64,000 bases of DNA from Betaproteobacteria bacterium (GTDB lineage Bacteria > Pseudomonadota > Gammaproteobacteria > Burkholderiales > Usitatibacteraceae), in the NCBI GenBank assembly GCA_016791265.1, contig JAEUMY010000008.1, forward strand, positions 1 through 64,000. Direction: 5' to 3'. How positions within the stretch are numbered: position 1 is the stretch's first letter; each line of letters begins with the position of its first letter. A program made the translations under genes and the position numbers. The notes beneath the pieces were generated by a model. The model was not told the DNA's origin. It was given only the letters and a program-made list of their open reading frames with translations, and ran no database searches. Positions 1 to 64,000 of this stretch are shown here, piece after piece.

Positions 1-858
1 CACGGCGGGCAGGTGTACATCGACGGCGCCAACATGAACGCCATGGTGGGCCTCTGCGCGCCGGGCAAGTTCGGCGGCGACGTGTCGCACCTCAACCTGC
101 ACAAGACCTTCTGCATTCCGCACGGTGGCGGCGGCCCCGGCGTGGGCCCGGTGGCGGTGGGTGCGCATCTCGCACCGTTCTTGCCGCGCACCAGTCGTGC
201 AGGCGATGGCAAGCAGATCGGGCCCGTGTCCGCGGCGCCGTTCGGCTCCGCCTCCATCCTGCCCATCTCGTGGATGTACATCGCCATGATGGGCGGCAAG
301 GGCCTCACCGACGCCACCGAAGTCGCCATTCTCAACGCCAACTACATCGCCAAGCGCCTCGGCCCGCAATACCCGGTGCTGTACAGCGGCCAGGGCGGCC
401 TGATCGCGCACGAGTGCATCCTCGATCTGCGCCCTATCAAGGACAAGTCCGGCATCACCGTGGATGACGTGGCCAAGCGCCTCATCGACTACGGCTTCCA
501 CGCGCCCACCATGTCGTTCCCGGTCGCGGGCACGCTGATGATCGAGCCGACCGAGAGCGAATCCAAGTACGAACTGGACCGCTTCATCGACGCCATGATC
601 GCCATCCGCGAGGAAATCTGCGCTGTGGAAGAAGGCCGCATGGACCGCGAGGACAATCCGCTGAAGCACGCGCCGCACACTGCGGCGGTCGTGACGGCGG
701 ACAAGTGGGAGCGCAAATATTCGCGGGAACTCGCCGCCTATCCGGTGAAGAGCCTGCGCGAGACCAAGTACTGGGTGCCGGTGGGTCGTGCGGACAATGT
801 GTACGGCGACCGCAACCTGTTCTGCTCGTGCATTCCGATGAGTGAGTTTGCGGAGTAA
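1..858 (+). CDS. gcvP: Glycine dehydrogenase (decarboxylating), C-terminal part
   Basis: Cut by the left edge; the frame is open from base 1 and ends at a TAA at 856-858. This is the P protein of the glycine cleavage system, a PLP enzyme that decarboxylates glycine and passes aminomethyl to the lipoyl group of GcvH. The PLP-lysine region [18 protein letters not shown] is visible near the start. The C-terminal domain continues to the typical ending with [11 protein letters not shown]. About 285 of the usual 950-odd residues are present, so only the C-terminal half-domain is seen. A one-mismatch copy of the iterated palindrome lies at 713-724, read as Lys-Tyr-Ser. gcvT and gcvH, if linked, would lie to the left. 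Confidence 0.97.
713..724. repeat. Iterated palindrome, one-mismatch copy
   Basis: Reads GCAAATATTCGC (11 of 12 matching). It lies in gcvP and is read as Lys-Tyr-Ser, the Glu-Tyr-Ser frame with a changed first codon. Confidence 0.5.
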
Positions 859-875
859 GTCTTTGTACCGAGGCG

Positions 876-900
876 AGGGCGAATCGCGCTGATTCGCCCT
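876..900. repeat. Hairpin, 10-bp perfect stem
   Basis: Arms AGGGCGAATC and GATTCGCCCT with a 5-base loop, between gcvP and the amidase gene. There is no T-run after it, so it is a weak terminator candidate. The arms resemble those of the hairpin near 45332-45352, so it may be a dispersed repeat. Confidence 0.5.
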
Positions 901-930
901 ACAATCCGGCGATCTCCAAGGAGACATTTC

Positions 931-2532
931 ATGGATCGCCGGACCTTCCTCAAGATTTCCGCTGCTGTTTCCTCTGCCTCGGCTGCTAGCGCTGCAGTCG
1001 CGGCACCGTCCGCCACCAAGGGTGGCTTCACCGTGGTCGAGGCCAGCGTTGCCGACCTGCAAAAGGCCATGGCCAGCGGCAAGCTCACGTCCAAGGCGCT
1101 GACCCAGGCTTACATCGCCCGCATCAAGGCCATCGACAAAGCCGGGCCGCGCATCAACTCGGTGATCGAGATGAATCCCGACGCGCTTTCCATCGCCACG
1201 CAGATGGACAAGGAGCGCAAGGCTGGCAAGGTGCGCGGGCCGTTGCACGGCATCCCGGTTCTCTTGAAGGACAACATTGCCACCGGCGACAAGATGCAGA
1301 CCACCGCAGGCTCGCTGGCACTGCTCGGCGCCCGCGCGGTGAAGGACGCGCACATCGTCACACGGCTCCGCGATGCGGGCGCCGTCATCCTGGGCAAGAC
1401 CAACCTGTCCGAATGGGCGAATATTCGCAGCACGCGGTCCACCTCCGGCTGGAGCGCACGCGGCGGGCTCACGAAGAATCCCTATGCGCTGGACCGCAAT
1501 ACATCGGGCTCCAGCTCGGGTTCCGGCGCGGCCGCTGCCGCCAGCCTGGCCACGCTGACGGTGGGCACCGAAACCGATGGCTCCATCATTTCGCCGTCCA
1601 GCATCAATGGCCTGGTCGGCATCAAGCCCACGCTGGGTCTGGTGAGCCGCAGCGGCATCATTCCCATCGCGCATTCGCAGGACACGGCCGGCCCCATGAC
1701 GCGCACCGTGGCGGACGCCGCGGCGCTGCTTACTGCCTTGGCGGGCACGGATGTCAGCGACCCCGCCACCAAGGAAGCGTCAGATAAATCCGTCGACTAC
1801 ACCAAGGCGCTGAACAAGGACGCGCTGAAAGGTGCGCGCATCGGCGTCGTGCGTTCGCAGTTTGGCGGGCGCAACGATCTCGTTTCCGCGGAGATCGAGA
1901 AGGCGCTGGAATTGCTGAAGGCACAAGGCGCAACACTGGTGGACATCAAGGAAATGCCGGGTGCCGGCAAGTTTGGCGCGACCGAATACCAGGTACTGCT
2001 GTACGAACTGAAAGCCGGCCTCGCCGCTTACATCGCCGAGTACGCACCCACCGCCAAGGTCAAGACGCTGGCCGACATCATCGCGTTCAACGAGGCCAAC
2101 AAGAAAAAAGAAATGCCGTGGTTCGGCCAGGAGCATTTCATCCTTGCCGAAGCCAAGGGCGACCTCACTAGCAAGGAATATCTGGATGCACTCGCCAACA
2201 ATCACAAGTTCTCGCGCGAGGAAGGCATCGACAAGGCGCTGAAGGACAACAGCCTCGACGCGCTGGTGGCTCCCAGCGGCTCGCCCGCGTGGCTCACGGA
2301 CTTCATCCGCGGCGACAACAGCGGCGGCGGGTTCAGCTCACCGGCGGCCGTGGCGGGCTATCCGCATGTCACCGTGCCGGCGGGGTTTGTGCATGGCTTG
2401 CCCTGCGGCATCTCGTTTGTGGGTACGGCGTGGAGTGATGCCAAATTGATCGGCTATGCGTATGCGTTCGAGCAGGCGAGCAAGGTGAGGAAGGCGCCGA
2501 CGTTTGCGAAGAGCGTCAATGTCAATACCTGA
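931..2532 (+). CDS. Exported amidase, peptide amidase (Pam)-like
   Basis: A 533-residue amidase-signature (AS) family hydrolase, which would cleave a C-N amide bond. The N-terminus DRRTFLK followed by an Ala/Ser-rich stretch looks like a twin-arginine signal, so the enzyme probably acts in the periplasm. The Ser-cisSer-Lys triad is visible: Lys113 (in VLLKDN), the Ser of GSSSGSG (194-199) and Ser218 in TETDGSI. The surrounding KPTLGLVSRSGIIPI and SQDTAGPMTRTVADAA closely resemble bacterial peptide amidases that deamidate C-terminal peptide amides; this substrate is inferred. The start is supported by a GGAGA upstream. An iterated palindrome copy encodes Ala-Asn-Ile-Arg at about residues 163-166. 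The 3' end overlaps the next gene. Confidence 0.9.
   Translation: MDRRTFLKISAAVSSASAASAAVAAPSATKGGFTVVEASVADLQKAMASGKLTSKALTQAYIARIKAIDKAGPRINSVIEMNPDALSIATQMDKERKAGKVRGPLHGIPVLLKDNIATGDKMQTTAGSLALLGARAVKDAHIVTRLRDAGAVILGKTNLSEWANIRSTRSTSGWSARGGLTKNPYALDRNTSGSSSGSGAAAAASLATLTVGTETDGSIISPSSINGLVGIKPTLGLVSRSGIIPIAHSQDTAGPMTRTVADAAALLTALAGTDVSDPATKEASDKSVDYTKALNKDALKGARIGVVRSQFGGRNDLVSAEIEKALELLKAQGATLVDIKEMPGAGKFGATEYQVLLYELKAGLAAYIAEYAPTAKVKTLADIIAFNEANKKKEMPWFGQEHFILAEAKGDLTSKEYLDALANNHKFSREEGIDKALKDNSLDALVAPSGSPAWLTDFIRGDNSGGGFSSPAAVAGYPHVTVPAGFVHGLPCGISFVGTAWSDAKLIGYAYAFEQASKVRKAPTFAKSVNVNT
1417..1428. repeat. GCGAATATTCGC palindrome copy
   Basis: Exact copy inside the amidase gene, read as Ala-Asn-Ile-Arg. 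Confidence 0.95.
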
Positions 2533-3130
2533 AACCGCGCACCCTTCACGGCCCGAGCCGTTCGCAGCGCAAGGCACACTGTTTGCGCTGGGCATTCGCC
2601 GCTTCACCAATGTCGCCGAAAGCTTTTCGGCAGACCGTACGGTCGAGCTTGCGAACCGTCATCTCGATCACGTGACCCGAGCCATCGCGAAGCATGGCGG
2701 CGAAGTGCATCAGTTCATCGGTGATGCGGTAGTGGCCTATTGGCTTGACGGGAGCACATCTGGCGCATGTGCCGCGTTCGCCTGTTCGCTCGATCTCTTG
2801 GCAGATCCCATGCCCGCCAAGATGGAGAAGGGAGTCGCTTACGACCTCAACATCAGCCTCGCGACCGGCGAGATTGTCGGCGCGTACTTTGGCCCAATCC
2901 AGCAGTTTCAACTCATTGGTGCGGCGAAAAACATTTCGGATCGATTGTCGTCCGGTCCCGGAATGGGGCACGGTCTTCGCTTGTGTCAGTACACGGCATC
3001 AAAGCTGGCAAGTACTGATTTGATCTCTCCGATTGCCTCGGTCGAGCGTGCCGGGTTGGAGCCGCTCGTCGTTCATGGCTTGAAGAAAGCTGTCAGGCCG
3101 GAAGCTGCGCCCTGGTGGCGCTGGCGCTGA
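2519..3130 (+). CDS. Degenerate class III nucleotide cyclase-domain protein
   Basis: About 203 residues. The ATG at 2519 overlaps the end of the amidase gene by 14 bases; an in-frame start at 2504 is possible. Class III cyclase signatures are recognisable: LFALGIRRFT near residues 21-30, HQFIGDAVVAYW around Asp69, and NISDRL with Asn138 and Arg142 at the transition-state positions. The first metal-binding Asp expected in the LFADIRGFT-type motif is missing, with Leu-Gly at that place, so two-metal catalysis is doubtful. It may be a binding or regulatory domain. The stop overlaps the start of the next gene (TGATG), suggesting translational coupling of amidase, this gene and the exported protein after it. 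Confidence 0.75.
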   Translation: MSIPETAHPSRPEPFAAQGTLFALGIRRFTNVAESFSADRTVELANRHLDHVTRAIAKHGGEVHQFIGDAVVAYWLDGSTSGACAAFACSLDLLADPMPAKMEKGVAYDLNISLATGEIVGAYFGPIQQFQLIGAAKNISDRLSSGPGMGHGLRLCQYTASKLASTDLISPIASVERAGLEPLVVHGLKKAVRPEAAPWWRWR

Positions 3131-4374
3131 TGCGAATATTCGCGATCAATAGGTTTGTTGTCCTGCCAAGTGTCTGCGGTGTGTTGCTGCTGACCGGGAT
3201 GCTGGTCGCGGCGCCGCCCGCTGCCGCAAGCGATGCATTGATTGCTGAATTGGAGGCACCACTTCCAAAGATCAGTCCGGAAATTGACTTGGTAGCCGCA
3301 CTGCGTGGCGTGTTGCTGACAGACGAGCCGGATCTCACTCGCGCGGGCAAGCGTGTGCTGAGCAACGAACTCAGTGACCGCGAGCAGAAGTCGCTTCGGC
3401 AAGTGCAAGAGCGTCTCAGCGAGGCTGTTCGGTCGCTGGATTGCTGGTGGCAGCACGGACTGCCCAAGGAGCACCTGTGTGCAGATGAGCTGCAGCTACT
3501 CGCCACTCTCGCTGAGTTTGATCCAGTTCTCGCGCGGTACGAGAAAGCGATTGCCCGCAGTCAGAGTTCGGTTTCAATGGACTCTTGGCGCGAACTGATG
3601 GATTTGAACAGACTGGTGTTTGCTCGAATCGGCTGGCTTGCGTCTCGTGGCGACCGCGATAAGGCGCTCAGGCTATGGCAGCAGAATCAGGCTGCTTTGG
3701 CCAGATTGCGCAAAGCCGGCGGAATTGCGGTCCCGTCAATCATGGTGACGTTGTCCGAGAACTACAGCCTGGAGGCTCTCGAATCCCTGTTGGCGCGAGC
3801 GCCCACGTTGGCAAAAGAAGATCGCAAGGTCATCGATGAATTGCTTGCAGATCGTGCCTGGACTCGTGAGCGACTGATCGCAGATCTGCGAGCCCAGTAT
3901 TGGCTTGTCGCAGACCTGGCCCGGTCGCAATTGAAGGGCGATGACGAGCTGTTCGTGAGCGAAGTGTTGAAGCGGCAGGTTGCGTATTCGGTTGATGTGT
4001 TGCCCCTCCTGCTGACTCGGGAGGATGACTTTCAGTCTGCGCGCGCGCTTCACAGGTCGATCGAGTGTCCGAATTCGACAGTCACGTCCTGCTGGAAGCA
4101 GAAGACGTCGGATCGCCGCTATGCCGAGTTCTACTTTTCTTCGCTCAGCATAGAGGGCGTGGCATCTGCGCAGCGCCGCGATGTTGCTGCGCATTTGCTG
4201 CGCCTGCGACTGCAATGGGATGCTGTGGGGCGTCACGCGGCGGCTTTCGCGAAGCTGGTGGAGGATTTCAATCGCGCGTCGCCTGATTCGCGGGTGATCT
4301 TGGACCCCGAGCAGGCCAGTATTCGCTTCGAGGACCCCAGTCGCTCAAGGCTTGTGGTTCGCCTGCCCCGCTGA
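3130..4374 (+). CDS. Exported protein of unknown function
   Basis: 414 residues, not recognised as any family. The start ATG at 3130 overlaps the previous stop as TGATG. An N-terminal hydrophobic stretch ending near AAPPAAASDA looks like a cleavable signal peptide, so the product is probably periplasmic. The rest is rich in Leu, Arg and Glu and predicted mostly helical, with four Cys. The iterated palindrome forms codons 1-5 (Met-Arg-Ile-Phe-Ala), so it supplies the very start of the signal peptide. Coupling to the cyclase-like gene suggests that the two products work together. A bidirectional terminator follows. Confidence 0.7.
   Translation: MRIFAINRFVVLPSVCGVLLLTGMLVAAPPAAASDALIAELEAPLPKISPEIDLVAALRGVLLTDEPDLTRAGKRVLSNELSDREQKSLRQVQERLSEAVRSLDCWWQHGLPKEHLCADELQLLATLAEFDPVLARYEKAIARSQSSVSMDSWRELMDLNRLVFARIGWLASRGDRDKALRLWQQNQAALARLRKAGGIAVPSIMVTLSENYSLEALESLLARAPTLAKEDRKVIDELLADRAWTRERLIADLRAQYWLVADLARSQLKGDDELFVSEVLKRQVAYSVDVLPLLLTREDDFQSARALHRSIECPNSTVTSCWKQKTSDRRYAEFYFSSLSIEGVASAQRRDVAAHLLRLRLQWDAVGRHAAAFAKLVEDFNRASPDSRVILDPEQASIRFEDPSRSRLVVRLPR
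3132..3143. repeat. GCGAATATTCGC palindrome copy
   Basis: Exact copy that includes the G of the start codon of the exported protein gene; read as Arg-Ile-Phe. Confidence 0.95.
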
Positions 4375-4404
4375 AATTGCAGTGCGCGGCTGCGGCACAC
4401 AAAC

Positions 4405-4434
4405 AAAAAAGCCACCCGAAGGTGGCTTTTTCTT
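4405..4434. terminator. Bidirectional intrinsic terminator
   Basis: Stem GCCACC/GGTGGC with loop CGAA, flanked by an A-run on the left and a T-run on the right. It can end both the upstream plus-strand gene and the minus-strand cold-shock gene converging on it. Confidence 0.9.
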
Positions 4435-4456
4435 TCTGCGGTTCTGACCAGTCAGC

Positions 4457-4660
4457 TTAGATGGGCTGGATGGTGCAGGCTTGCTTGCCCTTGGGGCCGG
4501 TCTTGACTTCGAACTGCACGCGCTGATTTTCTTTCAGCGACTTGAAGCCGTTGGCCTGGATTTCGGAGAAGTGAGCGAAGAGATCTTCGCCACCGCCGTC
4601 CGGGGTAATAAAGCCGAAGCCCTTGGCGTCGTTGAACCACTTCACGGTACCTTGTTGCAT
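4457..4660 (-). CDS. Cold-shock protein, CspA family
   Basis: 67 residues, the usual length for a single cold-shock (S1-like OB fold) domain that binds single-stranded RNA and DNA and melts RNA secondary structure. RNP1 (KGFGFI) and RNP2 (DLFAHF) are both intact. Start chosen at MQQGTVKWF because AAAGGAAA lies just upstream and this is the family's usual N-terminus; the frame stays open further upstream. The leader holds a hairpin followed by a U-rich run directly before the ribosome-binding site (separate entry). Confidence 0.96.
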
Positions 4661-4670
4661 GAGATTTCCT

Positions 4671-4705
4671 TTGAGATAAAAAATAAAACCGGATCGTGGG
4701 ATCCG
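4671..4705 (-). promoter_or_regulatory. Terminator-like hairpin in cold-shock gene leader
   Basis: On the minus strand, CGGATC/GATCCG with loop CCAC is followed by GTTTTATTTTTTATCT and then AAAGGAAA and the start codon. No gene lies upstream that would need terminating, so a conditional attenuator or structured leader is the likely reading. This is inference from sequence only. Confidence 0.45.
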
Positions 4706-4890
4706 TACAGCTAACTGCAGACACCTCAAGGGAACCAAAGCAACGGCGCGAACTCAATGTTGTGATTGCACAAGGCATCGAATGCGTGCGTAAACTGATG
4801 CGGAACCAAGGACTGCCTGAATCGACTGCACGCGCACGATACCCTAGACCGAATGCCCCTGCAACCCCCCGTTTCCAAAGCCTTTTTTCA

Positions 4891-5259
4891 ATGACTGCCA
4901 AGAATGTTCTGGGCGGACCGCTGACCGCCTGCTGTTTTTCCCCTTTGACGGGCTATTTCCGAGATGGATGGTGCCGCACGGCTGACGAGGATCGCGGCTC
5001 ACATGTCATCTGCGCGAAGCTCACCCATGAGTTCCTGGCGTTCAGCCGCGCGCGTGGCAACGACCTTGAAACGCCGGTGCCGGAGTTCCGGTTCGCGGGG
5101 TTGAAGCCGGGTGACCGTTGGTGCCTTTGCGCGCTGCGCTGGCGCGAGGCGCTCCTGGCGGGTGTGGCGCCGCCAGTGGTGCTGGAGGCGACGCATGAGC
5201 GGGCGTTGCAGTTCGTGTCGTTGGAGGAGCTGACGGCGCATGCGCTGGAGGCGGCTTGA
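4891..5259 (+). CDS. DUF2237 family protein
   Basis: 122 residues starting at MTAKNVLGG; this start gives the family's typical N-terminus, although the frame is open further upstream. Conserved DUF2237 features are present: NVLGGPL followed by CC, PLTGYFRDGWC, HVICA, EFLAFSRARGNDL, GLKPGDRWCLCA and PPVVLEATHE. The many conserved Cys suggest a metal or redox site, but the function is unknown. It is divergent from the cold-shock gene, with about 230 bases between them holding that gene's leader and no other feature I can support. Confidence 0.9.
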   Translation: MTAKNVLGGPLTACCFSPLTGYFRDGWCRTADEDRGSHVICAKLTHEFLAFSRARGNDLETPVPEFRFAGLKPGDRWCLCALRWREALLAGVAPPVVLEATHERALQFVSLEELTAHALEAA

Positions 5260-5286
5260 GGCAGTCTCTGGGAGAATTGTCCTATT

Positions 5287-5298
5287 GCGAATATTCGC
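5287..5298. repeat. GCGAATATTCGC palindrome copy
   Basis: Exact intergenic copy, 27 bases after the DUF2237 stop. The symmetry extends to 18 bp (5284-5301, ATT...AAT). Confidence 0.95.
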
Positions 5299-5321
5299 AA
5301 TGTTGAACACCCCCACCCCGA

Positions 5322-5343
5322 CCCTCCCCCTCAAGGGGGAGGG
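5322..5343. repeat. C-rich hairpin, REP-like
   Basis: CCCTCCCCC and GGGGGAGGG arms around TCAA make a 9-bp perfect stem just upstream of ltaE. No T-run follows. Similar C-rich hairpins are common dispersed elements in proteobacterial genomes; only one copy was noticed here. Confidence 0.5.
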
Positions 5344-5369
5344 AGTGAAACCAGAACTCTGAATCCAAG

Positions 5370-6404
5370 ATGATCGATCTGCGCAGCGACACCGTCACCC
5401 GCCCCGGACCCGCCATGCGCGCCGCCATGGCCGCCGCCGAAGTGGGGGACGATGTCTTCGGCGACGACCCGACTGTCAATCGACTGGAAGCGGCGGTGGC
5501 GGAGCGCTTCGGATTCAGGGCGGGTCTCTTCCTGCCCACCGGCACGCAGAGCAACCTGGTCGCGCTGATGGCGCATTGCCAGCGCGGCGACGAGTACATC
5601 GTCGGCCAGGACGCGCACACCTACAAGTACGAGGGCGGTGGCGCCGCGGTGCTGGGCAGCATCCAGCCGCAGCCGCTCACCAATTTGCCGGACGGCTCGC
5701 TCGATCTCGCCGAGGTGGCGCGCGCCATCAAGCCGGACGACTCGCACTTCGCGCGCACGCGGCTTCTCGCCATCGAAAACACCATCGGTGGCAAGGTGTT
5801 GTCGCTGGACTATCACCGTCGGGCGGTGGCGCTCTGCCGCGAGAAGGGCTTGCAACTGCATCTCGATGGCGCGCGTGTCTACAACGCCTGCGTGAAACTG
5901 AATGTGGCACCCGCCGAGCTGTGCGCGGGCTTCAACTCGGTGTCGGTGTGCCTGTCGAAAGGGCTGGGCGCGCCGGCGGGGTCGGTGCTGGTGGGCAGCG
6001 CCGAATTCATCAAAGCCGCGCGCCGTTGGCGCAAGATGGTGGGCGGCGGCCTGCGCCAGGCGGGCATTCTCGCGGCGGCGGGACTATTCGCCATCGACCA
6101 CCACGTGGATCGCCTCGCCGAAGACCATGCCCATGCCGCGCGTCTGGGCGACGGGCTCGCTCGCATTGCCGCGCTGAAGGTGACGCCGGCGCAAACCAAC
6201 ATGGTGTTCGTGCAGGTGCCGGCGACGGAGGTTGCGGGCTTGGGCGAGCATCTCAAGGCATCGGGCATCATCGCCATCACCGCGCCGACCATGCGGCTGG
6301 TCACGCATCTGGATGTGTCCGCCGCCGACGTGGATCGCGTCGTCGCCGCATTCGGCGCCTATTTCGCCCGCAGCGCCAGAGCGAAAGACCAGGTGCCCGC
6401 ATGA
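5370..6404 (+). CDS. ltaE: Low-specificity L-threonine aldolase
   Basis: 344 residues, PLP fold type I. It cleaves L-threonine or allo-threonine to glycine and acetaldehyde. The N-terminus MIDLRSDTVTRP is typical. Other conserved parts are GDDVFGDDPTV, FLPTGTQSN, HLDGARVYN and the Schiff-base Lys197 in CLSKGLGAPAGS. The start is fixed by the conserved N-terminus, although no strong ribosome-binding site is seen. The stop overlaps dsbB by ATGA. A glycine-producing enzyme near gcvP fits glycine metabolism, though the two are not in one operon. Confidence 0.94.
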   Translation: MIDLRSDTVTRPGPAMRAAMAAAEVGDDVFGDDPTVNRLEAAVAERFGFRAGLFLPTGTQSNLVALMAHCQRGDEYIVGQDAHTYKYEGGGAAVLGSIQPQPLTNLPDGSLDLAEVARAIKPDDSHFARTRLLAIENTIGGKVLSLDYHRRAVALCREKGLQLHLDGARVYNACVKLNVAPAELCAGFNSVSVCLSKGLGAPAGSVLVGSAEFIKAARRWRKMVGGGLRQAGILAAAGLFAIDHHVDRLAEDHAHAARLGDGLARIAALKVTPAQTNMVFVQVPATEVAGLGEHLKASGIIAITAPTMRLVTHLDVSAADVDRVVAAFGAYFARSARAKDQVPA

Positions 6405-6943
6405 ACGATGTGACGCACAACGCCCCCGGACACGGCAGCCCGCTGCGTCATTTTCGTCTCGTGTGCCTCGGTGTATTCGTCGCCTGCGCGGGCATGCTGG
6501 CCTTCGCGATTTTCCATTTGCAAGGGCGGCTCTATCTCGACCCGTGCCCGATGTGTGTGCTGCAGCGCTACGCGTTTTTTCTGGTGGGCGTGGTGGCGCT
6601 GATCGCGGCGATTCATAATCCGGATTTTCGCGGCCGGCGCGTGTACGGCGGCTTCCTCGGCTTCTTCTCGCTGCTGGGCGGCGGCGTCGCGGCCAACCAC
6701 ACGTGGGTGCAGTACTTTCCGCCGGAGAGCGCCGGCTGCGCGGCGGGCGACTTGCACTATCTGGTCAACACGTTCTCGCTGGCGCAGGCGCTGCCGAAAA
6801 TCTTCGCCGGCTCCGGCGAGTGCTCGGAAGTGAAGTGGCGCTTCCTCCTGCTGTCCATTCCCGAGTGGGCGCTGGTGTGGTTTGTCGCGTTCTTCTTGTT
6901 GGGTGCGTTCGCGATGTTGAAGCCGGGTTGGTTTCGGCGTTGA
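6401..6943 (+). CDS. dsbB: Disulfide bond formation protein DsbB
   Basis: 180 residues, inner-membrane quinone oxidoreductase that reoxidises periplasmic DsbA. Four hydrophobic segments are visible. The redox pairs are Cys49-Cys52 (CPMC, N-terminal periplasmic loop) and Cys113/Cys141 (second periplasmic loop). The start ATG overlaps the ltaE stop by four bases, so the genes are probably translated together, though no functional link is known. Length is normal for the family. dsbA is not in this window. Confidence 0.93.
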   Translation: MNDVTHNAPGHGSPLRHFRLVCLGVFVACAGMLAFAIFHLQGRLYLDPCPMCVLQRYAFFLVGVVALIAAIHNPDFRGRRVYGGFLGFFSLLGGGVAANHTWVQYFPPESAGCAAGDLHYLVNTFSLAQALPKIFAGSGECSEVKWRFLLLSIPEWALVWFVAFFLLGAFAMLKPGWFRR

Positions 6944-6958
6944 CGCATCGTCACGTTG

Positions 6959-7840
6959 ATGCCAGAGCTCCCCGACATCGTTGTCTACTGCGAGAGTCTC
7001 GAAGCCCGCATCGCCGGTCAGGTCCTTGCGAATATTCGCATCGTCTCGCCCTTCCTCCTCCGCACGTTTGATCCGCCACTCACGGCGGCGCACGGCAAGC
7101 GCGTGCTCGGCGTCCGCCGGCTGGGCAAGCGCATCGTGCTCGCGCTGGAAGACGATCTCCATCTGGTGTTGCATCTCATGATCGCGGGCCGGCTTCGCTG
7201 GTTGAAGCCGGCCGCGAAGCCGCCCGGCAAGATCACCCAGGCGGTGTTCGAATTCGCCGACGGCGTGCTCGCGTTCACCGAGGCGGGCAGCAAGCGGCGC
7301 GCGTCCATGCACCTTGTACGTGGCGAGGCGGCCATGCGGGCGCTGCATCGCGGCGGCTTGGAGCCGCTGGATTGCACGGCAATGGAATTCGCGGCGCAGT
7401 TGCGGCGCGAGAACCGCACTGTGAAGCGCGCGCTGACCGATCCCGCCATCTTCAGCGGCATCGGCAACAGCTACTCTGATGAAATCCTGCATCGCGCAAG
7501 GCTCTCCCCGTTCGCGTTGACGCAGAAGATGCCTGACGATGAGGTGGCCCGACTTCACGCCGCCACTCAAAGCGTGCTCACAGAGTGGACGGCCCGGCTG
7601 CGCGCCGAAGCGGGCGCCGATTTCCCCGAAGGCGTCACCGCGTTTCGGCCCGAGATGGCGGTGCATGGCAAGTTCGGGCAGCCTTGTCCCGACTGCGGCG
7701 CGCGGGTGCAGCGCATCGTCTATGCCGAGAACGAGTGCAACTACTGCGCGCGCTGCCAGACCGGCGGGCGCCTGCTGGCGGATCGGTCGCTGTCCAAGCT
7801 CTTGCACGATAGTTGGCCGAGGACGCTGGACGACCTGTAG
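6959..7840 (+). CDS. Fpg/Nei-family DNA glycosylase (MutM-like)
   Basis: About 293 residues. It starts MPELPD, which places the catalytic Pro as residue 2 after Met removal; the ATG at 6959 is chosen for this reason over a TTG at 6956. Such enzymes remove oxidised bases and nick the abasic site. Glu3, a conserved Lys in the LGKRIV segment, the H2TH region around GIGNSYSDEILH and a C-terminal C-x2-C...C-x2-C zinc finger ending TGGR are all seen. The sequence diverges from textbook MutM, so substrate preference (8-oxoG or pyrimidines) is open. A palindrome copy encodes Ala-Asn-Ile-Arg at about residues 24-27. Confidence 0.9.
   Translation: MPELPDIVVYCESLEARIAGQVLANIRIVSPFLLRTFDPPLTAAHGKRVLGVRRLGKRIVLALEDDLHLVLHLMIAGRLRWLKPAAKPPGKITQAVFEFADGVLAFTEAGSKRRASMHLVRGEAAMRALHRGGLEPLDCTAMEFAAQLRRENRTVKRALTDPAIFSGIGNSYSDEILHRARLSPFALTQKMPDDEVARLHAATQSVLTEWTARLRAEAGADFPEGVTAFRPEMAVHGKFGQPCPDCGARVQRIVYAENECNYCARCQTGGRLLADRSLSKLLHDSWPRTLDDL
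7028..7039. repeat. GCGAATATTCGC palindrome copy
   Basis: Exact copy in the glycosylase gene, read as Ala-Asn-Ile-Arg; symmetric over 14 bp. Confidence 0.95.
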
Positions 7841-7918
7841 CGGTCGCGCCCGACGAGGCGTAGCATGCGCGGTGTCGAAGCACACCGATTCCATCTTTCC
7901 ACTCAAGAAGGAGAAGCC

Positions 7919-8173
7919 ATGAAAAAGACCGCGCTGTTCACCAGCCTCCTGTTCGCCAGTTTCGTTTTCGTCAGCCCCGGCGCACTCGCTTTCCATTGCC
8001 CCGCCGACATGAAAAAGATCGATGAGGCGCTCGCCAAGAAGCCCCAGCTCTCGGAGAAGGACATGGCCGAGGTCAAGAAGCTCCGCGCCGACGGCGAGAA
8101 GCTGCACAAGGATGGCAAGCACCAGGAGTCGGTCGACACGCTCGCCAAGGCCATGAAGATCCTGAAGATCTGA
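7919..8173 (+). CDS. Small exported protein, unknown
   Basis: 84 residues. The ATG is preceded by AAGGAG at good spacing. MKKTALFTSLLFASFVFVSPGALA is a clear signal peptide in its hydrophobic profile, giving a periplasmic product of about 60 residues. The mature part is charged and helical, rich in Lys, Asp and Glu, and has one Cys near its N-terminus (HCPADMKKID). No family was recognised with certainty; similar small helical exported proteins are common in betaproteobacteria. Confidence 0.8.
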   Translation: MKKTALFTSLLFASFVFVSPGALAFHCPADMKKIDEALAKKPQLSEKDMAEVKKLRADGEKLHKDGKHQESVDTLAKAMKILKI

Positions 8174-8195
8174 TTCGCCGCGATTGGGTTGAAAC

Positions 8196-8217
8196 AAGGG
8201 CCGCGCGAGCGGTCCTT
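8196..8217. terminator. Possible terminator hairpin
   Basis: AAGGGCCGC/GCGGTCCTT (one G-T wobble) with loop GCGA, between convergent genes. Only a short T-rich stretch follows, so this is a moderate call. Confidence 0.45.
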
Positions 8218-8224
8218 CGCATTT

Positions 8225-9151
8225 CTATCGCGCGAAAAAATCCGCCAACACTTGCGCGAGGGCCACCGGCTGGTCGTGTTGCAGCATGTGACCGGCGTCG
8301 GCAATGGTGGCCCTGCGAATATTCGCGACGCAGGCCGCGCGACTGGCGAGATCGGTGTCGTCGGCGCCGTGGAAACGCGTGAGCAAATCCGACCGGTCAC
8401 CCTGAACCCAAAGCGTGGGCGCGGTGATGCGGCGCCACGCCGCCATCGCTTCCGCCAAGCGGTAGCTGTAGGGGCCGGGTGACTTGTGGCGGGGATCGTG
8501 TTTCAAGGCGAAGCCTCCTTCCACCGGCTTCGCCTGCTCGGCGGCGAGATAGAGCGAGCGCGGCACGCTCAGTCGCGGATTCGCACGGCGGAGTCGCTCC
8601 GCCACATCGTCCAGACGCGGGTACGGGCGCATCGCGCCGGGGGACGCGCGCAAGTGATCCAACCATTGGACGATCCGCTCCGGCGCGCCTTCCGCCGGCA
8701 TGTCGGGCAGGCCAAAGCCTTCCAGCGACACCAGCCGCGCGACGCGTGTCGGCCGCAGTCCGGCGTAGATGCAGGCGATGTTGCCGCCCATGCTGTGACC
8801 GATCAGCGTGACTGGCCCATTGCCCGAGAAGTGGTCCAGAAGCGCATCCAGGTCGGCGTGATATTCGGCAAACCAATAGGTGTCCGCGGCCGGCCACGCA
8901 CTGTCTCCGAATCCTCGCCAGTCGAACGCGCACCAGCGATGACGCGCGAAGAGTGGGTCGGGCAGTTCATCGACGAGGAATTGCCAGGACGACGAGGCGT
9001 CCATCCAGCCGTGCAGCAGCACGACCGGCGGCATGGCGGGGTCGCCCCACTCGCGGGTGGCGAGCCGCGCATCGCGAATATTCGCGATGGCGCGGCGCGG
9101 CGCACGGCGCGGGGTCCAAGGTGCGGGTTTGTCAGCGGCAGGGCTTTGCAT
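8225..9151 (-). CDS. Alpha/beta hydrolase
   Basis: 308 residues. The alpha/beta-hydrolase fold is shown by VVLLHGWMDASSSW (oxyanion hole), FDWRGFGDS, the nucleophile elbow GHSMGG with Ser120, and a C-terminal GHMLQHD with the catalytic His. The substrate is unknown. Two iterated palindrome copies lie in this gene, near each end, and both are read as Ala-Asn-Ile-Arg. It is the only gene here with two copies in the same frame. It is transcribed away from the zinc-ribbon gene. Confidence 0.9.
   Translation of the reverse strand: MQSPAADKPAPWTPRRAPRRAIANIRDARLATREWGDPAMPPVVLLHGWMDASSSWQFLVDELPDPLFARHRWCAFDWRGFGDSAWPAADTYWFAEYHADLDALLDHFSGNGPVTLIGHSMGGNIACIYAGLRPTRVARLVSLEGFGLPDMPAEGAPERIVQWLDHLRASPGAMRPYPRLDDVAERLRRANPRLSVPRSLYLAAEQAKPVEGGFALKHDPRHKSPGPYSYRLAEAMAAWRRITAPTLWVQGDRSDLLTRFHGADDTDLASRAACVANIRRATIADAGHMLQHDQPVALAQVLADFFAR
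8315..8326. repeat. GCGAATATTCGC palindrome copy
   Basis: Exact copy near the 3' end of the hydrolase gene, read as Ala-Asn-Ile-Arg on the minus strand. Confidence 0.95.
9074..9085. repeat. GCGAATATTCGC palindrome copy
   Basis: Exact copy near the 5' end of the hydrolase gene, read as Ala-Asn-Ile-Arg. Symmetry extends to 18 bp (9071-9088, ATC...GAT). Confidence 0.95.
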
Positions 9152-9239
9152 TAGGCTTCACGACAATCATGTTCACGTCAAATTCCGTTCGTCCCCGAGT
9201 TATCCGTCCCCGCATTATCGCCCCCGTGGAGCGCCCGGC

Positions 9240-9971
9240 ATGAAATGCCCCAGCTGTCGCCAGGACATGCTGGTCGAGTCGATTCCGCGCGAGTACAGCG
9301 GCGAAATCGTCCTCGACATCTGCTACCACTGCCACGTCATCTGGTTCGACCAGTTTGAAAGCGCCGCCCTGCCGCCCGCGGGCGTGATGGCGTTGTTTCG
9401 GAAACTGCACCAGCACGACGCCGATGCGCGCCTGCCGCTGGCCCAACGCATGACCTGTTCGCGGTGCCCGGCGCCGCTCGCGGAGGCGCAGGATTTCGTC
9501 AAGGCCGGACGCATCACCTATCACCGCTGCCCGGCGGGCCACGGCCGGCTCACGTCGTTCGTGCAGTTCCTGCGGGAAAAGCAGTTTGTCCGCACGCTGA
9601 CCGCGCCCGAGATCAATCAGTTGAAGGCGACGGTGAAGCAGGTGAAGTGTTCGTCGTGCGGCGGGCCGATTGATCTTGCCCGGGACTCCGCCTGCGGCTA
9701 TTGCCGCGCGCCCATCTCGGTGTTGGACGCCGAGGCGGTCGAGAAGGCGCTGGCCAAGCTCTCCGCGGCCGAGGCCAAGCGCGGTCAGGTGGACCCGGAG
9801 AAGCTGGCCGCCTTGCAGAAGGAAGACGAGAAGCGCCGCCGCGAGCTGGCGCGCATGAGTGGCGCGGGCCAGGGCCACGGCGGCATGTGGCAAGACACGT
9901 CCGGCGGGGGTGTGAACACCGTCGATCTGGTCGCGGGCGGCATCGCCATTCTCGTCGCGCTCTTGAGCTGA
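9240..9971 (+). CDS. Zinc-ribbon protein with C-terminal hydrophobic segment
   Basis: 243 residues starting MKCPSCRQD. Cys pairs are spaced like zinc ribbons: C3-x2-C6 with CYHC (TFIIB-like N-terminal ribbon), CSRC with CPAGH, and CSSC with CGYC. A Lys/Glu-rich helical stretch follows and then a hydrophobic C-terminus (DLVAGGIAILVALL) that could anchor the protein in the membrane. No enzymatic motif is seen. The function is unknown; a metal-binding scaffold or chaperone role is only a guess. It is divergent from the hydrolase gene. Confidence 0.8.
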   Translation: MKCPSCRQDMLVESIPREYSGEIVLDICYHCHVIWFDQFESAALPPAGVMALFRKLHQHDADARLPLAQRMTCSRCPAPLAEAQDFVKAGRITYHRCPAGHGRLTSFVQFLREKQFVRTLTAPEINQLKATVKQVKCSSCGGPIDLARDSACGYCRAPISVLDAEAVEKALAKLSAAEAKRGQVDPEKLAALQKEDEKRRRELARMSGAGQGHGGMWQDTSGGGVNTVDLVAGGIAILVALLS

Positions 9972-10039
9972 AAGCGCGGCGTGAATTTGCGGAAACGCAA
10001 CGAAGCGCGTTTTTCCCTCTGAAAAGTTGTGTTAAAGCG

Positions 10040-10068
10040 TTGACATTTGCTCTGACGGTGTGCATTCT
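10040..10068 (+). promoter_or_regulatory. Candidate sigma70 promoter of the SWIB gene
   Basis: TTGACA at 10040-10045, a 17-base spacer and CATTCT at 10063-10068 (weak -10), about 110 bases before the SWIB start codon. The -35 is perfect and the -10 poor. Confidence 0.4.
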
Positions 10069-10176
10069 CCCGTCTGTCTCCACACAGGAGCGAACGCGTT
10101 AGGACGCGAATGGCGGCACAGAGGGAAATGAACCGCGCCGTTCGCATCACCAACAACCTAGTTAGGAGGAAGTTCA

Positions 10177-10626
10177 ATGGCAGCTAAGAAGCCCGCAGCA
10201 AAGAAACCCGCCGCAAAGAAGCCGGCAGCCAAGAAGCCGGCCGCCAAGAAGCCGGCCGCCAAGAAACCCGCCGCGAAGAAGCCCGCAGCCAAGAAGCCCG
10301 CTGCGAAGAAGCCCGCTGCAAAGAAGCCCGCAGCGAAGAAGGCCGCCCCCAAGGCCGCCAAGCCCAAAGTCAAGCGCAAGCCAAATGCCGCTTTCATGAA
10401 GCCGATGACCCCGTCCGCCGCTCTGGCCGCCGTGGTCGGCGCCGCCGCGCTGCCGCGCACGGAAGTCACCAGCAAGATCTGGGCGTACATCAAGAAGTCC
10501 GGTCTTCAGGACAAAATGAACAAGCGCATGATCAACGCCGACGCCAAGCTGTCCGAAATCTTCGGTGGCAAGAAGCAGGTGTCGATGTTCGAAATGACCA
10601 AGCTGGTCAGCAAGCACCTGAAGTAA
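10177..10626 (+). CDS. SWIB/MDM2-domain protein with histone-like PAAKK tail
   Basis: 149 residues. The start is set by AGGAGGA eight bases upstream. Residues 1-55 are MAAKK followed by ten PAAKK units, a Lys/Ala/Pro tail like histone H1 or bacterial H1-like proteins, then a basic linker (PKVKRK). Residues about 72-149 form a SWIB domain: FMKPMTPSAALAAVVG, SKIWAYIKKSGLQD, INADAKLSEIFGGKKQVSMFEMTKLVSKHL. It probably binds DNA and acts on nucleoid structure. A strong terminator follows, so it is a single-gene unit. Confidence 0.93.
   Translation: MAAKKPAAKKPAAKKPAAKKPAAKKPAAKKPAAKKPAAKKPAAKKPAAKKPAAKKAAPKAAKPKVKRKPNAAFMKPMTPSAALAAVVGAAALPRTEVTSKIWAYIKKSGLQDKMNKRMINADAKLSEIFGGKKQVSMFEMTKLVSKHLK
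10192..10341 (+). repeat. Ten tandem 15-bp PAAKK-coding units
   Basis: Ten in-frame CC(C/G)GC-GC-AAGAA(G/A)-type units. Third positions vary between units, so the repeat is kept at protein level and is not a recent DNA expansion. Confidence 0.95.
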
Positions 10627-10651
10627 TCTCGCTTCGAGGAAGCTTCAAGCA

Positions 10652-10684
10652 GGGCAGCGGAGCGATCCGCTGCCCTTTTCTTTT
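10652..10684 (+). terminator. Intrinsic terminator after the SWIB gene
   Basis: GGGCAGCGGA/TCCGCTGCCC with loop GCGA, then TTTTCTTTT. Confidence 0.92.
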
Positions 10685-10714
10685 CCGAATCGCACGCCGC
10701 CATGAGGAGACCCC

Positions 10715-11113
10715 ATGCGCCAGAAACCCGCACTCACGCTCGATGACGCCCGCCGCATCACCGCCGCCGCCGAGGCCGAAGCGGCGAAGAACGGCTGGAA
10801 CGTCTGCATCGCGGTTGTCGACGACGGCGCTCATCTCTCCCATTTCATCCGCATGGAAGGCGCGCAGTTGGCGAGCATCGACATCGCGCTCGGCAAGGCC
10901 CGCAGCGCGCTCCTCGGCAAGCGGCCCACCAAGGCGTATGAAGACCTCATCGCGGGCGGCCGCACGGCGGCGCTGTCCATGCCCGGCATCACCCATCTCG
11001 AAGGCGGCGTGCCCATCGTGGTGGACGGAAATTATGTTGGCGCGGTCGGCGTGTCAGGCGTAAAGTCGGCACAGGACGCCCAGATCGCTGAGGCCGGCAT
11101 CGCCGCGCTGTGA
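10715..11113 (+). CDS. GlcG/HbpS-family (DUF336) protein
   Basis: 132 residues. The start is supported by GAGGAG upstream. Typical family features are LTLDDARRITAAAEAEA, VDDGAHLSHFIRMEGA, SIDIALGKARSAL and the C-terminal GGVPIV-x-GNYVGAVGVSG. Relatives bind haem or corrinoids or sit in glycolate and diol-utilisation loci; no such partner genes are next to it here, so its role is open. A palindrome copy lies 20 bases after its stop. Confidence 0.9.
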   Translation: MRQKPALTLDDARRITAAAEAEAAKNGWNVCIAVVDDGAHLSHFIRMEGAQLASIDIALGKARSALLGKRPTKAYEDLIAGGRTAALSMPGITHLEGGVPIVVDGNYVGAVGVSGVKSAQDAQIAEAGIAAL

Positions 11114-11133
11114 CGTGGCGGCCGCCTTCGCTT

Positions 11134-11145
11134 GCGAATATTCGC
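11134..11145. repeat. GCGAATATTCGC palindrome copy
   Basis: Exact intergenic copy, 20 bases after the GlcG-like stop and 76 bases before the next start. Confidence 0.95.
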
Positions 11146-11221
11146 GAGCGGGGGTGACGGCGTGGGTGGACGCAGCGGCAGGCATAATGGCGGTTCGAGA
11201 ATAACGACAATACGGGGAAGC

Positions 11222-11944
11222 ATGAAGCTTTATCTCGTCACGGGCAGCTCCAGCGGATTGGGACTTGCGCTGGCGAGCCGTCTGGCCCAGACGGCGGGCA
11301 CGGAGGTCATCGGCGTCTCGCGGCGCCCGGTGTCGGTCGCCAATGTGCGCAGTGTCGAGCTGGATCTGTCCGCGCCGGCCAACGTCGTGCCCGGCATCAG
11401 CGCCGCGCTGGCGGCGCACGGATCGCCGCAGTACGCCGAAGCCGTGCTCATCAACAACGCCGGCGTGGTGGCGCCGGTGGCGCCGCTCGCGCGCATCGAT
11501 GCCGCCCAGCTCGACCACAACCTGCGCACCAACCTCGTCGGACCGATGCTGGTCATGCAGGCCTTTATCGCGGCCACTCAAGGCCTCGCCAAAAAGCGGC
11601 TCATCATCAACGTCTCGTCCGGCGCCGGCCGGCGTCCCGTCTCCGGCTGGGCCGCTTACTGCGCGAGCAAGGCTGGGTTGGACATGGCCACTCGCGTGGC
11701 CGCGTTGGAGGCGCCGCCGGGGCTGGTCATCTGCTCGCTGGCGCCGGGCGTGATCGACACGCCCATGCAGGCCAGCATCCGCGATGCGAAGTCCGAGGAC
11801 TTTCCCGATCTGGCGCGCTTTCAGGCGATGATGGCCGAGGGCACGCTGCGTCCGGCGGCCGACGTGGCCGACATCATCCTGCGTCACATCGACCAGGGCA
11901 GCTTCAAGCATGGTGCGTTGCATGATCTGCGGGAAATGGCCTGA
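11222..11944 (+). CDS. SDR-family NAD(P)-dependent oxidoreductase
   Basis: 240 residues. Classical short-chain dehydrogenase: the nucleotide motif TGSSSGLG at residues 7-14, NNAGVV, catalytic Ser in INVSSGAG, and YCASK with the Tyr-x3-Lys pair. The layout resembles sepiapterin-reductase-like SDRs, but the substrate cannot be told. The start ATG at 11222 has GGGGAAG upstream and begins directly with the Rossmann strand. Confidence 0.92.
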   Translation: MKLYLVTGSSSGLGLALASRLAQTAGTEVIGVSRRPVSVANVRSVELDLSAPANVVPGISAALAAHGSPQYAEAVLINNAGVVAPVAPLARIDAAQLDHNLRTNLVGPMLVMQAFIAATQGLAKKRLIINVSSGAGRRPVSGWAAYCASKAGLDMATRVAALEAPPGLVICSLAPGVIDTPMQASIRDAKSEDFPDLARFQAMMAEGTLRPAADVADIILRHIDQGSFKHGALHDLREMA

Positions 11945-12046
11945 GGCCGGCGCCGCGCCATCCCGTTCCCTGCGCACGGCTCGCCGTGACGCGAGCGCTC
12001 ATCGCGCGCGGCGCGCCATGCACCGCGATGCGCGCCGGGGTGCGCC

Positions 12047-14212
12047 ATGAACGATGCGCTGATGCACGATCTGGAGCGGGCGCTGGCCGCCAGCGAGGCG
12101 CGCTTCAACGAGATGATCCAGGCGCTCGATGCGCTGAACATCGGTGTGGTTCACTACGGCCCGGACGACCGGCTGCGTTTCTGCAATCGCCGCTTCCGCG
12201 AAATGTATGCGTCGATTGCGCCGCTGTTGACGCCGGGCCGGTTGTACGCCGAGATCGCGCTCGTCTACGCGCAGGAGCGCATCGCGCAGGGCGACCGGCG
12301 CACCGAGGACGAGATTGTTGCCGCGATGGTGGGCAACCATCGCGCCCCCGACGGGTTCGACAGCGAAGTGCAGGTGTCGGCTGATCGCTGGCTGCTCATT
12401 CAGGACAGAAGGACCGCCACCGGCGGCGTCATCGGCTTCCGTCTGGACATCACCGAACGCAAGAAGACCGAGAAAGCGCTCGCCGAGAGCGAGAGCCGAT
12501 TCCGCGATCTGCTCGAGATGTCCTCCGACTGGTATTGGGAGCAGGATGCGGAGCTGCGTTTCACCGTCGTTTCCGAAGGCCACATTCGCCAGTTGGGCCT
12601 GAATCCCGAGGACCGCATCGGCAAGCGGCGGTGGGAGTTGAATCTTGAAGGCGTGAGCGAAGAGCAGTGGGAGCGGCACCGTCGGCAAACGGAGGCGCAC
12701 GAGCCGTTTCGCCACTTCGAGTACCAGGTCGTGGATGCGCGCGGCGAGCGTCATCACGTGAGCATTTCCGGCGATCCCGTGTTCGACGCCAAGGGAACGT
12801 TCATTGGCTATCGCGGGACCGGCACCGACATCAGCCAGCGCAAACGCTACGAGGCGCGCATCCAGGAGATGGCCGAGTACGACTTCCTGACCGGGCTGCC
12901 CAACCGCTCGCTCCTGAACGCACGCTTCGCCCAGGCCGAGCGCCAGGCCCGCCGCGCCGGGCAGTCCCTGGCACTGCTCTTCATCGACCTGGACCGATTC
13001 AAGAACATCAACGATTCCCTGGGGCATCACGTTGGCGACCAGATCCTCGCCGAGACGGCCGAGCGGCTCCGGCGCCTCGTGCGCGCGACGGACACGGTGT
13101 CGCGGCACGGCGGCGACGAGTTCCTCATCCTCCTGGTCGATGTCGGCGATCCGGCCAACGTCGGCCGCATCGCGGAGCAAATCCTCGCCGATCTCGCCCG
13201 GCCGTTCCAGGTCGCGGGCCACGAGTTGATCGTCACCCCGTCCATCGGCGTCACCCTGTGGCCAGTGGACGGCGACGATCTCACCACGCTGGTGCGCAAG
13301 GCCGACGTCGCGATGTATCACTCGAAGTCCATGGGCCGCAACCAGTTCAGCATGTTCCGCGAGGAAATGAACACCCGCGTGCATGAGCGTCTCGCGCTGG
13401 AGAACGCGCTGCGCCGCGCGCTGGGAAGCGACGAGTTCTTCCTCGACTATCAGCCGCTGTTCGAGTTGAAATCTCGGCGCATCGTGAGCGCGGAGGCGCT
13501 CCTGCGCTGGCGGCATCCGGAGCTGGGGCTGGTCGCGCCCGACCGCTTCATCCCCATCGCCGAGGACACGGGACTGATCATCGCCATCGGCGATCTCGTC
13601 ATCCAGAAGGTATGCGAACAGAAATCGCGCATGGCGTCCTCGCCGCACGCCTGGCTGCCGCTCGCGGTCAATCTCTCGGCCATTCAGCTGCGCGACCGCC
13701 ATCTTCTCGACGTGCTGCCGGCCAAGATGCGCGAGCACGGCCTGTCGCCCGGCAGCCTGGAACTGGAGATCACCGAGACGCTGCTCCTGTCCGAGTCCGA
13801 AGTCACCGCGGGGATCCTGCAGGCGTTGCGACGCGAGGGCATGCGGCTCGTGATCGACGACTTCGGCACCGGATACTCCAACATGGGGTTCTTGCGTCGA
13901 TTCGCCATCGACAAGCTGAAAATCGACCAGAGTTTCATTCGCGATATTCCCGCCGACTACAACGCCATGGCGCTGGCTCGCGGCATCATCGGGCTCGCTC
14001 GCAGCATTGGCTTGCGCACGGTCGCGGAAGGCATTGAAACCCAGGCGCAGCTCGATTTCCTGATCGATGCCGGCTGCGACGAGGGGCAGGGTTACCTTCT
14101 GGCCCGGCCGGAGAGTTGCGACACGTTGATCAACCTGCTCGACCTGCAGCGCGAAGCTGATCAGACGCGCATGGCGCGGCTCCGATTTCTCTCTCGACTC
14201 AAGGGCACCTGA
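12047..14212 (+). CDS. PAS-PAS-GGDEF-EAL cyclic-di-GMP protein
   Basis: 721 residues, with no membrane segment, so probably cytoplasmic. Two PAS-like sensor regions (about residues 10-135 and 145-275) are followed by a diguanylate cyclase domain with intact GGDEF at 355-359. An EAL phosphodiesterase domain follows, with Glu-Ala-Leu at 483-485 and intact DDFGTGYS and KIDQSFI motifs. Both catalytic sites look complete, so it could make or degrade c-di-GMP depending on the PAS signal. No partner gene is adjacent. The stop lies one base from the stop of the convergent ferritin-like gene. Confidence 0.95.
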   Translation: MNDALMHDLERALAASEARFNEMIQALDALNIGVVHYGPDDRLRFCNRRFREMYASIAPLLTPGRLYAEIALVYAQERIAQGDRRTEDEIVAAMVGNHRAPDGFDSEVQVSADRWLLIQDRRTATGGVIGFRLDITERKKTEKALAESESRFRDLLEMSSDWYWEQDAELRFTVVSEGHIRQLGLNPEDRIGKRRWELNLEGVSEEQWERHRRQTEAHEPFRHFEYQVVDARGERHHVSISGDPVFDAKGTFIGYRGTGTDISQRKRYEARIQEMAEYDFLTGLPNRSLLNARFAQAERQARRAGQSLALLFIDLDRFKNINDSLGHHVGDQILAETAERLRRLVRATDTVSRHGGDEFLILLVDVGDPANVGRIAEQILADLARPFQVAGHELIVTPSIGVTLWPVDGDDLTTLVRKADVAMYHSKSMGRNQFSMFREEMNTRVHERLALENALRRALGSDEFFLDYQPLFELKSRRIVSAEALLRWRHPELGLVAPDRFIPIAEDTGLIIAIGDLVIQKVCEQKSRMASSPHAWLPLAVNLSAIQLRDRHLLDVLPAKMREHGLSPGSLELEITETLLLSESEVTAGILQALRREGMRLVIDDFGTGYSNMGFLRRFAIDKLKIDQSFIRDIPADYNAMALARGIIGLARSIGLRTVAEGIETQAQLDFLIDAGCDEGQGYLLARPESCDTLINLLDLQREADQTRMARLRFLSRLKGT

Positions 14213-14213
14213 G

Positions 14214-15038
14214 TCAGCGTGCCTTGCGCGTCGCGGCGCTGAGCCAAGCGATCTCCGCGTCGCTGAATCCGGCCGCCTTCCGCGCGGCCACGTTGGGTGC
14301 GGAGCGAATCGGCGCGGTGGAATACTCGGCGAGCAAGTCCTGAAACGTCGAGTCCGCGTCCACCCCGCGCGCGGCGCAGAGCCATTGAAACCAGCGCGTG
14401 CCAATCGCCACGTGTCCGATCTCGTCGTCGAGAATGATCTGCACGATTTCCGCACCCCGCGCGTCGCCGGCCTGGGCCAGCCGCGCCTTGATGCCGGGCG
14501 AGGCATCCAGCCCGCGCGCCTCCAGCACGCGCGGCACGAGTGCCATGCGCGCGAGCGAGTCGTGGGCGGTGCGCCGCGCCATGTCCCACAGGCCGTCGTG
14601 GGCGGGAAAGTCGCCGTACTGATAGTCGAGATCGGCGAGGTGCTGGCGCAACAGGCCAAAGTGCATCGCCTCTTCCGTCGCCACCTTGCGCCAGTCCGCG
14701 TAGTAGTCGGCAGGGAGTCCGGCAAAGCGCCAGATCGCATCCAATGCCAGGTTCACCGCGTTGAATTCGATGTGGGCGAGCGCATGAATGAGCGCCGCGC
14801 GGCCTTCCGGCCGGGACAGCGACCGCCGCTCGACGGCGGCGGGTTCCACCAGTCGTGGACGTTCGGGCCGGCCGGGCGTGAGCGCGTTCTGGGGCCATGC
14901 GGTGAAGTCGCGCGCCTCGTCCGCTTTGGGCAAGGCATCAACGAGGGACAATTTGCGGTCCACGCCGGCTTCCAGCCAGGCGGCGCAGGCCGCCTCTCGG
15001 AGTGACACGGGCGCGGCGTTCGTCGATGTGGCGTTCAT
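14214..15038 (-). CDS. Ferritin-like domain protein (DUF455)
   Basis: 274 residues starting MNATSTNAAP. The four-helix ferritin-like core with Glu/His metal ligands is visible: HALAHIEFNAVNLALD, KVATEEAMHFGLL and IILDDEIGHVAIG. This pattern is that of COG2833 (DUF455), di-iron-type proteins of unknown reaction. An upstream extension of the frame is possible, but the chosen Met gives the family-like N-terminus. It converges with the GGDEF-EAL gene with a one-base gap and no terminator between. Confidence 0.88.
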   Translation of the reverse strand: MNATSTNAAPVSLREAACAAWLEAGVDRKLSLVDALPKADEARDFTAWPQNALTPGRPERPRLVEPAAVERRSLSRPEGRAALIHALAHIEFNAVNLALDAIWRFAGLPADYYADWRKVATEEAMHFGLLRQHLADLDYQYGDFPAHDGLWDMARRTAHDSLARMALVPRVLEARGLDASPGIKARLAQAGDARGAEIVQIILDDEIGHVAIGTRWFQWLCAARGVDADSTFQDLLAEYSTAPIRSAPNVAARKAAGFSDAEIAWLSAATRKAR

Positions 15039-15181
15039 GGAAAAAGTGTACCTTCGCGCGGTGCCGCGCGGTGGCGGGCTGTAAGCGGTGCGGTTCGGTT
15101 TCGACGAAGGGACTCGAACATCGGCGCAACATCGGCGTCGATTCACGGTCACATGCGGATTGAAAATCGGGAGAGAGATTC

Positions 15182-15811
15182 ATGAAGAAGCAATGTCTGG
15201 GCGGGCTGATCATCGGCCTCATTGTGATGTTGAATAGCGCCGCGTTCGCAGCCGATGCGCCGGGGAAGGCCCCCCCTGCTGGCAAACTCGCCAAGGCCAC
15301 GTTCGCCGGGGGCTGCTTTTGGTGCATGGAGCCGCCGTTCGACAAGCTTCCTGGTGTGATTTCGACCACGTCGGGCTACATCGGCGGCAAGACGGCGAAT
15401 CCCACGTATCAGGCCGTGTCGTCGGGCGTCACCGGTCATACCGAGGCGGTTGAAGTGGTCTTCGATCCTGCCAAGATCACTTACGAAAAGCTTCTCGATG
15501 TCTTCTGGCGGAACATCGATCCGACGGTGAAAGATCGCCAGTTTTGCGATGCCGGCAGCCAGTATCGCTCGGGCGTTTTCTATCACGATGCCGAACAGAA
15601 GCGCCTCGCCGACGCGTCCAAAGCCGCGCTGATGAAGTCCAAGCCCTTCGCCGGGGACATCGTCACGGAAGTCACGCTGGCGACCACTTTTTACCCGGCC
15701 GAGGAATATCATCAGGACTACTACCTCAAGAACCCCGTGCGCTACAACATTTACCGCGGTGGTTGCGGACGCGACGCGCGTCTGAAGCAGCTTTGGGGCG
15801 GCGCGCCGTAG
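15182..15811 (+). CDS. msrA: Exported peptide methionine sulfoxide reductase A
   Basis: 209 residues. It begins with a signal peptide (MKKQCLGGLIIGLIVML...AFAA), so it repairs oxidised Met in the envelope rather than the cytosol. The catalytic Cys45 is in GGCFWCME, followed by SGYIGG, TGHTEAVEV and YHQDYYLKNP. A C-terminal Cys195 in GGCGRD may resolve the disulfide. The mature part is of usual MsrA length. GAGAGA lies before the start. A palindrome copy begins 15 bases after the stop. Confidence 0.94.
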   Translation: MKKQCLGGLIIGLIVMLNSAAFAADAPGKAPPAGKLAKATFAGGCFWCMEPPFDKLPGVISTTSGYIGGKTANPTYQAVSSGVTGHTEAVEVVFDPAKITYEKLLDVFWRNIDPTVKDRQFCDAGSQYRSGVFYHDAEQKRLADASKAALMKSKPFAGDIVTEVTLATTFYPAEEYHQDYYLKNPVRYNIYRGGCGRDARLKQLWGGAP

Positions 15812-15825
15812 CGGCGGCGGTCGAT

Positions 15826-15837
15826 GCGAATATTCGC
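15826..15837. repeat. GCGAATATTCGC palindrome copy
   Basis: Exact copy in the 38-base gap between msrA and the KTSC gene. It abuts AAGGAG, the ribosome-binding site of the next gene. Confidence 0.95.
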
Positions 15838-15849
15838 AAGGAGCGAGGC

Positions 15850-16065
15850 ATGGCGATTGAAATGAAACGGCTGAACGGCGGCGGCGTGTTGCGCGCGGCC
15901 GGCTATGACGAGCGCAATCGGGTGCTGCGCGTCCAATTGGAGCGCGGCACCTACGACTACGCCAACATCTCGCCGGAGCTGGCTCGGCGGCTCCTGAACG
16001 CGTCGTCGCCGGGCGCGTTCTTTCGCGATCACATCGAAGAGGAATTCACCGGCCGGCGGGCATAG
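15850..16065 (+). CDS. KTSC-domain protein
   Basis: 71 residues. The start at MAIEMKRL has AAGGAG nine bases upstream, immediately after a palindrome copy. It carries a KTSC domain: a hydrophobic core with VLRVQLERGTYDYANISPELARRLLNASSPGAFF. KTSC domains occur with lysyl-tRNA synthetase-like and other proteins, and their function is unclear. It may share a transcript with msrA. Confidence 0.85.
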   Translation: MAIEMKRLNGGGVLRAAGYDERNRVLRVQLERGTYDYANISPELARRLLNASSPGAFFRDHIEEEFTGRRA

Positions 16066-16090
16066 CTCGCGCAGCCGGTGAAAGGCGCGC

Positions 16091-18034
16091 TCAGCGCTCC
16101 TGCGTGCGCGCGGGATTCTTGACGCGATCCGATTCGCGGTTGTCGTCCCGCTCGCGCGGCTCGCGCTCACGCGAGGCGGGCGCGGGCTTGGGCTGCGGCG
16201 CGGGTTGCGCTTGCGGCGCGGGCTGCGCCGGTGCCGGGCGGCTCGACATGCTGTCCGTGCCGCGCGGCTTTTCGACTCGATCCGCGCGCTCCACCCGTTC
16301 CACCCGCTCCGGCCGCTCGCTGCGCGGCGGGCGCGGTGAGACCTCGCGCGTGATGGGCATCGGTTGCGGCGTGACCTGCGCTGCTTCTGCGGGTGCGCGC
16401 GGCTTGGGGGTGTGACGTGGTTGAGGCTCCACACGCTGCACGGGCACCGGGGTCGGAGTGGGCGCAGCCGCTGGCGCCGGCGTCGGAACAGCCGGCACCG
16501 CGGGCGCGTATTGCGGCGCGGGCCGTGAAGGCATGCTGTCGGCAGGCGCGGGCACGGCGCCACCGCCATCCAGGGTCGCGGGTTTCGGTCCGCCCGGCGT
16601 CGCACCCCCGATGGGCTGCGGCTTCTGCGCGCGCGACCCGCCTGCGCCGTCCACGGTCCGGCCGGGCAGCGGCATCGGCACCGGTGTGGGTTCGGCGGAC
16701 GGGGCGGGCTGCAGCACCGCTGGCTTGCCGTGCGGCGCGGCCGGATTGTTGGCCACGCCAGGCACGCCGCGACGTGGCGGCAACGTCACGCCGTCTTGCA
16801 CGACAGGCTGATTCCAGACCGCCTCGCCCGGTACGCGACCGCGATGCGTGGCCACCGGCAAGGACCCCTGGAAGGTCGTCGGCGCCACCACCGTGGCGCC
16901 CGGCTTGTGATTGGCGTACTGGCGCGGCGGCCGCGTGTACACCGGCCGATTGATGTGGATGTGGTTGATGTTGTAGATGTAGGTCGGGCTATGGCGATAC
17001 CACGGCACGTAGGCCTCGTAGGGCGCCAGCGGGAACCAGCCGATGCCGGGGCCGCTGCCCGTGCTGTAGGACACCGTCCAGCCGTTGCCGCCGATCCACG
17101 CCACCAGCGCCGGCGACCAGATCGGACGATGGATGCGGTTGCCTGGCCACCAGGCCCAGCGGCCGCGCACATGCACCCATCGGCCATAGTGCATGGGCGC
17201 GAAGCCCCAGGGCGCGTCATCGATCCAGGTCCATCCCCACGGGCGCACGTAGCGCCAGTGGCCATAGCGGTATGGCGCCCAGTCCACTTCGACGCGTGGC
17301 ACCCAGACACGGCCGTACTCGGACTCGGAATTCCAGTCGCCGTGGCGGTTCAACTCTTCATAGCCGGTCATGTACGGCGAGACTTCCTGCGGTGCGGCCA
17401 CCTCCCAGCGATCATCGCGCGCCTGCGCCCAGTCGTCGAACTCGGTGCGGGCGACGGGCTCGATGCGCGCACTGCCACGGTCCAGCAAGGCCATTCGGCC
17501 CGCGTCGATCCACGGCGAGCCGGCGGCGGATTCCACCCGCGCGCGGCCGGACATCACCGCAATGCGCGCCTCGCCCTTGTCCGTGTCGGCCTCGATGCGA
17601 TAGCTGCCGCGAGCGCGCAGCGTGACCGTGCCTTCGGGCGTGAAGATACGGAATATTTCGCCCTTTTCGATGAGGCCGATGCGAATATTCGCGGCACCGC
17701 GCTGGACATAGAGCGCCAGCTCATTGTCATCGAGTTTCTGCACGTCGACGACGGTGTCGTGATCGAGGCGCACCGCAGCCGGGCCGACTTTCCATTCGGC
17801 GCGCGCTCGACCCTCGGTCCAGATCGAGTTCTCCGAGGTCACCGGGAAATTCAGCTTCGCGGGCTGCCAGCCGTCTTCCTGGTCGGCGTAGAACCTGACC
17901 GTGCCTTCGATAAGGGTGATGCGGCCGACGCGGCCGGGCGGGTCGGCCGCCAGTACTCCCGTTGAAAACACCGCCATCAGGCAGAGCACAGCGGTTGCAA
18001 CAAGATGTTTCATCGCCAGCCTCGGGTTTTTCAT
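16091..18034 (-). CDS. Exported FecR-like/DUF6600 protein with proline-rich tail
   Basis: 647 residues. The start is supported by GAGGAGAA upstream. A signal peptide ends near VLAADPPG. Residues about 35-190 look like a FecR-type beta domain (RITLIEGTVRF, VQRGAANIRIG, GSYRIEADTDKGEARI, DRGSARIEP). A DUF6600-like Trp/Tyr/Gly-rich section follows (about 215-350, WVPRVEVDWAPYRYGHW, WTWIDDAPWGFAPMHYGRW). Residues about 380-647 are low-complexity Pro/Ala/Arg. It is an envelope protein of unknown role. A palindrome copy encodes Ala-Asn-Ile-Arg at about residues 114-117. Confidence 0.85.
   Translation of the reverse strand: MKNPRLAMKHLVATAVLCLMAVFSTGVLAADPPGRVGRITLIEGTVRFYADQEDGWQPAKLNFPVTSENSIWTEGRARAEWKVGPAAVRLDHDTVVDVQKLDDNELALYVQRGAANIRIGLIEKGEIFRIFTPEGTVTLRARGSYRIEADTDKGEARIAVMSGRARVESAAGSPWIDAGRMALLDRGSARIEPVARTEFDDWAQARDDRWEVAAPQEVSPYMTGYEELNRHGDWNSESEYGRVWVPRVEVDWAPYRYGHWRYVRPWGWTWIDDAPWGFAPMHYGRWVHVRGRWAWWPGNRIHRPIWSPALVAWIGGNGWTVSYSTGSGPGIGWFPLAPYEAYVPWYRHSPTYIYNINHIHINRPVYTRPPRQYANHKPGATVVAPTTFQGSLPVATHRGRVPGEAVWNQPVVQDGVTLPPRRGVPGVANNPAAPHGKPAVLQPAPSAEPTPVPMPLPGRTVDGAGGSRAQKPQPIGGATPGGPKPATLDGGGAVPAPADSMPSRPAPQYAPAVPAVPTPAPAAAPTPTPVPVQRVEPQPRHTPKPRAPAEAAQVTPQPMPITREVSPRPPRSERPERVERVERADRVEKPRGTDSMSSRPAPAQPAPQAQPAPQPKPAPASREREPRERDDNRESDRVKNPARTQER
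17681..17692. repeat. GCGAATATTCGC palindrome copy
   Basis: Exact copy in the FecR-like gene, read as Ala-Asn-Ile-Arg on the minus strand. Confidence 0.95.
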
Positions 18035-18201
18035 GATCGATTCTCCTCGTCACCCCAACGGATGAGCAACCACTCCCGTTTACCGACCCGAATACGGTCG
18101 GGGTGTTCCCGCCCGGCGGTTTGGCCCGGCGTGGAATTGACCCCGGATTCGTGCGATGATCGAACGGGAATCAACCCTGTGCAATCGGAGCGAGGCACTG
18201 G

Positions 18202-21156
18202 ATGGACCTAAAAACAATACACAGCAAGACGGGCAAAGGGGTGACCCAGATCACCCAGCGCAACGCGCCCCTTTCCAAGGACCTGATGAAGGTCTTGAAG
18301 CTGGTGGACGGCAAGTCCACCCTGGAACAGACCGCCAAGGCGGCCGAGTTGCCGGTGCCCACGACGGAAAAGGTACTGCAGCAACTGGTCAAGGAAGGTT
18401 TCATCCGCGTCTTCGAGACGAAGAAGGAGGATTCCGGATTCAGTTCCGCCTTTGGCGGTGACGATGACGATTTCGACTTCACCAAACCGGTGAAAGGTGG
18501 TGCGGCGCCCGCCGCTGCGGCTCCCGCCGCCGCCGCCCGCGACGACGCGGCCGCACTCGCTGCCGCGCGTGAGAAGGCGCAGGCCGACGCCCGCGCGCGC
18601 GCCGAGCGAGAAGCCCAGATTCGCGCCCGCCTGGAAGTGGAAGCCAAGACGAAAGCCGAGGCCGAGCGCCGCGCTGTCGAGGAAGCCCGGCGCATGCAGG
18701 AGGCCGCGGAGCGGGCCAAGCTTGAGTTCGAAGCGCGCATGGCCGAAGAAGCCGCGCGCAAGAAAGCCGCGGCGGAATCTCAAGCCAAGCTGACCGCGGA
18801 ACAGGCCGCCCGCGAGGTCGAGGCCACCAAGGAACTGGCTGCCGCCCGCGCCAAGGCCGAAGCGGAGGCGAAGGCGCTGGCTGACGCTCGGGCCAAGGCC
18901 GAAGAGGAAGCCAAGGCGCTGGCCGCCGCCCGCGCGCAGGCGGAGACCGCCGCGCGTCGTCAGGCGGAGGAAGCCGCCATCGCGCAGCGCGATCTCCGCG
19001 CAAAGTTGAAGGAAGAGATCGAGGCGCGTATCCGCGAGGAGATGGAAGCCAAGCTCCGCGTCGAGATCGAGGACAGCGCCCGCGCGGAACTGGAGGAGGC
19101 GGTCATGGCCGACGCGCGCGAGGAAGCGCGCGCCGAGCTGGAACGCCGTCTGGCCGAGGAAGCTGACGCCCTGCATCGCGCTGAATCCGAGGCCAAGAAG
19201 AAGGCCGAGGACGATACCAAGCGCATGCTGGCTGAGCAGGAGGTGAAGCTCCGCGCGGAAATGGAAGAGCGCATCAAGGCCGAGACCGAACGCTTGCAAC
19301 GCGCGGCGCTGGAAGCGCGCGCGCGCGCCGAGCGCGAGGCGATTGAACGTCAGGAACTGGAGGACAGGCTGCGCCGCGAGGGGGAAGCCCGCCGCCGCGC
19401 CGAGGAAGAGGCTGCCCAGCAGCGCGAGGCCGATGCGCGCAACCGCACGCGCCTCGAAGCGCGTGCCCGCGAAGAAGCCGAACATCGCGCGCGGCTGGAA
19501 GTGGAAATGAAGGAGCGTCTCGAGGCCGAGCAGCGCGCCAAGTACGAGGCCGAAGCCCGCGCCAAGATCGAAGCCGAGCAGCATGCCCGCGCCCATGCCG
19601 AGGTCGAGGCGCGTTTCGAAGCCGAGCGCCACGCGCGGGAAGAAGCCGAGAAGAAGGCGCGCATGGAGGCGCAGGCTCGCGAGATCGCCATGCAAGCCGC
19701 CGCCGAGCAGGCTGAAGAAAAGGCCCGGCTCGCCGCCGAGGTGGAAGGCCGCGTCGACGCCGAGCGCAAGGCGCGCGAGAAGGCCGAGAAGAAGGCCCGC
19801 GCCCGCGAGGAGGAGGAGGAGGAGGAGCGCCAGCGCCAGGTCGAGCACCTGAAGCTCTTGCAAGCCCAGGCCGATGAGCGTGCGCGCAAGGAACAGGAAG
19901 CGCTCGAATCGGGCGGCGTCTCGCGCCACCAGAAGGTCAAGTACAAAGGACCCACGCCCTGGGGCACCTACATCGGCATCGCGCTGGTGGTGATCGTCGG
20001 CGGCTTCATCGGCATCATTCATGTCATTCCGTTGGGCAGCGTGCAGGCCAAGATCCAGCGCGGACTCTCGGCTTGGCTGCATGACGATGTGTCCATCTCC
20101 GGCGTCAATTTCGCGCTCTTCCCGTCGCCGCGGCTCAAGCTCGGCAACGTGACGGTGGGCAAGGCGCGCGATGCGACCGCGACCACCGGCGTGATCCAGA
20201 TTCCCATCGGCGCCTTGTTCGACGACAACGTGCGCATCGACACCTTGGAGTTGCAAAGTGTCGCCATCAGCGAAGACGCCGCGTCACGCATCGGCCTCTG
20301 GGGCAAGAACGAGAATCGGCCGGCCAATGTCAGCGTGAACCGGGTGGTGCTTCGCAACGTGAAGGTGGAGAGCAAGCAGCTCAACTTGAACGAGTTCAAT
20401 GCGTCCCTCAAGTTTGAAGGCGGCGCGCTGAAGTCCGCCAGCCTGCAAGCCGTGGACAACAAGTGGAGTCTGGATGCGCGGCCGGAAGGCGACGGCTGGG
20501 GTGTGGACGCCGCCGTGCGCGGCCTGCCGCTGCCTGTTGGCGCGCCGATTCCCATCGATGACGTGAAAGCCAAGGGCACCATTCAGGGCACGCAGCTTAT
20601 CTTTCCCGAGCTGGCCGGCACCGCCTACTACGGCAGCTTCACGGGCAGCTTGAAAGCGGACTGGTCATCGGGCATCAACGTGAACGCGGAAATCGCGACC
20701 AAGGACGTCAGTCTCGCGCCGCTGTTCGAAACCTTCACCAAGGACATCGCCATCACCGGCCGCATGGAGGGGGCTTTTTCCATCACGGCGGCGGCGCCGA
20801 ACCTGGGCGGGCTCTTGAAGGCGCCCAGCATCGTCGGCAGCTACACCGTGCGCGAAGGTTCGGTCAGCAACGTCGATCTGGTGCAGGCGATGCGCACCGA
20901 AGGCGGCGGGCGGGGCGGCGCCACCAAGTTCGCGGAGTTGGCTGGCGGATTGAATGTGTCCGGCGGTGAAATCCGCTACAACAAGCTCAAGCTGCAAGGC
21001 GGGGTGATTCTCGCCAATGGGGAGGTGGTGGTCGGCACGGGGGAGCATCTGGCCGGCCGCATCAATGTCGAACTGCGTTCCAGCGTGGCGCAGGACCGCG
21101 GCAGCTTCGGTGTCTCCGGGACGGTGCAGAAGCCGACTCTGAAGCGCGGGGCCTGA
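18202..21156 (+). CDS. Giant coiled-coil protein with winged-helix-like N-terminus and AsmA-like C-terminus
   Basis: 984 residues. Residues 1-72 resemble a winged-helix fold (LKLVDGKSTLEQTAKAAELPV, KVLQQLVKEGFIRVF). An acidic patch (DDDDFDF) and Ala-rich linker follow. About 114-570 is an uninterrupted Glu/Ala/Arg/Lys coiled coil. A single membrane span (GTYIGIALVVIVGGFIGIIHVIPL) lies at about 587-612. The last 370 residues resemble the AsmA family (SISGVNFALFPSPRLKLGNVTVG, AITGRMEGAFSITAA, GTGEHLAGRINVELRSSV) and would face the periplasm. The layout suggests a bridge from cytoplasm or nucleoid to envelope; that is inference. It is a single gene with a terminator behind. Confidence 0.85.
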   Translation: MDLKTIHSKTGKGVTQITQRNAPLSKDLMKVLKLVDGKSTLEQTAKAAELPVPTTEKVLQQLVKEGFIRVFETKKEDSGFSSAFGGDDDDFDFTKPVKGGAAPAAAAPAAAARDDAAALAAAREKAQADARARAEREAQIRARLEVEAKTKAEAERRAVEEARRMQEAAERAKLEFEARMAEEAARKKAAAESQAKLTAEQAAREVEATKELAAARAKAEAEAKALADARAKAEEEAKALAAARAQAETAARRQAEEAAIAQRDLRAKLKEEIEARIREEMEAKLRVEIEDSARAELEEAVMADAREEARAELERRLAEEADALHRAESEAKKKAEDDTKRMLAEQEVKLRAEMEERIKAETERLQRAALEARARAEREAIERQELEDRLRREGEARRRAEEEAAQQREADARNRTRLEARAREEAEHRARLEVEMKERLEAEQRAKYEAEARAKIEAEQHARAHAEVEARFEAERHAREEAEKKARMEAQAREIAMQAAAEQAEEKARLAAEVEGRVDAERKAREKAEKKARAREEEEEEERQRQVEHLKLLQAQADERARKEQEALESGGVSRHQKVKYKGPTPWGTYIGIALVVIVGGFIGIIHVIPLGSVQAKIQRGLSAWLHDDVSISGVNFALFPSPRLKLGNVTVGKARDATATTGVIQIPIGALFDDNVRIDTLELQSVAISEDAASRIGLWGKNENRPANVSVNRVVLRNVKVESKQLNLNEFNASLKFEGGALKSASLQAVDNKWSLDARPEGDGWGVDAAVRGLPLPVGAPIPIDDVKAKGTIQGTQLIFPELAGTAYYGSFTGSLKADWSSGINVNAEIATKDVSLAPLFETFTKDIAITGRMEGAFSITAAAPNLGGLLKAPSIVGSYTVREGSVSNVDLVQAMRTEGGGRGGATKFAELAGGLNVSGGEIRYNKLKLQGGVILANGEVVVGTGEHLAGRINVELRSSVAQDRGSFGVSGTVQKPTLKRGA

Positions 21157-21162
21157 TCCCCG

Positions 21163-21174
21163 GCGAATATTCGC
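21163..21174. repeat. GCGAATATTCGC palindrome copy
   Basis: Exact intergenic copy, six bases after the coiled-coil/AsmA stop and 12 bases before a terminator stem. Confidence 0.95.
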
Positions 21175-21185
21175 ATCACCGATTC

Positions 21186-21220
21186 ACGGGACGCGCATCA
21201 GCGTCCCGTTCTCCTTTTTT
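21186..21220 (+). terminator. Intrinsic terminator
   Basis: ACGGGACGC/GCGTCCCGT with loop GCATCA, then TCTCC and six T. It ends the coiled-coil/AsmA transcript just before the ABC exporter start. Confidence 0.9.
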
Positions 21221-21232
21221 CGCCAAGTGTCC

Positions 21233-22993
21233 ATGAATCCGCCGCCGACCAAGCGCAGTCTCAAGCTGTTGTTGCCGCTCTTCGCGATGCTCTTGCCGCA
21301 CAAGTTCCGCATCGCGGTCGCGATCACGGCGCTGCTTTTGTCGGCCGGATTGGTGCTCGCCATTGGATCGGGGCTGCGCATCGTGATCGACAAGGGTTTC
21401 GTGCAGGCGGATCCGGCGATGCTTGATCTTTCCGCGCTGGTCATGGCGGTGCTGGTCTCGGTGCTGGGCGCGATCACCTACATCCGCGTGTTCAACGTCT
21501 ACTGGGTGGGCGTGCGCTTCACCGCCGATCTCAGGCAGCGACTCTTCAATCACATGCTGAAACTGTCGCCAGCCTACTTCGAGGTGACGCGCACGGGGGA
21601 GTCGATCTCGCGCCTCACCAACGATGTCACGCTGGTCGAGACGGTGATGGGCGGCTCGATGTTCTACGCCGCCCGCATGTTCGTCACCATGTGCGGCTGC
21701 GCGGTGATGCTGGTGTTCACCAGCCTGAAACTCTCGCTCATCGCGCTGGCCTGCCTGCCGCTCGTCATGCTGCCCATGATCGCGCTCGGCGGAAAGGTGC
21801 GGAAACTGTCGCGCGAAATGCAGGACCGCGTCGCCGATGTCAGCGCGCATATCGATGAGAGCATCCATGAAGTGCGCACCGTGCAGGCGTACGGCCATGA
21901 AGAGCGCGACCGCGCCGAATTCCGCCGCCTGGCGGAAGCGGTCGCCTCCACGGGCATCGCCAAGAATCGCGCGATGGCATTGCTCATCGCCGCCATCACG
22001 GTGCTGGCGTCGGGCGCCATCGGCGTGCTGTTCTGGGTCGGCGGGCACGATGTGCTGGCCGGGCGGTTGACGGCGGGCGAGCTCTCGGCATTCGTGTTCT
22101 ACGCCGTCATCGTCGCCAATGCCGTGTTCGTCGTGGCTGAAGTCTACGGCGACTTGCAGCGCGCGGCGGGCGCTTCCGAGCGGCTCATGGAATTGCTGGA
22201 GACAAGGCCCGCCATCGGCGACCCCGCCACACCGGCGGCCATGCCCGCGCCGCGCGGTGAAATCGAATTCGCCAACGTGGTTTTCAACTATCCGACGCGC
22301 CCGGACACGCCCGCACTTTGCGAATATTCGCTCAAGGTGAAGCCGGGTGAAGTCGTGGCGCTGGTCGGCCCGTCGGGCGCCGGTAAGAGCACGGTGTTCC
22401 AGATGTTGCTCCGCTTCTACGATCCAGCGTCGGGCGCCGTCCGCATCGACGGCATCGACATTCGCGAAGCGTCGGTGGCGAGTGTGCGCGGGCGCATCGC
22501 GCTGGTGTCGCAGGACCCGGTCATTTTCGGCACGTCGGTGCGCGAAAACGTTCGCTACGGAACGCCGGATGCGACCGACGACGCCATCCGCGAAGCCTGC
22601 CGCCATGCCTACGCGCAGGACTTCATCGAGAAACTGCCCGGTGGCTTCGACGCCAACCTGGGCGAGCGCGGCATCCGCCTTTCCGGCGGACAGAAGCAGC
22701 GCATCGCCATCGCCCGAGCGTTCCTTGCGGACCGCGCCATCCTGCTCCTGGATGAAGCCACCAGCGCCCTCGACGCCGAAAGCGAAAAGGCCGTCCAGCT
22801 CGCCATGGCCGATCTCATGCAGGGCCGCACCACACTCATCATCGCGCACCGCCTCGCGACGGTGAAGTCGGCCGACCGCATCATCGTGATGGATCATGGC
22901 CGCATTGTCGCGACCGGCACGCATGAGGCGCTCGTGGCCGAAGGCGGGTTGTATGCGCGGCTGGCGGCGTTGCAGTTTGGGGCGAACCAATGA
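21233..22993 (+). CDS. ABC exporter, fused permease-ATPase (MsbA/LmrA type)
   Basis: 586 residues from the ATG (a GTG two codons upstream is possible). Six-helix membrane domain (about 1-310) then nucleotide-binding domain: Walker A GPSGAGKST, Q-loop VSQDPVIFG, signature LSGGQKQRIAIARA, Walker B ILLLDEATSALD and switch His in IIAHR. This half-transporter would work as a homodimer exporting lipid, drug or peptide; the substrate is not decidable. The palindrome at the domain's first strand encodes Glu-Tyr-Ser (LCEYSLKVK). The start lies directly behind a strong terminator, so its promoter must be very close or transcription must read through. Confidence 0.94.
   Translation: MNPPPTKRSLKLLLPLFAMLLPHKFRIAVAITALLLSAGLVLAIGSGLRIVIDKGFVQADPAMLDLSALVMAVLVSVLGAITYIRVFNVYWVGVRFTADLRQRLFNHMLKLSPAYFEVTRTGESISRLTNDVTLVETVMGGSMFYAARMFVTMCGCAVMLVFTSLKLSLIALACLPLVMLPMIALGGKVRKLSREMQDRVADVSAHIDESIHEVRTVQAYGHEERDRAEFRRLAEAVASTGIAKNRAMALLIAAITVLASGAIGVLFWVGGHDVLAGRLTAGELSAFVFYAVIVANAVFVVAEVYGDLQRAAGASERLMELLETRPAIGDPATPAAMPAPRGEIEFANVVFNYPTRPDTPALCEYSLKVKPGEVVALVGPSGAGKSTVFQMLLRFYDPASGAVRIDGIDIREASVASVRGRIALVSQDPVIFGTSVRENVRYGTPDATDDAIREACRHAYAQDFIEKLPGGFDANLGERGIRLSGGQKQRIAIARAFLADRAILLLDEATSALDAESEKAVQLAMADLMQGRTTLIIAHRLATVKSADRIIVMDHGRIVATGTHEALVAEGGLYARLAALQFGANQ
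22320..22331. repeat. GCGAATATTCGC palindrome copy
   Basis: Exact copy in the ATPase domain of the ABC exporter, read as Glu-Tyr-Ser. Confidence 0.95.
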
Positions 22994-23044
22994 CCCGCGT
23001 TCGCTGGGGATTTCGAAAGGTGTGAGGCGGCTCGCGGTTACCAT

Positions 23045-23056
23045 GCGAATATTCGC
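23045..23056. repeat. GCGAATATTCGC palindrome copy
   Basis: Exact intergenic copy, 15 bases before the ferredoxin-NADP reductase start. Confidence 0.95.
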
Positions 23057-23071
23057 AACGCTTCGCAGGCC

Positions 23072-23875
23072 ATGAACGCCGTCCCCCCGCACCTTTCCGC
23101 CGGTTCCTCGCCGCGTGTCACCACCGAGAAGGTCGTGTGGTGGCATGAGTGGATGCCGGGTCTCTTTTCCTTCCGCATTTCGCGTCCGGCCGGCTATGAC
23201 TTCGTGCCGGGTCAATTCGCGCGGCTGGGTGTCGCCAATGACGCCGGCGAGATGATCTGGCGGGCCTTCTCGGTGGCGTCGGCGCCGGCGAGTGACTACC
23301 TGGAGTTCTACGCGGTGGTGGTGGAACAGGGCGTATTCACGCCGCTGATTCACCAGCGCCGCATCGGCGCGGAGGTCAGGGTGGAGAAACCCGCGCAGGG
23401 TTTTCTCACCGCCGACCGGCTCTGGCGCGGTGATGAACCCAAGGATTTGTGGATGCTTTCCACAGGCACCGGTCTCGGACCGTTCATCGCCATGCTGGAA
23501 GACACCGAGGTCTGGCGGCGCTTCGACCATCTGGTGGTGGTGCATAGCGTGCGTCACGCGGCGGAGCTGGGTTATCGCGAGCGGCTCGAAGCCCTCACCC
23601 GCTCGCCACGTTCGGGCGGCGCGACACTGCGCTACGTGCCGACTCTGACCCGCGATCCGCACACGCCGCTCACGCAAGGGCGCGTCACGACGTTGCTTCA
23701 ATCCGGCGCGCTGGCGGCGGCGGCTGGCGCCGCCTTCGACGCCGCGCGATCGCGCTTCATGCTCTGCGGCAATCCGGCGATGGTGGAAGAGTCGCGCGCG
23801 CTCCTGAAGGCGCGCGGATTCACCAACGACCGCAAGCTGACACCGGGTCACATCGCCGTCGAAAACTACTGGTGA
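23072..23875 (+). CDS. fpr: Ferredoxin-NADP(+) reductase
   Basis: 267 residues, cytoplasmic FAD enzyme that moves electrons between NADPH and ferredoxin or flavodoxin. FAD-binding RAFSVAS and the preceding FVPGQFARLG, the NADP motif STGTGLGPF, FMLCGNPAMVEE and the aromatic C-terminus ENYW are all typical of bacterial Fpr. The start is chosen at MNAVPPHL. A palindrome copy lies just upstream. The 3' end overlaps by ten bases a broken small frame on the other strand. Confidence 0.93.
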   Translation: MNAVPPHLSAGSSPRVTTEKVVWWHEWMPGLFSFRISRPAGYDFVPGQFARLGVANDAGEMIWRAFSVASAPASDYLEFYAVVVEQGVFTPLIHQRRIGAEVRVEKPAQGFLTADRLWRGDEPKDLWMLSTGTGLGPFIAMLEDTEVWRRFDHLVVVHSVRHAAELGYRERLEALTRSPRSGGATLRYVPTLTRDPHTPLTQGRVTTLLQSGALAAAAGAAFDAARSRFMLCGNPAMVEESRALLKARGFTNDRKLTPGHIAVENYW

Positions 23876-24117
23876 ACGTTGGCGCGGTCGCGCGCCAACA
23901 CCAAGGCGGCGTGGCGGATGCGTCGAGTCACGAGCTTTTCCGCGCCGAGCGCGATGAGAGATCCGCCGCCCACACAGAGCGCCCTCGCCGCCGAGTCGTC
24001 CAGCTACCAGCCTGCCGCGACGGCAGCCGTGCCAAGCAGCACATCGCCCACACACAGCCAGATCAGCTGGAGCTTCAGATCGCTCAGCGGCGCCGCGTCA
24101 TGCGCACTGGGGCTCAT
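23866..24117 (-). pseudogene. Small membrane-protein gene interrupted by an in-frame TAG
   Basis: An ATG at 24117 overlaps the stop of the efflux lipoprotein gene as ATGA. It reads 37 residues with a hydrophobic segment (LQLIWLCVGDVLLGTAAVAAGW) to a TAG at 24004-24006. The same frame then stays open for 45 more residues with a second hydrophobic segment (ALCVGGGSLIALG) and a basic KLVTRRIRHA. It closes at a TAG inside fpr. The coupling and coherent composition on both sides suggest a two-span protein broken by one point change (for example TGG to TAG). Alternatively a 37-residue protein is the real product. Confidence 0.4.
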
Positions 24118-25562
24118 GCGCTGGCCTTGGCGGCACCCGCGCCCAACGCGCGATACAGATCGGCGATGGCCGCGCGCAAGGCCCGCTCGGCCTCGATGCG
24201 ATTGTGCTCGGCCGCGACGAGGCTGCGCTCGTTGTCGATCACATCAAGCTGGCTGGCGATGCCGTTCTCGAAGCGGAGCTTGGCGAGCGCATAGGCTTGC
24301 CTGAGCGACTCCACGCGCCGCGTCTCGGCGACAAACACGTCGCGCGCCGCCGCCTGCGCGCCGACCGCATCCTGCACTTCACGGAACGCGTTGATGACGG
24401 CCGCGCGGTACTGCTCGACGGCGATCTTCTGGCGGACTTCGGCGATCTCCTCTTCGCGCATCAGCCGCCCCGCACCCCACAGGGCCTGGGTGATGTTGCC
24501 AGCGAAATTCCAGGTGCGCGCCGGGCCGCTGAACAAGTCGGACAGTTGCGCGCTTTCGCTGCCGATGGCGCCGGTCAGCGTGATCGATGGAAAGTAAGCG
24601 GCCCGGGCCACACCGATGCGGGCGTTGGCCGCGACGAGGCGTTGCTCCGCCTCACGCAAGTCGGGCCGCGCCAGCAGCAGCTCGGACGGCAGGCCGGCGG
24701 GTGCGGCGAGGTTCAGCGTGGTCGCGTTGGCGCGTTCGCCGTCTCTGCGAATATTCGCATCGACCACTTCGCGCGGCGCGCGGCCCAGCAGCACGGCCAG
24801 TGCGCGCTCCTGCGTGGCGCGATCACGCATCAGCGGCGGAAGCTGCGCCTCGACGGCATCGATCTCGGCACTCCGCTGTTGCAGGTCGAAACGCGAAATC
24901 ATCCCGACCTCGAACTGCTTGGTGAGCAGGCGCAACGCCTCGCGGCCGCGCTCCAGCGTGCGTTGCGTGGCGGCCACGCGCGCGTCCTGCGCGAGAAGGC
25001 CGTAGTGGCCTTGAACGACCTGCGCGACGAGCGTGAGCCTGACCGTGTCGCGCGCCGCCTCCGTCGCGAGGAGTTCAGCCTTCGCGGCTTCAGTGGCGCG
25101 GCGGTACTTGCCCCAGAAGTCCAACTCATACGACACATTGAGCTGGGCGCGATGGCTGGTGGTTTCCAGCGGCATGCCTTCCTGGAATTGACCGCTCTTC
25201 GCGGACGTGCGATTGCGGCCGCGGCCGCCGTCGGCATAGGTGGTCGGGCTCAAGTTGGTGCGCTGCAGGCCCAGTTGCGCCTCGGCCTCGGTCACGCGCG
25301 CGGCCGCCACGGCCAGATCGGTGTTCTTGGCGAGCGCCTCGTCCACCAGCGTGTTGAGCGCGCCGTCGCCGTAGATCGTCCACCACCGAGCGGCGCTCGC
25401 GTTCGCGGCGGCGCCGGCCGGCGCCGCGGGCCAAGCTTGGGGCAGATCGGCGGCGGGGCGCTGGTAGTCCGGCCCCACGGCGCAACCGGCGAGTGCCAGG
25501 CTGGCGAGCAAGGCGGCGAGCGGCCGCGCGCTTATGGCGTCTGGAACGATTCGGTCAAGCAT
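24114..25562 (-). CDS. RND efflux outer-membrane lipoprotein (OprM/NodT family)
   Basis: 482 residues from the ATG at 25562, which overlaps the pump gene stop by 8 bases. The signal peptide ends in the lipobox LALAGC, so the protein is lipidated. Two OEP repeats follow (VGPDYQRP start, AARVTEAEAQLGLQRTNLSP, GLPSELLLARPDLREAEQRLVAANARIGVARAAYFPSI). It forms the trimeric exit duct of the tripartite pump with the two upstream genes. A palindrome copy encodes Ala-Asn-Ile-Arg at about residues 269-272. Confidence 0.94.
   Translation of the reverse strand: MLDRIVPDAISARPLAALLASLALAGCAVGPDYQRPAADLPQAWPAAPAGAAANASAARWWTIYGDGALNTLVDEALAKNTDLAVAAARVTEAEAQLGLQRTNLSPTTYADGGRGRNRTSAKSGQFQEGMPLETTSHRAQLNVSYELDFWGKYRRATEAAKAELLATEAARDTVRLTLVAQVVQGHYGLLAQDARVAATQRTLERGREALRLLTKQFEVGMISRFDLQQRSAEIDAVEAQLPPLMRDRATQERALAVLLGRAPREVVDANIRRDGERANATTLNLAAPAGLPSELLLARPDLREAEQRLVAANARIGVARAAYFPSITLTGAIGSESAQLSDLFSGPARTWNFAGNITQALWGAGRLMREEEIAEVRQKIAVEQYRAAVINAFREVQDAVGAQAAARDVFVAETRRVESLRQAYALAKLRFENGIASQLDVIDNERSLVAAEHNRIEAERALRAAIADLYRALGAGAAKASA
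24747..24758. repeat. GCGAATATTCGC palindrome copy
   Basis: Exact copy in the outer-membrane lipoprotein gene, read as Ala-Asn-Ile-Arg on the minus strand; symmetric over 14 bp. Confidence 0.95.
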
Positions 25563-28500
25563 GAGTGCCTCCTTGGGCTCTCTCGGGATGGGAATGGGTT
25601 TGGTGCGCCTCGGCGCGGATGGCGTCCGCGGACTTGTCCTCGCGAATGCGCCACTCGGCGATGATCTTGTAGAAGAGCGGCACGAAGAATATCGCAAGGA
25701 AGGTCGCTGCGAGCATGCCGCCCATGACGCCGGTACCCACCGAGTGGCGCGCACCGGCGCCCGCGCCGGACGAAAACGCCAGCGGCATGACACCGAGAAT
25801 GAACGCCATCGAGGTCATGAGAATCGGGCGGAAGCGGAGCCGCGCGGCTTCCAGCGCGGCGGCGGAGGCGGACATGCCCTCGGCGGACTTGTACACCGCG
25901 AACTCCACGATCAGGATGGCGTTCTTGGCCGCGAGCCCCAGCAGCGTCACCAGACCGATTTGGAAGTACACATCGCTAGTAAGTCGATCAACTTGAGGCA
26001 GGTAGCTCGCTAGCGCAGGAAACTGCCCGCTCGCGCTTGCGGTGATCGTGGCTGCCGTGTTCTTTATCCAAATTGCCGCAAGCGCACCGAACACGCCAAA
26101 CGGCATGGCGAGCAAGACCGACAGCGGCAGCGACCATTTCTCGTACTGCGCGGCGAGAATCAGGAACGCCATCAACGCCGCCAGTGCGAGCGCGATGCCT
26201 GACGTGCCGGACGAACGCTTTTCCTGGAACGAGGAGCCCGTCCAGTCGTAGCTCATGTCGGCGGGCAGCACCTGCGCCGCGATGCGTTCCATTTCCGCGA
26301 TGGCTTCTCCCGACGAGTGTCCGGGCGCGGCCTGACCGAGCAGCTTCACCGCCGGCAGATTGTTGTAGCGGTCCAGCGTGTCGGGGCCGGCGGAGTATTC
26401 GACCTTGGCGAAGGCCGACACCGGCACCATCGCGCCGCGATCGCTCCTCACGAATATTCGCGATATGTCTTCGGGACGCTTGCGGTACTGGCTGTCGGCC
26501 GACAGCAGCACCTGCCAGGCGCGGCCGTACTTGTTGAAGTCGTTGACGTAGTAGGTGCCCAGGGTGGCGGCCAGCGTGTTGAACGCGCTGTCCAGCGGAA
26601 TGCCGAGCGCCTTGGCCTTCTCGCGGTCGACATTGACCTTCAGTTGCGGCGAGGCGGGTTTCCACAGGGTCTGCACGCCGGCCAGCACCTTGCTTTGGCT
26701 CGACGCGCCCATGATGCCGTACATCGCCTCGGCCAACCTGGCGGCGCCGCCTTCTCCGCGATTCTGGATGTAGACCTCGAAGCCGGCCGTGTTGCCGAGG
26801 CCGAAAATCGGCGGCGGGGCGAACGCCAGCACCAGCGCCTCCTTGATGCCGCCGGTTTTCATGAAGAATTCGCCGACCAGTTCGTTGACGCCGACCGTGC
26901 GCTCGTCCCAGTGCTTCTGGGTGACGAAGATGGTGGCCGCGCTGTTCTTGTAGCCGCCGCCAAGAAAGTCGAAGCCGGTGAACGCCACCACATGTTCATT
27001 CGCCGGATTGGACTGGATCGCGGCCAGCACCTCGCTCATGACCTTGTCGGTGCGCTCCAGCGACGATCCCTCCGGCAAGAACACGGCGGCGATGTAGTAG
27101 CCCTGGTCTTCGTCCGGCACCAGCGAGCCGGGCGTGAACTTCCACAAGCCGGCGGTGATGACGACCATGCCGAGGAAGAGCGCCAGCCCCAGTGCGCCGC
27201 GCTTGATCATCCACAGCACGCCGTCCGTGTAGCGCCGGGTGACGCGGTGGAACCAGTCGTTGAACCACACGAAGAAGCGGGCCGGCGTGCGCGCCTGGCC
27301 CTTCAGCACCACCACGCACAGCGCCGGTGTCATGGTGAGCGCAACCACGCCCGAGATGACGACGGCGATCGAAATCGTGACCGCGAACTGGCGGTACAGC
27401 TCGCCGGTGAGGCCACCCAAGAAGGCGATGGGAACAAACACGGACACCAGCACCAGTACGATGGCGATGACCGGCCCGGTGACCTCCTTCATGGCCTTGA
27501 TGGCGGCGTCGCGCGCGTTCAGGCCTTCCTCGTGCATGATGCGCTCGACGTTTTCCAGCACCACGATGGCGTCGTCGACCACGATGCCGATGGAGAGCAC
27601 CATGCCAAAGAGGGTGAGCGTGTTGATGGAATAGCCCAGCGCCATGAGCCCGGCGAAGGTGCCGATGAGCGACACCGGCACGGCCGCGAACGGAATCAAC
27701 GTGGCGCGCCAGTTCTGCAGGAAGAGAAACACGACCAGGAACACCAGCGCCATCGCTTCGGCCAGCGTCTTCACCACCTCGCGAATCGAGACCTTCACGA
27801 AGCGCGTGGTGTCGTAGGGCACGGAGTAGTCCAGGCCCGCCGGAAATTTGGACTTCAGTCTGGTCATCGTGGCGTTGACTTCGTCCGCCACGGCGAGCGC
27901 GTTGGCGCCGGGTTGGAGGAAGATGCCGATGAGCGTGGCCGGTTTGCCGTTCACGCGACCGATGAAGTCATAGTCCTTGGCGCCAAGCTCGACCCGTGCG
28001 ATGTCCTTCAACCGCAGCGCGGAGCCGTCGGTGTTGGCGCGCACGATGACATTCTCGAATTCCTCGGCCGTGGAGAGCCGGCCCTTGGTGGTGACCGAAT
28101 AGACCAGCTCCTGGCCGCCACCCGTGGGCGACTGTCCGATCTTTCCCGCGGCGAACTGCGCGTTCTGCTCATTCAGCGCGCGCGTCACATCATCAACCGT
28201 CACGCGCAGTTGGGTCATGCGGTCGGGCTTCAGCCAGATGCGCATGGCGTAGTCCTTGGCGCCGAAAATCTGCACCGAGGTCGTGCCGGGGATGCGCTTG
28301 ATGTTGTCCAGCACGTTGAGCGTCACGTAGTTGGACGTGTACAGATCGTTGAAGCGGCCGTCGGGAGAATAGAACGCCAGCACCTGCAGGAAGGCTGACG
28401 AGCCTTTCTCGACAGTCACGCCCTGGCGGCGGACTTCCTGCGGCAGTTTGGCCTCGACCTGCTTCACGCGGTTGTTGATGTTCTGCGCGGCCTTGTCCGG

Positions 28501-28800
28501 ATCGGTGCCGATCTCAAAGGTCACCTGAATGGTGACCGTGCCATTCGAGGTCGACGTGGAGGCCATGTACATCAGGCCTTCGATGCCGGTCAGCGCGTTT
28601 TCGATGGGCGCCGCCACCGTTTGCTCGATGACCTCGGCCGATGCGCCGGGATACACGGCGATGACTTGAACGACAGGCGGTGAAATTTCCGGATATTGCG
28701 CGATGGGGAGCGAGCGCATTGACGCCAGACCCGCGATCACGATGAAAATCGAGATCACGAAGGCGAAGATGGGCCGGTCGATGAAGAAGCGGGAGAACAT
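25555..28800 (-). CDS. RND multidrug efflux pump, AcrB/MexB (HAE1) family
   Basis: 1081 residues, inner-membrane proton-driven exporter. The N-terminus MFSRFFIDRPIFA, the proton-relay Asp pair in GIVVDDAIVV near residue 407, the TM10 Lys in LAAKNAILIVEF and GTGVMGGM near the end are all intact. It is longer than AcrB because about 25 extra residues (NTAATITASASGQFP...) are inserted between TM9 and TM10. That loop is periplasmic in AcrB topology. The frame stays open through the insertion. It sits between adaptor and outer-membrane genes in one operon. A one-mismatch palindrome copy is read as Arg-Ile-Phe. Confidence 0.96.
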   Translation of the reverse strand: MFSRFFIDRPIFAFVISIFIVIAGLASMRSLPIAQYPEISPPVVQVIAVYPGASAEVIEQTVAAPIENALTGIEGLMYMASTSTSNGTVTIQVTFEIGTDPDKAAQNINNRVKQVEAKLPQEVRRQGVTVEKGSSAFLQVLAFYSPDGRFNDLYTSNYVTLNVLDNIKRIPGTTSVQIFGAKDYAMRIWLKPDRMTQLRVTVDDVTRALNEQNAQFAAGKIGQSPTGGGQELVYSVTTKGRLSTAEEFENVIVRANTDGSALRLKDIARVELGAKDYDFIGRVNGKPATLIGIFLQPGANALAVADEVNATMTRLKSKFPAGLDYSVPYDTTRFVKVSIREVVKTLAEAMALVFLVVFLFLQNWRATLIPFAAVPVSLIGTFAGLMALGYSINTLTLFGMVLSIGIVVDDAIVVLENVERIMHEEGLNARDAAIKAMKEVTGPVIAIVLVLVSVFVPIAFLGGLTGELYRQFAVTISIAVVISGVVALTMTPALCVVVLKGQARTPARFFVWFNDWFHRVTRRYTDGVLWMIKRGALGLALFLGMVVITAGLWKFTPGSLVPDEDQGYYIAAVFLPEGSSLERTDKVMSEVLAAIQSNPANEHVVAFTGFDFLGGGYKNSAATIFVTQKHWDERTVGVNELVGEFFMKTGGIKEALVLAFAPPPIFGLGNTAGFEVYIQNRGEGGAARLAEAMYGIMGASSQSKVLAGVQTLWKPASPQLKVNVDREKAKALGIPLDSAFNTLAATLGTYYVNDFNKYGRAWQVLLSADSQYRKRPEDISRIFVRSDRGAMVPVSAFAKVEYSAGPDTLDRYNNLPAVKLLGQAAPGHSSGEAIAEMERIAAQVLPADMSYDWTGSSFQEKRSSGTSGIALALAALMAFLILAAQYEKWSLPLSVLLAMPFGVFGALAAIWIKNTAATITASASGQFPALASYLPQVDRLTSDVYFQIGLVTLLGLAAKNAILIVEFAVYKSAEGMSASAAALEAARLRFRPILMTSMAFILGVMPLAFSSGAGAGARHSVGTGVMGGMLAATFLAIFFVPLFYKIIAEWRIREDKSADAIRAEAHQTHSHPERAQGGTHA
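26450..26461. repeat. Iterated palindrome, one-mismatch copy
   Basis: Reads ACGAATATTCGC, with the inner 10-bp palindrome intact. It lies in the pump gene and is read as Arg-Ile-Phe on the minus strand. Confidence 0.6.
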
Positions 28801-28818
28801 TTGAAGGATCCTTTCCGC

Positions 28819-30201
28819 TTACTTCTTGGCAGCCGGCGCGTCGCCCGGTTTGGCATCGGGTTTCGCCGGCGGCGCGACGCTCGATGCTCCGGGCTGTTGC
28901 GCGGCCTTCGCGGTCTCTTCCGGCGACATCGGGGCGATGGGTTGGCCGGGTGCGAATATTCGCGCCATGCCGTCGATGATCACGGGGTCGCCGACATTGA
29001 GACCCTGGCGGATCACCCAGCCGTTCCGGTCCTTGCCGTCCAGTGAAATCCACTCGCCCGGCACCACGGGACGCGGTTCGGCGGCGGGCTTGCCGTCCTG
29101 GCCTTTGCCGGCGACATAGACGAACTTTCCCATCGGCCCATCCAGCACCGCGCGCTGCGGCACGACGATGGCGTTGGGGCGCGTCGCGCCGGTCAGCACG
29201 ACACGCACGAACTGCCCGGGGGTGAGCGCTCCGCCGGGATTTGCGACCGTCGCACGGGCGGCATACGCGCCCGTGTTGGCATCGGCCTTGTAGTCGGTGA
29301 AATCGAGCGCGCCCGACTGCGGGAGCGGACGGCCTTCAGATGTTCTGAGCTTGACGCCATAGCCGCCCTTGGCCAGCCGGATGCCACCTGCGGCGATTTC
29401 CGCGTCGCGCTCGGACTTTTCCTTTTCGGCGATGGCGAAATTGACGTGCAGGGGATCGGTCTGGGCGAGGGTGGCGAGGAGGCTGTCGCCGCCGCTCGCA
29501 TTGGCGAGCGCGCCTTCGACTTTCAATGCGCGCCCGACCACCCCGGCAAGGGGCGCGGTGATGTTCGTGTAGCCGAGATCGACGCGCGCCGCCGCGAGCC
29601 GCGCTTGGGCTTCCTTCACCTGGGCGCGCGCGATGTCGAGCGCGGACTGGGCCTGATCCCATTCGCGTTGGCTGACGGCCTTCACCTCGATGAGCGGCTG
29701 CAATCGCGAATATTCGCGTTCCGCCTGCTTGGCGCTGGCTTCCGCGCTTGCGAGGGCTGCCTCGGCCTGGGCGGCGGCAGCGGCGTATGGCGCCGCGTCG
29801 AGTCGGAAGAGGGGCTGCCCCGCCCTCACCACCTTGCCTTCGTCGTAAAGTCGCTTTTCGACAATGCCGTTGACCCGCGCTCGGATTTCAACTTCGCGGG
29901 AACCCGCAGTCTGCGCGACATACTCGAATTCCAAAGGCACCTCGCGGGCAACGGCGGGCTGCACCACCACTTGCGCGGGCGGCATGCCCTGGAAACCGCC
30001 CTGCGGCGCCTGGCCGCAGGCGGCGAGGCCGATCGCGATGAGCGTGGCAAGCGCCGCCGTGCTCGCGAGTTTGTGATGCGTGCGTGCAATGCGCGGCGTG
30101 GTTAGCACGTCATCAATGCACCCGAGAGGCGCTGAAAGTGAAGGCGGGAGAGACGGCAATCGCGGCGACTGCGGTGACGAATGAGGTGTGCGGCGTGCCA
30201 T
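28819..30201 (-). CDS. RND periplasmic adaptor lipoprotein (AcrA/MexA family)
   Basis: 460 residues from the ATG. A GTG at 30108 would give a more normal lipoprotein start, since the signal segment (STAALATLIAIGLAAC) otherwise begins about 45 residues in. It carries a lipobox Cys, a biotinyl-lipoyl-like domain (VEIRARVNGIVEKRLYDEGKVVRAGQPLFRLD), a helical hairpin, and a beta-barrel region (YTNITAPLAGVVGRALKVEGALA). The C-terminus is Pro/Ala/Lys-rich. It joins the pump to the outer-membrane duct. Two palindrome copies lie in this gene in different frames (Arg-Ile-Phe and Glu-Tyr-Ser). Confidence 0.93.
   Translation of the reverse strand: MARRTPHSSPQSPRLPSLPPSLSAPLGCIDDVLTTPRIARTHHKLASTAALATLIAIGLAACGQAPQGGFQGMPPAQVVVQPAVAREVPLEFEYVAQTAGSREVEIRARVNGIVEKRLYDEGKVVRAGQPLFRLDAAPYAAAAAQAEAALASAEASAKQAEREYSRLQPLIEVKAVSQREWDQAQSALDIARAQVKEAQARLAAARVDLGYTNITAPLAGVVGRALKVEGALANASGGDSLLATLAQTDPLHVNFAIAEKEKSERDAEIAAGGIRLAKGGYGVKLRTSEGRPLPQSGALDFTDYKADANTGAYAARATVANPGGALTPGQFVRVVLTGATRPNAIVVPQRAVLDGPMGKFVYVAGKGQDGKPAAEPRPVVPGEWISLDGKDRNGWVIRQGLNVGDPVIIDGMARIFAPGQPIAPMSPEETAKAAQQPGASSVAPPAKPDAKPGDAPAAKK
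28952..28963. repeat. GCGAATATTCGC palindrome copy
   Basis: Exact copy near the 3' end of the adaptor gene, read as Arg-Ile-Phe on the minus strand. Confidence 0.95.
29706..29717. repeat. GCGAATATTCGC palindrome copy
   Basis: Exact copy in the helical-hairpin part of the adaptor gene, read as Glu-Tyr-Ser on the minus strand; symmetric over 14 bp. Confidence 0.95.
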
Positions 30202-30238
30202 GGCGTGAGCCTTTCAGGAGTTTTGTCGGCGTAGTTGT

Positions 30239-30252
30239 TTGATCGGGATCAA
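30239..30252. promoter_or_regulatory. FNR/CRP-family box
   Basis: TTGATCGGGATCAA matches the FNR consensus TTGAT-N4-ATCAA at all ten fixed bases. It lies in the divergent efflux/repressor intergenic region, suggesting oxygen- or NO-linked control of one of the two promoters. Confidence 0.5.
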
Positions 30253-30310
30253 GCGATTTGCGCTTCAAGCCGCCGTTGGGGCTTGAGTCTTCGAGGTTTG
30301 GCGCGTATCA

Positions 30311-30334
30311 TACATACATACGTGAATGTATGTA
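30311..30334. promoter_or_regulatory. AcrR-type operator
   Basis: Arms TACATACAT and ATGTATGTA separated by ACGTGA. This is nearly the same 24-bp arrangement as the known E. coli acrAB operator, which has TTGTGA-type centre bases. It is placed between the divergent pump operon and the TetR-family gene, as expected for the repressor's own site. Confidence 0.88.
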
Positions 30335-30422
30335 AAGTGGCAAACATTAGAAACCTGCAAGACACCGTCGGCGAGGTGGGCCAAGCCCGCGTCGGGAGCA
30401 GGACGCGATCGAGGGGACAGAG

Positions 30423-31136
30423 ATGGTCAGGAGAACGAAGGAAGAAGCGCTTGAGACCCGCAACGAGTTGCTCGACGCGGCCGAGCGCGTGTTCAACGAG
30501 AAGGGTGTGTCACGGACATCGCTCGCCGACATCGCCGAGGCCGCCGGTCTCACTCGCGGCGCCATCTATTGGCACTTCAGGAACAAGGCTGATCTCTTCG
30601 ACGCGATGATGGAGCGGGTCACGCTGCCCCTGGAAAATCTGGTCGCCCAGTCAGGGGACAGTGAACTGGAGGACCCGCTGGGCCATGTGCGGGCCTGCGC
30701 AGTGGGCGTGCTCCGCCAGACTGCGCGGGACGCGAGGATGCAGCGCGTGTTCGAGATCGTCACTCACAAGTGCGAGTACGTGGACGACATGGTGGCGCTG
30801 AAAGAGCGTCATCTGGAGAGCCGCTCGGCCTGCCTCGAACAGATTGAGGCGGGATTCCGGCACGCGGCTGCCCGTGGTCAGGTCGCAGCCGGTACGGACG
30901 GCCGGCGCGCGGCCATCGGCTTGCACGCGCTCATCGATGGATTGATCGACAACTGGCTACTCGACCCGGCCTATTTCGATCTGGGCGCCGAGGCCGACCG
31001 CATGATCGATATCTATCTGGCGGGTTTGGGGGCGGGTGCCGAAGGGGGGCAGGCTGCCCGCAAGCCGGTCAAGGCGAGGACGAGCGTGCGGGTCCAAGCG
31101 GCGGTGCGCGCAACGACACCGCGAAAATCACGCTGA
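30423..31136 (+). CDS. acrR: TetR-family efflux repressor, AcrR-like
   Basis: 237 residues. The N-terminal helix-turn-helix (RTKEEALETRNELLDAA, LADIAEAAGLTRGAIYWHFRNKADLF) is of AcrR/TtgR type, and the ligand-binding helices follow. The C-terminus has a Lys/Arg-rich extension of about 35 residues beyond the normal family end. It is divergent from the pump operon and has an AcrR-like operator in front of it, so autorepression and repression of the pump are likely. Confidence 0.93.
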   Translation: MVRRTKEEALETRNELLDAAERVFNEKGVSRTSLADIAEAAGLTRGAIYWHFRNKADLFDAMMERVTLPLENLVAQSGDSELEDPLGHVRACAVGVLRQTARDARMQRVFEIVTHKCEYVDDMVALKERHLESRSACLEQIEAGFRHAAARGQVAAGTDGRRAAIGLHALIDGLIDNWLLDPAYFDLGAEADRMIDIYLAGLGAGAEGGQAARKPVKARTSVRVQAAVRATTPRKSR

Positions 31137-31180
31137 TTGTCTGGTTGGCCGGCACCGTCGGCCGATCACGCAAGGTACTG

Positions 31181-32494
31181 TCAGCGGTGCAGCAGCAAAA
31201 CGAGAATCAGCACAATCGCGGCCAAAGACAGGCCGCCCAGCATGGCCAGTGGCAGCCACGCAGGCGGGCCTGAGCGCGCCTCGAGCTTGATGGTGGCCGT
31301 GTCATCCGCGCTCGCCGCGACCGGCGCTGTCCTGACCGGCGCCGCCGGTTGCGGTGCCGCCTTTGCCACTGTCGGTGCCGGCGCATCGATGGGTTGCGCC
31401 TCGATCTTCCCCTTGTATGCCCGGAGCTTCTGAGTCTCGCTGATGAACTCTTTGAAGTCCTCGGTCTGCTGGGTGAGCGCGGCGAGGCGCATGGTGGCCT
31501 CGAAGGAGTCGAACTTGCGATCCAGTTTCAGCGGCGCGCTTTCCTGGGTGGTGCTGCCCTTCGCGAGCCGTGCCGGAGAAACATCCGACACCGCCGATCG
31601 CGGAGCAGGTGCGGCGCCCGCCTTTGTCAGCACCGAGCCGGAGACCGGGGAGGCCAGCATGCGCTTCACCTCGCGCAAGTCCGCGCAGAAGTCGCGCATG
31701 GATTGATAGCGATCATCCAGCTGTTTGGCCAGCGCCTTGGCCACGATCAGGTCCAGCATGGTCTGGATGCCGGGGTTGAGCGTGGATGGTGGCACCGGAT
31801 TGGTGTTCACCGTGGCATACATGATCGCGTTAACGTTGTCGCCGTCGAAAGGGGCGATGCCGGTCAACGTCTCGTACAGGACAACGCCCAGAGAGAAGAT
31901 GTCGGAGCGATGGTCGATGGTCTTGCCGATCACCTGTTCCGGCGACATGTATCGTGGGCTGCCCAGGATCATGCCAGTCATGGTCTTGACCGCCGATGCC
32001 GGCATGCGCGCAATGCCAAAGTCCGTGAGCTTTGCCATCACCCCGTTCGGCACCTTCACCACCATGATGTTGGAGGGCTTGATGTCGCGATGAATGATCT
32101 CGCGCTCGTGCGCGAAGGCGAGCGCATCGGCGACCTGGGCGATCAGTTCGACCGTGGTCTCCACGTCCGGCTTCTCGCCAGCGGCGAGGAGATCCTTCAA
32201 CTCATTGCCATCCAGGAACTCCATGGCCATGTATGCCAAATCGGCATTGCGGCCCACGTCGTAAATGGTGACGATGTTGGGATGATTAAGCCGACCCGCC
32301 GCTTTGATCTCCTGCTGGAATCGCGCTTCGTACTCGGCCAGATCTTCCTTGGACAATGAGAGATTGACCGTCTTGATGGCCACGATGCGGTCGATGACGG
32401 GATCGACCGCCTTGTAGACGATGCCCATCGCACCGCGTCCGACGATGTCCAGAATCTTGTACCGCCCGAGAACCTCGAGTTTGCTGTCCGACAT
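31181..32494 (-). CDS. Ser/Thr protein kinase, Hanks type, membrane anchored
   Basis: 437 residues from MSDSKLEVLG, with GGAG upstream. The kinase domain has GRGAMGIVYKA, ATP-binding Lys41, HRDIKPSN with catalytic Asp137, DFG Asp158 and GSPRYMSPEQ, all intact. A Pro/Ala linker follows and a C-terminal membrane span (about 410-435, WLPLAMLGGLSLAAIVLILVLLL). There is no extracellular sensor after the span. It is the third gene of a minus-strand cassette behind a cyclase and a TssQ-like lipoprotein, pointing to a shared signalling task, perhaps type VI secretion control. Confidence 0.94.
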   Translation of the reverse strand: MSDSKLEVLGRYKILDIVGRGAMGIVYKAVDPVIDRIVAIKTVNLSLSKEDLAEYEARFQQEIKAAGRLNHPNIVTIYDVGRNADLAYMAMEFLDGNELKDLLAAGEKPDVETTVELIAQVADALAFAHEREIIHRDIKPSNIMVVKVPNGVMAKLTDFGIARMPASAVKTMTGMILGSPRYMSPEQVIGKTIDHRSDIFSLGVVLYETLTGIAPFDGDNVNAIMYATVNTNPVPPSTLNPGIQTMLDLIVAKALAKQLDDRYQSMRDFCADLREVKRMLASPVSGSVLTKAGAAPAPRSAVSDVSPARLAKGSTTQESAPLKLDRKFDSFEATMRLAALTQQTEDFKEFISETQKLRAYKGKIEAQPIDAPAPTVAKAAPQPAAPVRTAPVAASADDTATIKLEARSGPPAWLPLAMLGGLSLAAIVLILVLLLHR

Positions 32495-32508
32495 GATCTC
32501 CGGCGGTC

Positions 32509-33357
32509 TTATTTGGTCGCGGGCGCTGCCTTGGCCGGCTGTTTGTCCTTGGCGGCTTGCGCATCCTTCCAACGCTGCTTGGCGCCGGCGTAGGTGCGAG
32601 TCCAGGAGGGGTGTCCGGCTTCGGCGGGGGTGAGGTCGAAGTTCGGATCGACATCGAAGAGTTTCATGAACTCGGTTCGGCACTGACCCCACTTCTCGGC
32701 GAGACAGAGACAGAACGCCGAGTGCTTGATCGCCTTCAGCTGGTCGGCCGGTTTGTCGAGGCCTTCTTTGAGAGCGTTTTGCAGGATCTTGTGGGCGGCA
32801 TCGAATTCGCCCGCGTCGTACTTCGCCATGCCGTCGGCAAGGAGTTGCTCGGATTTGCTGAGCGCCTTGGGCGCAGGCGCGGGCGTCGCAGCCGAGGCGA
32901 GTTGGGCGCGCACATTGCGGTAAATCGGTCCCCAGATCGGATGTCCCGCCTCGGCCGGCGTGAGATCGAACCGCGAATTGATTTCGAGGGCCTTGCGGAA
33001 CTCCGAGCGGCAGGCGTCCTCGCGGTTTGAAACGCAGTGGACGAACGCGAGCAGCTTGCGGGCCTGCGCCTGGTCCTCGCGGGACAGCACGCCGTGAGTC
33101 AGCGCTTCATTGAGGCTCTTCAAGGCGTCGTCGAATGTGCCGGCTTCGTACTGGCGTTGGCCGAGCGCGAGGTTCTGCACCGCGCGCTCGCGTAGCTGAG
33201 CCTCGGTGACCGTGGGCACGCTGGGGGCCGAGGGATCGGGCGCCTTGGGCGCCGGTGCGCAAGCCGTCAAGGCCAGCAGCAGCGCGGCGGCGACGCCGGC
33301 GAATCGGGGGGCCAGGAGAAGCGGATGGGAAAAGCGGGTCGGGATTCTGGGCTTCAT
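32509..33357 (-). CDS. TPR-like lipoprotein, TssQ-like
   Basis: 282 residues. The signal peptide ends in the lipobox LTAC, so the product is a lipoprotein. Two repeated units each hold a helical hairpin (YEAGTFDDALKSLNEAL; YDAGEFDAAHKILQNAL), a Cys-containing stretch (AFVHCVSNREDACRSEF; AFCLCLAEKWGQCRTEF) and the same closing motif FDLTPAEAGHP-x-W. This resembles lipoproteins named TssQ next to type VI secretion loci. No other type VI gene is in the window, so the assignment is tentative. It lies between the cyclase and kinase genes with short gaps. Confidence 0.75.
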   Translation of the reverse strand: MKPRIPTRFSHPLLLAPRFAGVAAALLLALTACAPAPKAPDPSAPSVPTVTEAQLRERAVQNLALGQRQYEAGTFDDALKSLNEALTHGVLSREDQAQARKLLAFVHCVSNREDACRSEFRKALEINSRFDLTPAEAGHPIWGPIYRNVRAQLASAATPAPAPKALSKSEQLLADGMAKYDAGEFDAAHKILQNALKEGLDKPADQLKAIKHSAFCLCLAEKWGQCRTEFMKLFDVDPNFDLTPAEAGHPSWTRTYAGAKQRWKDAQAAKDKQPAKAAPATK

Positions 33358-33380
33358 GGCGGACTCTCGCAGTTCGAAGG

Positions 33381-34664
33381 TCAGAATTTGTGCCGCACAG
33401 TGATCTCTTCGCGAGACTTGATCTCCACGGATTCCGAATAGGGCGGGAAAGTCGTGTTCTTGATCTCGATGCGGTATTTGCCGGGTGGCAGCTTGAGGTT
33501 CTTCATCGGCGGGCTGACTCCGCGTGAGCGGCCATTCACGAAGACCTCTCCCCACGGAACCACCGCCAGATTCAACGTACCCGGCGGCAGCTCGGCCTTG
33601 GCGGGCTCAGCCGCCTTGGCCGGATCGATCTTGGCAGGCTCCGTCTTGGTGGGTGCCGCCCCGGTGGCCGGCGCACTCGTTGCCGCGCTTGGCGCCTGGC
33701 TCCCGGGTGTCTCGGTCTTGGCGGGCTCGTTGGGTTTGGCAGACTCGGCGACGGGCTTCGCTGGCTCCGCGACGGGTGCGGGGACAGCGTTCGCCGCTGT
33801 CTGGCCGGCGCCTCCCGGCGCGGTGGCGGCGGCGGGCGAGGGGTCTGCGGGCGATTGCGGCTTTCGCATCAGCACCAGAATGATGAGAATGAGCACCACG
33901 ACACCGAGCCCAGCGCTGGCCATCATGACTTTGCGGGTGTCTTGCAGGAAACTCTTGGGTGCCGGCATGTCCTCTTCGGGCAGCGGGAGGGCGTTGATGC
34001 GATAGGTGCCCGATTGCACGCCGACCTGGTTTTGCGCGCGACCCTTCGGATTGGTCTGCGCGGCGCGATTTTCCAGACCCAGTTTGGCCTGGCGAAAGGC
34101 GTCGTCGGATTCGCCGACGATGTAGATTTCGTGCTCCCGGACATGCTTGTCGGTGCGCGAGCCCTCGTAGCGGAAGAGCTTTGCGTAGGCTTCGGAAATG
34201 ACCGACACGACATCGTAGTAGGAACGCGACACCACCACTTGGCCAGGCTTCGCGAAACTCATGATGCGTTGCGCGACATTGATGCCGTCACCGATGATGT
34301 TGGGATGGCCATTGATGTCACGCACCAGCTTGACCGGACCAAGGTTGATGCCAATGCAGATGACGCCTTCCTCTTCATCGCGGCCGGCCGCGCCCGCGCT
34401 GTCCTCGGTCGACCGCATCGCGTCGCGCAGATTCATGGCGACAAAGAGGGCATCCTCGGGATCGCCGAGGAAACTCATGGCCGCGCCATCGCCGGTGTCG
34501 AGGATGATGCGTTCGTTGACGGCGACGTCCTTGATCGATTCGGCAAGCAGGGACTGGAAGCGCTCCTTGAGCGATATCTGCTCGGCGACCGACTTCTTCG
34601 AATAGCCGACCAGATCCACAAACACCACGCTGCAGATGAAAGTGCGGTTGGCCTGGTCGATCAT
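33381..34664 (-). CDS. Membrane adenylate/guanylate cyclase with PEGA domain
   Basis: 427 residues. An N-terminal class III cyclase domain with both metal-site Asp (Asp17 in FVDLVGYS; Asp59 in DTGDGAAM) and the GDGINVAQRI Asn/Arg motif is followed by a membrane span near 248-268 (ASAGLGVVVLILIILVLM). After a Pro/Ala/Lys linker the C-terminus is a PEGA domain (GEVFVNGRSRGVSPPMKNLKLPPGKYRIEI) on the far side of the membrane. It probably makes cAMP or cGMP. It is first of the cyclase-lipoprotein-kinase cassette. Confidence 0.9.
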   Translation of the reverse strand: MIDQANRTFICSVVFVDLVGYSKKSVAEQISLKERFQSLLAESIKDVAVNERIILDTGDGAAMSFLGDPEDALFVAMNLRDAMRSTEDSAGAAGRDEEEGVICIGINLGPVKLVRDINGHPNIIGDGINVAQRIMSFAKPGQVVVSRSYYDVVSVISEAYAKLFRYEGSRTDKHVREHEIYIVGESDDAFRQAKLGLENRAAQTNPKGRAQNQVGVQSGTYRINALPLPEEDMPAPKSFLQDTRKVMMASAGLGVVVLILIILVLMRKPQSPADPSPAAATAPGGAGQTAANAVPAPVAEPAKPVAESAKPNEPAKTETPGSQAPSAATSAPATGAAPTKTEPAKIDPAKAAEPAKAELPPGTLNLAVVPWGEVFVNGRSRGVSPPMKNLKLPPGKYRIEIKNTTFPPYSESVEIKSREEITVRHKF

Positions 34665-34862
34665 TTTGCGTGCGCGTGGGAGTAGGGAGGCGAGTTGTGG
34701 TCGGGACGTGTCGGCGCTTCAGATCGGCGCATTCTTCGGAGGCCGGTCTTCGGTGGCGGCCGGCGCTTGCGCGTCATCATCCTGGTCCGAAGCCTTCTGC
34801 GATTGTGTCAAGTGTACCGAAAGAGCGATGACAAATGAACCGGAGACGCTGACGCATTCATG

Positions 34863-35648
34863 TCACGACGCATCCTTTGCCGCGATATCGAGCACTTTGC
34901 CCCTCACCGCATGGCTGTCCGGCCCCATGAGATACAGACAGGCGGGCGCCAGCGATTCGACGGCTGGCAGCGAGTTGACGGACTCGCCCGGATGGCTTTG
35001 CCCTCGCTGGGGCGTGGCGACAGGTCCCGGAATCAGACAGTTGATTCGAACGGGCGTTTGAGCGAGCTCCTGCGACCAGATCGCGGTCAACGTGTGCAAG
35101 CCTGACTTGGCGACCGCGAAACCACCCCAATAGGCCTTGGGCTCTGCGCCATGGGTTTCGCCGACCAGCACGACCGATGCGTCATCGGCGCGCTTCAGCA
35201 TAGGCAGACAGGCGCGCGTCAACGCGTGTGGCGCGGCCAGATTGACGCGCAGCAACGCGAGCCACTGGTCAAGCGTCTGCACGGCCAGCGGCGCGAGAGG
35301 TTCAAAGTGCGCGGCCGAATGGAAAATGCCATCGAGCCGACCAAAGGTCGCATGCAGCGACTGGGCGAAGCCATGAAACGTCGCGTCGTCGGCCTTGGCG
35401 AGATCAAGCGGCAGCATGGCCGGTTCCGGCGCGCCGAGTGAAGTCAGGGCGTCGTAGATCGCTTCGAGCTTGGCCAGACTGCGGCCGGTGAGCACGACGG
35501 TCGCGCCATGCTTCGCGAACGCCGTCGCCGCCATCCGGCCGAGTCCCTGGCCCGCACCGGTCACGAGAACGACGCGGTTTTTCAGCAAGTCGGGCCGGGC
35601 GACATAGTCTCGTGCCATCTGAAGTGATTGCGAAGTGTTGCGAGTCAT
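34863..35648 (-). CDS. YciK-like SDR with catalytic Tyr replaced
   Basis: 261 residues (a later Met at 35618 is possible). It is a short-chain dehydrogenase with VLVTGAGQGLGR, FHSAAHFEPL in place of NNAG, VVLVGETHG and a C-terminal LMGPDSHAVRGKVLDI typical of YciK-type proteins. Where the family has GAYAASK it has GGFAVAK, so the catalytic Tyr is Phe; another Tyr lies four residues earlier. It may be inactive or use the nearby Tyr. It lies directly behind hpnE on the same strand (28-base gap). Confidence 0.85.
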   Translation of the reverse strand: MTRNTSQSLQMARDYVARPDLLKNRVVLVTGAGQGLGRMAATAFAKHGATVVLTGRSLAKLEAIYDALTSLGAPEPAMLPLDLAKADDATFHGFAQSLHATFGRLDGIFHSAAHFEPLAPLAVQTLDQWLALLRVNLAAPHALTRACLPMLKRADDASVVLVGETHGAEPKAYWGGFAVAKSGLHTLTAIWSQELAQTPVRINCLIPGPVATPQRGQSHPGESVNSLPAVESLAPACLYLMGPDSHAVRGKVLDIAAKDAS

Positions 35649-35676
35649 GCGGATGTCCGGTGGATTTGGCGGGAAT

Positions 35677-37008
35677 TCAGTGGGCGAGGTCGGCGATCAG
35701 TTGGGCGGCCGCAGCTTCGCCGCTACGGACCGCGCCTTCCAGTGTGGCGGGATAGGGGCCCGCGGTGTAGTCACCGGCGAGATAGAAGCCCGGCAGGTTT
35801 GTGCGCGTGCCGGGTCGCGGTGCGTCGGGCGTGCAGGCGAAGGTTGCGAAACGCTCGGTGATGACCTTCGACCAGAGCGGCGTCTCCAGCGGCCCCGTGA
35901 TCTGTTGAAGTTCGGCATGTGCCTGGCTGGCGATCTTGCTTTGTGCCATGCGTTCGTGCGGCCCGGATGCTGAGATGACGGCTGCGATGAGCCCGCCAGG
36001 TCCGCCCAGCTGCGAGCGGTCGAAAAACCACTGCGCCACGCCCCGCTCACTGCCGACCATGATCGCAGGCAACGGCACCGGGCTGGAATAAGCGAGATAG
36101 ACCGTGCAAATGGGTTCGAACCGCAGTGGTCGTGACGCTGGCAAAGCGGTCGCGGCGAGGCCGCCAAGTTCGTCAAGCTGATGCGGCCCCACAGCGCAGA
36201 CAACGGCATCGAAGCTGTCGCCCATCGCCTTGGCCTTGTCCGTCAGGATTGTGAAGCCGCGCCCCTCTCCACTCACCGCCCTGACCCGCGTGCCCAGATG
36301 CACTGCGCCGCCTCGCGCCGAGAGCCATTGCAATGCCGGTCCCGGAAAGAGTTCCGTCAGCCCCACTGTGGGGAGCAGAAAGTCGCTGTGCTCGCGACGC
36401 TTGAACAGTGCGTCGCGCAAGACATTGGCGAACACGTCCGCGGAGGCGGTTTCAATGGGCGTGTTGAGCGCCGCGATGCAGAGCGGCAGCCAGAGCGCTC
36501 GTACCAGCTTTTCGGTTTGACCGGTGGCGGCCAGGAGCTCCGCGACCGTGCCCGAGCGTAGCTTGGGCGGCAGGCATGGCTTCCGCACCATGTTTGAGAG
36601 GCGCGTGGCTGCCATGCGGTCGCGCCAGGACAATCCTTCGGCCATGATGAGACCCCACGCCAGATTGAGCGGTGCCGGCAGCCGGGGCGTAGTGAGTCTG
36701 AAGTCGGGATGCATGCGCATCTGCATCGGCATGCGCAGAAGCCCCGCCTCGCCCATGCCGATGACGTCTAACAACGCCAGCAGATTGGCATACGCCCCCA
36801 CGAGCATGTGCTGCCCGTTGTCCAAGATGTGCTCGTGATACTGAATGCTGCGAGCCCGGCCGCCCGGCGTGTGAGCTGACTCAAAGACGCATACGCGAAT
36901 ATTCGCAAGGGTGAGCCGCACCGCCGCCGCAACCCCTGCGTAGCCCGCGCCAATCACCGCGACGCGAGGCGTAGTCGTGCCGGAACCCGGGCTCACGCCG
37001 AGACCCAC
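35677..37008 (-). CDS. hpnE: Hydroxysqualene dehydroxylase
   Basis: 443 residues. FAD flavoprotein with the N-terminal dinucleotide motif VIGAGYAGVAAA, a GGRARS segment and the C-terminal NLPGFYLAGDYTAGPYPATLEGAVRSGEAAA. It reduces hydroxysqualene to squalene, the last step of the HpnCDE route. Its start overlaps hpnD by 16 bases. A palindrome copy encodes Ala-Asn-Ile-Arg inside the nucleotide-binding fold (about residues 35-38), just before the strand VCVFE. Confidence 0.93.
   Translation of the reverse strand: MGLGVSPGSGTTTPRVAVIGAGYAGVAAAVRLTLANIRVCVFESAHTPGGRARSIQYHEHILDNGQHMLVGAYANLLALLDVIGMGEAGLLRMPMQMRMHPDFRLTTPRLPAPLNLAWGLIMAEGLSWRDRMAATRLSNMVRKPCLPPKLRSGTVAELLAATGQTEKLVRALWLPLCIAALNTPIETASADVFANVLRDALFKRREHSDFLLPTVGLTELFPGPALQWLSARGGAVHLGTRVRAVSGEGRGFTILTDKAKAMGDSFDAVVCAVGPHQLDELGGLAATALPASRPLRFEPICTVYLAYSSPVPLPAIMVGSERGVAQWFFDRSQLGGPGGLIAAVISASGPHERMAQSKIASQAHAELQQITGPLETPLWSKVITERFATFACTPDAPRPGTRTNLPGFYLAGDYTAGPYPATLEGAVRSGEAAAAQLIADLAH
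36895..36906. repeat. GCGAATATTCGC palindrome copy
   Basis: Exact copy in hpnE, read as Ala-Asn-Ile-Arg on the minus strand. Confidence 0.95.
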
Positions 37009-37826
37009 GTCTTCCAGGCTAACCAGAATTTGCGCAGCGGGGTCAGCGAGATGCGCTGGTTGAGCACATGGAATCCGTCTGCCTCGATCTCGTCCAGCAG
37101 TGTCGAGTAGATGGCCGCCATGATCAGTCCCGGACGCTGCGCGCGTCGGTCGTCCGCCGGCAACGCGGCGCGCGCGGCGCGGTAGTAGCGCCGCGCGCGC
37201 TCAGTCTGAAAGCGCATCAATGCGTCGAAGCCGGCGGTCTCGCGGCATTTCAGGAGGTCTTCTTCGCCGACGTTGAATTGGGCGAGGTCCTCGCGTGGGA
37301 GATAGATGCGATCGCGCCGCGCGTCCTCGCCGACATCCCGGATGATGTTGGTGAGTTGGAACGCCATGCCCAGGTTGCGCGCGTAGTTCAGTGTCGCAGT
37401 GTTCTGGAAGCCGAATATGCCGGCGGAGAGTTCGCCCACCACGCCGGCGACGAGGTAGCAGTACTTCTCCAGCTCCGTGAAATCCGCGTAGCGATGCTTC
37501 ACCAGGTCCATCTCCATGCCATCGATCACCAGCAACATGCGCTCACGGGTGATGCCGTGATCGGCCAGGCAAGGTTTCAGGGCCTGGGTCACGGGGTGGC
37601 TGGGATGGCCGTTGAACAGGTTGTCGACTTCGGCTCGCCACCAGCCCAGCGTGGCGCGGGCGACGTCGACGTCTTTCACCTCGTCCACCACATCGTCCAC
37701 CTCGCGGCAGAAGGCGTACATGGCCGTAATGGCCTCGCGGCGAGGCTTGGGCAGGAACAAAAAGCTGTAATAAAAGCTCGAACCCGACTGGGCCGCCTTC
37801 TGTTGGCAGTATTGATGTGGCGTCAT
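36993..37826 (-). CDS. hpnD: Presqualene diphosphate synthase
   Basis: 277 residues from MTPHQYCQQKAAQSGSSFYYS, the typical start. It joins two farnesyl diphosphates to presqualene diphosphate. The Asp-rich metal motifs are DDVVDE (44-49) and the later DVGEDARRDRIYLP; GMEMDLVKHRY and YCYLVAGVVGELS are also conserved. It lies seven bases downstream of hpnC and overlaps hpnE, so the three genes form one operon. Confidence 0.94.
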   Translation of the reverse strand: MTPHQYCQQKAAQSGSSFYYSFLFLPKPRREAITAMYAFCREVDDVVDEVKDVDVARATLGWWRAEVDNLFNGHPSHPVTQALKPCLADHGITRERMLLVIDGMEMDLVKHRYADFTELEKYCYLVAGVVGELSAGIFGFQNTATLNYARNLGMAFQLTNIIRDVGEDARRDRIYLPREDLAQFNVGEEDLLKCRETAGFDALMRFQTERARRYYRAARAALPADDRRAQRPGLIMAAIYSTLLDEIEADGFHVLNQRISLTPLRKFWLAWKTWVSA

Positions 37827-37833
37827 GCCGCGC

Positions 37834-38646
37834 TCAGGCCAGGAGCGCTGCGGGTGCGCGCACGATCCAGTCGAAAGTGCCGAGGACAGGTCTGCGGCGA
37901 AACACATCGCCCTTCACGGCATCAATCTTGTCCAGAATCGCGTGGCCGCCGGCAAGGACGAACCGAAGCTCGTAACCCATGCGTCCGGGGAGTGCCCGGG
38001 TCAGCGGCCGGCCGCTTTCGAGGAGCTCGCGTGCGCGCTGACACTGAAAGGCCATCAGCGCCTGCCAGGCGTCACCGGTCCGCGCGTCGGCGATATCGCT
38101 CTCGCTCACGCTGAAACGCTCGAGGTCTTCCTGGGGCAGATAGACGCGGCCCTTGCGCCAGTCCACCGCGACGTCCTGCCAGAAATTGATGAGCTGCAAC
38201 GCCGAGCAAATGGCGTCGGACCACCGCAACGTCTGCTCCGACTGCCGCTTGTTGAGATGCACCAGCAGCCGCCCGATGGGATTGGCCGAACGACTGCAGT
38301 AGTCCATCAGATCGCGAATATTCGCATAGCGCTTGGTGGTCACATCCTGACTGAAGGCATCGAGCAGATCATGGAACAGCTCGACCGGCAGGTCATACGA
38401 TTCAATCCAGTGTGCGAGTTCGAGAAACAACGGCCCCAGTTCACCGCGCTGGCCCGCCGAAAGCCGGTGCAGCGATTGCCGATAGCCGTCCAGCAGCTCA
38501 AGCCGCGCGGAGTCCGCGAGGTCGCCTTCGTCTGCGAAGTCATCGGCGCTGCGGGCGAAGCGATAAATGGTCTCGATCGGCTTGCGCAGATGGCGGGGCA
38601 GCAGGAACGAGGCGACGGGAAAGTTTTCGTAGTGGTCGACCGGCAT
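37834..38646 (-). CDS. hpnC: Hydroxysqualene synthase
   Basis: 270 residues. Squalene/phytoene synthase fold with DDFADE at 35-40, DVTTKRYANIRDLMDYCSRSANPIGRL, and NFWQDVAVDWRKGRVYLP. It turns presqualene diphosphate into hydroxysqualene; with HpnD and HpnE it yields squalene for hopanoids. No squalene-hopene cyclase gene is in the window. The palindrome encodes Ala-Asn-Ile-Arg in the conserved helix before YC, so it is accepted in a core part of the fold. Confidence 0.94.
   Translation of the reverse strand: MPVDHYENFPVASFLLPRHLRKPIETIYRFARSADDFADEGDLADSARLELLDGYRQSLHRLSAGQRGELGPLFLELAHWIESYDLPVELFHDLLDAFSQDVTTKRYANIRDLMDYCSRSANPIGRLLVHLNKRQSEQTLRWSDAICSALQLINFWQDVAVDWRKGRVYLPQEDLERFSVSESDIADARTGDAWQALMAFQCQRARELLESGRPLTRALPGRMGYELRFVLAGGHAILDKIDAVKGDVFRRRPVLGTFDWIVRAPAALLA
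38314..38325. repeat. GCGAATATTCGC palindrome copy
   Basis: Exact copy in hpnC, read as Ala-Asn-Ile-Arg on the minus strand. It is the last copy before an 8-kb gap. Confidence 0.95.
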
Positions 38647-38877
38647 GGGGCGCTTTCTGGGGCGGTCGGATTATAGCCTCGGCGCCGCACCCCGCCGGAC
38701 GCATGGCGATGGCGAACCTGATGGGGTAAAATGCCCGGCTTGCAAAAACTGCTGGCGTGCCGCGAGGTGTGTTGTCTTGTGGCGATGCGGAGGGTTGCAT
38801 GAATGCCACGGTTCTGCGCATTTTTTCGGCGCTCCGGCTATTCCGTGGTTTCGTGGCGATGCCTCCGGCGAAACTGG

Positions 38878-38962
38878 GCGAAAGTGGCGGAATTGGTAGA
38901 CGCACTGGATTTAGGTTCCAGCGCCGCAAGGCGTGTGGGTTCGAGTCCCTCCTTTCGCACCA
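38878..38962 (+). tRNA. tRNA-Leu (anticodon UAG)
   Basis: Acceptor arms GCGAAAG/CTTTCGC followed by an encoded ACCA. The D-arm is GGCGGAATTGGTAGACGC, the anticodon loop TTTAGGT, and a long variable arm and GGTTCGAGTCC T-arm are present. The 85-base length fits class II tRNA-Leu. Confidence 0.97.
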
Positions 38963-39032
38963 TCGGGCCGCGCCGGCACCCACAATCCGAAGCTCCCAGT
39001 CATTTCTTCCGTCGTAGTCAAAGGATCACCCG

Positions 39033-40346
39033 ATGCAAACAGCCCCTGCTGCCCCCGCGGCCACATCTCTTGAACGCAATCTCAATCTGTCCGTTCCCGC
39101 GGTCGCCATCGAGTCTGAAATCCAGGCCCGTCTGAAGCGCCTGGCCAAGACCGTCAAGATGCAGGGCTTCCGTCCCGGCAAGGTGCCGATCTCGCTGGTC
39201 ACCAAGCAATATGGTTTCCAAGTGCGTCAGGAAGTGGTGACGGATTCCGTCAACCAGTCCTTTTCCGATGCCATTCGCGCCCAGAACGTGCGTGTCGCCG
39301 GGATGCCCCGGTTCGCGCCGGCCAACACCGGTCAGAACGCCGACAGCTTTGAGTTCACGGTCACCTTCGAGGTCTATCCCGAGGTCAAGGTCGGCTCGCT
39401 CGCCGGGCGCAAGATATCGAAAGAAGTCGCTGAAGTTGCCGAGGGAGATGTCGACAACACGCTGGAGACGCTACGCAAGCAGCGCGCGACCTTCGAGAAG
39501 GTGGAGCGCGAGGCGCGCAAGGGCGATTTTCTGGTCATCGATTTCGACGGCACCCTGAATGGGGTGCCTTTTGAAGGCGGCAAGGCTGAGAATTTTGGCG
39601 TCGTGCTGGGCGAAAAGCGCCTGCTGCCAGATTTTGAAGCGGCGCTCGAAGGTCTAAAGTCCGGTGAAAGCAAGACGTTCGATCTCACATTCCCCGCCGA
39701 CTACAAAGAGGAGCTGGCCGGCAAGACGGTCCAGTTCGCGGTCACGGTCAAGCTGGTCAACGAGGCCAAGTTGCCGGCCATCGACGCTGAATTCGCCAAG
39801 AGCCTCGGCGTCGCGGACGGCAATGTCGAGCAGATGCGCAAGGAGATCAAGCAGAATCTCGAGCGCGAATGCAAGAAGCGCGTGCAGGCCAAGCTGAAAG
39901 AACAAGTCATGAATGCCCTGATCGAGTCAACTGCAGTCGAATTGCCGCGCTCGCTCGTCGGCATGGAGATTGCTCGTTTGCAGGAAACGGCCAAGAGCGA
40001 CTTGGAATCGCGCGGCATGACCACCAAGGACATGTCCTTGCCCGCCGAGCTTTTCGTCGAGCGCGCCGAGCAGCGCGTCAGGCTGGGCTTGATCCTGTCC
40101 GAACTGGTGCGCCAGCAGAACTTGCTGGCCAAACCCGAGCAGGTTCGCGTCATGATCGAGGAGCTCGCCGACAGCTACGAGGAGCCCGCGCAGATGGTGA
40201 AGTGGTATTACACGCAACCTGATCGCCTGGCCGAGGTCGAAGCCGTTGTCGCGGAGGAAAATGTGGTGGCCTGGTGCGCGGCCCAAATGGAAGTGGCGGA
40301 GCAGAAAACGACATTTGACGCGCTGATGGGCATCGAGCGCGCATGA
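39033..40346 (+). CDS. tig: Trigger factor
   Basis: 437 residues. Ribosome-bound chaperone with peptidyl-prolyl isomerase activity. The N-terminal ribosome-binding loop GFRPGKVP is present. The FKBP-like domain spans about 160-245 ([40 protein letters not shown]) and the helical chaperone arms follow. AAAGGA precedes the start. The stop overlaps a possible early clpP start (ATGA). Usual synteny tig-clpP-clpX-lon supports the call. Confidence 0.98.
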
Positions 40347-40375
40347 TTGACAGGTTCGGACATCGCGGAGCCAGC

Positions 40376-41008
40376 ATGAACAACTTTGGATTGATGGGCA
40401 TGGAAACGACAGGCTTGGGCTATGTGCCCATGGTCATTGAGCAAAGCGGTCGCGGCGAGCGCGCCTTCGACATCTATTCCAGGCTGCTCAAGGAACGGGT
40501 CATTTTCCTCGTGGGAGAAGTGAACGACGCGAGCGCCAATCTCATCGTCGCGCAGATGCTCTTCCTTGAATCCGAGAATCCGGACAAGGACATTCACCTC
40601 TACATCAACTCGCCCGGCGGTTCGGTGACGGCGGGCCTCGCCATCTACGACACGATGCAATTCATCAAGCCGGACGTGACCACGCTCTGCACCGGCTTTG
40701 CCGCCAGCATGGGTGCATTTCTGCTCGCGGCGGGTGCGAAGGGCAAGCGCAATTCCCTGCCCAATTCCCGAGTGATGATCCATCAGCCGTCCGGTGGATT
40801 CCGCGGTCAGGCTTCCGACATCGAGATTCATGCCAAGGAGGCGCTGTTTCTCAAGCGGCGCCTCAATGAAATCATGGCTCGGCACACCGGCCAGTCCTAC
40901 GAGACGATCGACCGCGACACGGATCGCGACAACTTCCTGTCGGCGGACGAGGCGCTGAAATACGGTATCATCGACCGCGTGCTGGCCAAGCGTGGCGCGG
41001 ATGTCTGA
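40376..41008 (+). CDS. clpP: ATP-dependent Clp protease proteolytic subunit
   Basis: 210 residues from the ATG at 40376, chosen for its CGGAG ribosome-binding site and family length; an ATG at 40343 overlapping the tig stop is the alternative. This start also puts the serine-protease triad at Ser111, His136 and Asp185, the E. coli precursor numbering ([22 protein letters not shown]). It forms the barrel-shaped peptidase that works with ClpX encoded next. Confidence 0.97.
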
Positions 41009-41057
41009 ACGCGAAGCGTGCCAGCGTCTTCGGAATGGCTGACGACAAGGCGCATCG

Positions 41058-42320
<1,263 letters not shown>

Positions 42321-42327
42321 GCCCGAT

Positions 42328-42350
42328 CCGGCCGGTGTCTTGGCCGGTTT
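42328..42350 (+). terminator. Weak terminator-like hairpin between clpX and lon
   Basis: CCGGCC/GGCCGG with an eight-base loop and three T. A partial terminator or attenuator at best. Confidence 0.3.
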
Positions 42351-42413
42351 GCGCCCGTTGAAATCCACGCTCAGCCACCCATCTTCATCGAGTCGACTTC
42401 ATTCAGAGAATCC

Positions 42414-44819
42414 ATGAATCCAATTCCCGCGACCGAGCCGCTGATTCTGCCCCTCCTGCCATTGCGCGATGTGGTGGTCTTTCCGCACATGGTCATTCCG
42501 CTTTTCGTGGGGCGTCCCAAGTCCATCAAGGCGCTGGAAGCGGCGATGGAGGAGGGCAAGAACGTCATCCTGGTTGCGCAAAAATCCGCCGCCAAGGACG
42601 ATCCCGCGCCGGAGGACCTGCATGACACGGGCAGCACGGCGAGCATTCTGCAGATGTTGAAGCTGCCAGACGGCACGGTGAAAGTGCTGGTCGAAGGCAT
42701 CCAGCGCGCCCGCATTCTGCATGTCCTGTCGGTCAAGGAGAATTACGAGGCGCATATCGATCTGGTCGCGCCTGAAGATGCGGAAAACACCGAGATCGAA
42801 GCCATGCGCCGCAGTCTCTTCACCCAGTTTGACCAGTACGTCAAACTGAACAAGAAGATTCCGCCCGAAGTGCTGACCTCCCTGGCTGGAATAGAGGACG
42901 CGGGACGCCTGTCGGACACCATCGCCGCCCACTTGCCGCTCAAATTGGAACAAAAGCAGCAGATTCTGGAAAACGTCAGCGTGCAGGGACGACTTGAGCA
43001 GCTGCTGGGACTCCTGGAAACGGAGATTGACATCCTCCAAGTGGAAAAGCGCATTCGTGGCCGTGTGAAGCGGCAGATGGAGAAGAGTCAGCGCGAGTAC
43101 TACCTCAACGAGCAGGTCAAGGCCATCCAGAAGGAACTGGGCGAGTCCGAGGACGGCGCCGATATCGACGAGCTGGACAAGAAAATTAAGGCCGCGCATC
43201 TGACCAAGGAAGCCAAGGCGAAGGTCGAGGCGGAGATGAAGAAGCTCCGCCTGATGTCGCCCATGTCGGCGGAAGCGACTGTGGTGCGCAATTTCATCGA
43301 CACCGTCATCAATCTGCCGTGGCGGAAGAAGACGAAGGTCTCAGCGGATCTCGTCAAGGCCGAAAAGATCCTCGACGCTGATCACTACGGTCTGGAGAAG
43401 GTCAAGGAGCGCATCGTCGAGTATCTCGCCGTGCAAAGCCGCGTCGACAAGTTGAAGGCGCCCATCCTGTGCTTGGTCGGTCCGCCTGGCGTGGGCAAGA
43501 CTTCGCTCGGTCAGTCCATCGCCAAGTCGACCAACCGCAAGTTCATCCGCATGGCGCTGGGCGGTGTGCGCGATGAGGCCGAAATACGCGGCCATCGCCG
43601 CACGTACATCGGCTCCATGCCCGGCAAGATTTTGCAGAACATGACCAAGGTGGGTGTGCGCAATCCGCTCTTCCTGTTGGACGAAGTCGACAAGATGGGC
43701 ATGGATTTCCGGGGCGATCCGGCGTCCGCGTTGCTCGAGGTGCTGGATCCCGAGCAGAACCACACCTTTGTGGATCACTACGTTGAAGTCGAATACGACC
43801 TGTCGGATGTGATGTTCGTCGCCACGGCGAATACCCTGAACATCCCGCCCGCGTTGCTGGATCGCATGGAGATCATCCGGTTGTCCGGCTATACCGAAGA
43901 CGAAAAGGTGCATATCGCTCGGCAGTATCTGCTGCCCAAGCAGATGAAGGCCAACGGCGTGAAAGAGGATGAGCTGGTGGTGGCGGAGAGCGCGCTCCGT
44001 GACATCACCCGCTACTACACCCGCGAGGCGGGCGTGCGCGGCATGGATCGCGAGATCTCCAAGATTTGCCGCAAGGTCGTCAAGTCGCTACTCACCAAGA
44101 AAAAGACGGGCAAGGTGACGGTGTCGGCGAAGAATCTGGACAAGTATCTGGGCGTGCGGAAGTACTCCTACGGGATCGCTGAGAAAGTGAACCAGATCGG
44201 CCAGGTCACGGGCCTTGCCTGGACCGAGGTGGGTGGTGAGCTGTTGACCGTCGAAGCCGCGCGCTTGGCCGGCAAGGGCAAAGTGGAAACCACAGGCAAG
44301 CTGGGCGAGGTGATGCAGGAATCCATCAAGGCTGCGCTATCGGTCGTGCGAAGCCGTTCCCGCATTCTCGGGATCGCGGAGAATTTCCACGAAACGAGTG
44401 ATCTGCACATTCACCTCCCCGAGGGCGCCACGCCGAAAGATGGCCCCAGCGCCGGTATCGCGATCACCACGGCGCTGGTGTCGGTGTTGACGAGTATTCC
44501 AGTTCGCGCCGACGTGGCCATGACCGGCGAAATCACCTTGCGCGGCGAGGTGTTGCCCATCGGTGGCTTGAAAGAAAAGCTTCTCGCGGCGCACCGTGGC
44601 GGCATCAAGATCGTGCTGATTCCCCACGAGAACGTGAAGGACCTCACGGAGATTCCGGACGACGTGAAGAACGCGTTGGAGATTCATCCCGTGCGCTGGA
44701 TTGACCAGGTGCTCGACATGGCGCTTGAGCGAAAGCCTGTTCCGCTGCCCGAAAAGGAGGAGGTTGCGCAGGTCGCTGCCAAGCCCGTCGACGCGGCGTC
44801 GGCCGTCATCAAGCACTAG
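42414..44819 (+). CDS. lon: ATP-dependent protease La
   Basis: 801 residues. Lon N-domain ([23 protein letters not shown]), AAA+ domain with Walker [10 protein letters not shown] near 356-363 and [18 protein letters not shown], and the protease domain with the Ser679-Lys722 dyad ([15 protein letters not shown]), the same numbering as E. coli Lon. It degrades misfolded and regulatory proteins. No palindrome copy is present in tig, clpP, clpX or lon. Confidence 0.98.
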
Positions 44820-44827
44820 GCGGCCCC

Positions 44828-45100
44828 ATGAACAAGATGGACATCATCGAGTCGGTGGCCAAGTCCGCCGACATTTCCAAGATGTCGGCCGGACGTGCGG
44901 TGGATGCGGCGTTGGAGGCCATCGTCGCCGCATTGAAGGCCGGCGACAGCGTGACGCTCGCCGGATTCGGAACGTTTCTGCCGGTGCAGCGCGCCGCCCG
45001 CATGGGGCGCAATCCGCGCACGGGGGAATCGATCCCCATCGAGCCGAGCAAGGTTCCACGCTTCAGGGCTGGCAAAGCGCTCAAGGATGCATTAAACTAG
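44828..45100 (+). CDS. hupB: DNA-binding protein HU-beta
   Basis: 90 residues, a nucleoid-associated protein that bends DNA as a dimer. Typical HU pattern: [27 protein letters not shown], the arm region [15 protein letters not shown] and the C-terminal [15 protein letters not shown]. It lies eight bases after lon, in the usual betaproteobacterial order, with no strong ribosome-binding site visible. Confidence 0.98.
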
Positions 45101-45154
45101 CGCGCTTTCCGGGTGCCGAAGTAGTCGGATTTGTTTCGGAACGCGGCAGCGCCG

Positions 45155-45230
45155 GGGTGCTTAGCTCAGCTGGTAGAGCGTCGCCCTTACAAGGCGAATG
45201 TCGGCGGTTCGATCCCGTCAGCACCCACCA
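45155..45230 (+). tRNA. tRNA-Val (anticodon UAC)
   Basis: Acceptor GGGTGCT/AGCACCC with encoded ACCA. The D-arm is TAGCTCAGCTGGTAGAGC, the anticodon loop CTTACAA and the T-arm GGTTCGATCC. 76 bases. Confidence 0.97.
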
Positions 45231-45243
45231 GTTTCAAGAGTGT

Positions 45244-45320
45244 GGAGTGGTAGTTCAGTTGGTTAGAATACCGGCCTGTCACGCCGGGGGTCGCGGGTTC
45301 GAGTCCCGTCCACTCCGCCA
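45244..45320 (+). tRNA. tRNA-Asp (anticodon GUC)
   Basis: Acceptor GGAGTGG/CCACTCC with encoded GCCA. The D-arm is TAGTTCAGTTGGTTAGAAT, the anticodon loop CTGTCAC and the T-arm GGTTCGAGTCC. It lies 13 bases after tRNA-Val, so the two are probably one transcript. Confidence 0.97.
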
Positions 45321-45332
45321 ACCGATTCAGTA

Positions 45333-45357
45333 GGGCGAACCTTGTTCGCCCTTTTTT
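45333..45357 (+). terminator. Terminator of the tRNA unit
   Basis: GGGCGAAC/GTTCGCCC with loop CTT, then six T. Confidence 0.92.
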
Positions 45358-45407
45358 GTTTGCACCGTAGTTTGCTCGATGCCGGTTATCCGCCGGAGAA
45401 GGACGCC

Positions 45408-47315
45408 ATGTCTTCCAGTCTTGTCTTTTCATTTGCGCGGTCGAAGATCGTTCAGGTCATTTTCTTCAGCGTTCTGGTGGTTTCTTTCGCGTTCGTGGGC
45501 ATAGAGGCCTACTTCACCACTCCGGCAGGCCAAGACACGGTCGCGGAAGTGGGCAGTCAGCGCATCACCACGGCCGAGTTTGATCAGGCTCTGCGCCAGC
45601 AGCAGGACCGCATTCGCGGCATGCTGGGGCCGAACTTCGATTCACGCATGTTCGAATCGAAGGAAGCGCGCATGCAGATCGTCGATGATCTGGTTAATCA
45701 GAAGCTGATCGTGGTCGCGGCCGAGCGAGCGGGTGCGAGCGTGAGTGACGTGGCGCTCGCCGAGCAGATCGCCAAGATGCCCGACTTCCACGAGGGCGGA
45801 AAATTCTCGGCGGACAAGTACGCGAGCATTCTCAAGGCCAACGGACGGCCCCCAAAGGTTTTCGAGGCGGCGATGCGCAAGGACATGGAGCGCACACTCT
45901 TCGTCGAGTCGGTCACCCGCACTGGTTTCGCCAGCGGCGTGTCGGCGGAGCTGTTCGTGAAGGCCATGGACCAGTCGCGCGAAGTCTCTCTGGTGACAAT
46001 TCCGGCTGACCCGTATCTGACCGAAGCCAAGATCAGCGCCGAGCGGGTCAAGGCCTACTATGACCAGAACAAGGCCGAGTTCACCGTGCCCGAGCAAGTC
46101 CGCGCCGAGTATGTCGAGCTGTCGCTGGACGCGCTGGCCGGCGCGGAGGCGATCGCGCCTGAGGACGTGAAGAAGGCCTACGACAGCGGCTATGCCGCCA
46201 AGCACGAGGAGAAGCTTGCCGCCCGCAAGAAGGCGGAAGAAGTGCTTTCCAAGGCGCGCAAGGAGCCCAAGCGATTCGCCGACCTTGCACGCGAATATTC
46301 GCAAGACCCGGGCTCGGCCCAATCTGGCGGCAGCCTGGGTGCGTTCGGCAAGGGCGCGATGGTCAAGCCGTTCGAGGACGCCGTCTTCAACAAGCTGAAA
46401 GTCGACCAGATCAGTGATCTCGTCGAGACCGATTTCGGCTTTCACATCATCAAGCTCACTGGCATCAAACCAAAGAAAGACGGCGTGGAGGAGCAGCGCG
46501 AAGCCAGTCACATTCTCATCAGCGCGCCCAAGGAAGGGAAGTCATTCGAGCAGGCGAAGGCCGAGATCGAGCGCAACCTGCGCCGCGATCGCGCTGGCAA
46601 GAAGTTCGCCGAAGTGGCCCAGGTGTTCAGTGATCGGGTGTTCGAGCAGTCCGGATCGCTGAAGCCCGTGGCCGACGAGTTGAAGCTCGCCATTCGCGCC
46701 ACGCCCTGGATGGGCAAGGGCATGGGCTTCCCACCGTTCAACAACCCAAAGTTGTCGCAGGCCCTGTTCTCCGATGAAGTGCTGAAGAACAAGCGCAACA
46801 CCGAGGCCGTCGAGATCGCGCCCAACGTGCTGGTCGCCGCCCGCGCCGTCGAAGTCAAGCCGGCGGAGATTCGACCGCTCGCATCGGTCGAGGCCGACAT
46901 TCAGCGCAAGCTCCAGCGCGAGGAGGCGGGCAAGCTGGCTCAAGCAGAGGGTGAGAAGAAGCTGAAGGCGCTCAAAGAAGGCGTCGAGGCGACAGTCACC
47001 TGGCCCGCGCCGCTGGCGGTCAGTCGCCAGAAGAGTGGTGCCTTGAATCCGCAGGTCCTGGATCAGGTTCTGAAGGCGAGTGTGGCGAAGCTGCCGGCGT
47101 ATCTCGGCGTGAAGGACGGTCAGGGTGGCTACACGCTCGTGCGCATCAGCAAGATCATCGACCCGCCCGCGCCGGACGCGGCAACGTTGACCTCGCTTCG
47201 TCAGCGAACAGAGCAGGCGCTTTTGCAGGAGGAGCTGGCCGCGCTCCTCGCGCATGCCCGCAAGGAAACGGGCGTGAAAGTTCGTGCGAGCGCCGTCGAG
47301 TTCAAGCCACAGTGA
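45408..47315 (+). CDS. ppiD: Periplasmic folding chaperone/PPIase PpiD
   Basis: 635 residues from [16 protein letters not shown], with GGAGAAGGA upstream. One N-terminal membrane span (about 14-35) anchors the periplasmic SurA-like chaperone region. A parvulin domain follows at about 275-375 ([46 protein letters not shown]), then a second degenerate SurA/parvulin-like region. It helps outer-membrane protein folding at the translocon. The palindrome sits exactly on the Glu-Tyr-Ser of the parvulin motif, residues that are natural there. Usual synteny with hupB and fabI. Confidence 0.95.
46291..46302. repeat. GCGAATATTCGC palindrome copy
   Basis: Exact copy in ppiD, read as Glu-Tyr-Ser of the conserved parvulin motif; it is the first copy after an 8-kb gap. 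Confidence 0.95.
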
Positions 47316-47351
47316 CGCTTTTCAACCGTTGCCGGTCGGTTCATGCATGAA

Positions 47352-47386
47352 ACACACGGGGCGCCTTGGCGCCCCGTGTGTTTTTT
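47352..47386. terminator. Strong bidirectional terminator
   Basis: Arms ACACACGGGGCGCC and GGCGCCCCGTGTGT (14 bp perfect) with a tight centre, then a T-run; it lies between convergent ppiD and fabI. Confidence 0.93.
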
Positions 47387-47410
47387 CGCAAGACCGGTGA
47401 CAACGCGGCC

Positions 47411-48196
47411 TCAATCTTCCATTCCAGCGGCGACTGTGCTGAAGCCACAATCGACGTAGGTGATCTCGGCGGTGACCGCGCTCGCGAGGTCGGAAAGCAA
47501 AAATGCCGCGACGTTGCCAACTTCTTCGGTGGTCACATTGCGGCGCAACGGTGCGTGCTTTTCGACGTGATGCAGAATCTTGCCAAAACCACCGATGCCA
47601 GCGGCGGCCAAGGTCTTGATCGGGCCGGCCGAGATGCCGTTGACGCGAATACCCCGGGGGCCGAGGCTGGTGGCGAGGTAGCGAACACACGCCTCAAGGC
47701 TCGCCTTGGCGAGCCCCATCGTGTTGTAGTTCGGGACGGCCCGCGCGGCACCCAGGTACGAGAGCGTGAGCAACGCCCCGTTGCGGCCTTCCATCATGGG
47801 CATCGCCGCGCGCGCCAGCGCCGCGAAGCTGTAGCTGGAAATGTCGTGCGCGATGCGGAAGTTCTCACGCGTGACGCCTTCGAGAAAGTCGCCAGCGATG
47901 GCCTCGCGCGGGGCGAAGCCGATCGAATGCACCAGACCGTCGAGACCGTCCCAGTGCTTGCGCAGAGACTCGAACGTTGCGGCGATGCTCTCATCGCTCG
48001 CGACATCGCAGGGCAGAATGATGCTGCTGTCGAACTCCGGCGCGAGCTTTTCGACCCGCTCGCGCACACCTTCGCCTTGATAGGTGAAGGCCAATTCCGC
48101 GCCTTCTCGGCGCGCCGCCTTGGCGATGCCGTGGGCGATGGATCGATTCGAGAGCAAACCGGTGATGAGGATTTTCTTGTTGGCGAGAAAGCCCAT
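47411..48196 (-). CDS. fabI: Enoyl-[ACP] reductase (NADH)
   Basis: 261 residues from [13 protein letters not shown]. Last reduction step of fatty-acid elongation. FabI hallmarks: [25 protein letters not shown], the Tyr147 and Tyr157...Lys164 set ([24 protein letters not shown]) and [11 protein letters not shown]. Positions match E. coli FabI within one residue. It is the classical target of triclosan and isoniazid-like inhibitors. An upstream in-frame extension of 62 codons is not family-like and is rejected. Confidence 0.97.
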
Positions 48197-48363
48197 GATG
48201 GCGTCCTGATGGTCAGCGCAGCGTGCGCGGGCGGGGCAAAGGCGAGGGTGGGTCGACGAGTCGGTAGAATGCGTTGACTTGCATCGGCTTTGCAGCGTTT
48301 TTTCGCCTTGAAGTTTACCGCAGCAGTCGGGAAGCCGGCTCCTCGGCCCTGATTGACTCCCTG

Positions 48364-49521
48364 ATGCTCCCCGACCGTCCACCCATCTTTCACCTCAATT
48401 CATCGCCCACGCTGGGGGGCGCGGAGGTCTACACCGGTTTTCTCGCACACGCGCTGCAGGAAGGCGGTTGGCGAAACGTCATCGTGACCGGCCGCAACGC
48501 GTCCTGGTGGCGTGACATTCAGCACGGGGACATCGAGCTTCGCGAGCACGACTTCCGGGTGCGGGACGACATTGCGGGCATTCCGGACGATGCCTTGATC
48601 TGTGTTCATGCGCCTTTGCCGAAGGGCTTGCTGGATCGACTGGCGGCGCGACACCGTGTCCTCGGGCTCGGCCACCAGGCCGTCTATTCCTCCTCCATTC
48701 CCTACTACTACCGTGCCGCGCATCGCTTGCTGCCCGTGTCGGCGCATGTCGCCGCCACACTGCGAGCCGCGGGCTTTTCAACTGTTCACGAGACGCCGCT
48801 TCTGGGGGTCGCGGAACTCGGCCGGCGCGATACAGGCGCAGGCATTCGCCAAGGTGCGATGGTCGAGTGGGATCAGCGCAAGACGCGTGACCGGCTGTTG
48901 GCGTGGGGCGAGCCGTTCATCGAGTGGATGATGCCCAGGCGAATATTCGCAAAGCGGCTGGGCCTCACCCTGGGCGTGGTGTCGCGGCTTGCGCCGTTGA
49001 AGCAGTTTCCCGCGTTGTTCACCGCGCTCATGCCGGCGCTGCTCCGGCAGCCCGATGTGAATCTAGAAGTGTTTGGCAGCGCCATCGGCTACCGCGCATA
49101 TCGCGAGCTGCGGCGTGTGCTGGCCCCGTTGGGTCAGCGTGCGCGCTTCTGGGGATTTCAATCGAACGTGGGCGCGGTCTATGCCGAACTGGACTACCTC
49201 CTCACCGGCCTGCCGGAGCGCGAAGCCTTGGGCTTGAACGTGATCGAAGCGCAACAGTGCGGCACGCCGGTGCTGGCGCCTGCGGCCCCGCCCTTCACCG
49301 AAACCATGATCGATGGCGTGACCGGTTATCTCTACGCCGATCCGCGCGAGGACCGGGGGGCCGGATTCCAGTCCGCCCTGGAACGGGCGCGCGCCATGCG
49401 TCCCGACCCGCGGTTTGCCACGGAGCACTTGCAGCGCTTCTCCTTCGCCGCGTTTCGAGCGCGCGCGGACGCGGTTTTCGCCGCAGAGGCCGTTCAGGTT
49501 GCGAGTTCCGGCCATGCTTGA
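48364..49521 (+). CDS. Glycosyltransferase, GT4-like
   Basis: 385 residues from [15 protein letters not shown] (an ATG-like frame extends further upstream). N-terminal acceptor half begins with [16 protein letters not shown]; the donor half has [14 protein letters not shown] and the C-terminal [22 protein letters not shown] with the E-x7-E type pattern of retaining GT4 enzymes. It probably builds a surface polysaccharide or lipopolysaccharide with the ligase/polymerase gene that it overlaps by 8 bases. A palindrome copy encodes Arg-Ile-Phe before the donor domain. Confidence 0.88.
48939..48950. repeat. GCGAATATTCGC palindrome copy
   Basis: Exact copy in the glycosyltransferase gene, read as Arg-Ile-Phe. 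Confidence 0.95.
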
Positions 49522-50734
49522 GCCGATTTTCAACGGCACACGTGCCCGCAACATCGAGCTCGCGTTCCTGCTCGCGCTCGCGTTTTTCTTTCCTCTCTAC
49601 GAGGCGCCCAAAAACATTCTGGGCGTTCTCTTCTTCACCACCTGGACATTCAATCGATTTCAGACCGGACGCTGGGGCGGGCCATGGACGCGGTGGGACG
49701 CCATCATTGCCGCGTGCATTGCGCTGGCGGTTGTGGGCACGCCATTCGCCGGCATCAAGGGCGGCGAGTGGGTCGGGCTCCGCGATGTCGTGCGCACGCT
49801 GCTCTTTCTCTGGTGTCTGGGACGCGCCGGCTATTCGCGCGCGCAGTGGCTCGTCGTGTTCGCAATGGTCGTCGCAGGCGCCGTATCGGCGACGCTGATT
49901 GGCGCATGGCAATTTACCGGCTCTACCAGAGAAGGGTTGGAGCTGCATTCAATCGGCCACTCGAATCACACGGCCACCTACCTCTGCACGGTCATGGGCA
50001 TCGCGCTTGCGCTGCTGGTCGGACGCTGGTCCGAGTTTGGCTCCACGGCGAGGCTTGCGCTCACCACCGTGATCCTGTTTCTTGGCGTCGCTGTCGTCGC
50101 AACCGGCAGCCGGGTCGCGGTGTTGTGCCTGCCACTGATCGCGATTGTCGCGGTGGCGCCGCTTCTCAGACGCTCCTGGAAACCCCTGCTCGCCGTATTG
50201 GGCGTGCTCGCCCTCACCACGACGTTGTTGGTCGCGGCTGATCCTTGGGTCCTTCGCAAGCACACGCGGAATGTGGATAACCACAATGTGCTGGCATACC
50301 GCGATCTTCTCTGGGAGCGGGCTGCCACGGCCTGGCGCGCGCATCCCGTGTTCGGCATCGGCATGGACAATTTCTCCCGCGTCACCACCGTGCGTTACCA
50401 GGAATGGACGGCGGCGCAAGGGCGGACATGGGATGCGGCGCGTGACTTCGCCGGCGCGCACGCGCACAGCCTGTATTTCGACACGCTGGCGGAGCGGGGC
50501 GTCGTGGGGGTCGTCGCGATGCTGCTGCTGTTCTCGGCGTGGGCGGGGTCGCTGCTGCGCGGGTTTGCCCAGGCCGCTGACGGCCACGCGCGGGTGGCGT
50601 GGATCAGCGCGACGCTAGCGCTGGTGTCAACGCTTTTCATCGGGTTGGTCAACAGCACTTTTCACAACGAACAAGCCGCCGTGGCGGTCCTTTGCCTGGC
50701 TGCGTGGCTTGCCCGCAAGCGGCCGGCTAGCTGA
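49514..50734 (+). CDS. O-antigen ligase/polymerase (Wzy/WaaL-like) membrane protein
   Basis: 406 residues with about ten hydrophobic segments. The large periplasmic loop carries the family pattern RDLLWERAATAWRAHPVFGIGMDNF and GAHAHSLYFDTLAERGVVG (PF04932 type). Such proteins join O-antigen or other glycans to lipid A core, or polymerise repeats; which of the two cannot be told. The start overlaps the glycosyltransferase stop. Confidence 0.87.
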   Translation: MLEPIFNGTRARNIELAFLLALAFFFPLYEAPKNILGVLFFTTWTFNRFQTGRWGGPWTRWDAIIAACIALAVVGTPFAGIKGGEWVGLRDVVRTLLFLWCLGRAGYSRAQWLVVFAMVVAGAVSATLIGAWQFTGSTREGLELHSIGHSNHTATYLCTVMGIALALLVGRWSEFGSTARLALTTVILFLGVAVVATGSRVAVLCLPLIAIVAVAPLLRRSWKPLLAVLGVLALTTTLLVAADPWVLRKHTRNVDNHNVLAYRDLLWERAATAWRAHPVFGIGMDNFSRVTTVRYQEWTAAQGRTWDAARDFAGAHAHSLYFDTLAERGVVGVVAMLLLFSAWAGSLLRGFAQAADGHARVAWISATLALVSTLFIGLVNSTFHNEQAAVAVLCLAAWLARKRPAS

Positions 50735-50790
50735 CCGCGCGCGGGTCGCGGGCGCCACGATTTGCCACCAAGGGAGGCGACGTCTTGAGG

Positions 50791-50796
50791 TATAGT
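50791..50796 (+). promoter_or_regulatory. Candidate -10 box before the first binding-protein gene
   Basis: TATAGT, 30 bases upstream of the start codon. No good -35 at 16-18 bases, so tentative. Confidence 0.35.
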
Positions 50797-50810
50797 ACGC
50801 GCGCTCTTTC

Positions 50811-50826
50811 TCAGGAGATTTCCTGA
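50811..50826 (+). promoter_or_regulatory. Hairpin over the ribosome-binding site
   Basis: TCAGGA-GATT-TCCTGA folds the AGGAG ribosome-binding site against bases running into the start codon. It may lower translation of the first binding protein; inference only. Confidence 0.35.
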
Positions 50827-52664
50827 TGTTTTTCAGACTGTTGAAGCGGGTTTTCGACGCAACCTCCCGACGCGTGACTACGCTCTCGATCATTGTCGGT
50901 GCGATGTGCATCGCCGCGATGCCCAGTGCGCGTGCGGCGGACCCGAACAAGGTCGTGCGCTATGCCTTTCGCATCGCGGAGACCTCGTTCGACCCCGCCA
51001 CCATCTCGGACCTTTATTCGAGCTATGTCGTCGCGGCGATCTTCGATCCGCTCGTGACCTATGACTATCTGGCCAGGCCGTACAAATTGAAGCCGAATGT
51101 GCTGGTCGACATGCCCACCGTGTCGGAAGATGGGACCGTCTTCACGTTCCGCATCAAGCCCGGAATCTACTTCACCGACGATCCCGCGTTCAACGGCAAG
51201 AAGCGCGAGCTGGTTGCCGCCGATTTCGTCTACGGCATCAAGCGCCATTTCGACCCACGCTGGCGATCGAATGTGCTGTATCTGGTCGATCACATCGAGG
51301 GCATGGACAAGGTTGTCGCCAAGTGGCGGGAGACCAAGGTCTTCGACTACGACATGCCCGTGCGCGGATTCGAGACGCCGGACAAGCACACCTTGATCAT
51401 CCGCCTGAAGCGACCCGACTTCCTGTTCCTCTACCGCATGACGGACTCTCGCTTTGGCGGCGTCGCGCGCGAAGTCGTGGAGAAGTACGGCGACAGCACC
51501 GGCGATCATCCGGTCGGCACCGGTCCCTACCGGCTCGCGTTCTGGCGCAAGTCCTCGCGCATCGTGCTGGAGGCCAATCCGGGCTATCGCGACGAAGTGT
51601 GGGAATCCGAGCCGCCGGCCAATGACGAATATTCGCAGGCGATTGCGAAGCGCCTCTCCGGCAAGAAGATTCCCATGGTTGGGCGCATCGAAATCTCCAT
51701 CATCGAAGAGCCGCAGCCGCGTTGGCTCGCGTTCCTGAACGAGGAGCACGATGTCATCGACGAAGTGCCCTTCGAGTTCTCCACCCGCGCCGCACCTGGC
51801 GGCAAGCTCGCGGCCGACCTGGCCGCGCGCGGCATGAAGCTGGATCGCGTGACGCGCATCTCGCTTCAGTACACATACTTCGGCATGGAGAACAAGGTTG
51901 TCGGCGGCTACACGCCGGATAAGGTGGCGCTCCGTCGTGCGATGACACTGGGCTATTACGCGGACGAAGAAATCAACATCGTTCGGAAGGGCCAGGCCAT
52001 CCGCGCCAACTCGCCCATCGCGCCCGGCGCCAACGGGTTCGATCCCGACTTTCGCTCCGAGACCGTGGAATACGATCCCGGCCGTGCCAAGGCGCTGCTC
52101 GACATGTACGGCTATGTCGACAAGGACGGCGACGGTTATCGCGAGAATCCGGACGGCTCGAAGCTGGTCATCACGCTGTCCTCCGCGCCGGACATGGAGC
52201 GACGCCAGCTCACCGAAGTCTGGATCAAGAGCATGAAAGTCATCGGCATCCGCATGGAGGCGAATTTCCAGAAGTGGCCGGACCTGCTCAAAGAGTCGCG
52301 CGCTGGCAAGCTGCAAATGTGGGGTGTGGGCTGGACCTCGACGCTGCCCGACGCCGATTCGTTCCTGCAGTTGCTGTATGGCCCGAATAGCGGCCAATCC
52401 AACCACTCGCGTTTCAATCTGCCCGCCTACAACAAGATGTACGAGGCGACGCAGCGCATTCCCAATTCACCCGAACGGAACGCCATCTTTCGCGAGATGA
52501 ACCGCACCTTCATGGCCTACTCGCCCTGGACCTTGTCCGCATACCCCATTTGGAACAACCTCACCCAGCCTTGGGTGATCGGCTATCGCATGAACCCGGT
52601 CATGAACTCGGTGTGGAAGTTCGTCGACGTCGACCTGGAAGAGCAGAAGCGGAGGAAGAAATGA
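50826..52664 (+). CDS. Peptide-type ABC transporter substrate-binding protein 1
   Basis: 612 residues, family 5 solute-binding protein (SBP_bac_5). Signal peptide ends near ARAADP. Conserved stretches: AETSFDPATISDLYSS, FDPLVTYDYLARP, VGTGPYRLAFW, ALLDMYGYVDKDGDGYRENPDG. The last holds a D-x-D-G-D-G loop like a calcium-binding EF-hand or dockerin loop. It captures peptides or other oligomers for the importer downstream. AGGAG eight bases before the ATG. One-mismatch palindrome copy read as Glu-Tyr-Ser. The stop overlaps the next start (ATGA). Confidence 0.94.
   Translation: MFFRLLKRVFDATSRRVTTLSIIVGAMCIAAMPSARAADPNKVVRYAFRIAETSFDPATISDLYSSYVVAAIFDPLVTYDYLARPYKLKPNVLVDMPTVSEDGTVFTFRIKPGIYFTDDPAFNGKKRELVAADFVYGIKRHFDPRWRSNVLYLVDHIEGMDKVVAKWRETKVFDYDMPVRGFETPDKHTLIIRLKRPDFLFLYRMTDSRFGGVAREVVEKYGDSTGDHPVGTGPYRLAFWRKSSRIVLEANPGYRDEVWESEPPANDEYSQAIAKRLSGKKIPMVGRIEISIIEEPQPRWLAFLNEEHDVIDEVPFEFSTRAAPGGKLAADLAARGMKLDRVTRISLQYTYFGMENKVVGGYTPDKVALRRAMTLGYYADEEINIVRKGQAIRANSPIAPGANGFDPDFRSETVEYDPGRAKALLDMYGYVDKDGDGYRENPDGSKLVITLSSAPDMERRQLTEVWIKSMKVIGIRMEANFQKWPDLLKESRAGKLQMWGVGWTSTLPDADSFLQLLYGPNSGQSNHSRFNLPAYNKMYEATQRIPNSPERNAIFREMNRTFMAYSPWTLSAYPIWNNLTQPWVIGYRMNPVMNSVWKFVDVDLEEQKRRKK
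51625..51636. repeat. Iterated palindrome, one-mismatch copy
   Basis: Reads ACGAATATTCGC; in binding protein 1, read as Glu-Tyr-Ser. Confidence 0.6.
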
Positions 52665-54502
52665 TTGCGAATATTCGCAGGACCGGGGCGCTTGCGTGCG
52701 CGATGATTCTGGCGGCAGCCGGTCACGCCGCGGTGGCGAGCGCGAAAGACGGGCAAGGGCCGGACTTGCGCAAGGTGTTGCGCTACGCCTTTGAGGTCGC
52801 GGAAACGAGCATGGATCCGCAAAAGGTCAGTGACGTGTATTCCAACATCGTCAACAACGCGCAATTCGATTCGCCGCTGCGCTACGACTACCTCGCTAGG
52901 CCCACCAAACTCGTGCCCAATGTCACCGTGGGCATGCCGGAGTTCACCGACAACTATCGCACGCTGACATTCAAGATTCGGCCTGGCATTTACTTCGCGC
53001 CGCACGAAGTCTTTGGCGGCAAGAAGCGCGAGCTAACCGCCGAAGACTACGTCTACACCATCAAACGCCTGTTCGATCCGAAGTTGTCGGCGCCGCTACT
53101 GGCCGAGGTGGAGGGCTACATCGTCGGCTCCGACGAGATGATGAAGCGTGTGCGCAAGGCCAACAAGATGGACTACGACACGCCGCTGGAGGGTCTCAAG
53201 GCGCTCGATCGGTACACGGTGCAGATCAAGCTGAACGACCCCAAACCCAACTGGATATACAACCTTGCCGACTGTCGTGTGTCCTGCGCCGTGGCCCGCG
53301 AAGTGGTGGAGAAGTATGGCGAAGACATCGGCTCCAATCCGGTCGGCACAGGGGCGTATCGCATCGCATTCTGGAAGCGCTCGTCCAAGATGGTGTTCGA
53401 GCCGAATCCGAACTTCCGTGAAGAGTATTTCAGTGGCGAACCGGCCGCCGACGACAAGGAAGGCCAAGAGATTCTCGCCAGACTGAAAGGGCGTCGGTTG
53501 CCGATGGTTGGCAAAGTCGAGGTTTACATCATCGAAGAGCGCCAGCCGCGTTTCCTCGCGTTCCAGAACGTCGAACATGACCTGCTCTGGATCGTGCCAG
53601 AAGACTTCGCCAATCTGGTCATGCCGAACAACAAACTGGCGCCTGGTCTCGAGAAGCAGGGGATTCGTCTGTCACAAATTGCCGCCCTGGATATCACCTA
53701 CGCCGTGTTCAACATGAACGACCCCCTCGTGGGTGGGTATTCGCCAGACAAGGTGGCATTGCGCCGAGCCATTTCGCTGGCCTACAAGACGCACGATGAA
53801 ATTGCCATCATCCGCAAAGGGCAGGCGATTCCGGCGCATACGCCGTACAGTCCGGGCGTGATCGGTTACGACCCCAACTTCAAAACCTCGGCCAACGAGT
53901 ACAACCCGGCCAAGGCCAAGGCGCTGCTTGACATGTATGGGTACGTGGATCGGGACGGTGATGGCTACCGCGAGATGCCGGACGGAAAACCGTTGGTGTT
54001 GCAGCATCACACGTCCCCCACGGCACGCGATCAGCAGTTCGATGAATTGTGGAAGCGTTCGATGGACGAGATCGGACTAAAGATCAACATCAACAAAGGC
54101 AAGTGGCCCGACCATCTCAAGGCCTCCAATGCAGGAAAGCTGATGATGTGGCAGTTGGGAGGTTCCGCATCCAGCCCTGACGCGAGCGGAACGTTGCTCA
54201 ACTTGTACGGACCCACCGCCGGATTCAAGGGCAACCGCGCCTTTTTCAAGTTGCCGGCGTATGACGAGGCCTACGAAAAAGCGGAACAGCTTCCACATTC
54301 GCCTGAACGCACGAGGCTCTACCAGGAAATGGCGCGATTGATGGTGGCCTACGCACCTTGGAAGATCAACACCCACCGCATCATTTCCGATCTGTACTAT
54401 CCGCATGTGATCGGTTTTCGCCGCCCCATGGTGCAAAGCCAGAACTGGTGGCGTTTCATCGACATCGATCTTGAACTGCGGAAGAAGTACGTTACCCAGT
54501 GA
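52661..54502 (+). CDS. Peptide-type ABC transporter substrate-binding protein 2
   Basis: 613 residues. Start ATG overlaps the stop of binding protein 1. The signal peptide begins Met-Ile-Ala-Asn-Ile-Arg-Arg, so the palindrome supplies the basic N-region. It is paralogous to its neighbours over the full length (AETSMDPQKVSDVYSN, VGTGAYRIAFWKRSSKMVFEPNP, VDRDGDGYREMPDG). It has an extra Cys pair (DCRVSCAV), absent from the others. The D-x-D-G-D-G loop is conserved. Confidence 0.94.
   Translation: MIANIRRTGALACAMILAAAGHAAVASAKDGQGPDLRKVLRYAFEVAETSMDPQKVSDVYSNIVNNAQFDSPLRYDYLARPTKLVPNVTVGMPEFTDNYRTLTFKIRPGIYFAPHEVFGGKKRELTAEDYVYTIKRLFDPKLSAPLLAEVEGYIVGSDEMMKRVRKANKMDYDTPLEGLKALDRYTVQIKLNDPKPNWIYNLADCRVSCAVAREVVEKYGEDIGSNPVGTGAYRIAFWKRSSKMVFEPNPNFREEYFSGEPAADDKEGQEILARLKGRRLPMVGKVEVYIIEERQPRFLAFQNVEHDLLWIVPEDFANLVMPNNKLAPGLEKQGIRLSQIAALDITYAVFNMNDPLVGGYSPDKVALRRAISLAYKTHDEIAIIRKGQAIPAHTPYSPGVIGYDPNFKTSANEYNPAKAKALLDMYGYVDRDGDGYREMPDGKPLVLQHHTSPTARDQQFDELWKRSMDEIGLKININKGKWPDHLKASNAGKLMMWQLGGSASSPDASGTLLNLYGPTAGFKGNRAFFKLPAYDEAYEKAEQLPHSPERTRLYQEMARLMVAYAPWKINTHRIISDLYYPHVIGFRRPMVQSQNWWRFIDIDLELRKKYVTQ
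52667..52678. repeat. GCGAATATTCGC palindrome copy
   Basis: Exact copy at codons 3-6 of binding protein 2, read as Ala-Asn-Ile-Arg in the signal peptide. Confidence 0.95.
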
Positions 54503-54554
54503 TGGCACTCATTCGGGGTTGTCCGCGCAGGCGGCCGGGGCCAGGGCGAGCGGC

Positions 54555-54560
54555 TATAAT
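54555..54560 (+). promoter_or_regulatory. Candidate -10 box before binding protein 3
   Basis: Perfect TATAAT in the 172-base gap, about 115 bases before the start codon; no convincing -35. It suggests that binding proteins 3-4 and the permease genes may have their own transcript. Confidence 0.4.
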
Positions 54561-54674
54561 CGCCCCCTTTCGTCCAGAAGACGGTCAGTCAGTCCCGCCC
54601 ACAAGGCCGGTCATGAACGGACGCGCGGGAGGTAGCGGGACCATGGCCCGGATTCATCCAGGGGAGTTTGAAGT

Positions 54675-56489
54675 TTGAGCGGGCGCATGTTGGCCGTGCG
54701 CATTGGCGCGCTGCTGCTCGCCGTGTGCGGCCTGGTTGCGCGTGCGGACGCGGCGCCACAGAAGGTGCTGCGCGTGGCGATGTCAGCCGCTGAGCGTTCG
54801 TTCGATCCGCAGGTCGAATCCGACCTCTACTCGAACTGGGTCAATCAGGTCATTTTCGATCCTCTGTATCGCTATGATTACCTCGCCCGGCCGGTGAAGG
54901 TGGTGCCCAACACGGCCGAAGCGATGCCCGAAGTCACCGAAGGCGGGCTGGTCTACACCGTGCGGCTCAAGTCCGGCATCCGTTTCACGCCTCATGCGGC
55001 GTTCCAAGGCAAGCCGCGCGCGCTCTCCGTGTCCGATTACGAATATTCGCTGAAGCGGCTGGTCGACCCGAAGAATCGCTCCCAGTGGCAGTGGCTCGTC
55101 GAAGGCAAGATCGTCGGTCTGGATGAGCTCGCCGCGCAGGCGAAGAAGACAGGCAAGTTCGACTACGACGCCAAGATCGAGGGCATCCGTCAGCTTTCAC
55201 CCAACACGCTGCAAATCCGACTGAAGCGACCGGACTATAACTTCATCTACATCCTCGCCATGACGGCCACGGGGGCTGTCGCGCGCGAGGTCGTTGACGC
55301 CCATGCCGCCGACATCGGCGCCCATCCGGTCGGCACCGGGCCGTTCGTGCTGAAGCTGCACACCCGGCGCTCGAAAATGGTGCTGGAGAAGAACCCGGAT
55401 TTTCGAGACGAGTTCATTGAGGTTCAGTACGCCGACTCAAATGATCCCCAGGACCGCGAGGTGGTGAAGTACCTGGCCGGCCGCAAAGTGCCGATGATCG
55501 ATCGCGTGGAAATCGATGCGATCGAAGAGCCCCAGCCGCGCTTTCTGGCATTCCTCAATGGCGAACACGATGTGCTTGAGAATTCCCCGCGTGAATTCAT
55601 CAACCAGATCATGCCAGGCGGCAAACTGGCGCCCAAGCTCGAGCGCGAAGGTGTGAAGGCCCAGCGCGAGCCGCAGATGGAAGTGGTTTTCACCTACTTC
55701 AACATGGAGGACCCGGTGGTCGGCGGCTACACGCCGGAGAGAACCGCGCTACGCCGCGCCATCGTCCTCGCCTACAACATGGACGCGGAAATCAACGTGG
55801 CCCGCAAGGGCCAGGCCATCCAGGCCCAGTCCATGATTCCGCCCGGGGTCACCGGCTACGATCCGAGTTTCAAGAGCGATGCGGGTGAACACAACATCGC
55901 CAAGGCCAAAGCCCTGCTCGACATCTACGGTTATGTGGATCGCGACGGCGACGGTTGGCGGGAGGATCCGCAGGGGAACCCGATACGCATGGTTTACACC
56001 ACCCAGCCTGGTCAAGACTATCGCGATCTGGACCTGCTCTGGTACAAGGCCAACACGGCGATTGGACTGAATGTGGAGATTCGAAAGGTGCAGTTCGCCG
56101 ATGCTTATCAGGCGGCCAAGCTCAAGAAGTTGCAGATATGGGGCTTGTCTTGGGGCGCCGACTATCCGGACGCCGAAAACTTCGTGCAGCTGCTTTATGG
56201 CCCGAATTGTGCGGAGTCAAATAAGTCCTGCTTCAATTTGCCAGAGTACAACCAGCTCTATGACAGAGCCGCGAGCTTGCCTCCATCGGAAGAGCGGAAC
56301 CAAATCTATCGTGAGATGGCGCGTCTGGCGCTCGCGTACGCGCCGTGGAAGCTCGGCGTGCATCGCATCTGGCACCATTTCGCGCGGCCATGGGTGATCG
56401 GTTTCAAGCATCACCCCATCAATGCCACCAACTTTTTCGTCTACAGCGATATCGATGTGGACGCGCAGGCGAAAGGACGGGCGCGGTGA
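54675..56489 (+). CDS. Peptide-type ABC transporter substrate-binding protein 3
   Basis: 604 residues from a TTG with GGGGAG eight bases upstream; an ATG at 54687 is the alternative. Either start leaves a signal peptide ending near ARADA. Full-length paralogue: SFDPQVESDLYSNW, FDPLYRYDYLARPVKV, VGTGPFVLK, VDRDGDGWREDPQG. A one-mismatch palindrome copy encodes the Glu-Tyr-Ser of DYEYSLKRL. Binding protein 4 has the same three residues at the same place, written GAG TAC TCG, so only the codon choice differs. Confidence 0.93.
   Translation: MSGRMLAVRIGALLLAVCGLVARADAAPQKVLRVAMSAAERSFDPQVESDLYSNWVNQVIFDPLYRYDYLARPVKVVPNTAEAMPEVTEGGLVYTVRLKSGIRFTPHAAFQGKPRALSVSDYEYSLKRLVDPKNRSQWQWLVEGKIVGLDELAAQAKKTGKFDYDAKIEGIRQLSPNTLQIRLKRPDYNFIYILAMTATGAVAREVVDAHAADIGAHPVGTGPFVLKLHTRRSKMVLEKNPDFRDEFIEVQYADSNDPQDREVVKYLAGRKVPMIDRVEIDAIEEPQPRFLAFLNGEHDVLENSPREFINQIMPGGKLAPKLEREGVKAQREPQMEVVFTYFNMEDPVVGGYTPERTALRRAIVLAYNMDAEINVARKGQAIQAQSMIPPGVTGYDPSFKSDAGEHNIAKAKALLDIYGYVDRDGDGWREDPQGNPIRMVYTTQPGQDYRDLDLLWYKANTAIGLNVEIRKVQFADAYQAAKLKKLQIWGLSWGADYPDAENFVQLLYGPNCAESNKSCFNLPEYNQLYDRAASLPPSEERNQIYREMARLALAYAPWKLGVHRIWHHFARPWVIGFKHHPINATNFFVYSDIDVDAQAKGRAR
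55039..55050. repeat. Iterated palindrome, one-mismatch copy
   Basis: Reads ACGAATATTCGC; in binding protein 3, read as Glu-Tyr-Ser. Confidence 0.6.
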
Positions 56490-56491
56490 GC

Positions 56492-58297
56492 ATGCGAATA
56501 TTCGCAATTCTCGTGTGTGCTGGAATGCTGGTCGCCGATGCGGCGCATGCGCAGCAGAAGGTGTTGCGCACCCAATTTCGCACGGCCGAAACCGGCTTCG
56601 ATCCGCAACAGCGCGACGACCGCTATTCCGTCGGCGTGATGGAGAACATCTTCGAGCCACTGCTGACCTATGACTATCTGGCGCGCCCAGTCAGATTGGT
56701 CTCGCTCACGGCGACCGAAGTGCCGCAGGCGGAGGAGAGCGGCACACGCTACACCTTCAAGTTGCGTCCCGGCATCCTGTTCGCCGACGATCCGGCTTTT
56801 GGCGGCAAGAAGCGCGAGCTGGTGGCGGCGGATATCGAGTACTCGATCAAGCGCTTTCGTGATCCGGTCAACCGCAGCCCGTACGAATGGCTGTTCGAGA
56901 ACAAGCTGGTCGGTCTGGATGAGCTCGCCGCGCAGGCGAAGAAAACCGGCAAATTCGACTATGACGCCAGGATTGAGGGCATTCGCGTCATCGACAAGTA
57001 CACCATCAGCTTCAAGCTGAAGGAGCCGGACTACAACTTCCTCTACATCCTCGCCATGCCCAATGTGGTGCCGGTCGCGCGCGAGGTGATCGAGAAGTAC
57101 GGGACCAATTCCAATGCCCACCCGGTCGGCACGGGCCCGTACCTCCTCAAGGAATGGACGCCGCGCTTCAAGATCGTGCTGGAGAAGAATGCCAATTTCC
57201 GCGGCTTCACGCTGAATGAGGAATTCGCCGATCCGAAGGATGAATGGGACCAGCGCGCCATCGCCGACTTGCGCGGCAAGAAGCTGCCGCTCCTGGACCG
57301 CATTGAAATCTATCCCATCGAGGAGGAGCAGCCGCGCTTCCTCGCGTTCATGAACGGCGATCACGACGTGATGCTGGAGACGCCCTTCGCGTTCATCAAT
57401 CAGGTGCTGCCCAACGGCAAGCTCTCTGACGGCATGGCGAAGAAGGGCGTGCGCGCGTTCAAGGAGTCGCAGCCGGAAATCACCTACGACGCGTTCAACG
57501 TGGACGAGAAGAAGAGTCCCACGATTGGCGGCTATTCACCCGAGAAAGTCGCGCTGCGTCGCGCGATGGTGCTGGCTTACGACAACGAGCAGGAAGTGCG
57601 CATCGCCAGGAAGGGCCAGGCCATGCCCGCGCAGTCGCCGGTTCCGCCGGGCATCGTGGGCTACGACCCCGCTTTCCGCGCCGAGGCGACGCAGCATGAC
57701 CCAGTGCGCGCGAAAGCGCTGCTGGACATGTACGGATATGTCGACAAGGACGGCGATGGCTGGCGCGAGAAGCCGGACGGCACGCCGCTGACCCTCAACT
57801 ACAAATACAACGCGCGCAACGACGAGAACCGGCAATTGGCGGAGCTCTTCGTCAAGTGCATGGCGGCGGTGGGTTTGCGGGTGACGTCGCTGCCGGTGCA
57901 ATTTTCCGATCTGTTGCGCGACCGCAAGGTGGGCAAGTACGAGATCGGCCAATCCGCGTGGATCGCTGACTACCCCGATGCGCAGAACTTCCTGCAACTG
58001 CTTTACGGACCCAATACCGACCAGTCCAACGATGCGCGCTTCCAGTTGGCGGCGTTTGATCGCCTCTACGAGAAATCGCTTACCATCCCGGACAGCCCGG
58101 AGCGCAACGCCCTGTATCGCGAGATGAATCGGTTGATCGTGGCTTACGCCCCCTGGCGCCTGGGCGTGCATCGCGTGTTCAACCATCTCATGTATCCCTG
58201 GGTCAAGGGTTTCAAGAAGCATCCCATCCTGTATACGAATTACATGTACCTCGACCTTGATGTCGCGGAACGCGACAAGGCGCTGGGAAATCGATAG
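56492..58297 (+). CDS. Peptide-type ABC transporter substrate-binding protein 4
   Basis: 601 residues from the ATG; a GTG at 56486 overlapping the previous stop is possible. The signal peptide starts Met-Arg-Ile-Phe-Ala, codons made by a palindrome copy, and ends near DAAHAQ. Full-length paralogue closest to binding protein 3 (both have GLDELAAQAKKTGKFDYDA). The D-x-D-G-D-G loop is in VDKDGDGWREKPDG. Last of four binding proteins before the permeases. Confidence 0.94.
   Translation: MRIFAILVCAGMLVADAAHAQQKVLRTQFRTAETGFDPQQRDDRYSVGVMENIFEPLLTYDYLARPVRLVSLTATEVPQAEESGTRYTFKLRPGILFADDPAFGGKKRELVAADIEYSIKRFRDPVNRSPYEWLFENKLVGLDELAAQAKKTGKFDYDARIEGIRVIDKYTISFKLKEPDYNFLYILAMPNVVPVAREVIEKYGTNSNAHPVGTGPYLLKEWTPRFKIVLEKNANFRGFTLNEEFADPKDEWDQRAIADLRGKKLPLLDRIEIYPIEEEQPRFLAFMNGDHDVMLETPFAFINQVLPNGKLSDGMAKKGVRAFKESQPEITYDAFNVDEKKSPTIGGYSPEKVALRRAMVLAYDNEQEVRIARKGQAMPAQSPVPPGIVGYDPAFRAEATQHDPVRAKALLDMYGYVDKDGDGWREKPDGTPLTLNYKYNARNDENRQLAELFVKCMAAVGLRVTSLPVQFSDLLRDRKVGKYEIGQSAWIADYPDAQNFLQLLYGPNTDQSNDARFQLAAFDRLYEKSLTIPDSPERNALYREMNRLIVAYAPWRLGVHRVFNHLMYPWVKGFKKHPILYTNYMYLDLDVAERDKALGNR
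56494..56505. repeat. GCGAATATTCGC palindrome copy
   Basis: Exact copy that includes the G of the start codon of binding protein 4; read as Arg-Ile-Phe. Symmetric over 14 bp. Confidence 0.95.
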
Positions 58298-58379
58298 TCA
58301 GTCAGTAAACGGCAGCAACACGGCAGCAGCAGGCCCGCTCGCGAAGACTTGCGCTGCGGAATTTTGTTGAGGAGGCACG

Positions 58380-59318
58380 ATGGCGGCATACATCATTCGA
58401 CGACTGTGGCAGATGATTCCCACGCTGGGGGGCGTCATCCTGCTCATCTTTTTCCTGTTCACTTACTTTGGCGGCGACCCCGCCCTGGTGCTGGCGGGCA
58501 AGATTTCCAATCCTGAGCAGATCGCGAATATTCGCAAGCAGCTCGGCGTGGACGAGCCTTACTGGAAACAGTTGCTCATCTTCGTGCAACAGGTGTTCAC
58601 CTTCGACTTTGGCCGCAGTTGGTCGACCAACGAGGAAGTTTCCAAAATCATCCTCACCCGCGTCGGTCCGACACTCACCATCATGATTCCGGTGTTGGTC
58701 ATCGAGACCATTCTGGCCATCATCCTGGCCATCGGTGTGGCCTATGTGCGCGGCACATTGACCGACCGCACCATCATGATCATCTGCACGGTGGCGATGT
58801 CGATCAGCTTCCTGGTCTACATCATCGTCTTCCAGTGGCTGTTCGGTTTCATACTGGGCTGGTTCCCCGTGCAGGGCTGGAGCGAAAGCTTCTGGAAGAA
58901 CCTGTTCACGTACGCGCCTCTGCCCATTATGCTCGCCGTATTCGTGGGCCTCGCACCGCAGCTACGGCTCTATCGCTCGTTCTTCCTGGAAGAGATCAAT
59001 CAGGACTACGTGCGCACCGCGCGCGCCAAGGGCGTGCCGGAAAACGTGATCATGAGGAAGCATGTGCTCCGCAACGCCATGATCCCGATCCTCACCAACA
59101 TCGGCATCTACATTCCGGGTCTATTCGTGGGTTCCTTCCTGCTGGAAGTGTTTTTCTCGATTCCCGGCCTTGGCCGAGAAGTCGTGACCGCGGTGAACCG
59201 CTCAGACTTTCCCGTCATCAAGGCGATCACGGTCTATCTCGCCATGATCACCATGCTCGTCAATCTCGCCGTCGACGTGATGTACAAGTTCGTCGATCCG
59301 CGCGTTCAGTTGAAGTGA
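58380..59318 (+). CDS. ABC transporter permease, DppB/OppB type
   Basis: 312 residues, six membrane spans. Start MAAYIIRRLWQMIPTLGGV is typical; GAGG lies upstream. The EAA loop that docks the ATPase is visible (EEINQDYVRTARAKGVPENVIMRKHVLRNAMIPI). A palindrome copy encodes Ala-Asn-Ile-Arg in the conserved periplasmic stretch PEQ-IANIRKQLGVDEPYW. It pairs with the OppC-type permease 10 bases downstream. Confidence 0.95.
   Translation: MAAYIIRRLWQMIPTLGGVILLIFFLFTYFGGDPALVLAGKISNPEQIANIRKQLGVDEPYWKQLLIFVQQVFTFDFGRSWSTNEEVSKIILTRVGPTLTIMIPVLVIETILAIILAIGVAYVRGTLTDRTIMIICTVAMSISFLVYIIVFQWLFGFILGWFPVQGWSESFWKNLFTYAPLPIMLAVFVGLAPQLRLYRSFFLEEINQDYVRTARAKGVPENVIMRKHVLRNAMIPILTNIGIYIPGLFVGSFLLEVFFSIPGLGREVVTAVNRSDFPVIKAITVYLAMITMLVNLAVDVMYKFVDPRVQLK
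58524..58535. repeat. GCGAATATTCGC palindrome copy
   Basis: Exact copy in the DppB/OppB-type gene, read as Ala-Asn-Ile-Arg. Confidence 0.95.
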
Positions 59319-59328
59319 GGAGCCCAAC

Positions 59329-60426
59329 ATGAGCTCGATTGCAGAAACCACCCAACCCACCGCCGCGCCGCTGCACCAGGAGTCGCCCGGCCTCTGGACG
59401 CTGGCCTGGCGCCGCTTGAAGCGCGACAAGGTCGGCATGATCGCGATGGTCATCGTCATCGCCTTCCTCCTCGTGATGCTTGCTTCGCGAGTCGGCATCG
59501 TCGCCGGCAATTGGAGCAAGGAAGCCGGCGTGTCCTACGCCAACCCGGTGTTCATGAAGGGCGCCGAGAATCTCGAGGCCGCGACCGTCGCGGGCGGTGT
59601 GCCGGTGTCCAAGGTGCCGCCGGTCGATCTTTCCGACATTGATCCGCTGGCGCCCCGCTACAAGGAATGGGAGGAGCGAGCCAAGCAGATTTCGGTGACC
59701 GAGACACCGCGCTCCGACACGCTGCTCTTCGGTGGCGACAAGTGGGGCCGGGACGTGATCCAGAAAGTCATCAAGGGTTCCGAAGTCTCCATCACCGTCG
59801 GTCTCATCGCGGCGCTGCTCGCGACCGTCATCGGCACGTTCCTAGGCGCACTGGCCGGCTACATGGGCGGCAAGGTCAACGACACGCTGGAATGGTTCTA
59901 CAACATCTTCACTTCCATTCCGTACATCCTGCTGGTCCTCTGTTTCGCCGCCGTCGCCAGCACGCCGCGGGTGGCCGAGCTGACCTTCGGCTTCAACAAG
60001 GGCATCGTGCCCATCATCGTCATTCTCGGCCTGACCGGCTGGACTGGCATTTATCGCCTGGTGCGCGCCGAGTACATCAAGCACGCCAACCGCGAGTATG
60101 TGCGGGCGGCGGCGGCGATCGGCACGTCGCACACGTCGCGCATGTTCGTGCATATCCTGCCGAACGTGAGCCATGTCTGCCTCGTGCAGTTGTCTCAGCA
60201 TGTGGTCCAGTTCATCAAGGCCGAGGTGATCCTGTCCTTCCTCGGGCTCGGTGTGCCGGTGGACATGGTGTCCTGGGGCACGATGCTCGCCGAGGCGCAG
60301 AGCGAACTGGTCATCGGCAAGTGGTGGCAGCTTGTCGCCGCCGGCGCCAGCATGGCGATCCTTGTGACCGCGTTTTCCATGCTCACGGATTCGTTGCGCG
60401 ACGCGCTCGATCCGAAAATAAAGTGA
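59329..60426 (+). CDS. ABC transporter permease, DppC/OppC type
   Basis: 365 residues. N-terminal cytoplasmic segment and first span (IAMVIVIAFLLVMLA), then a periplasmic stretch of about 80 residues longer than in many OppC. The core membrane domain follows, with the EAA loop (ANREYVRAAAAIGTSHTSRMFVHILPN) and SFLGLGVPVDMVSWGTML. It completes the membrane channel of the importer. Confidence 0.95.
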   Translation: MSSIAETTQPTAAPLHQESPGLWTLAWRRLKRDKVGMIAMVIVIAFLLVMLASRVGIVAGNWSKEAGVSYANPVFMKGAENLEAATVAGGVPVSKVPPVDLSDIDPLAPRYKEWEERAKQISVTETPRSDTLLFGGDKWGRDVIQKVIKGSEVSITVGLIAALLATVIGTFLGALAGYMGGKVNDTLEWFYNIFTSIPYILLVLCFAAVASTPRVAELTFGFNKGIVPIIVILGLTGWTGIYRLVRAEYIKHANREYVRAAAAIGTSHTSRMFVHILPNVSHVCLVQLSQHVVQFIKAEVILSFLGLGVPVDMVSWGTMLAEAQSELVIGKWWQLVAAGASMAILVTAFSMLTDSLRDALDPKIK

Positions 60427-60440
60427 CCACGGACGCAACC

Positions 60441-62144
60441 ATGAGCCAAGCCATGAACATTCTTGAAGTCCAAAACCTTCGCGTCTCGTTTCGCCTCGAT
60501 CAGGGCCAGATTTTCGATGCGGTCAAGGGCGTGAGCTTCGATGTGCCGACCAACTCCACCGTGGCGCTGGTGGGAGAGTCGGGATCGGGCAAGTCCGTGT
60601 CGGCCATGTCGATCCTCGGCTTGCTGCCCGAAGGCCAGTCGATCATTCACGCCGACAGCGTCATCAACTACTCGGGCCGCAATCTGCTGAAACTCGGCAT
60701 GAGCGAGATGCAAAAACTTCGCGGCAAGGACATCTCGGTCATTTTCCAGGAGCCGATGACGTCACTCAATCCCGTGTTCACCGTCGGCGATCAGATTTCC
60801 GAGGTGCTGCGGCTGCACATGGGCATGTCGAAGGCCCAGGCCTGGGCGCGCGCCGAGGAGTTGCTGAACGAAGTCGGCATCCCCAATCCGAAGTTGCGCA
60901 TCAAGTCCTACCCGCACGAGATGTCCGGCGGCCAGCAGCAACGCGTCATGATCGCCATGGCCATCGCCTGCGAGCCCAAGCTCCTCATCGCGGACGAGCC
61001 CACGACTGCGCTTGACGTGACCATTCAGAAGCAGATTCTCGATCTCATCGCCAAGCTGCAAGCCTCGCATCACATGTCCGTGCTCTTCATTACCCACGAC
61101 CTCGGCGTGGTGGGCGAAATCGCCGACTCGGTGGTCGTGATGCAGCAAGGCGAGATTCAGGAGAAGGGCGCCGTCAAGGCCATCTTCGAGAATCCCGGGC
61201 ACCCGTACACGAAGGCGCTCCTCGCATGCCGCCCGCGGATCGAAGTGCGGCCAAAGCGCCTGCCGGTCATTGATGATTTCCTGAGTGGCGACGGCAGGGT
61301 GGAGACCGAAGAGCGTCGTCGCGGCCTCAATGGCGGCGAACCCATCGTGTTGGAAGTGAAGAACCTGAAGAAGGAATTCGAGCTGAAGGAAGGCCTCTTC
61401 AAGAAGCGCAAGGTCGCGGCCGTGAAGGGCGCCTCGTTCAAGCTCGCCAAAGGCAAGACCTTGGGCCTCGTGGGCGAGTCCGGATCGGGCAAGACCACGG
61501 TCGGGCTCACCCTCATGCGCCTGCACGATGCGAGTGGCGGCGAGGTGCTGTTCGACGGCGTCGACATCCTGAAGCTCTCCGAGAAAGACTTCATGAAGTA
61601 CAAGCGCCGCATCCAGATCATTTTCCAGAATCCCTATGCGTCGTTGAATCCGCGCATGACCGTGGGCCAGATCCTGCAGGAGCCGATGGAAGTGCATGGT
61701 ATCGGCGCCAGCAAGCAGGAGCGCGTGCAGATGGCGCTTGAACTGTTGAAGAAAGTCGGGTTGCCGCCGGTGTCGTTCTACAAGTATCCACACGAGTTTT
61801 CCGGCGGCCAGCGTCAGCGCATCGCCATCGCGCGCTGTCTCACCATGAAGCCCGAGGTGCTGATCTGCGACGAGTCCGTGTCCGCGTTGGATGTGTCGGT
61901 GCAGGCGCAGGTGCTCAATCTGCTGCAGGACCTGCAAGATGAATTCGGCATGAGCTACATCTTCATCTCGCACGACCTCGCGGTCGTGAAGTACATCTCC
62001 GATCAGGTGATGGTGATGAGCGAAGGCGACGTGGTCGAGGTCGCCAATTCCGACGAGATCTATCTCAATCCCAAACAGGAGTACACGCGGAAGTTGCTGG
62101 GGTCGATTCCGAAGGGCTGGGATGGATCGCGCGCCGCGGCCTGA
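60441..62144 (+). CDS. Fused double ABC ATPase, GsiA/DppDF type
   Basis: 567 residues from the ATG; a GTG at 60423 that overlaps the permease stop is possible. Two complete ATPase domains in one chain: domain 1 with [22 protein letters not shown] and [12 protein letters not shown]; domain 2 with [23 protein letters not shown] and [12 protein letters not shown]. Between them is the oligopeptide-type [12 protein letters not shown] segment. It drives import for the two permeases. Fusion of DppD and DppF equivalents is known in GsiA. No terminator separates it from the permease genes. Confidence 0.95.
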
Positions 62145-62158
62145 TGTCATGTAGTGCC

Positions 62159-62170
62159 GCGAATATTCGC
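62159..62170. repeat. GCGAATATTCGC palindrome copy
   Basis: Exact intergenic copy, 14 bases after the ATPase stop and 10 bases before a terminator stem. Confidence 0.95.
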
Positions 62171-62180
62171 AGCGAGAATG

Positions 62181-62206
62181 ACAAGGCCCGCAATCGCGGG
62201 CCTTGT
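62181..62206. terminator. Hairpin terminator between convergent genes
   Basis: ACAAGGCCCGC/GCGGGCCTTGT (11 bp) with loop AATC. The T-run is poor. A palindrome copy lies on each side. Confidence 0.75.
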
Positions 62207-62220
62207 CGTATTGAGCGCTT

Positions 62221-62232
62221 GCGAATATTCGC
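62221..62232. repeat. GCGAATATTCGC palindrome copy
   Basis: Exact intergenic copy, nine bases beyond the DUF4394 stop; symmetry extends to 16 bp. Only 50 bases lie between this and the previous copy. Confidence 0.95.
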
Positions 62233-62241
62233 AACCGGCAT

Positions 62242-63162
62242 TCAAGGCTCGATGGCGATTCCCTTCACCACCTCGCCGCCGCCGATGGTGCCCTGAAACG
62301 TCCCCGCGCCGTTCTCCAGGTTCACGAGATAGAACCGGGTGGAACTCGCCCCGGCCTTGGTGAATGCGCCGAACGCGGTGTTGGACACGTCCGAAATGTC
62401 GAACGACACGCGCGCCGACTCGCCCGCGCCGATGCGGCCCACGGTGAAGAGCTGGCCCGTGTTGGGGGAGACGGGCGTCGTGGCGCCTTCCTTCGAGCCT
62501 TGCATGACCAGCATGTCCAGCTTGCCATCGACGGCGAAGTTGGTGGTGATCTTGTCGTTCTGCTTGTTGTAGGTGTAGCCGGCGGCCATGACCGCGGGCG
62601 TTTTGCCAGCGTTCGGGTCGCTGTTGGCGTAGGCCAGCCTGCCGTCGGTCTGCAGTCCTTCCGCGTTGGGATTGGCGTCCACGGCCGCGCCGGTGTCGGG
62701 ATGCAGTCGGGTGTTGAGTCCGGTGTTGCTGACCAGACGAATGCGGTCCACGGTCGGGTTGAAGTCGAAGCCGAATTCATCGCCTTCCAGCGCCACGGCG
62801 AACGGCCCTGAACCCACCATCGCGGCCTTGCCGCTGGCGACATCGATGGTGTACAGGCGGCCCACAGTCCCGGTCTTGCCCAGTGCGTACAAGACGCCCT
62901 TGGCGACCCGGAAGTCAATGCCGGCGATTTCCTCGCCCGGCTGCAAGCCGGTCAGCGCTTTCTTCGAGAGGATTTTGGCGGGTTGGCCGGCGTTGAAGGT
63001 GATGAGCTGGTTGCCCGCCGTGACGGCGACGATGTTCTCCTTGCGCAAGGGAAGGAGCGGCTCTTCCGGCGTGGTGGCGCAGCCGGTCAGCATCAGTGTG
63101 GCGGTGAGGGTAGTGAGGACGGGTGCGCGACGGGCGCGCGACGGCGAAGCGGCTGAAGTCAT
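62242..63162 (-). CDS. DUF4394 lipoprotein
   Basis: 306 residues. The signal peptide ends in the lipobox LTGC. The mature part is a beta-propeller-like DUF4394 domain: IDFRVAKGVLYALGKTGTVGRLYTIDVASG, FGFDFNPTVDRIRLVSNTGLNTRLHPDTGA, and YTYNKQNDKITTNFAVDGKLDMLVMQGS. The family is usually extracellular or in the envelope and its function is unknown. It converges with the ATPase gene. Confidence 0.9.
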   Translation of the reverse strand: MTSAASPSRARRAPVLTTLTATLMLTGCATTPEEPLLPLRKENIVAVTAGNQLITFNAGQPAKILSKKALTGLQPGEEIAGIDFRVAKGVLYALGKTGTVGRLYTIDVASGKAAMVGSGPFAVALEGDEFGFDFNPTVDRIRLVSNTGLNTRLHPDTGAAVDANPNAEGLQTDGRLAYANSDPNAGKTPAVMAAGYTYNKQNDKITTNFAVDGKLDMLVMQGSKEGATTPVSPNTGQLFTVGRIGAGESARVSFDISDVSNTAFGAFTKAGASSTRFYLVNLENGAGTFQGTIGGGEVVKGIAIEP

Positions 63163-63250
63163 GAAGTCTCCCGGTCAGTTCTCGAACCAGTGATCCGATG
63201 GCAACACGCGTGACAGCATAGACGGTACGCGCACGCTTGTCCGCGCTTTG

Positions 63251-64000
63251 CTATGCGCTGACGCGCACCTGCCGACCGGGCTGAATGACGGATTGCGCGG
63301 TGAGGTTGTTCCAGCGCAAGAGGTCATCCAGTGCGATGCCGAAGCGCTGGGCGATGGAGTAGAGCGTGTCCCCGGCGCGGATGGTGTAGGTCCGAATGCC
63401 GGCGCCGACGTTGGCCGTCCTGGGCGCAGGTGTCGTCGCCTTGGCCGGCGCGCGCGCAACCAGGCTGGGCGTCGCGGTCGGCGTGGGCTTCAGCAACGGA
63501 GCCGACGTGCTGATAAGCCTGAGCGTCTGGCCGATGGCCAAATGATTGCCGCGCAGATTGTTCATCTCGCGAAGCTCGTCCACTTCCAGATCATGGCGCT
63601 GGGCGATGGTGTACAGCGAATCTCCGGCGCGCACGCGGTAGGTGGCAGGCGCATCAGCGCGCTGCGGCGTGGCCGTAGTGGCAGATACGTCGAGTGACGC
63701 CTTGATGAACCCGGCCTGTTGCTGCGCAGGCACCATGAGCAGCATGGGTTGGGCGAGGCGTCCTTTGCGTTCCTTGAGTCGGCCGTTCACGCTGCGCAGG
63801 TACGCGGGCGAGACACCGTGCTTCCGCGCGATCTGATCGACGGATTCGCCGCGCTGCGCCGAGTACGTGGACCACGACACGAGCGGCTTGTCGTAGTTTT
63901 CCAGGTTCTCGCGAAAGAGCTGCGCCTTGTCCACCGGCAGCAGGAAATGGCCGCTGTCGACCGACGCCACCGGCTTGTTGAACGCCGGGTTGAGCGCCAC
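63251..64000 (-). CDS. mltD: Membrane-bound lytic murein transglycosylase D, C-terminal part
   Basis: Cut by the right edge; 249 codons plus the stop are seen. VALNPAFNKPV is the end of the MltD catalytic region, followed by three LysM modules. The first (about 43-75) is degenerate; the two clear ones are YRVRAGDSLYTIAQRHDLEVDELREMNNL and YTIRAGDTLYSIAQRFGIALDDLLRWNNL. LysM binds peptidoglycan and the missing N-terminal domain cleaves glycan strands to anhydro-muropeptides. A Pro/Thr linker separates the last two LysM modules. Confidence 0.93.
   Translation of the reverse strand: MALNPAFNKPVASVDSGHFLLPVDKAQLFRENLENYDKPLVSWSTYSAQRGESVDQIARKHGVSPAYLRSVNGRLKERKGRLAQPMLLMVPAQQQAGFIKASLDVSATTATPQRADAPATYRVRAGDSLYTIAQRHDLEVDELREMNNLRGNHLAIGQTLRLISTSAPLLKPTPTATPSLVARAPAKATTPAPRTANVGAGIRTYTIRAGDTLYSIAQRFGIALDDLLRWNNLTAQSVIQPGRQVRVSA

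Follow-up and report, generated by a model that had tools for sequence, protein, structure and literature searches.

A 12-base palindrome densely iterated in one probable Burkholderiales genome and possibly spread by biased DNA exchange

The 12-base palindrome GCGAATATTCGC occurs in 1,624 exact copies in the 3,937,828 bases of one bacterial genome assembly (24 contigs, 89.9% complete), i.e. about one copy per 2,400 bases or 412 per Mb, and the control, the same pattern read backwards, occurs 0 times. Each of 778 other genomes, including 27 of the same family, holds 0 to 9 copies, and the dense motif is restricted to one genome among the 779 searched; in a wider contig scan, the matches listed were stretches of at most 8 kb with one or two copies each, so another dense genome is possible. 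We tentatively read the palindrome as a self-recognition sequence that owes its spread to biased DNA uptake or recombination, and that would work much as the DUS of Neisseria do. In the proposed mechanism, a predicted dimeric receptor would bind the palindrome when DNA is taken up or recombined, and the copies would spread and persist because marked DNA would be exchanged preferentially. The broader proposal, to which we give somewhat less than even credence, is an undescribed sequence drive: a Burkholderiales clade would overwrite stretches of its genome with a perfect palindrome, 12-14 bases per step and without insertion, via a dimeric recogniser with a preference for marked DNA, leaving a watermark that is alike on both strands and sets the DNA of the clade apart from that of relatives.

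The first-pass annotation of the window (the whole stretch of DNA analysed, 64,000 nucleotides) had reported 24 exact copies, and all 24 were recovered where it placed them. They are given here without strand, the strand of the gene following its coordinates.

Copy 1, 1417..1428: amidase gene 931-2532 (+), codon phase 0 (ANIR); aligned to a solved amidase without insert.
Copy 2, 3132..3143: near the beginning of an ORF with weak support, 3115-4374 (+).
Copy 3, 5287..5298: intergenic, 27 bases past the stop of ORF 4891-5259.
Copy 4, 7028..7039: Fapy-glycosylase-like gene 6959-7840 (+), phase 0.
Copy 5, 8315..8326: alpha/beta-hydrolase gene 8225-9151 (-), phase 0 (ANIR).
Copy 6, 9074..9085: same alpha/beta-hydrolase gene, 8225-9151 (-), phase 0 (ANIR).
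Copy 7, 11134..11145: intergenic, 20 bases past the stop of ORF 10715-11113.
Copy 8, 15826..15837: intergenic gap 15812-15849.
Copy 9, 17681..17692: ORF 16091-17977 (-), phase 0.
Copy 10, 21163..21174: intergenic gap 21157-21232.
Copy 11, 22320..22331: ABC-transporter gene 21233-22993 (+), phase 1 (CEYS); no insert relative to a solved homologue.
Copy 12, 23045..23056: intergenic gap 22994-23071.
Copy 13, 24747..24758: outer-membrane efflux gene 24114-25562 (-), phase 0.
Copy 14, 28952..28963: RND adaptor gene 28819-30108 (-), phase 2 (RIFA).
Copy 15, 29706..29717: same RND adaptor gene, 28819-30108 (-), phase 1 (REYS).
Copy 16, 36895..36906: amine-oxidase-like gene 35677-37008 (-), phase 0.
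Copy 17, 38314..38325: squalene/phytoene-synthase-like gene 37834-38646 (-), phase 0.
Copy 18, 46291..46302: PpiD-like gene 45372-47315 (+), phase 1 (REYS).
Copy 19, 48939..48950: glycosyltransferase gene 48364-49521 (+), phase 2.
Copy 20, 52667..52678: intergenic gap 52665-52702.
Copy 21, 56494..56505: intergenic gap 56490-56524.
Copy 22, 58524..58535: transport permease gene 58413-59318 (+), phase 0.
Copy 23, 62159..62170: intergenic, between convergent genes; one side of a hairpin.
Copy 24, 62221..62232: same gap as copy 23; other side of the hairpin.

The 12-mer is absent from 100 dinucleotide shuffles of the window. In a 649,212-base sample, 268 copies were observed where a third-order Markov background (5 simulations) expects 0.0, and the genome-wide total shows that the copies are not limited to the window; either result could have refuted the first-pass observation, and neither did. 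The earlier suggestion of a genome-wide, drive-like pattern is supported. A sample of 1.05 Mb contains 442 exact copies; phase, gap, island and mismatch counts below refer to this sample, and logo, Markov and codon-typicality figures to that of 649 kb. The host, called proteobacterial in the first pass, has several named protein relatives in Burkholderiales and most likely belongs to this order.

The 12-base core is sharp and the flanks are graded. The preferred context proposed earlier, a pyrimidine before and a purine after the core, is confirmed as a preference among 183 copies, with T at base -1 in 62.6% of arms and C in 22.1%. Intergenic flanks lengthen the motif weakly to CNTTGCGAATATTCGCAANG, and 8 of the window's copies reach TGCGAATATTCGCA while 2 reach CGCGAATATTCGCG. 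Flanking T is rare where Cys would result (8/60, versus A at 41/60 on the opposite side). One-mismatch forms number 67, of which 47 deviate at the outermost base, and two-mismatch forms are not in excess (31 versus 31.8 expected in 649 kb; 51 in 1.05 Mb). The motif carries 25.8 bits of information where 11.2 would be needed to locate the sites, a surplus of about 15 bits.

Copies sit in permissive sequence. Gaps of 12-400 bases contain 1.74 copies per kb and genes 0.328, an approximately five-fold difference; since gene calls were made from codon usage and 'intergenic' takes in missed genes, these short gaps give the safer figure. Genic copies prefer one codon phase, and the most codon-typical fifth of genes has the lowest density, 0.186 per kb compared with 0.347-0.387 in the three least typical fifths. 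Nine low-GC islands (53.5 kb, defined by GC only) hold 14 copies versus 22.5 expected (P 0.038), a modest deficit; a 16-kb polysaccharide island among such regions has 1 copy versus 6.7 expected, whereas the low-GC stretch L194:3501-9500, one of the nine, holds 6. Across 5-kb bins the variance/mean is 1.10, and over 124 kb the copies are spaced a little more evenly than chance would give (CV 0.74 versus 0.76-1.26).

Comparison with homologues indicates that the aligned copies arose in place. At none of 10 aligned sites in 6 proteins is there a 4-residue insert: the PpiD site has no indel across 20 relatives, site 9074 and three sites in glucose-6-phosphate isomerase (PGI) align to homologues without a gap, and comparison with solved homologues reveals no such insert at another 5 sites of the window. 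At these 10 sites, the alignments show that copies replaced older sequence without insertion, in agreement with the first-pass statement that they do not form a mobile-element family. At the PGI N-terminal site, 5/7 close homologues have E-P-L-R where the studied genome has A-N-I-R, and the next nine residues, RMADLFAAD, are almost constant; one close homologue reads E-N-L-R, possibly an intermediate of stepwise change, which would then speak against spread by uptake. Protein alignments suggest that unsampled close relatives have many of the sites too, and that sites turn over, the motif in these relatives being deduced from peptides. Relatives' DNA was read for 20 of the 27 family members, in the region of ppiD, and these 320,093 bases showed no competing iterated palindrome and no repeat of a comparable kind. 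Two sets of candidate repeats were set aside: those of a sister genus (ATTTTGCC words and a 20-base tandem), which at first resembled uptake sequences, proved to be common words and a tandem confined to one place, and GGGACAGTCCCC in L223 is a single local cluster, 4 within 90 bases.

DNA-uptake sequences, which the first pass did not name, fit the placement pattern best. To our knowledge, no known DUS or USS is palindromic, which counts against an uptake mark here, although asymmetry, a trait of the known cases, is perhaps not a defining one. Like the DUS of Neisseriaceae and the USS of Pasteurellaceae, the motif combines about 9-12 exact bases and around a thousand or more copies with permissive positions, possibly fewer copies in acquired DNA, a weak flanking preference and multi-base replacement between relatives. 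Its copy number and density are comparable in magnitude to those of uptake sequences and argue for this reading, although at 412 per Mb it is the less dense; about 1,900 uptake sequences are given for two Neisseria species (2.2-2.3 Mb), and overlapping uptake sequences in dyad symmetry are described in Simonsiella (PMC3630211). In-place origin, permissive placement and over-specification likewise argue for it, and Treangen et al. describe many recent DUS as standing opposite unrelated sequence and as products of recombination (PMC2397512). DUS are also described as scarce in acquired genes, which the deficit in low-GC islands resembles. On the other side, the uptake sequences of H. influenzae and N. 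gonorrhoeae show a graded excess at two mismatches (PMC1939737), and its absence here argues against an uptake mark, as does the lack of a rival repeat in the sampled family, whose members have no version of the motif, i.e. no dialect series as in Neisseriaceae. The genome encodes ComEC and a pilin of the ComP_DUS family (C9:106815), but ComEC is present in 26/29 and a ComP-family pilin in 24/29 genomes searched, and apart from the studied genome all of these lack the dense motif, which leaves neither gene specific to it.

The first pass had taken HIP1 of cyanobacteria as the closest analogue, and in form this is fair. Under a HIP-like scheme, which we regard as somewhat unlikely, a methyltransferase would act on the inner palindrome, and mismatch repair coupled to methylation would ratchet sequences towards the motif, as proposed for HIP1 and alternate HIPs. 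In its favour, the one C5 methyltransferase of the genome adjoins a Vsr-type mismatch endonuclease. Against it, a Vsr step mends one base and cannot build 12, and the enzyme belongs to a restriction cassette of low GC content that contains no copy, and is not an orphan. The methyltransferase link of the analogy is so far hypothetical: in this 89.9% complete assembly, PF00145 (the cassette) and PF02384 (with type I-like neighbours) give 1 match each, PF01555 and PF02086 0, and no orphan was found among these four families. The 649-kb sample has 26 occurrences of AATATT that are not part of GAATATTC, versus an estimated 24-26 predicted from base composition, and this near-chance level also led us to reject a short-site methyltransferase target alone. 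As to likeness, both are grossly over-represented genome-wide palindromes with GCGA...TCGC ends (HIP1 is GCGATCGC), Elhai describes the same deviation, mostly at outer bases, in HIP1, and alternate HIPs appear sporadically, in single lineages (PMC4390886). The HIPs described there have 5-8 bases, are mostly GC-rich and reach about 500-2,500 per Mb (PMC4390886), whereas the present motif has 12 bases at 50% GC with an AT-rich centre, a density of 412 per Mb and a host that is not a cyanobacterium.

It is unlikely, in our estimate, that the copies are bound by a dimeric protein that acts in chromosome organisation, segregation or recombination, with selection maintaining each copy. Their symmetry and graded flank logo resemble a dimer site, their spacing is even to random, and two viral contigs contain the identical 14-mer, at 3 and 2 places respectively, within a 20-base palindrome common to both, which may be an operator or centromere; such a contig was rejected as the source of the motif, its flanks being different (ATCTGCG...CGCAGAT) and its copies few. 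Selection on 1,600 separate sites would be a heavy demand, however, and the sites exceed what location needs by the surplus given above and are rarest in the most codon-typical genes. The parS, Noc and KorB-type ParB sites are also chromosomal palindromes, of 13-16 bases, but copy number is far higher here, and the single ParB found (one PF02195 match; genome 89.9% complete) has two parS-like sites of its own within about 4 kb, which argues against a Noc-like role; no additional ParB-family protein was found. Two candidates of the first pass are weakened, segregation by the single ParB with nearby parS and a nucleoid site by the over-specification; another of its candidates, a self-spreading conversion process, is still conceivable. 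Direct conversion, in which a nicking or reverse-transcribing agent overwrites 12-14 bases in one step without insertion, would account for the lack of excess two-mismatch forms and for three adjacent residues that differ among close PGI homologues between nearly constant flanks, but multi-base replacement is expected from biased exchange as well, and we consider direct conversion very unlikely. No candidate writer was found for it: around the one retron-like reverse transcriptase seen (L251:14190-15326), the span from 10,524 to 17,883 is free of copies, and its gene pair was rejected as writer. A tiny mobile insertion of 12 bases or a composition artefact would be barely conceivable, even though there are many copies in one lineage only; the former is ruled out at the 10 aligned sites and the latter by the shuffles and Markov model. 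Rickettsia palindromic elements and REP/BIME are likewise repeated palindromes, some in genes, but they are longer and arrive by insertion, whereas the present palindrome takes the place of existing bases.

Genome-wide iterated oligomers known from Elhai's paper include uptake sequences, Chi and HIP1, and the relation of HIP sequences to their methyltransferases is called a mystery there (PMC4390886). The present case has HIP shape and uptake-sequence placement, in one lineage with unmarked sampled relatives, and separates the two ideas. If the uptake mark is true, sequence-guided DNA exchange would occur in a further group, with a symmetric signal. Verminephrobacter belongs to Burkholderiales. 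In passages of a paper on its transformation, DUS are discussed for other families only (PMC4212676), and our literature search (bioRxiv and most subscription papers outside its coverage) gave no title on such a repeat in the order. A search with the 12-mer itself matched a single work, on colibactin.

The first-pass annotation had listed 24 copies of the 12-bp palindrome GCGAATATTCGC in the window; all 24 were recovered at their coordinates, with 0 in 100 shuffles. Its proposal that the motif extends across the genome was also borne out. By pattern count, the whole source genome G000 (3,937,828 bases in 24 contigs, 89.9% complete) has 1,624 copies at an average spacing of 2,425 bases, and 0 matches to the reversed control pattern. 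The window plus 50 further stretches (1,049,212 bases) contain 442 copies, one per 2,374, thus the window with 24 in 64,000 is typical. The dense motif was absent from the 778 other genomes counted, which include no other genus member (60 relatives, including 27 from the same family, with class and order samples of 368 and 398, overlaps merged by handle), and the highest count was 9 (G434). The order was taken as Burkholderiales because several named protein relatives are ‘Burkholderiales bacterium’.

In a 649,212-base sample, the Markov background predicted 0.0 exact copies and 268 were seen, as the excess claimed earlier implied. One-mismatch copies were likewise enriched (41 seen versus 2.0 expected) and two-mismatch copies were not (31 versus 31.8), so decayed or half-built copies form no tail past one mismatch. 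Over 1.05 Mb, the counts were 442 exact, 67 with one mismatch (47 at the outermost base) and 51 with two. Within the 649,212 bases, AATATT occurs 328 times, GAATATTC 302 and CGAATATTCG 298; most AATATT sites fall inside the motif, with 26 beyond it, close to the number expected from base composition. Intergenic flanks (n = 94) have T at −1 in 76%, T at −2 in 49% and C at −4 in 49%, and T at −1 was found in 74.5% of the 147 copies outside genes (including 4 at gene edges). The information content of 309 sites with at most one mismatch was 25.8 bits over 24 positions, and 11.2 bits are sufficient to find 1,624 places in the genome.

The 442 sampled copies comprise 143 between genes, 4 at gene edges and 295 within genes (coding sequence, 85.7%), of which 170 are in codon phase 0 (read as A-N-I-R), 60 in phase 1 (x-E-Y-S-x) and 65 in phase 2 (R-I-F-A). 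Density was 1.74 per kb in gaps of 12–400 bases (113 in 65.0 kb) and 0.328 per kb in genes (295 in 899 kb). By codon typicality, it was 0.186 per kb in the most typical fifth, 0.258 in the fourth and 0.347–0.387 in the three least typical. In phase 1, where it would give a cysteine codon, the preferred T on the left is rare (8/60), and the A on the right is still common (41/60). Low-GC stretches (53.5 kb) held 14 copies versus 22.5 expected (P = 0.038), and a low-GC cluster with glycosyltransferases and an epimerase (L255) held 1 in 16 kb versus 6.7 expected (P = 0.009); opposite to this deficit, low-GC L194:3501-9500 held 6. At L194:6571-6759, four copies fall in 189 bases amid degenerate GAACTTCAGGGTC-like repeats, with an Rhs-fragment-like ORF beside them. 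Spacing was near random (variance/mean 1.10 in 5-kb bins), and slightly more even than random along 124 kb of contig C7. Close pairs of copies were:

L206:3933-3961, starts 17 bases apart
L207:19803-19838, starts 24 bases apart
L238:15275-15313, starts 27 bases apart

At window 62159-62232, a strong hairpin (GACAAGGCCCGC...GCGGGCCTTGTC) lies between two copies with convergent genes either side, and is likely their terminator.

That the copies are not mobile-element insertions agrees with the alignments, in which no 4-residue insert was found at 10 sites in 6 proteins. PpiD site 46291 shows no indel against 20 relatives (e.g. LAREYSQD here, LAKKNSQD in a relative). Against solved homologues, no such insert was found in the amidase (1417), alpha/beta hydrolase (8315), ABC transporter (22320) or RND adaptor (28952 and 29706), with a one-residue gap at 28952. 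Hydrolase site 9074 and the three sites of glucose-6-phosphate isomerase (PGI, contig C2) were gap-free against their homologues.

For the hydrolase, PpiD and PGI, the best 120 homologues listed per protein were compared. ANIR occurs at hydrolase site 8315 in all 13 closest listed (63–73% identical) and at 9074 in 11 of the 12 among these that span it; site 8315 is less telling, since the next 106 listed have ANIR 3 times, always there. PpiD homologues at 74–85% identity have REYS in 9/9 (best listed); the following two have KEYS and KDYS, four more have neither, and 0 of 104 further listed match [CRSG]EYS with a fitting residue after it. Among the 7 closest PGI homologues listed (72–85%), the C-terminal ANIR is found in 6, RIFA in 5 and the N-terminal ANIR in 1 (85% identical). 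Of the other six, five have EPLR at the N-terminal site and one has ENLR; the nine residues after these are the same as here in 3/6 and differ once in the other 3/6. All three peptides are missing from one of the 7 homologues, which carries its own SEYSL, and from the 112 further listed. This peptide pattern fits an unsampled clade in which the motif would be shared, with sites gained and lost; inheritance of the residues from a common ancestor would by itself give much the same picture.

Judged from sequence, the motif may be a self-recognition sequence in DNA uptake or recombination, a reading that we hold tentatively, and biased exchange of marked DNA would then spread it. Placement, in-place replacement of several bases, the deficit in low-GC islands and over-specification together fit such a spread, which is argued for DUS in PMC2397512 and PMC3630211. 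The motif's symmetry is like that of HIP1 as described in PMC4390886 and fits a HIP-like ratchet, which we consider rather doubtful. Recognition by a chromosome protein appears unlikely, and direct conversion of sites quite improbable. Unlike the uptake sequences of H. influenzae and N. gonorrhoeae, as described in PMC1939737, the motif is without two-mismatch excess. Of known systems it would work most like DUS, and it is kept out of that class because its symmetry is unlike known cases and its function is proposed only.

ComEC and one ComP_DUS-family pilin are present in G000, and both are found in most relatives searched. The genome has a single ParB (C12:3599), and a pair of parS-like sites lies near it, at C12:7385 and C12:7630. 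Of methyltransferase families, the 89.9% complete genome has one PF00145 (C21) and one PF02384 (C12) and no match to PF01555 or PF02086. Two sets of restriction genes were read:

L237:7229-11978, on contig C21, a restriction cassette: the single C5 methyltransferase (L237:8780-10321), which is the best candidate enzyme for a HIP-like ratchet, a Vsr endonuclease, a protein with a NOV_C domain, a GmrSD_N protein and one ORF with no Pfam match
L251:10535-18110, on contig C12, a reverse transcriptase and a PRTase-CE/wHTH protein lying between type I-like restriction genes

The former has a GC of about 49–54%, adjoins a gene read as DNA polymerase I and contains zero motif copies. In the latter, the reverse transcriptase and PRTase-CE/wHTH pair resembles a type III retron, and the last gene, HsdS-like by reading, bears a copy (ANIR).

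Two viral contigs carry the 14-mer (the motif with one further symmetric base each side) within the 20-base palindrome ATCTGCGAATATTCGCAGAT, three times in the first and twice in the second (L095, L113, L132, L103, L111). The first encodes portal, terminase, integrase and tail families and ParB-like and FtsK-like proteins. Flanks of the core differ between these contigs and G000, and the same core is likely read by a protein elsewhere. In 320,093 bases of same-family relatives sampled for rival dispersed palindromes, GGGACWGTCCC was rejected, being confined to four inverted repeats clustered at L223:15608-15697. Contig C9 starts (L201:1-209) with poly-G runs of 109 and 96 bases, which probably arose in sequencing or assembly.
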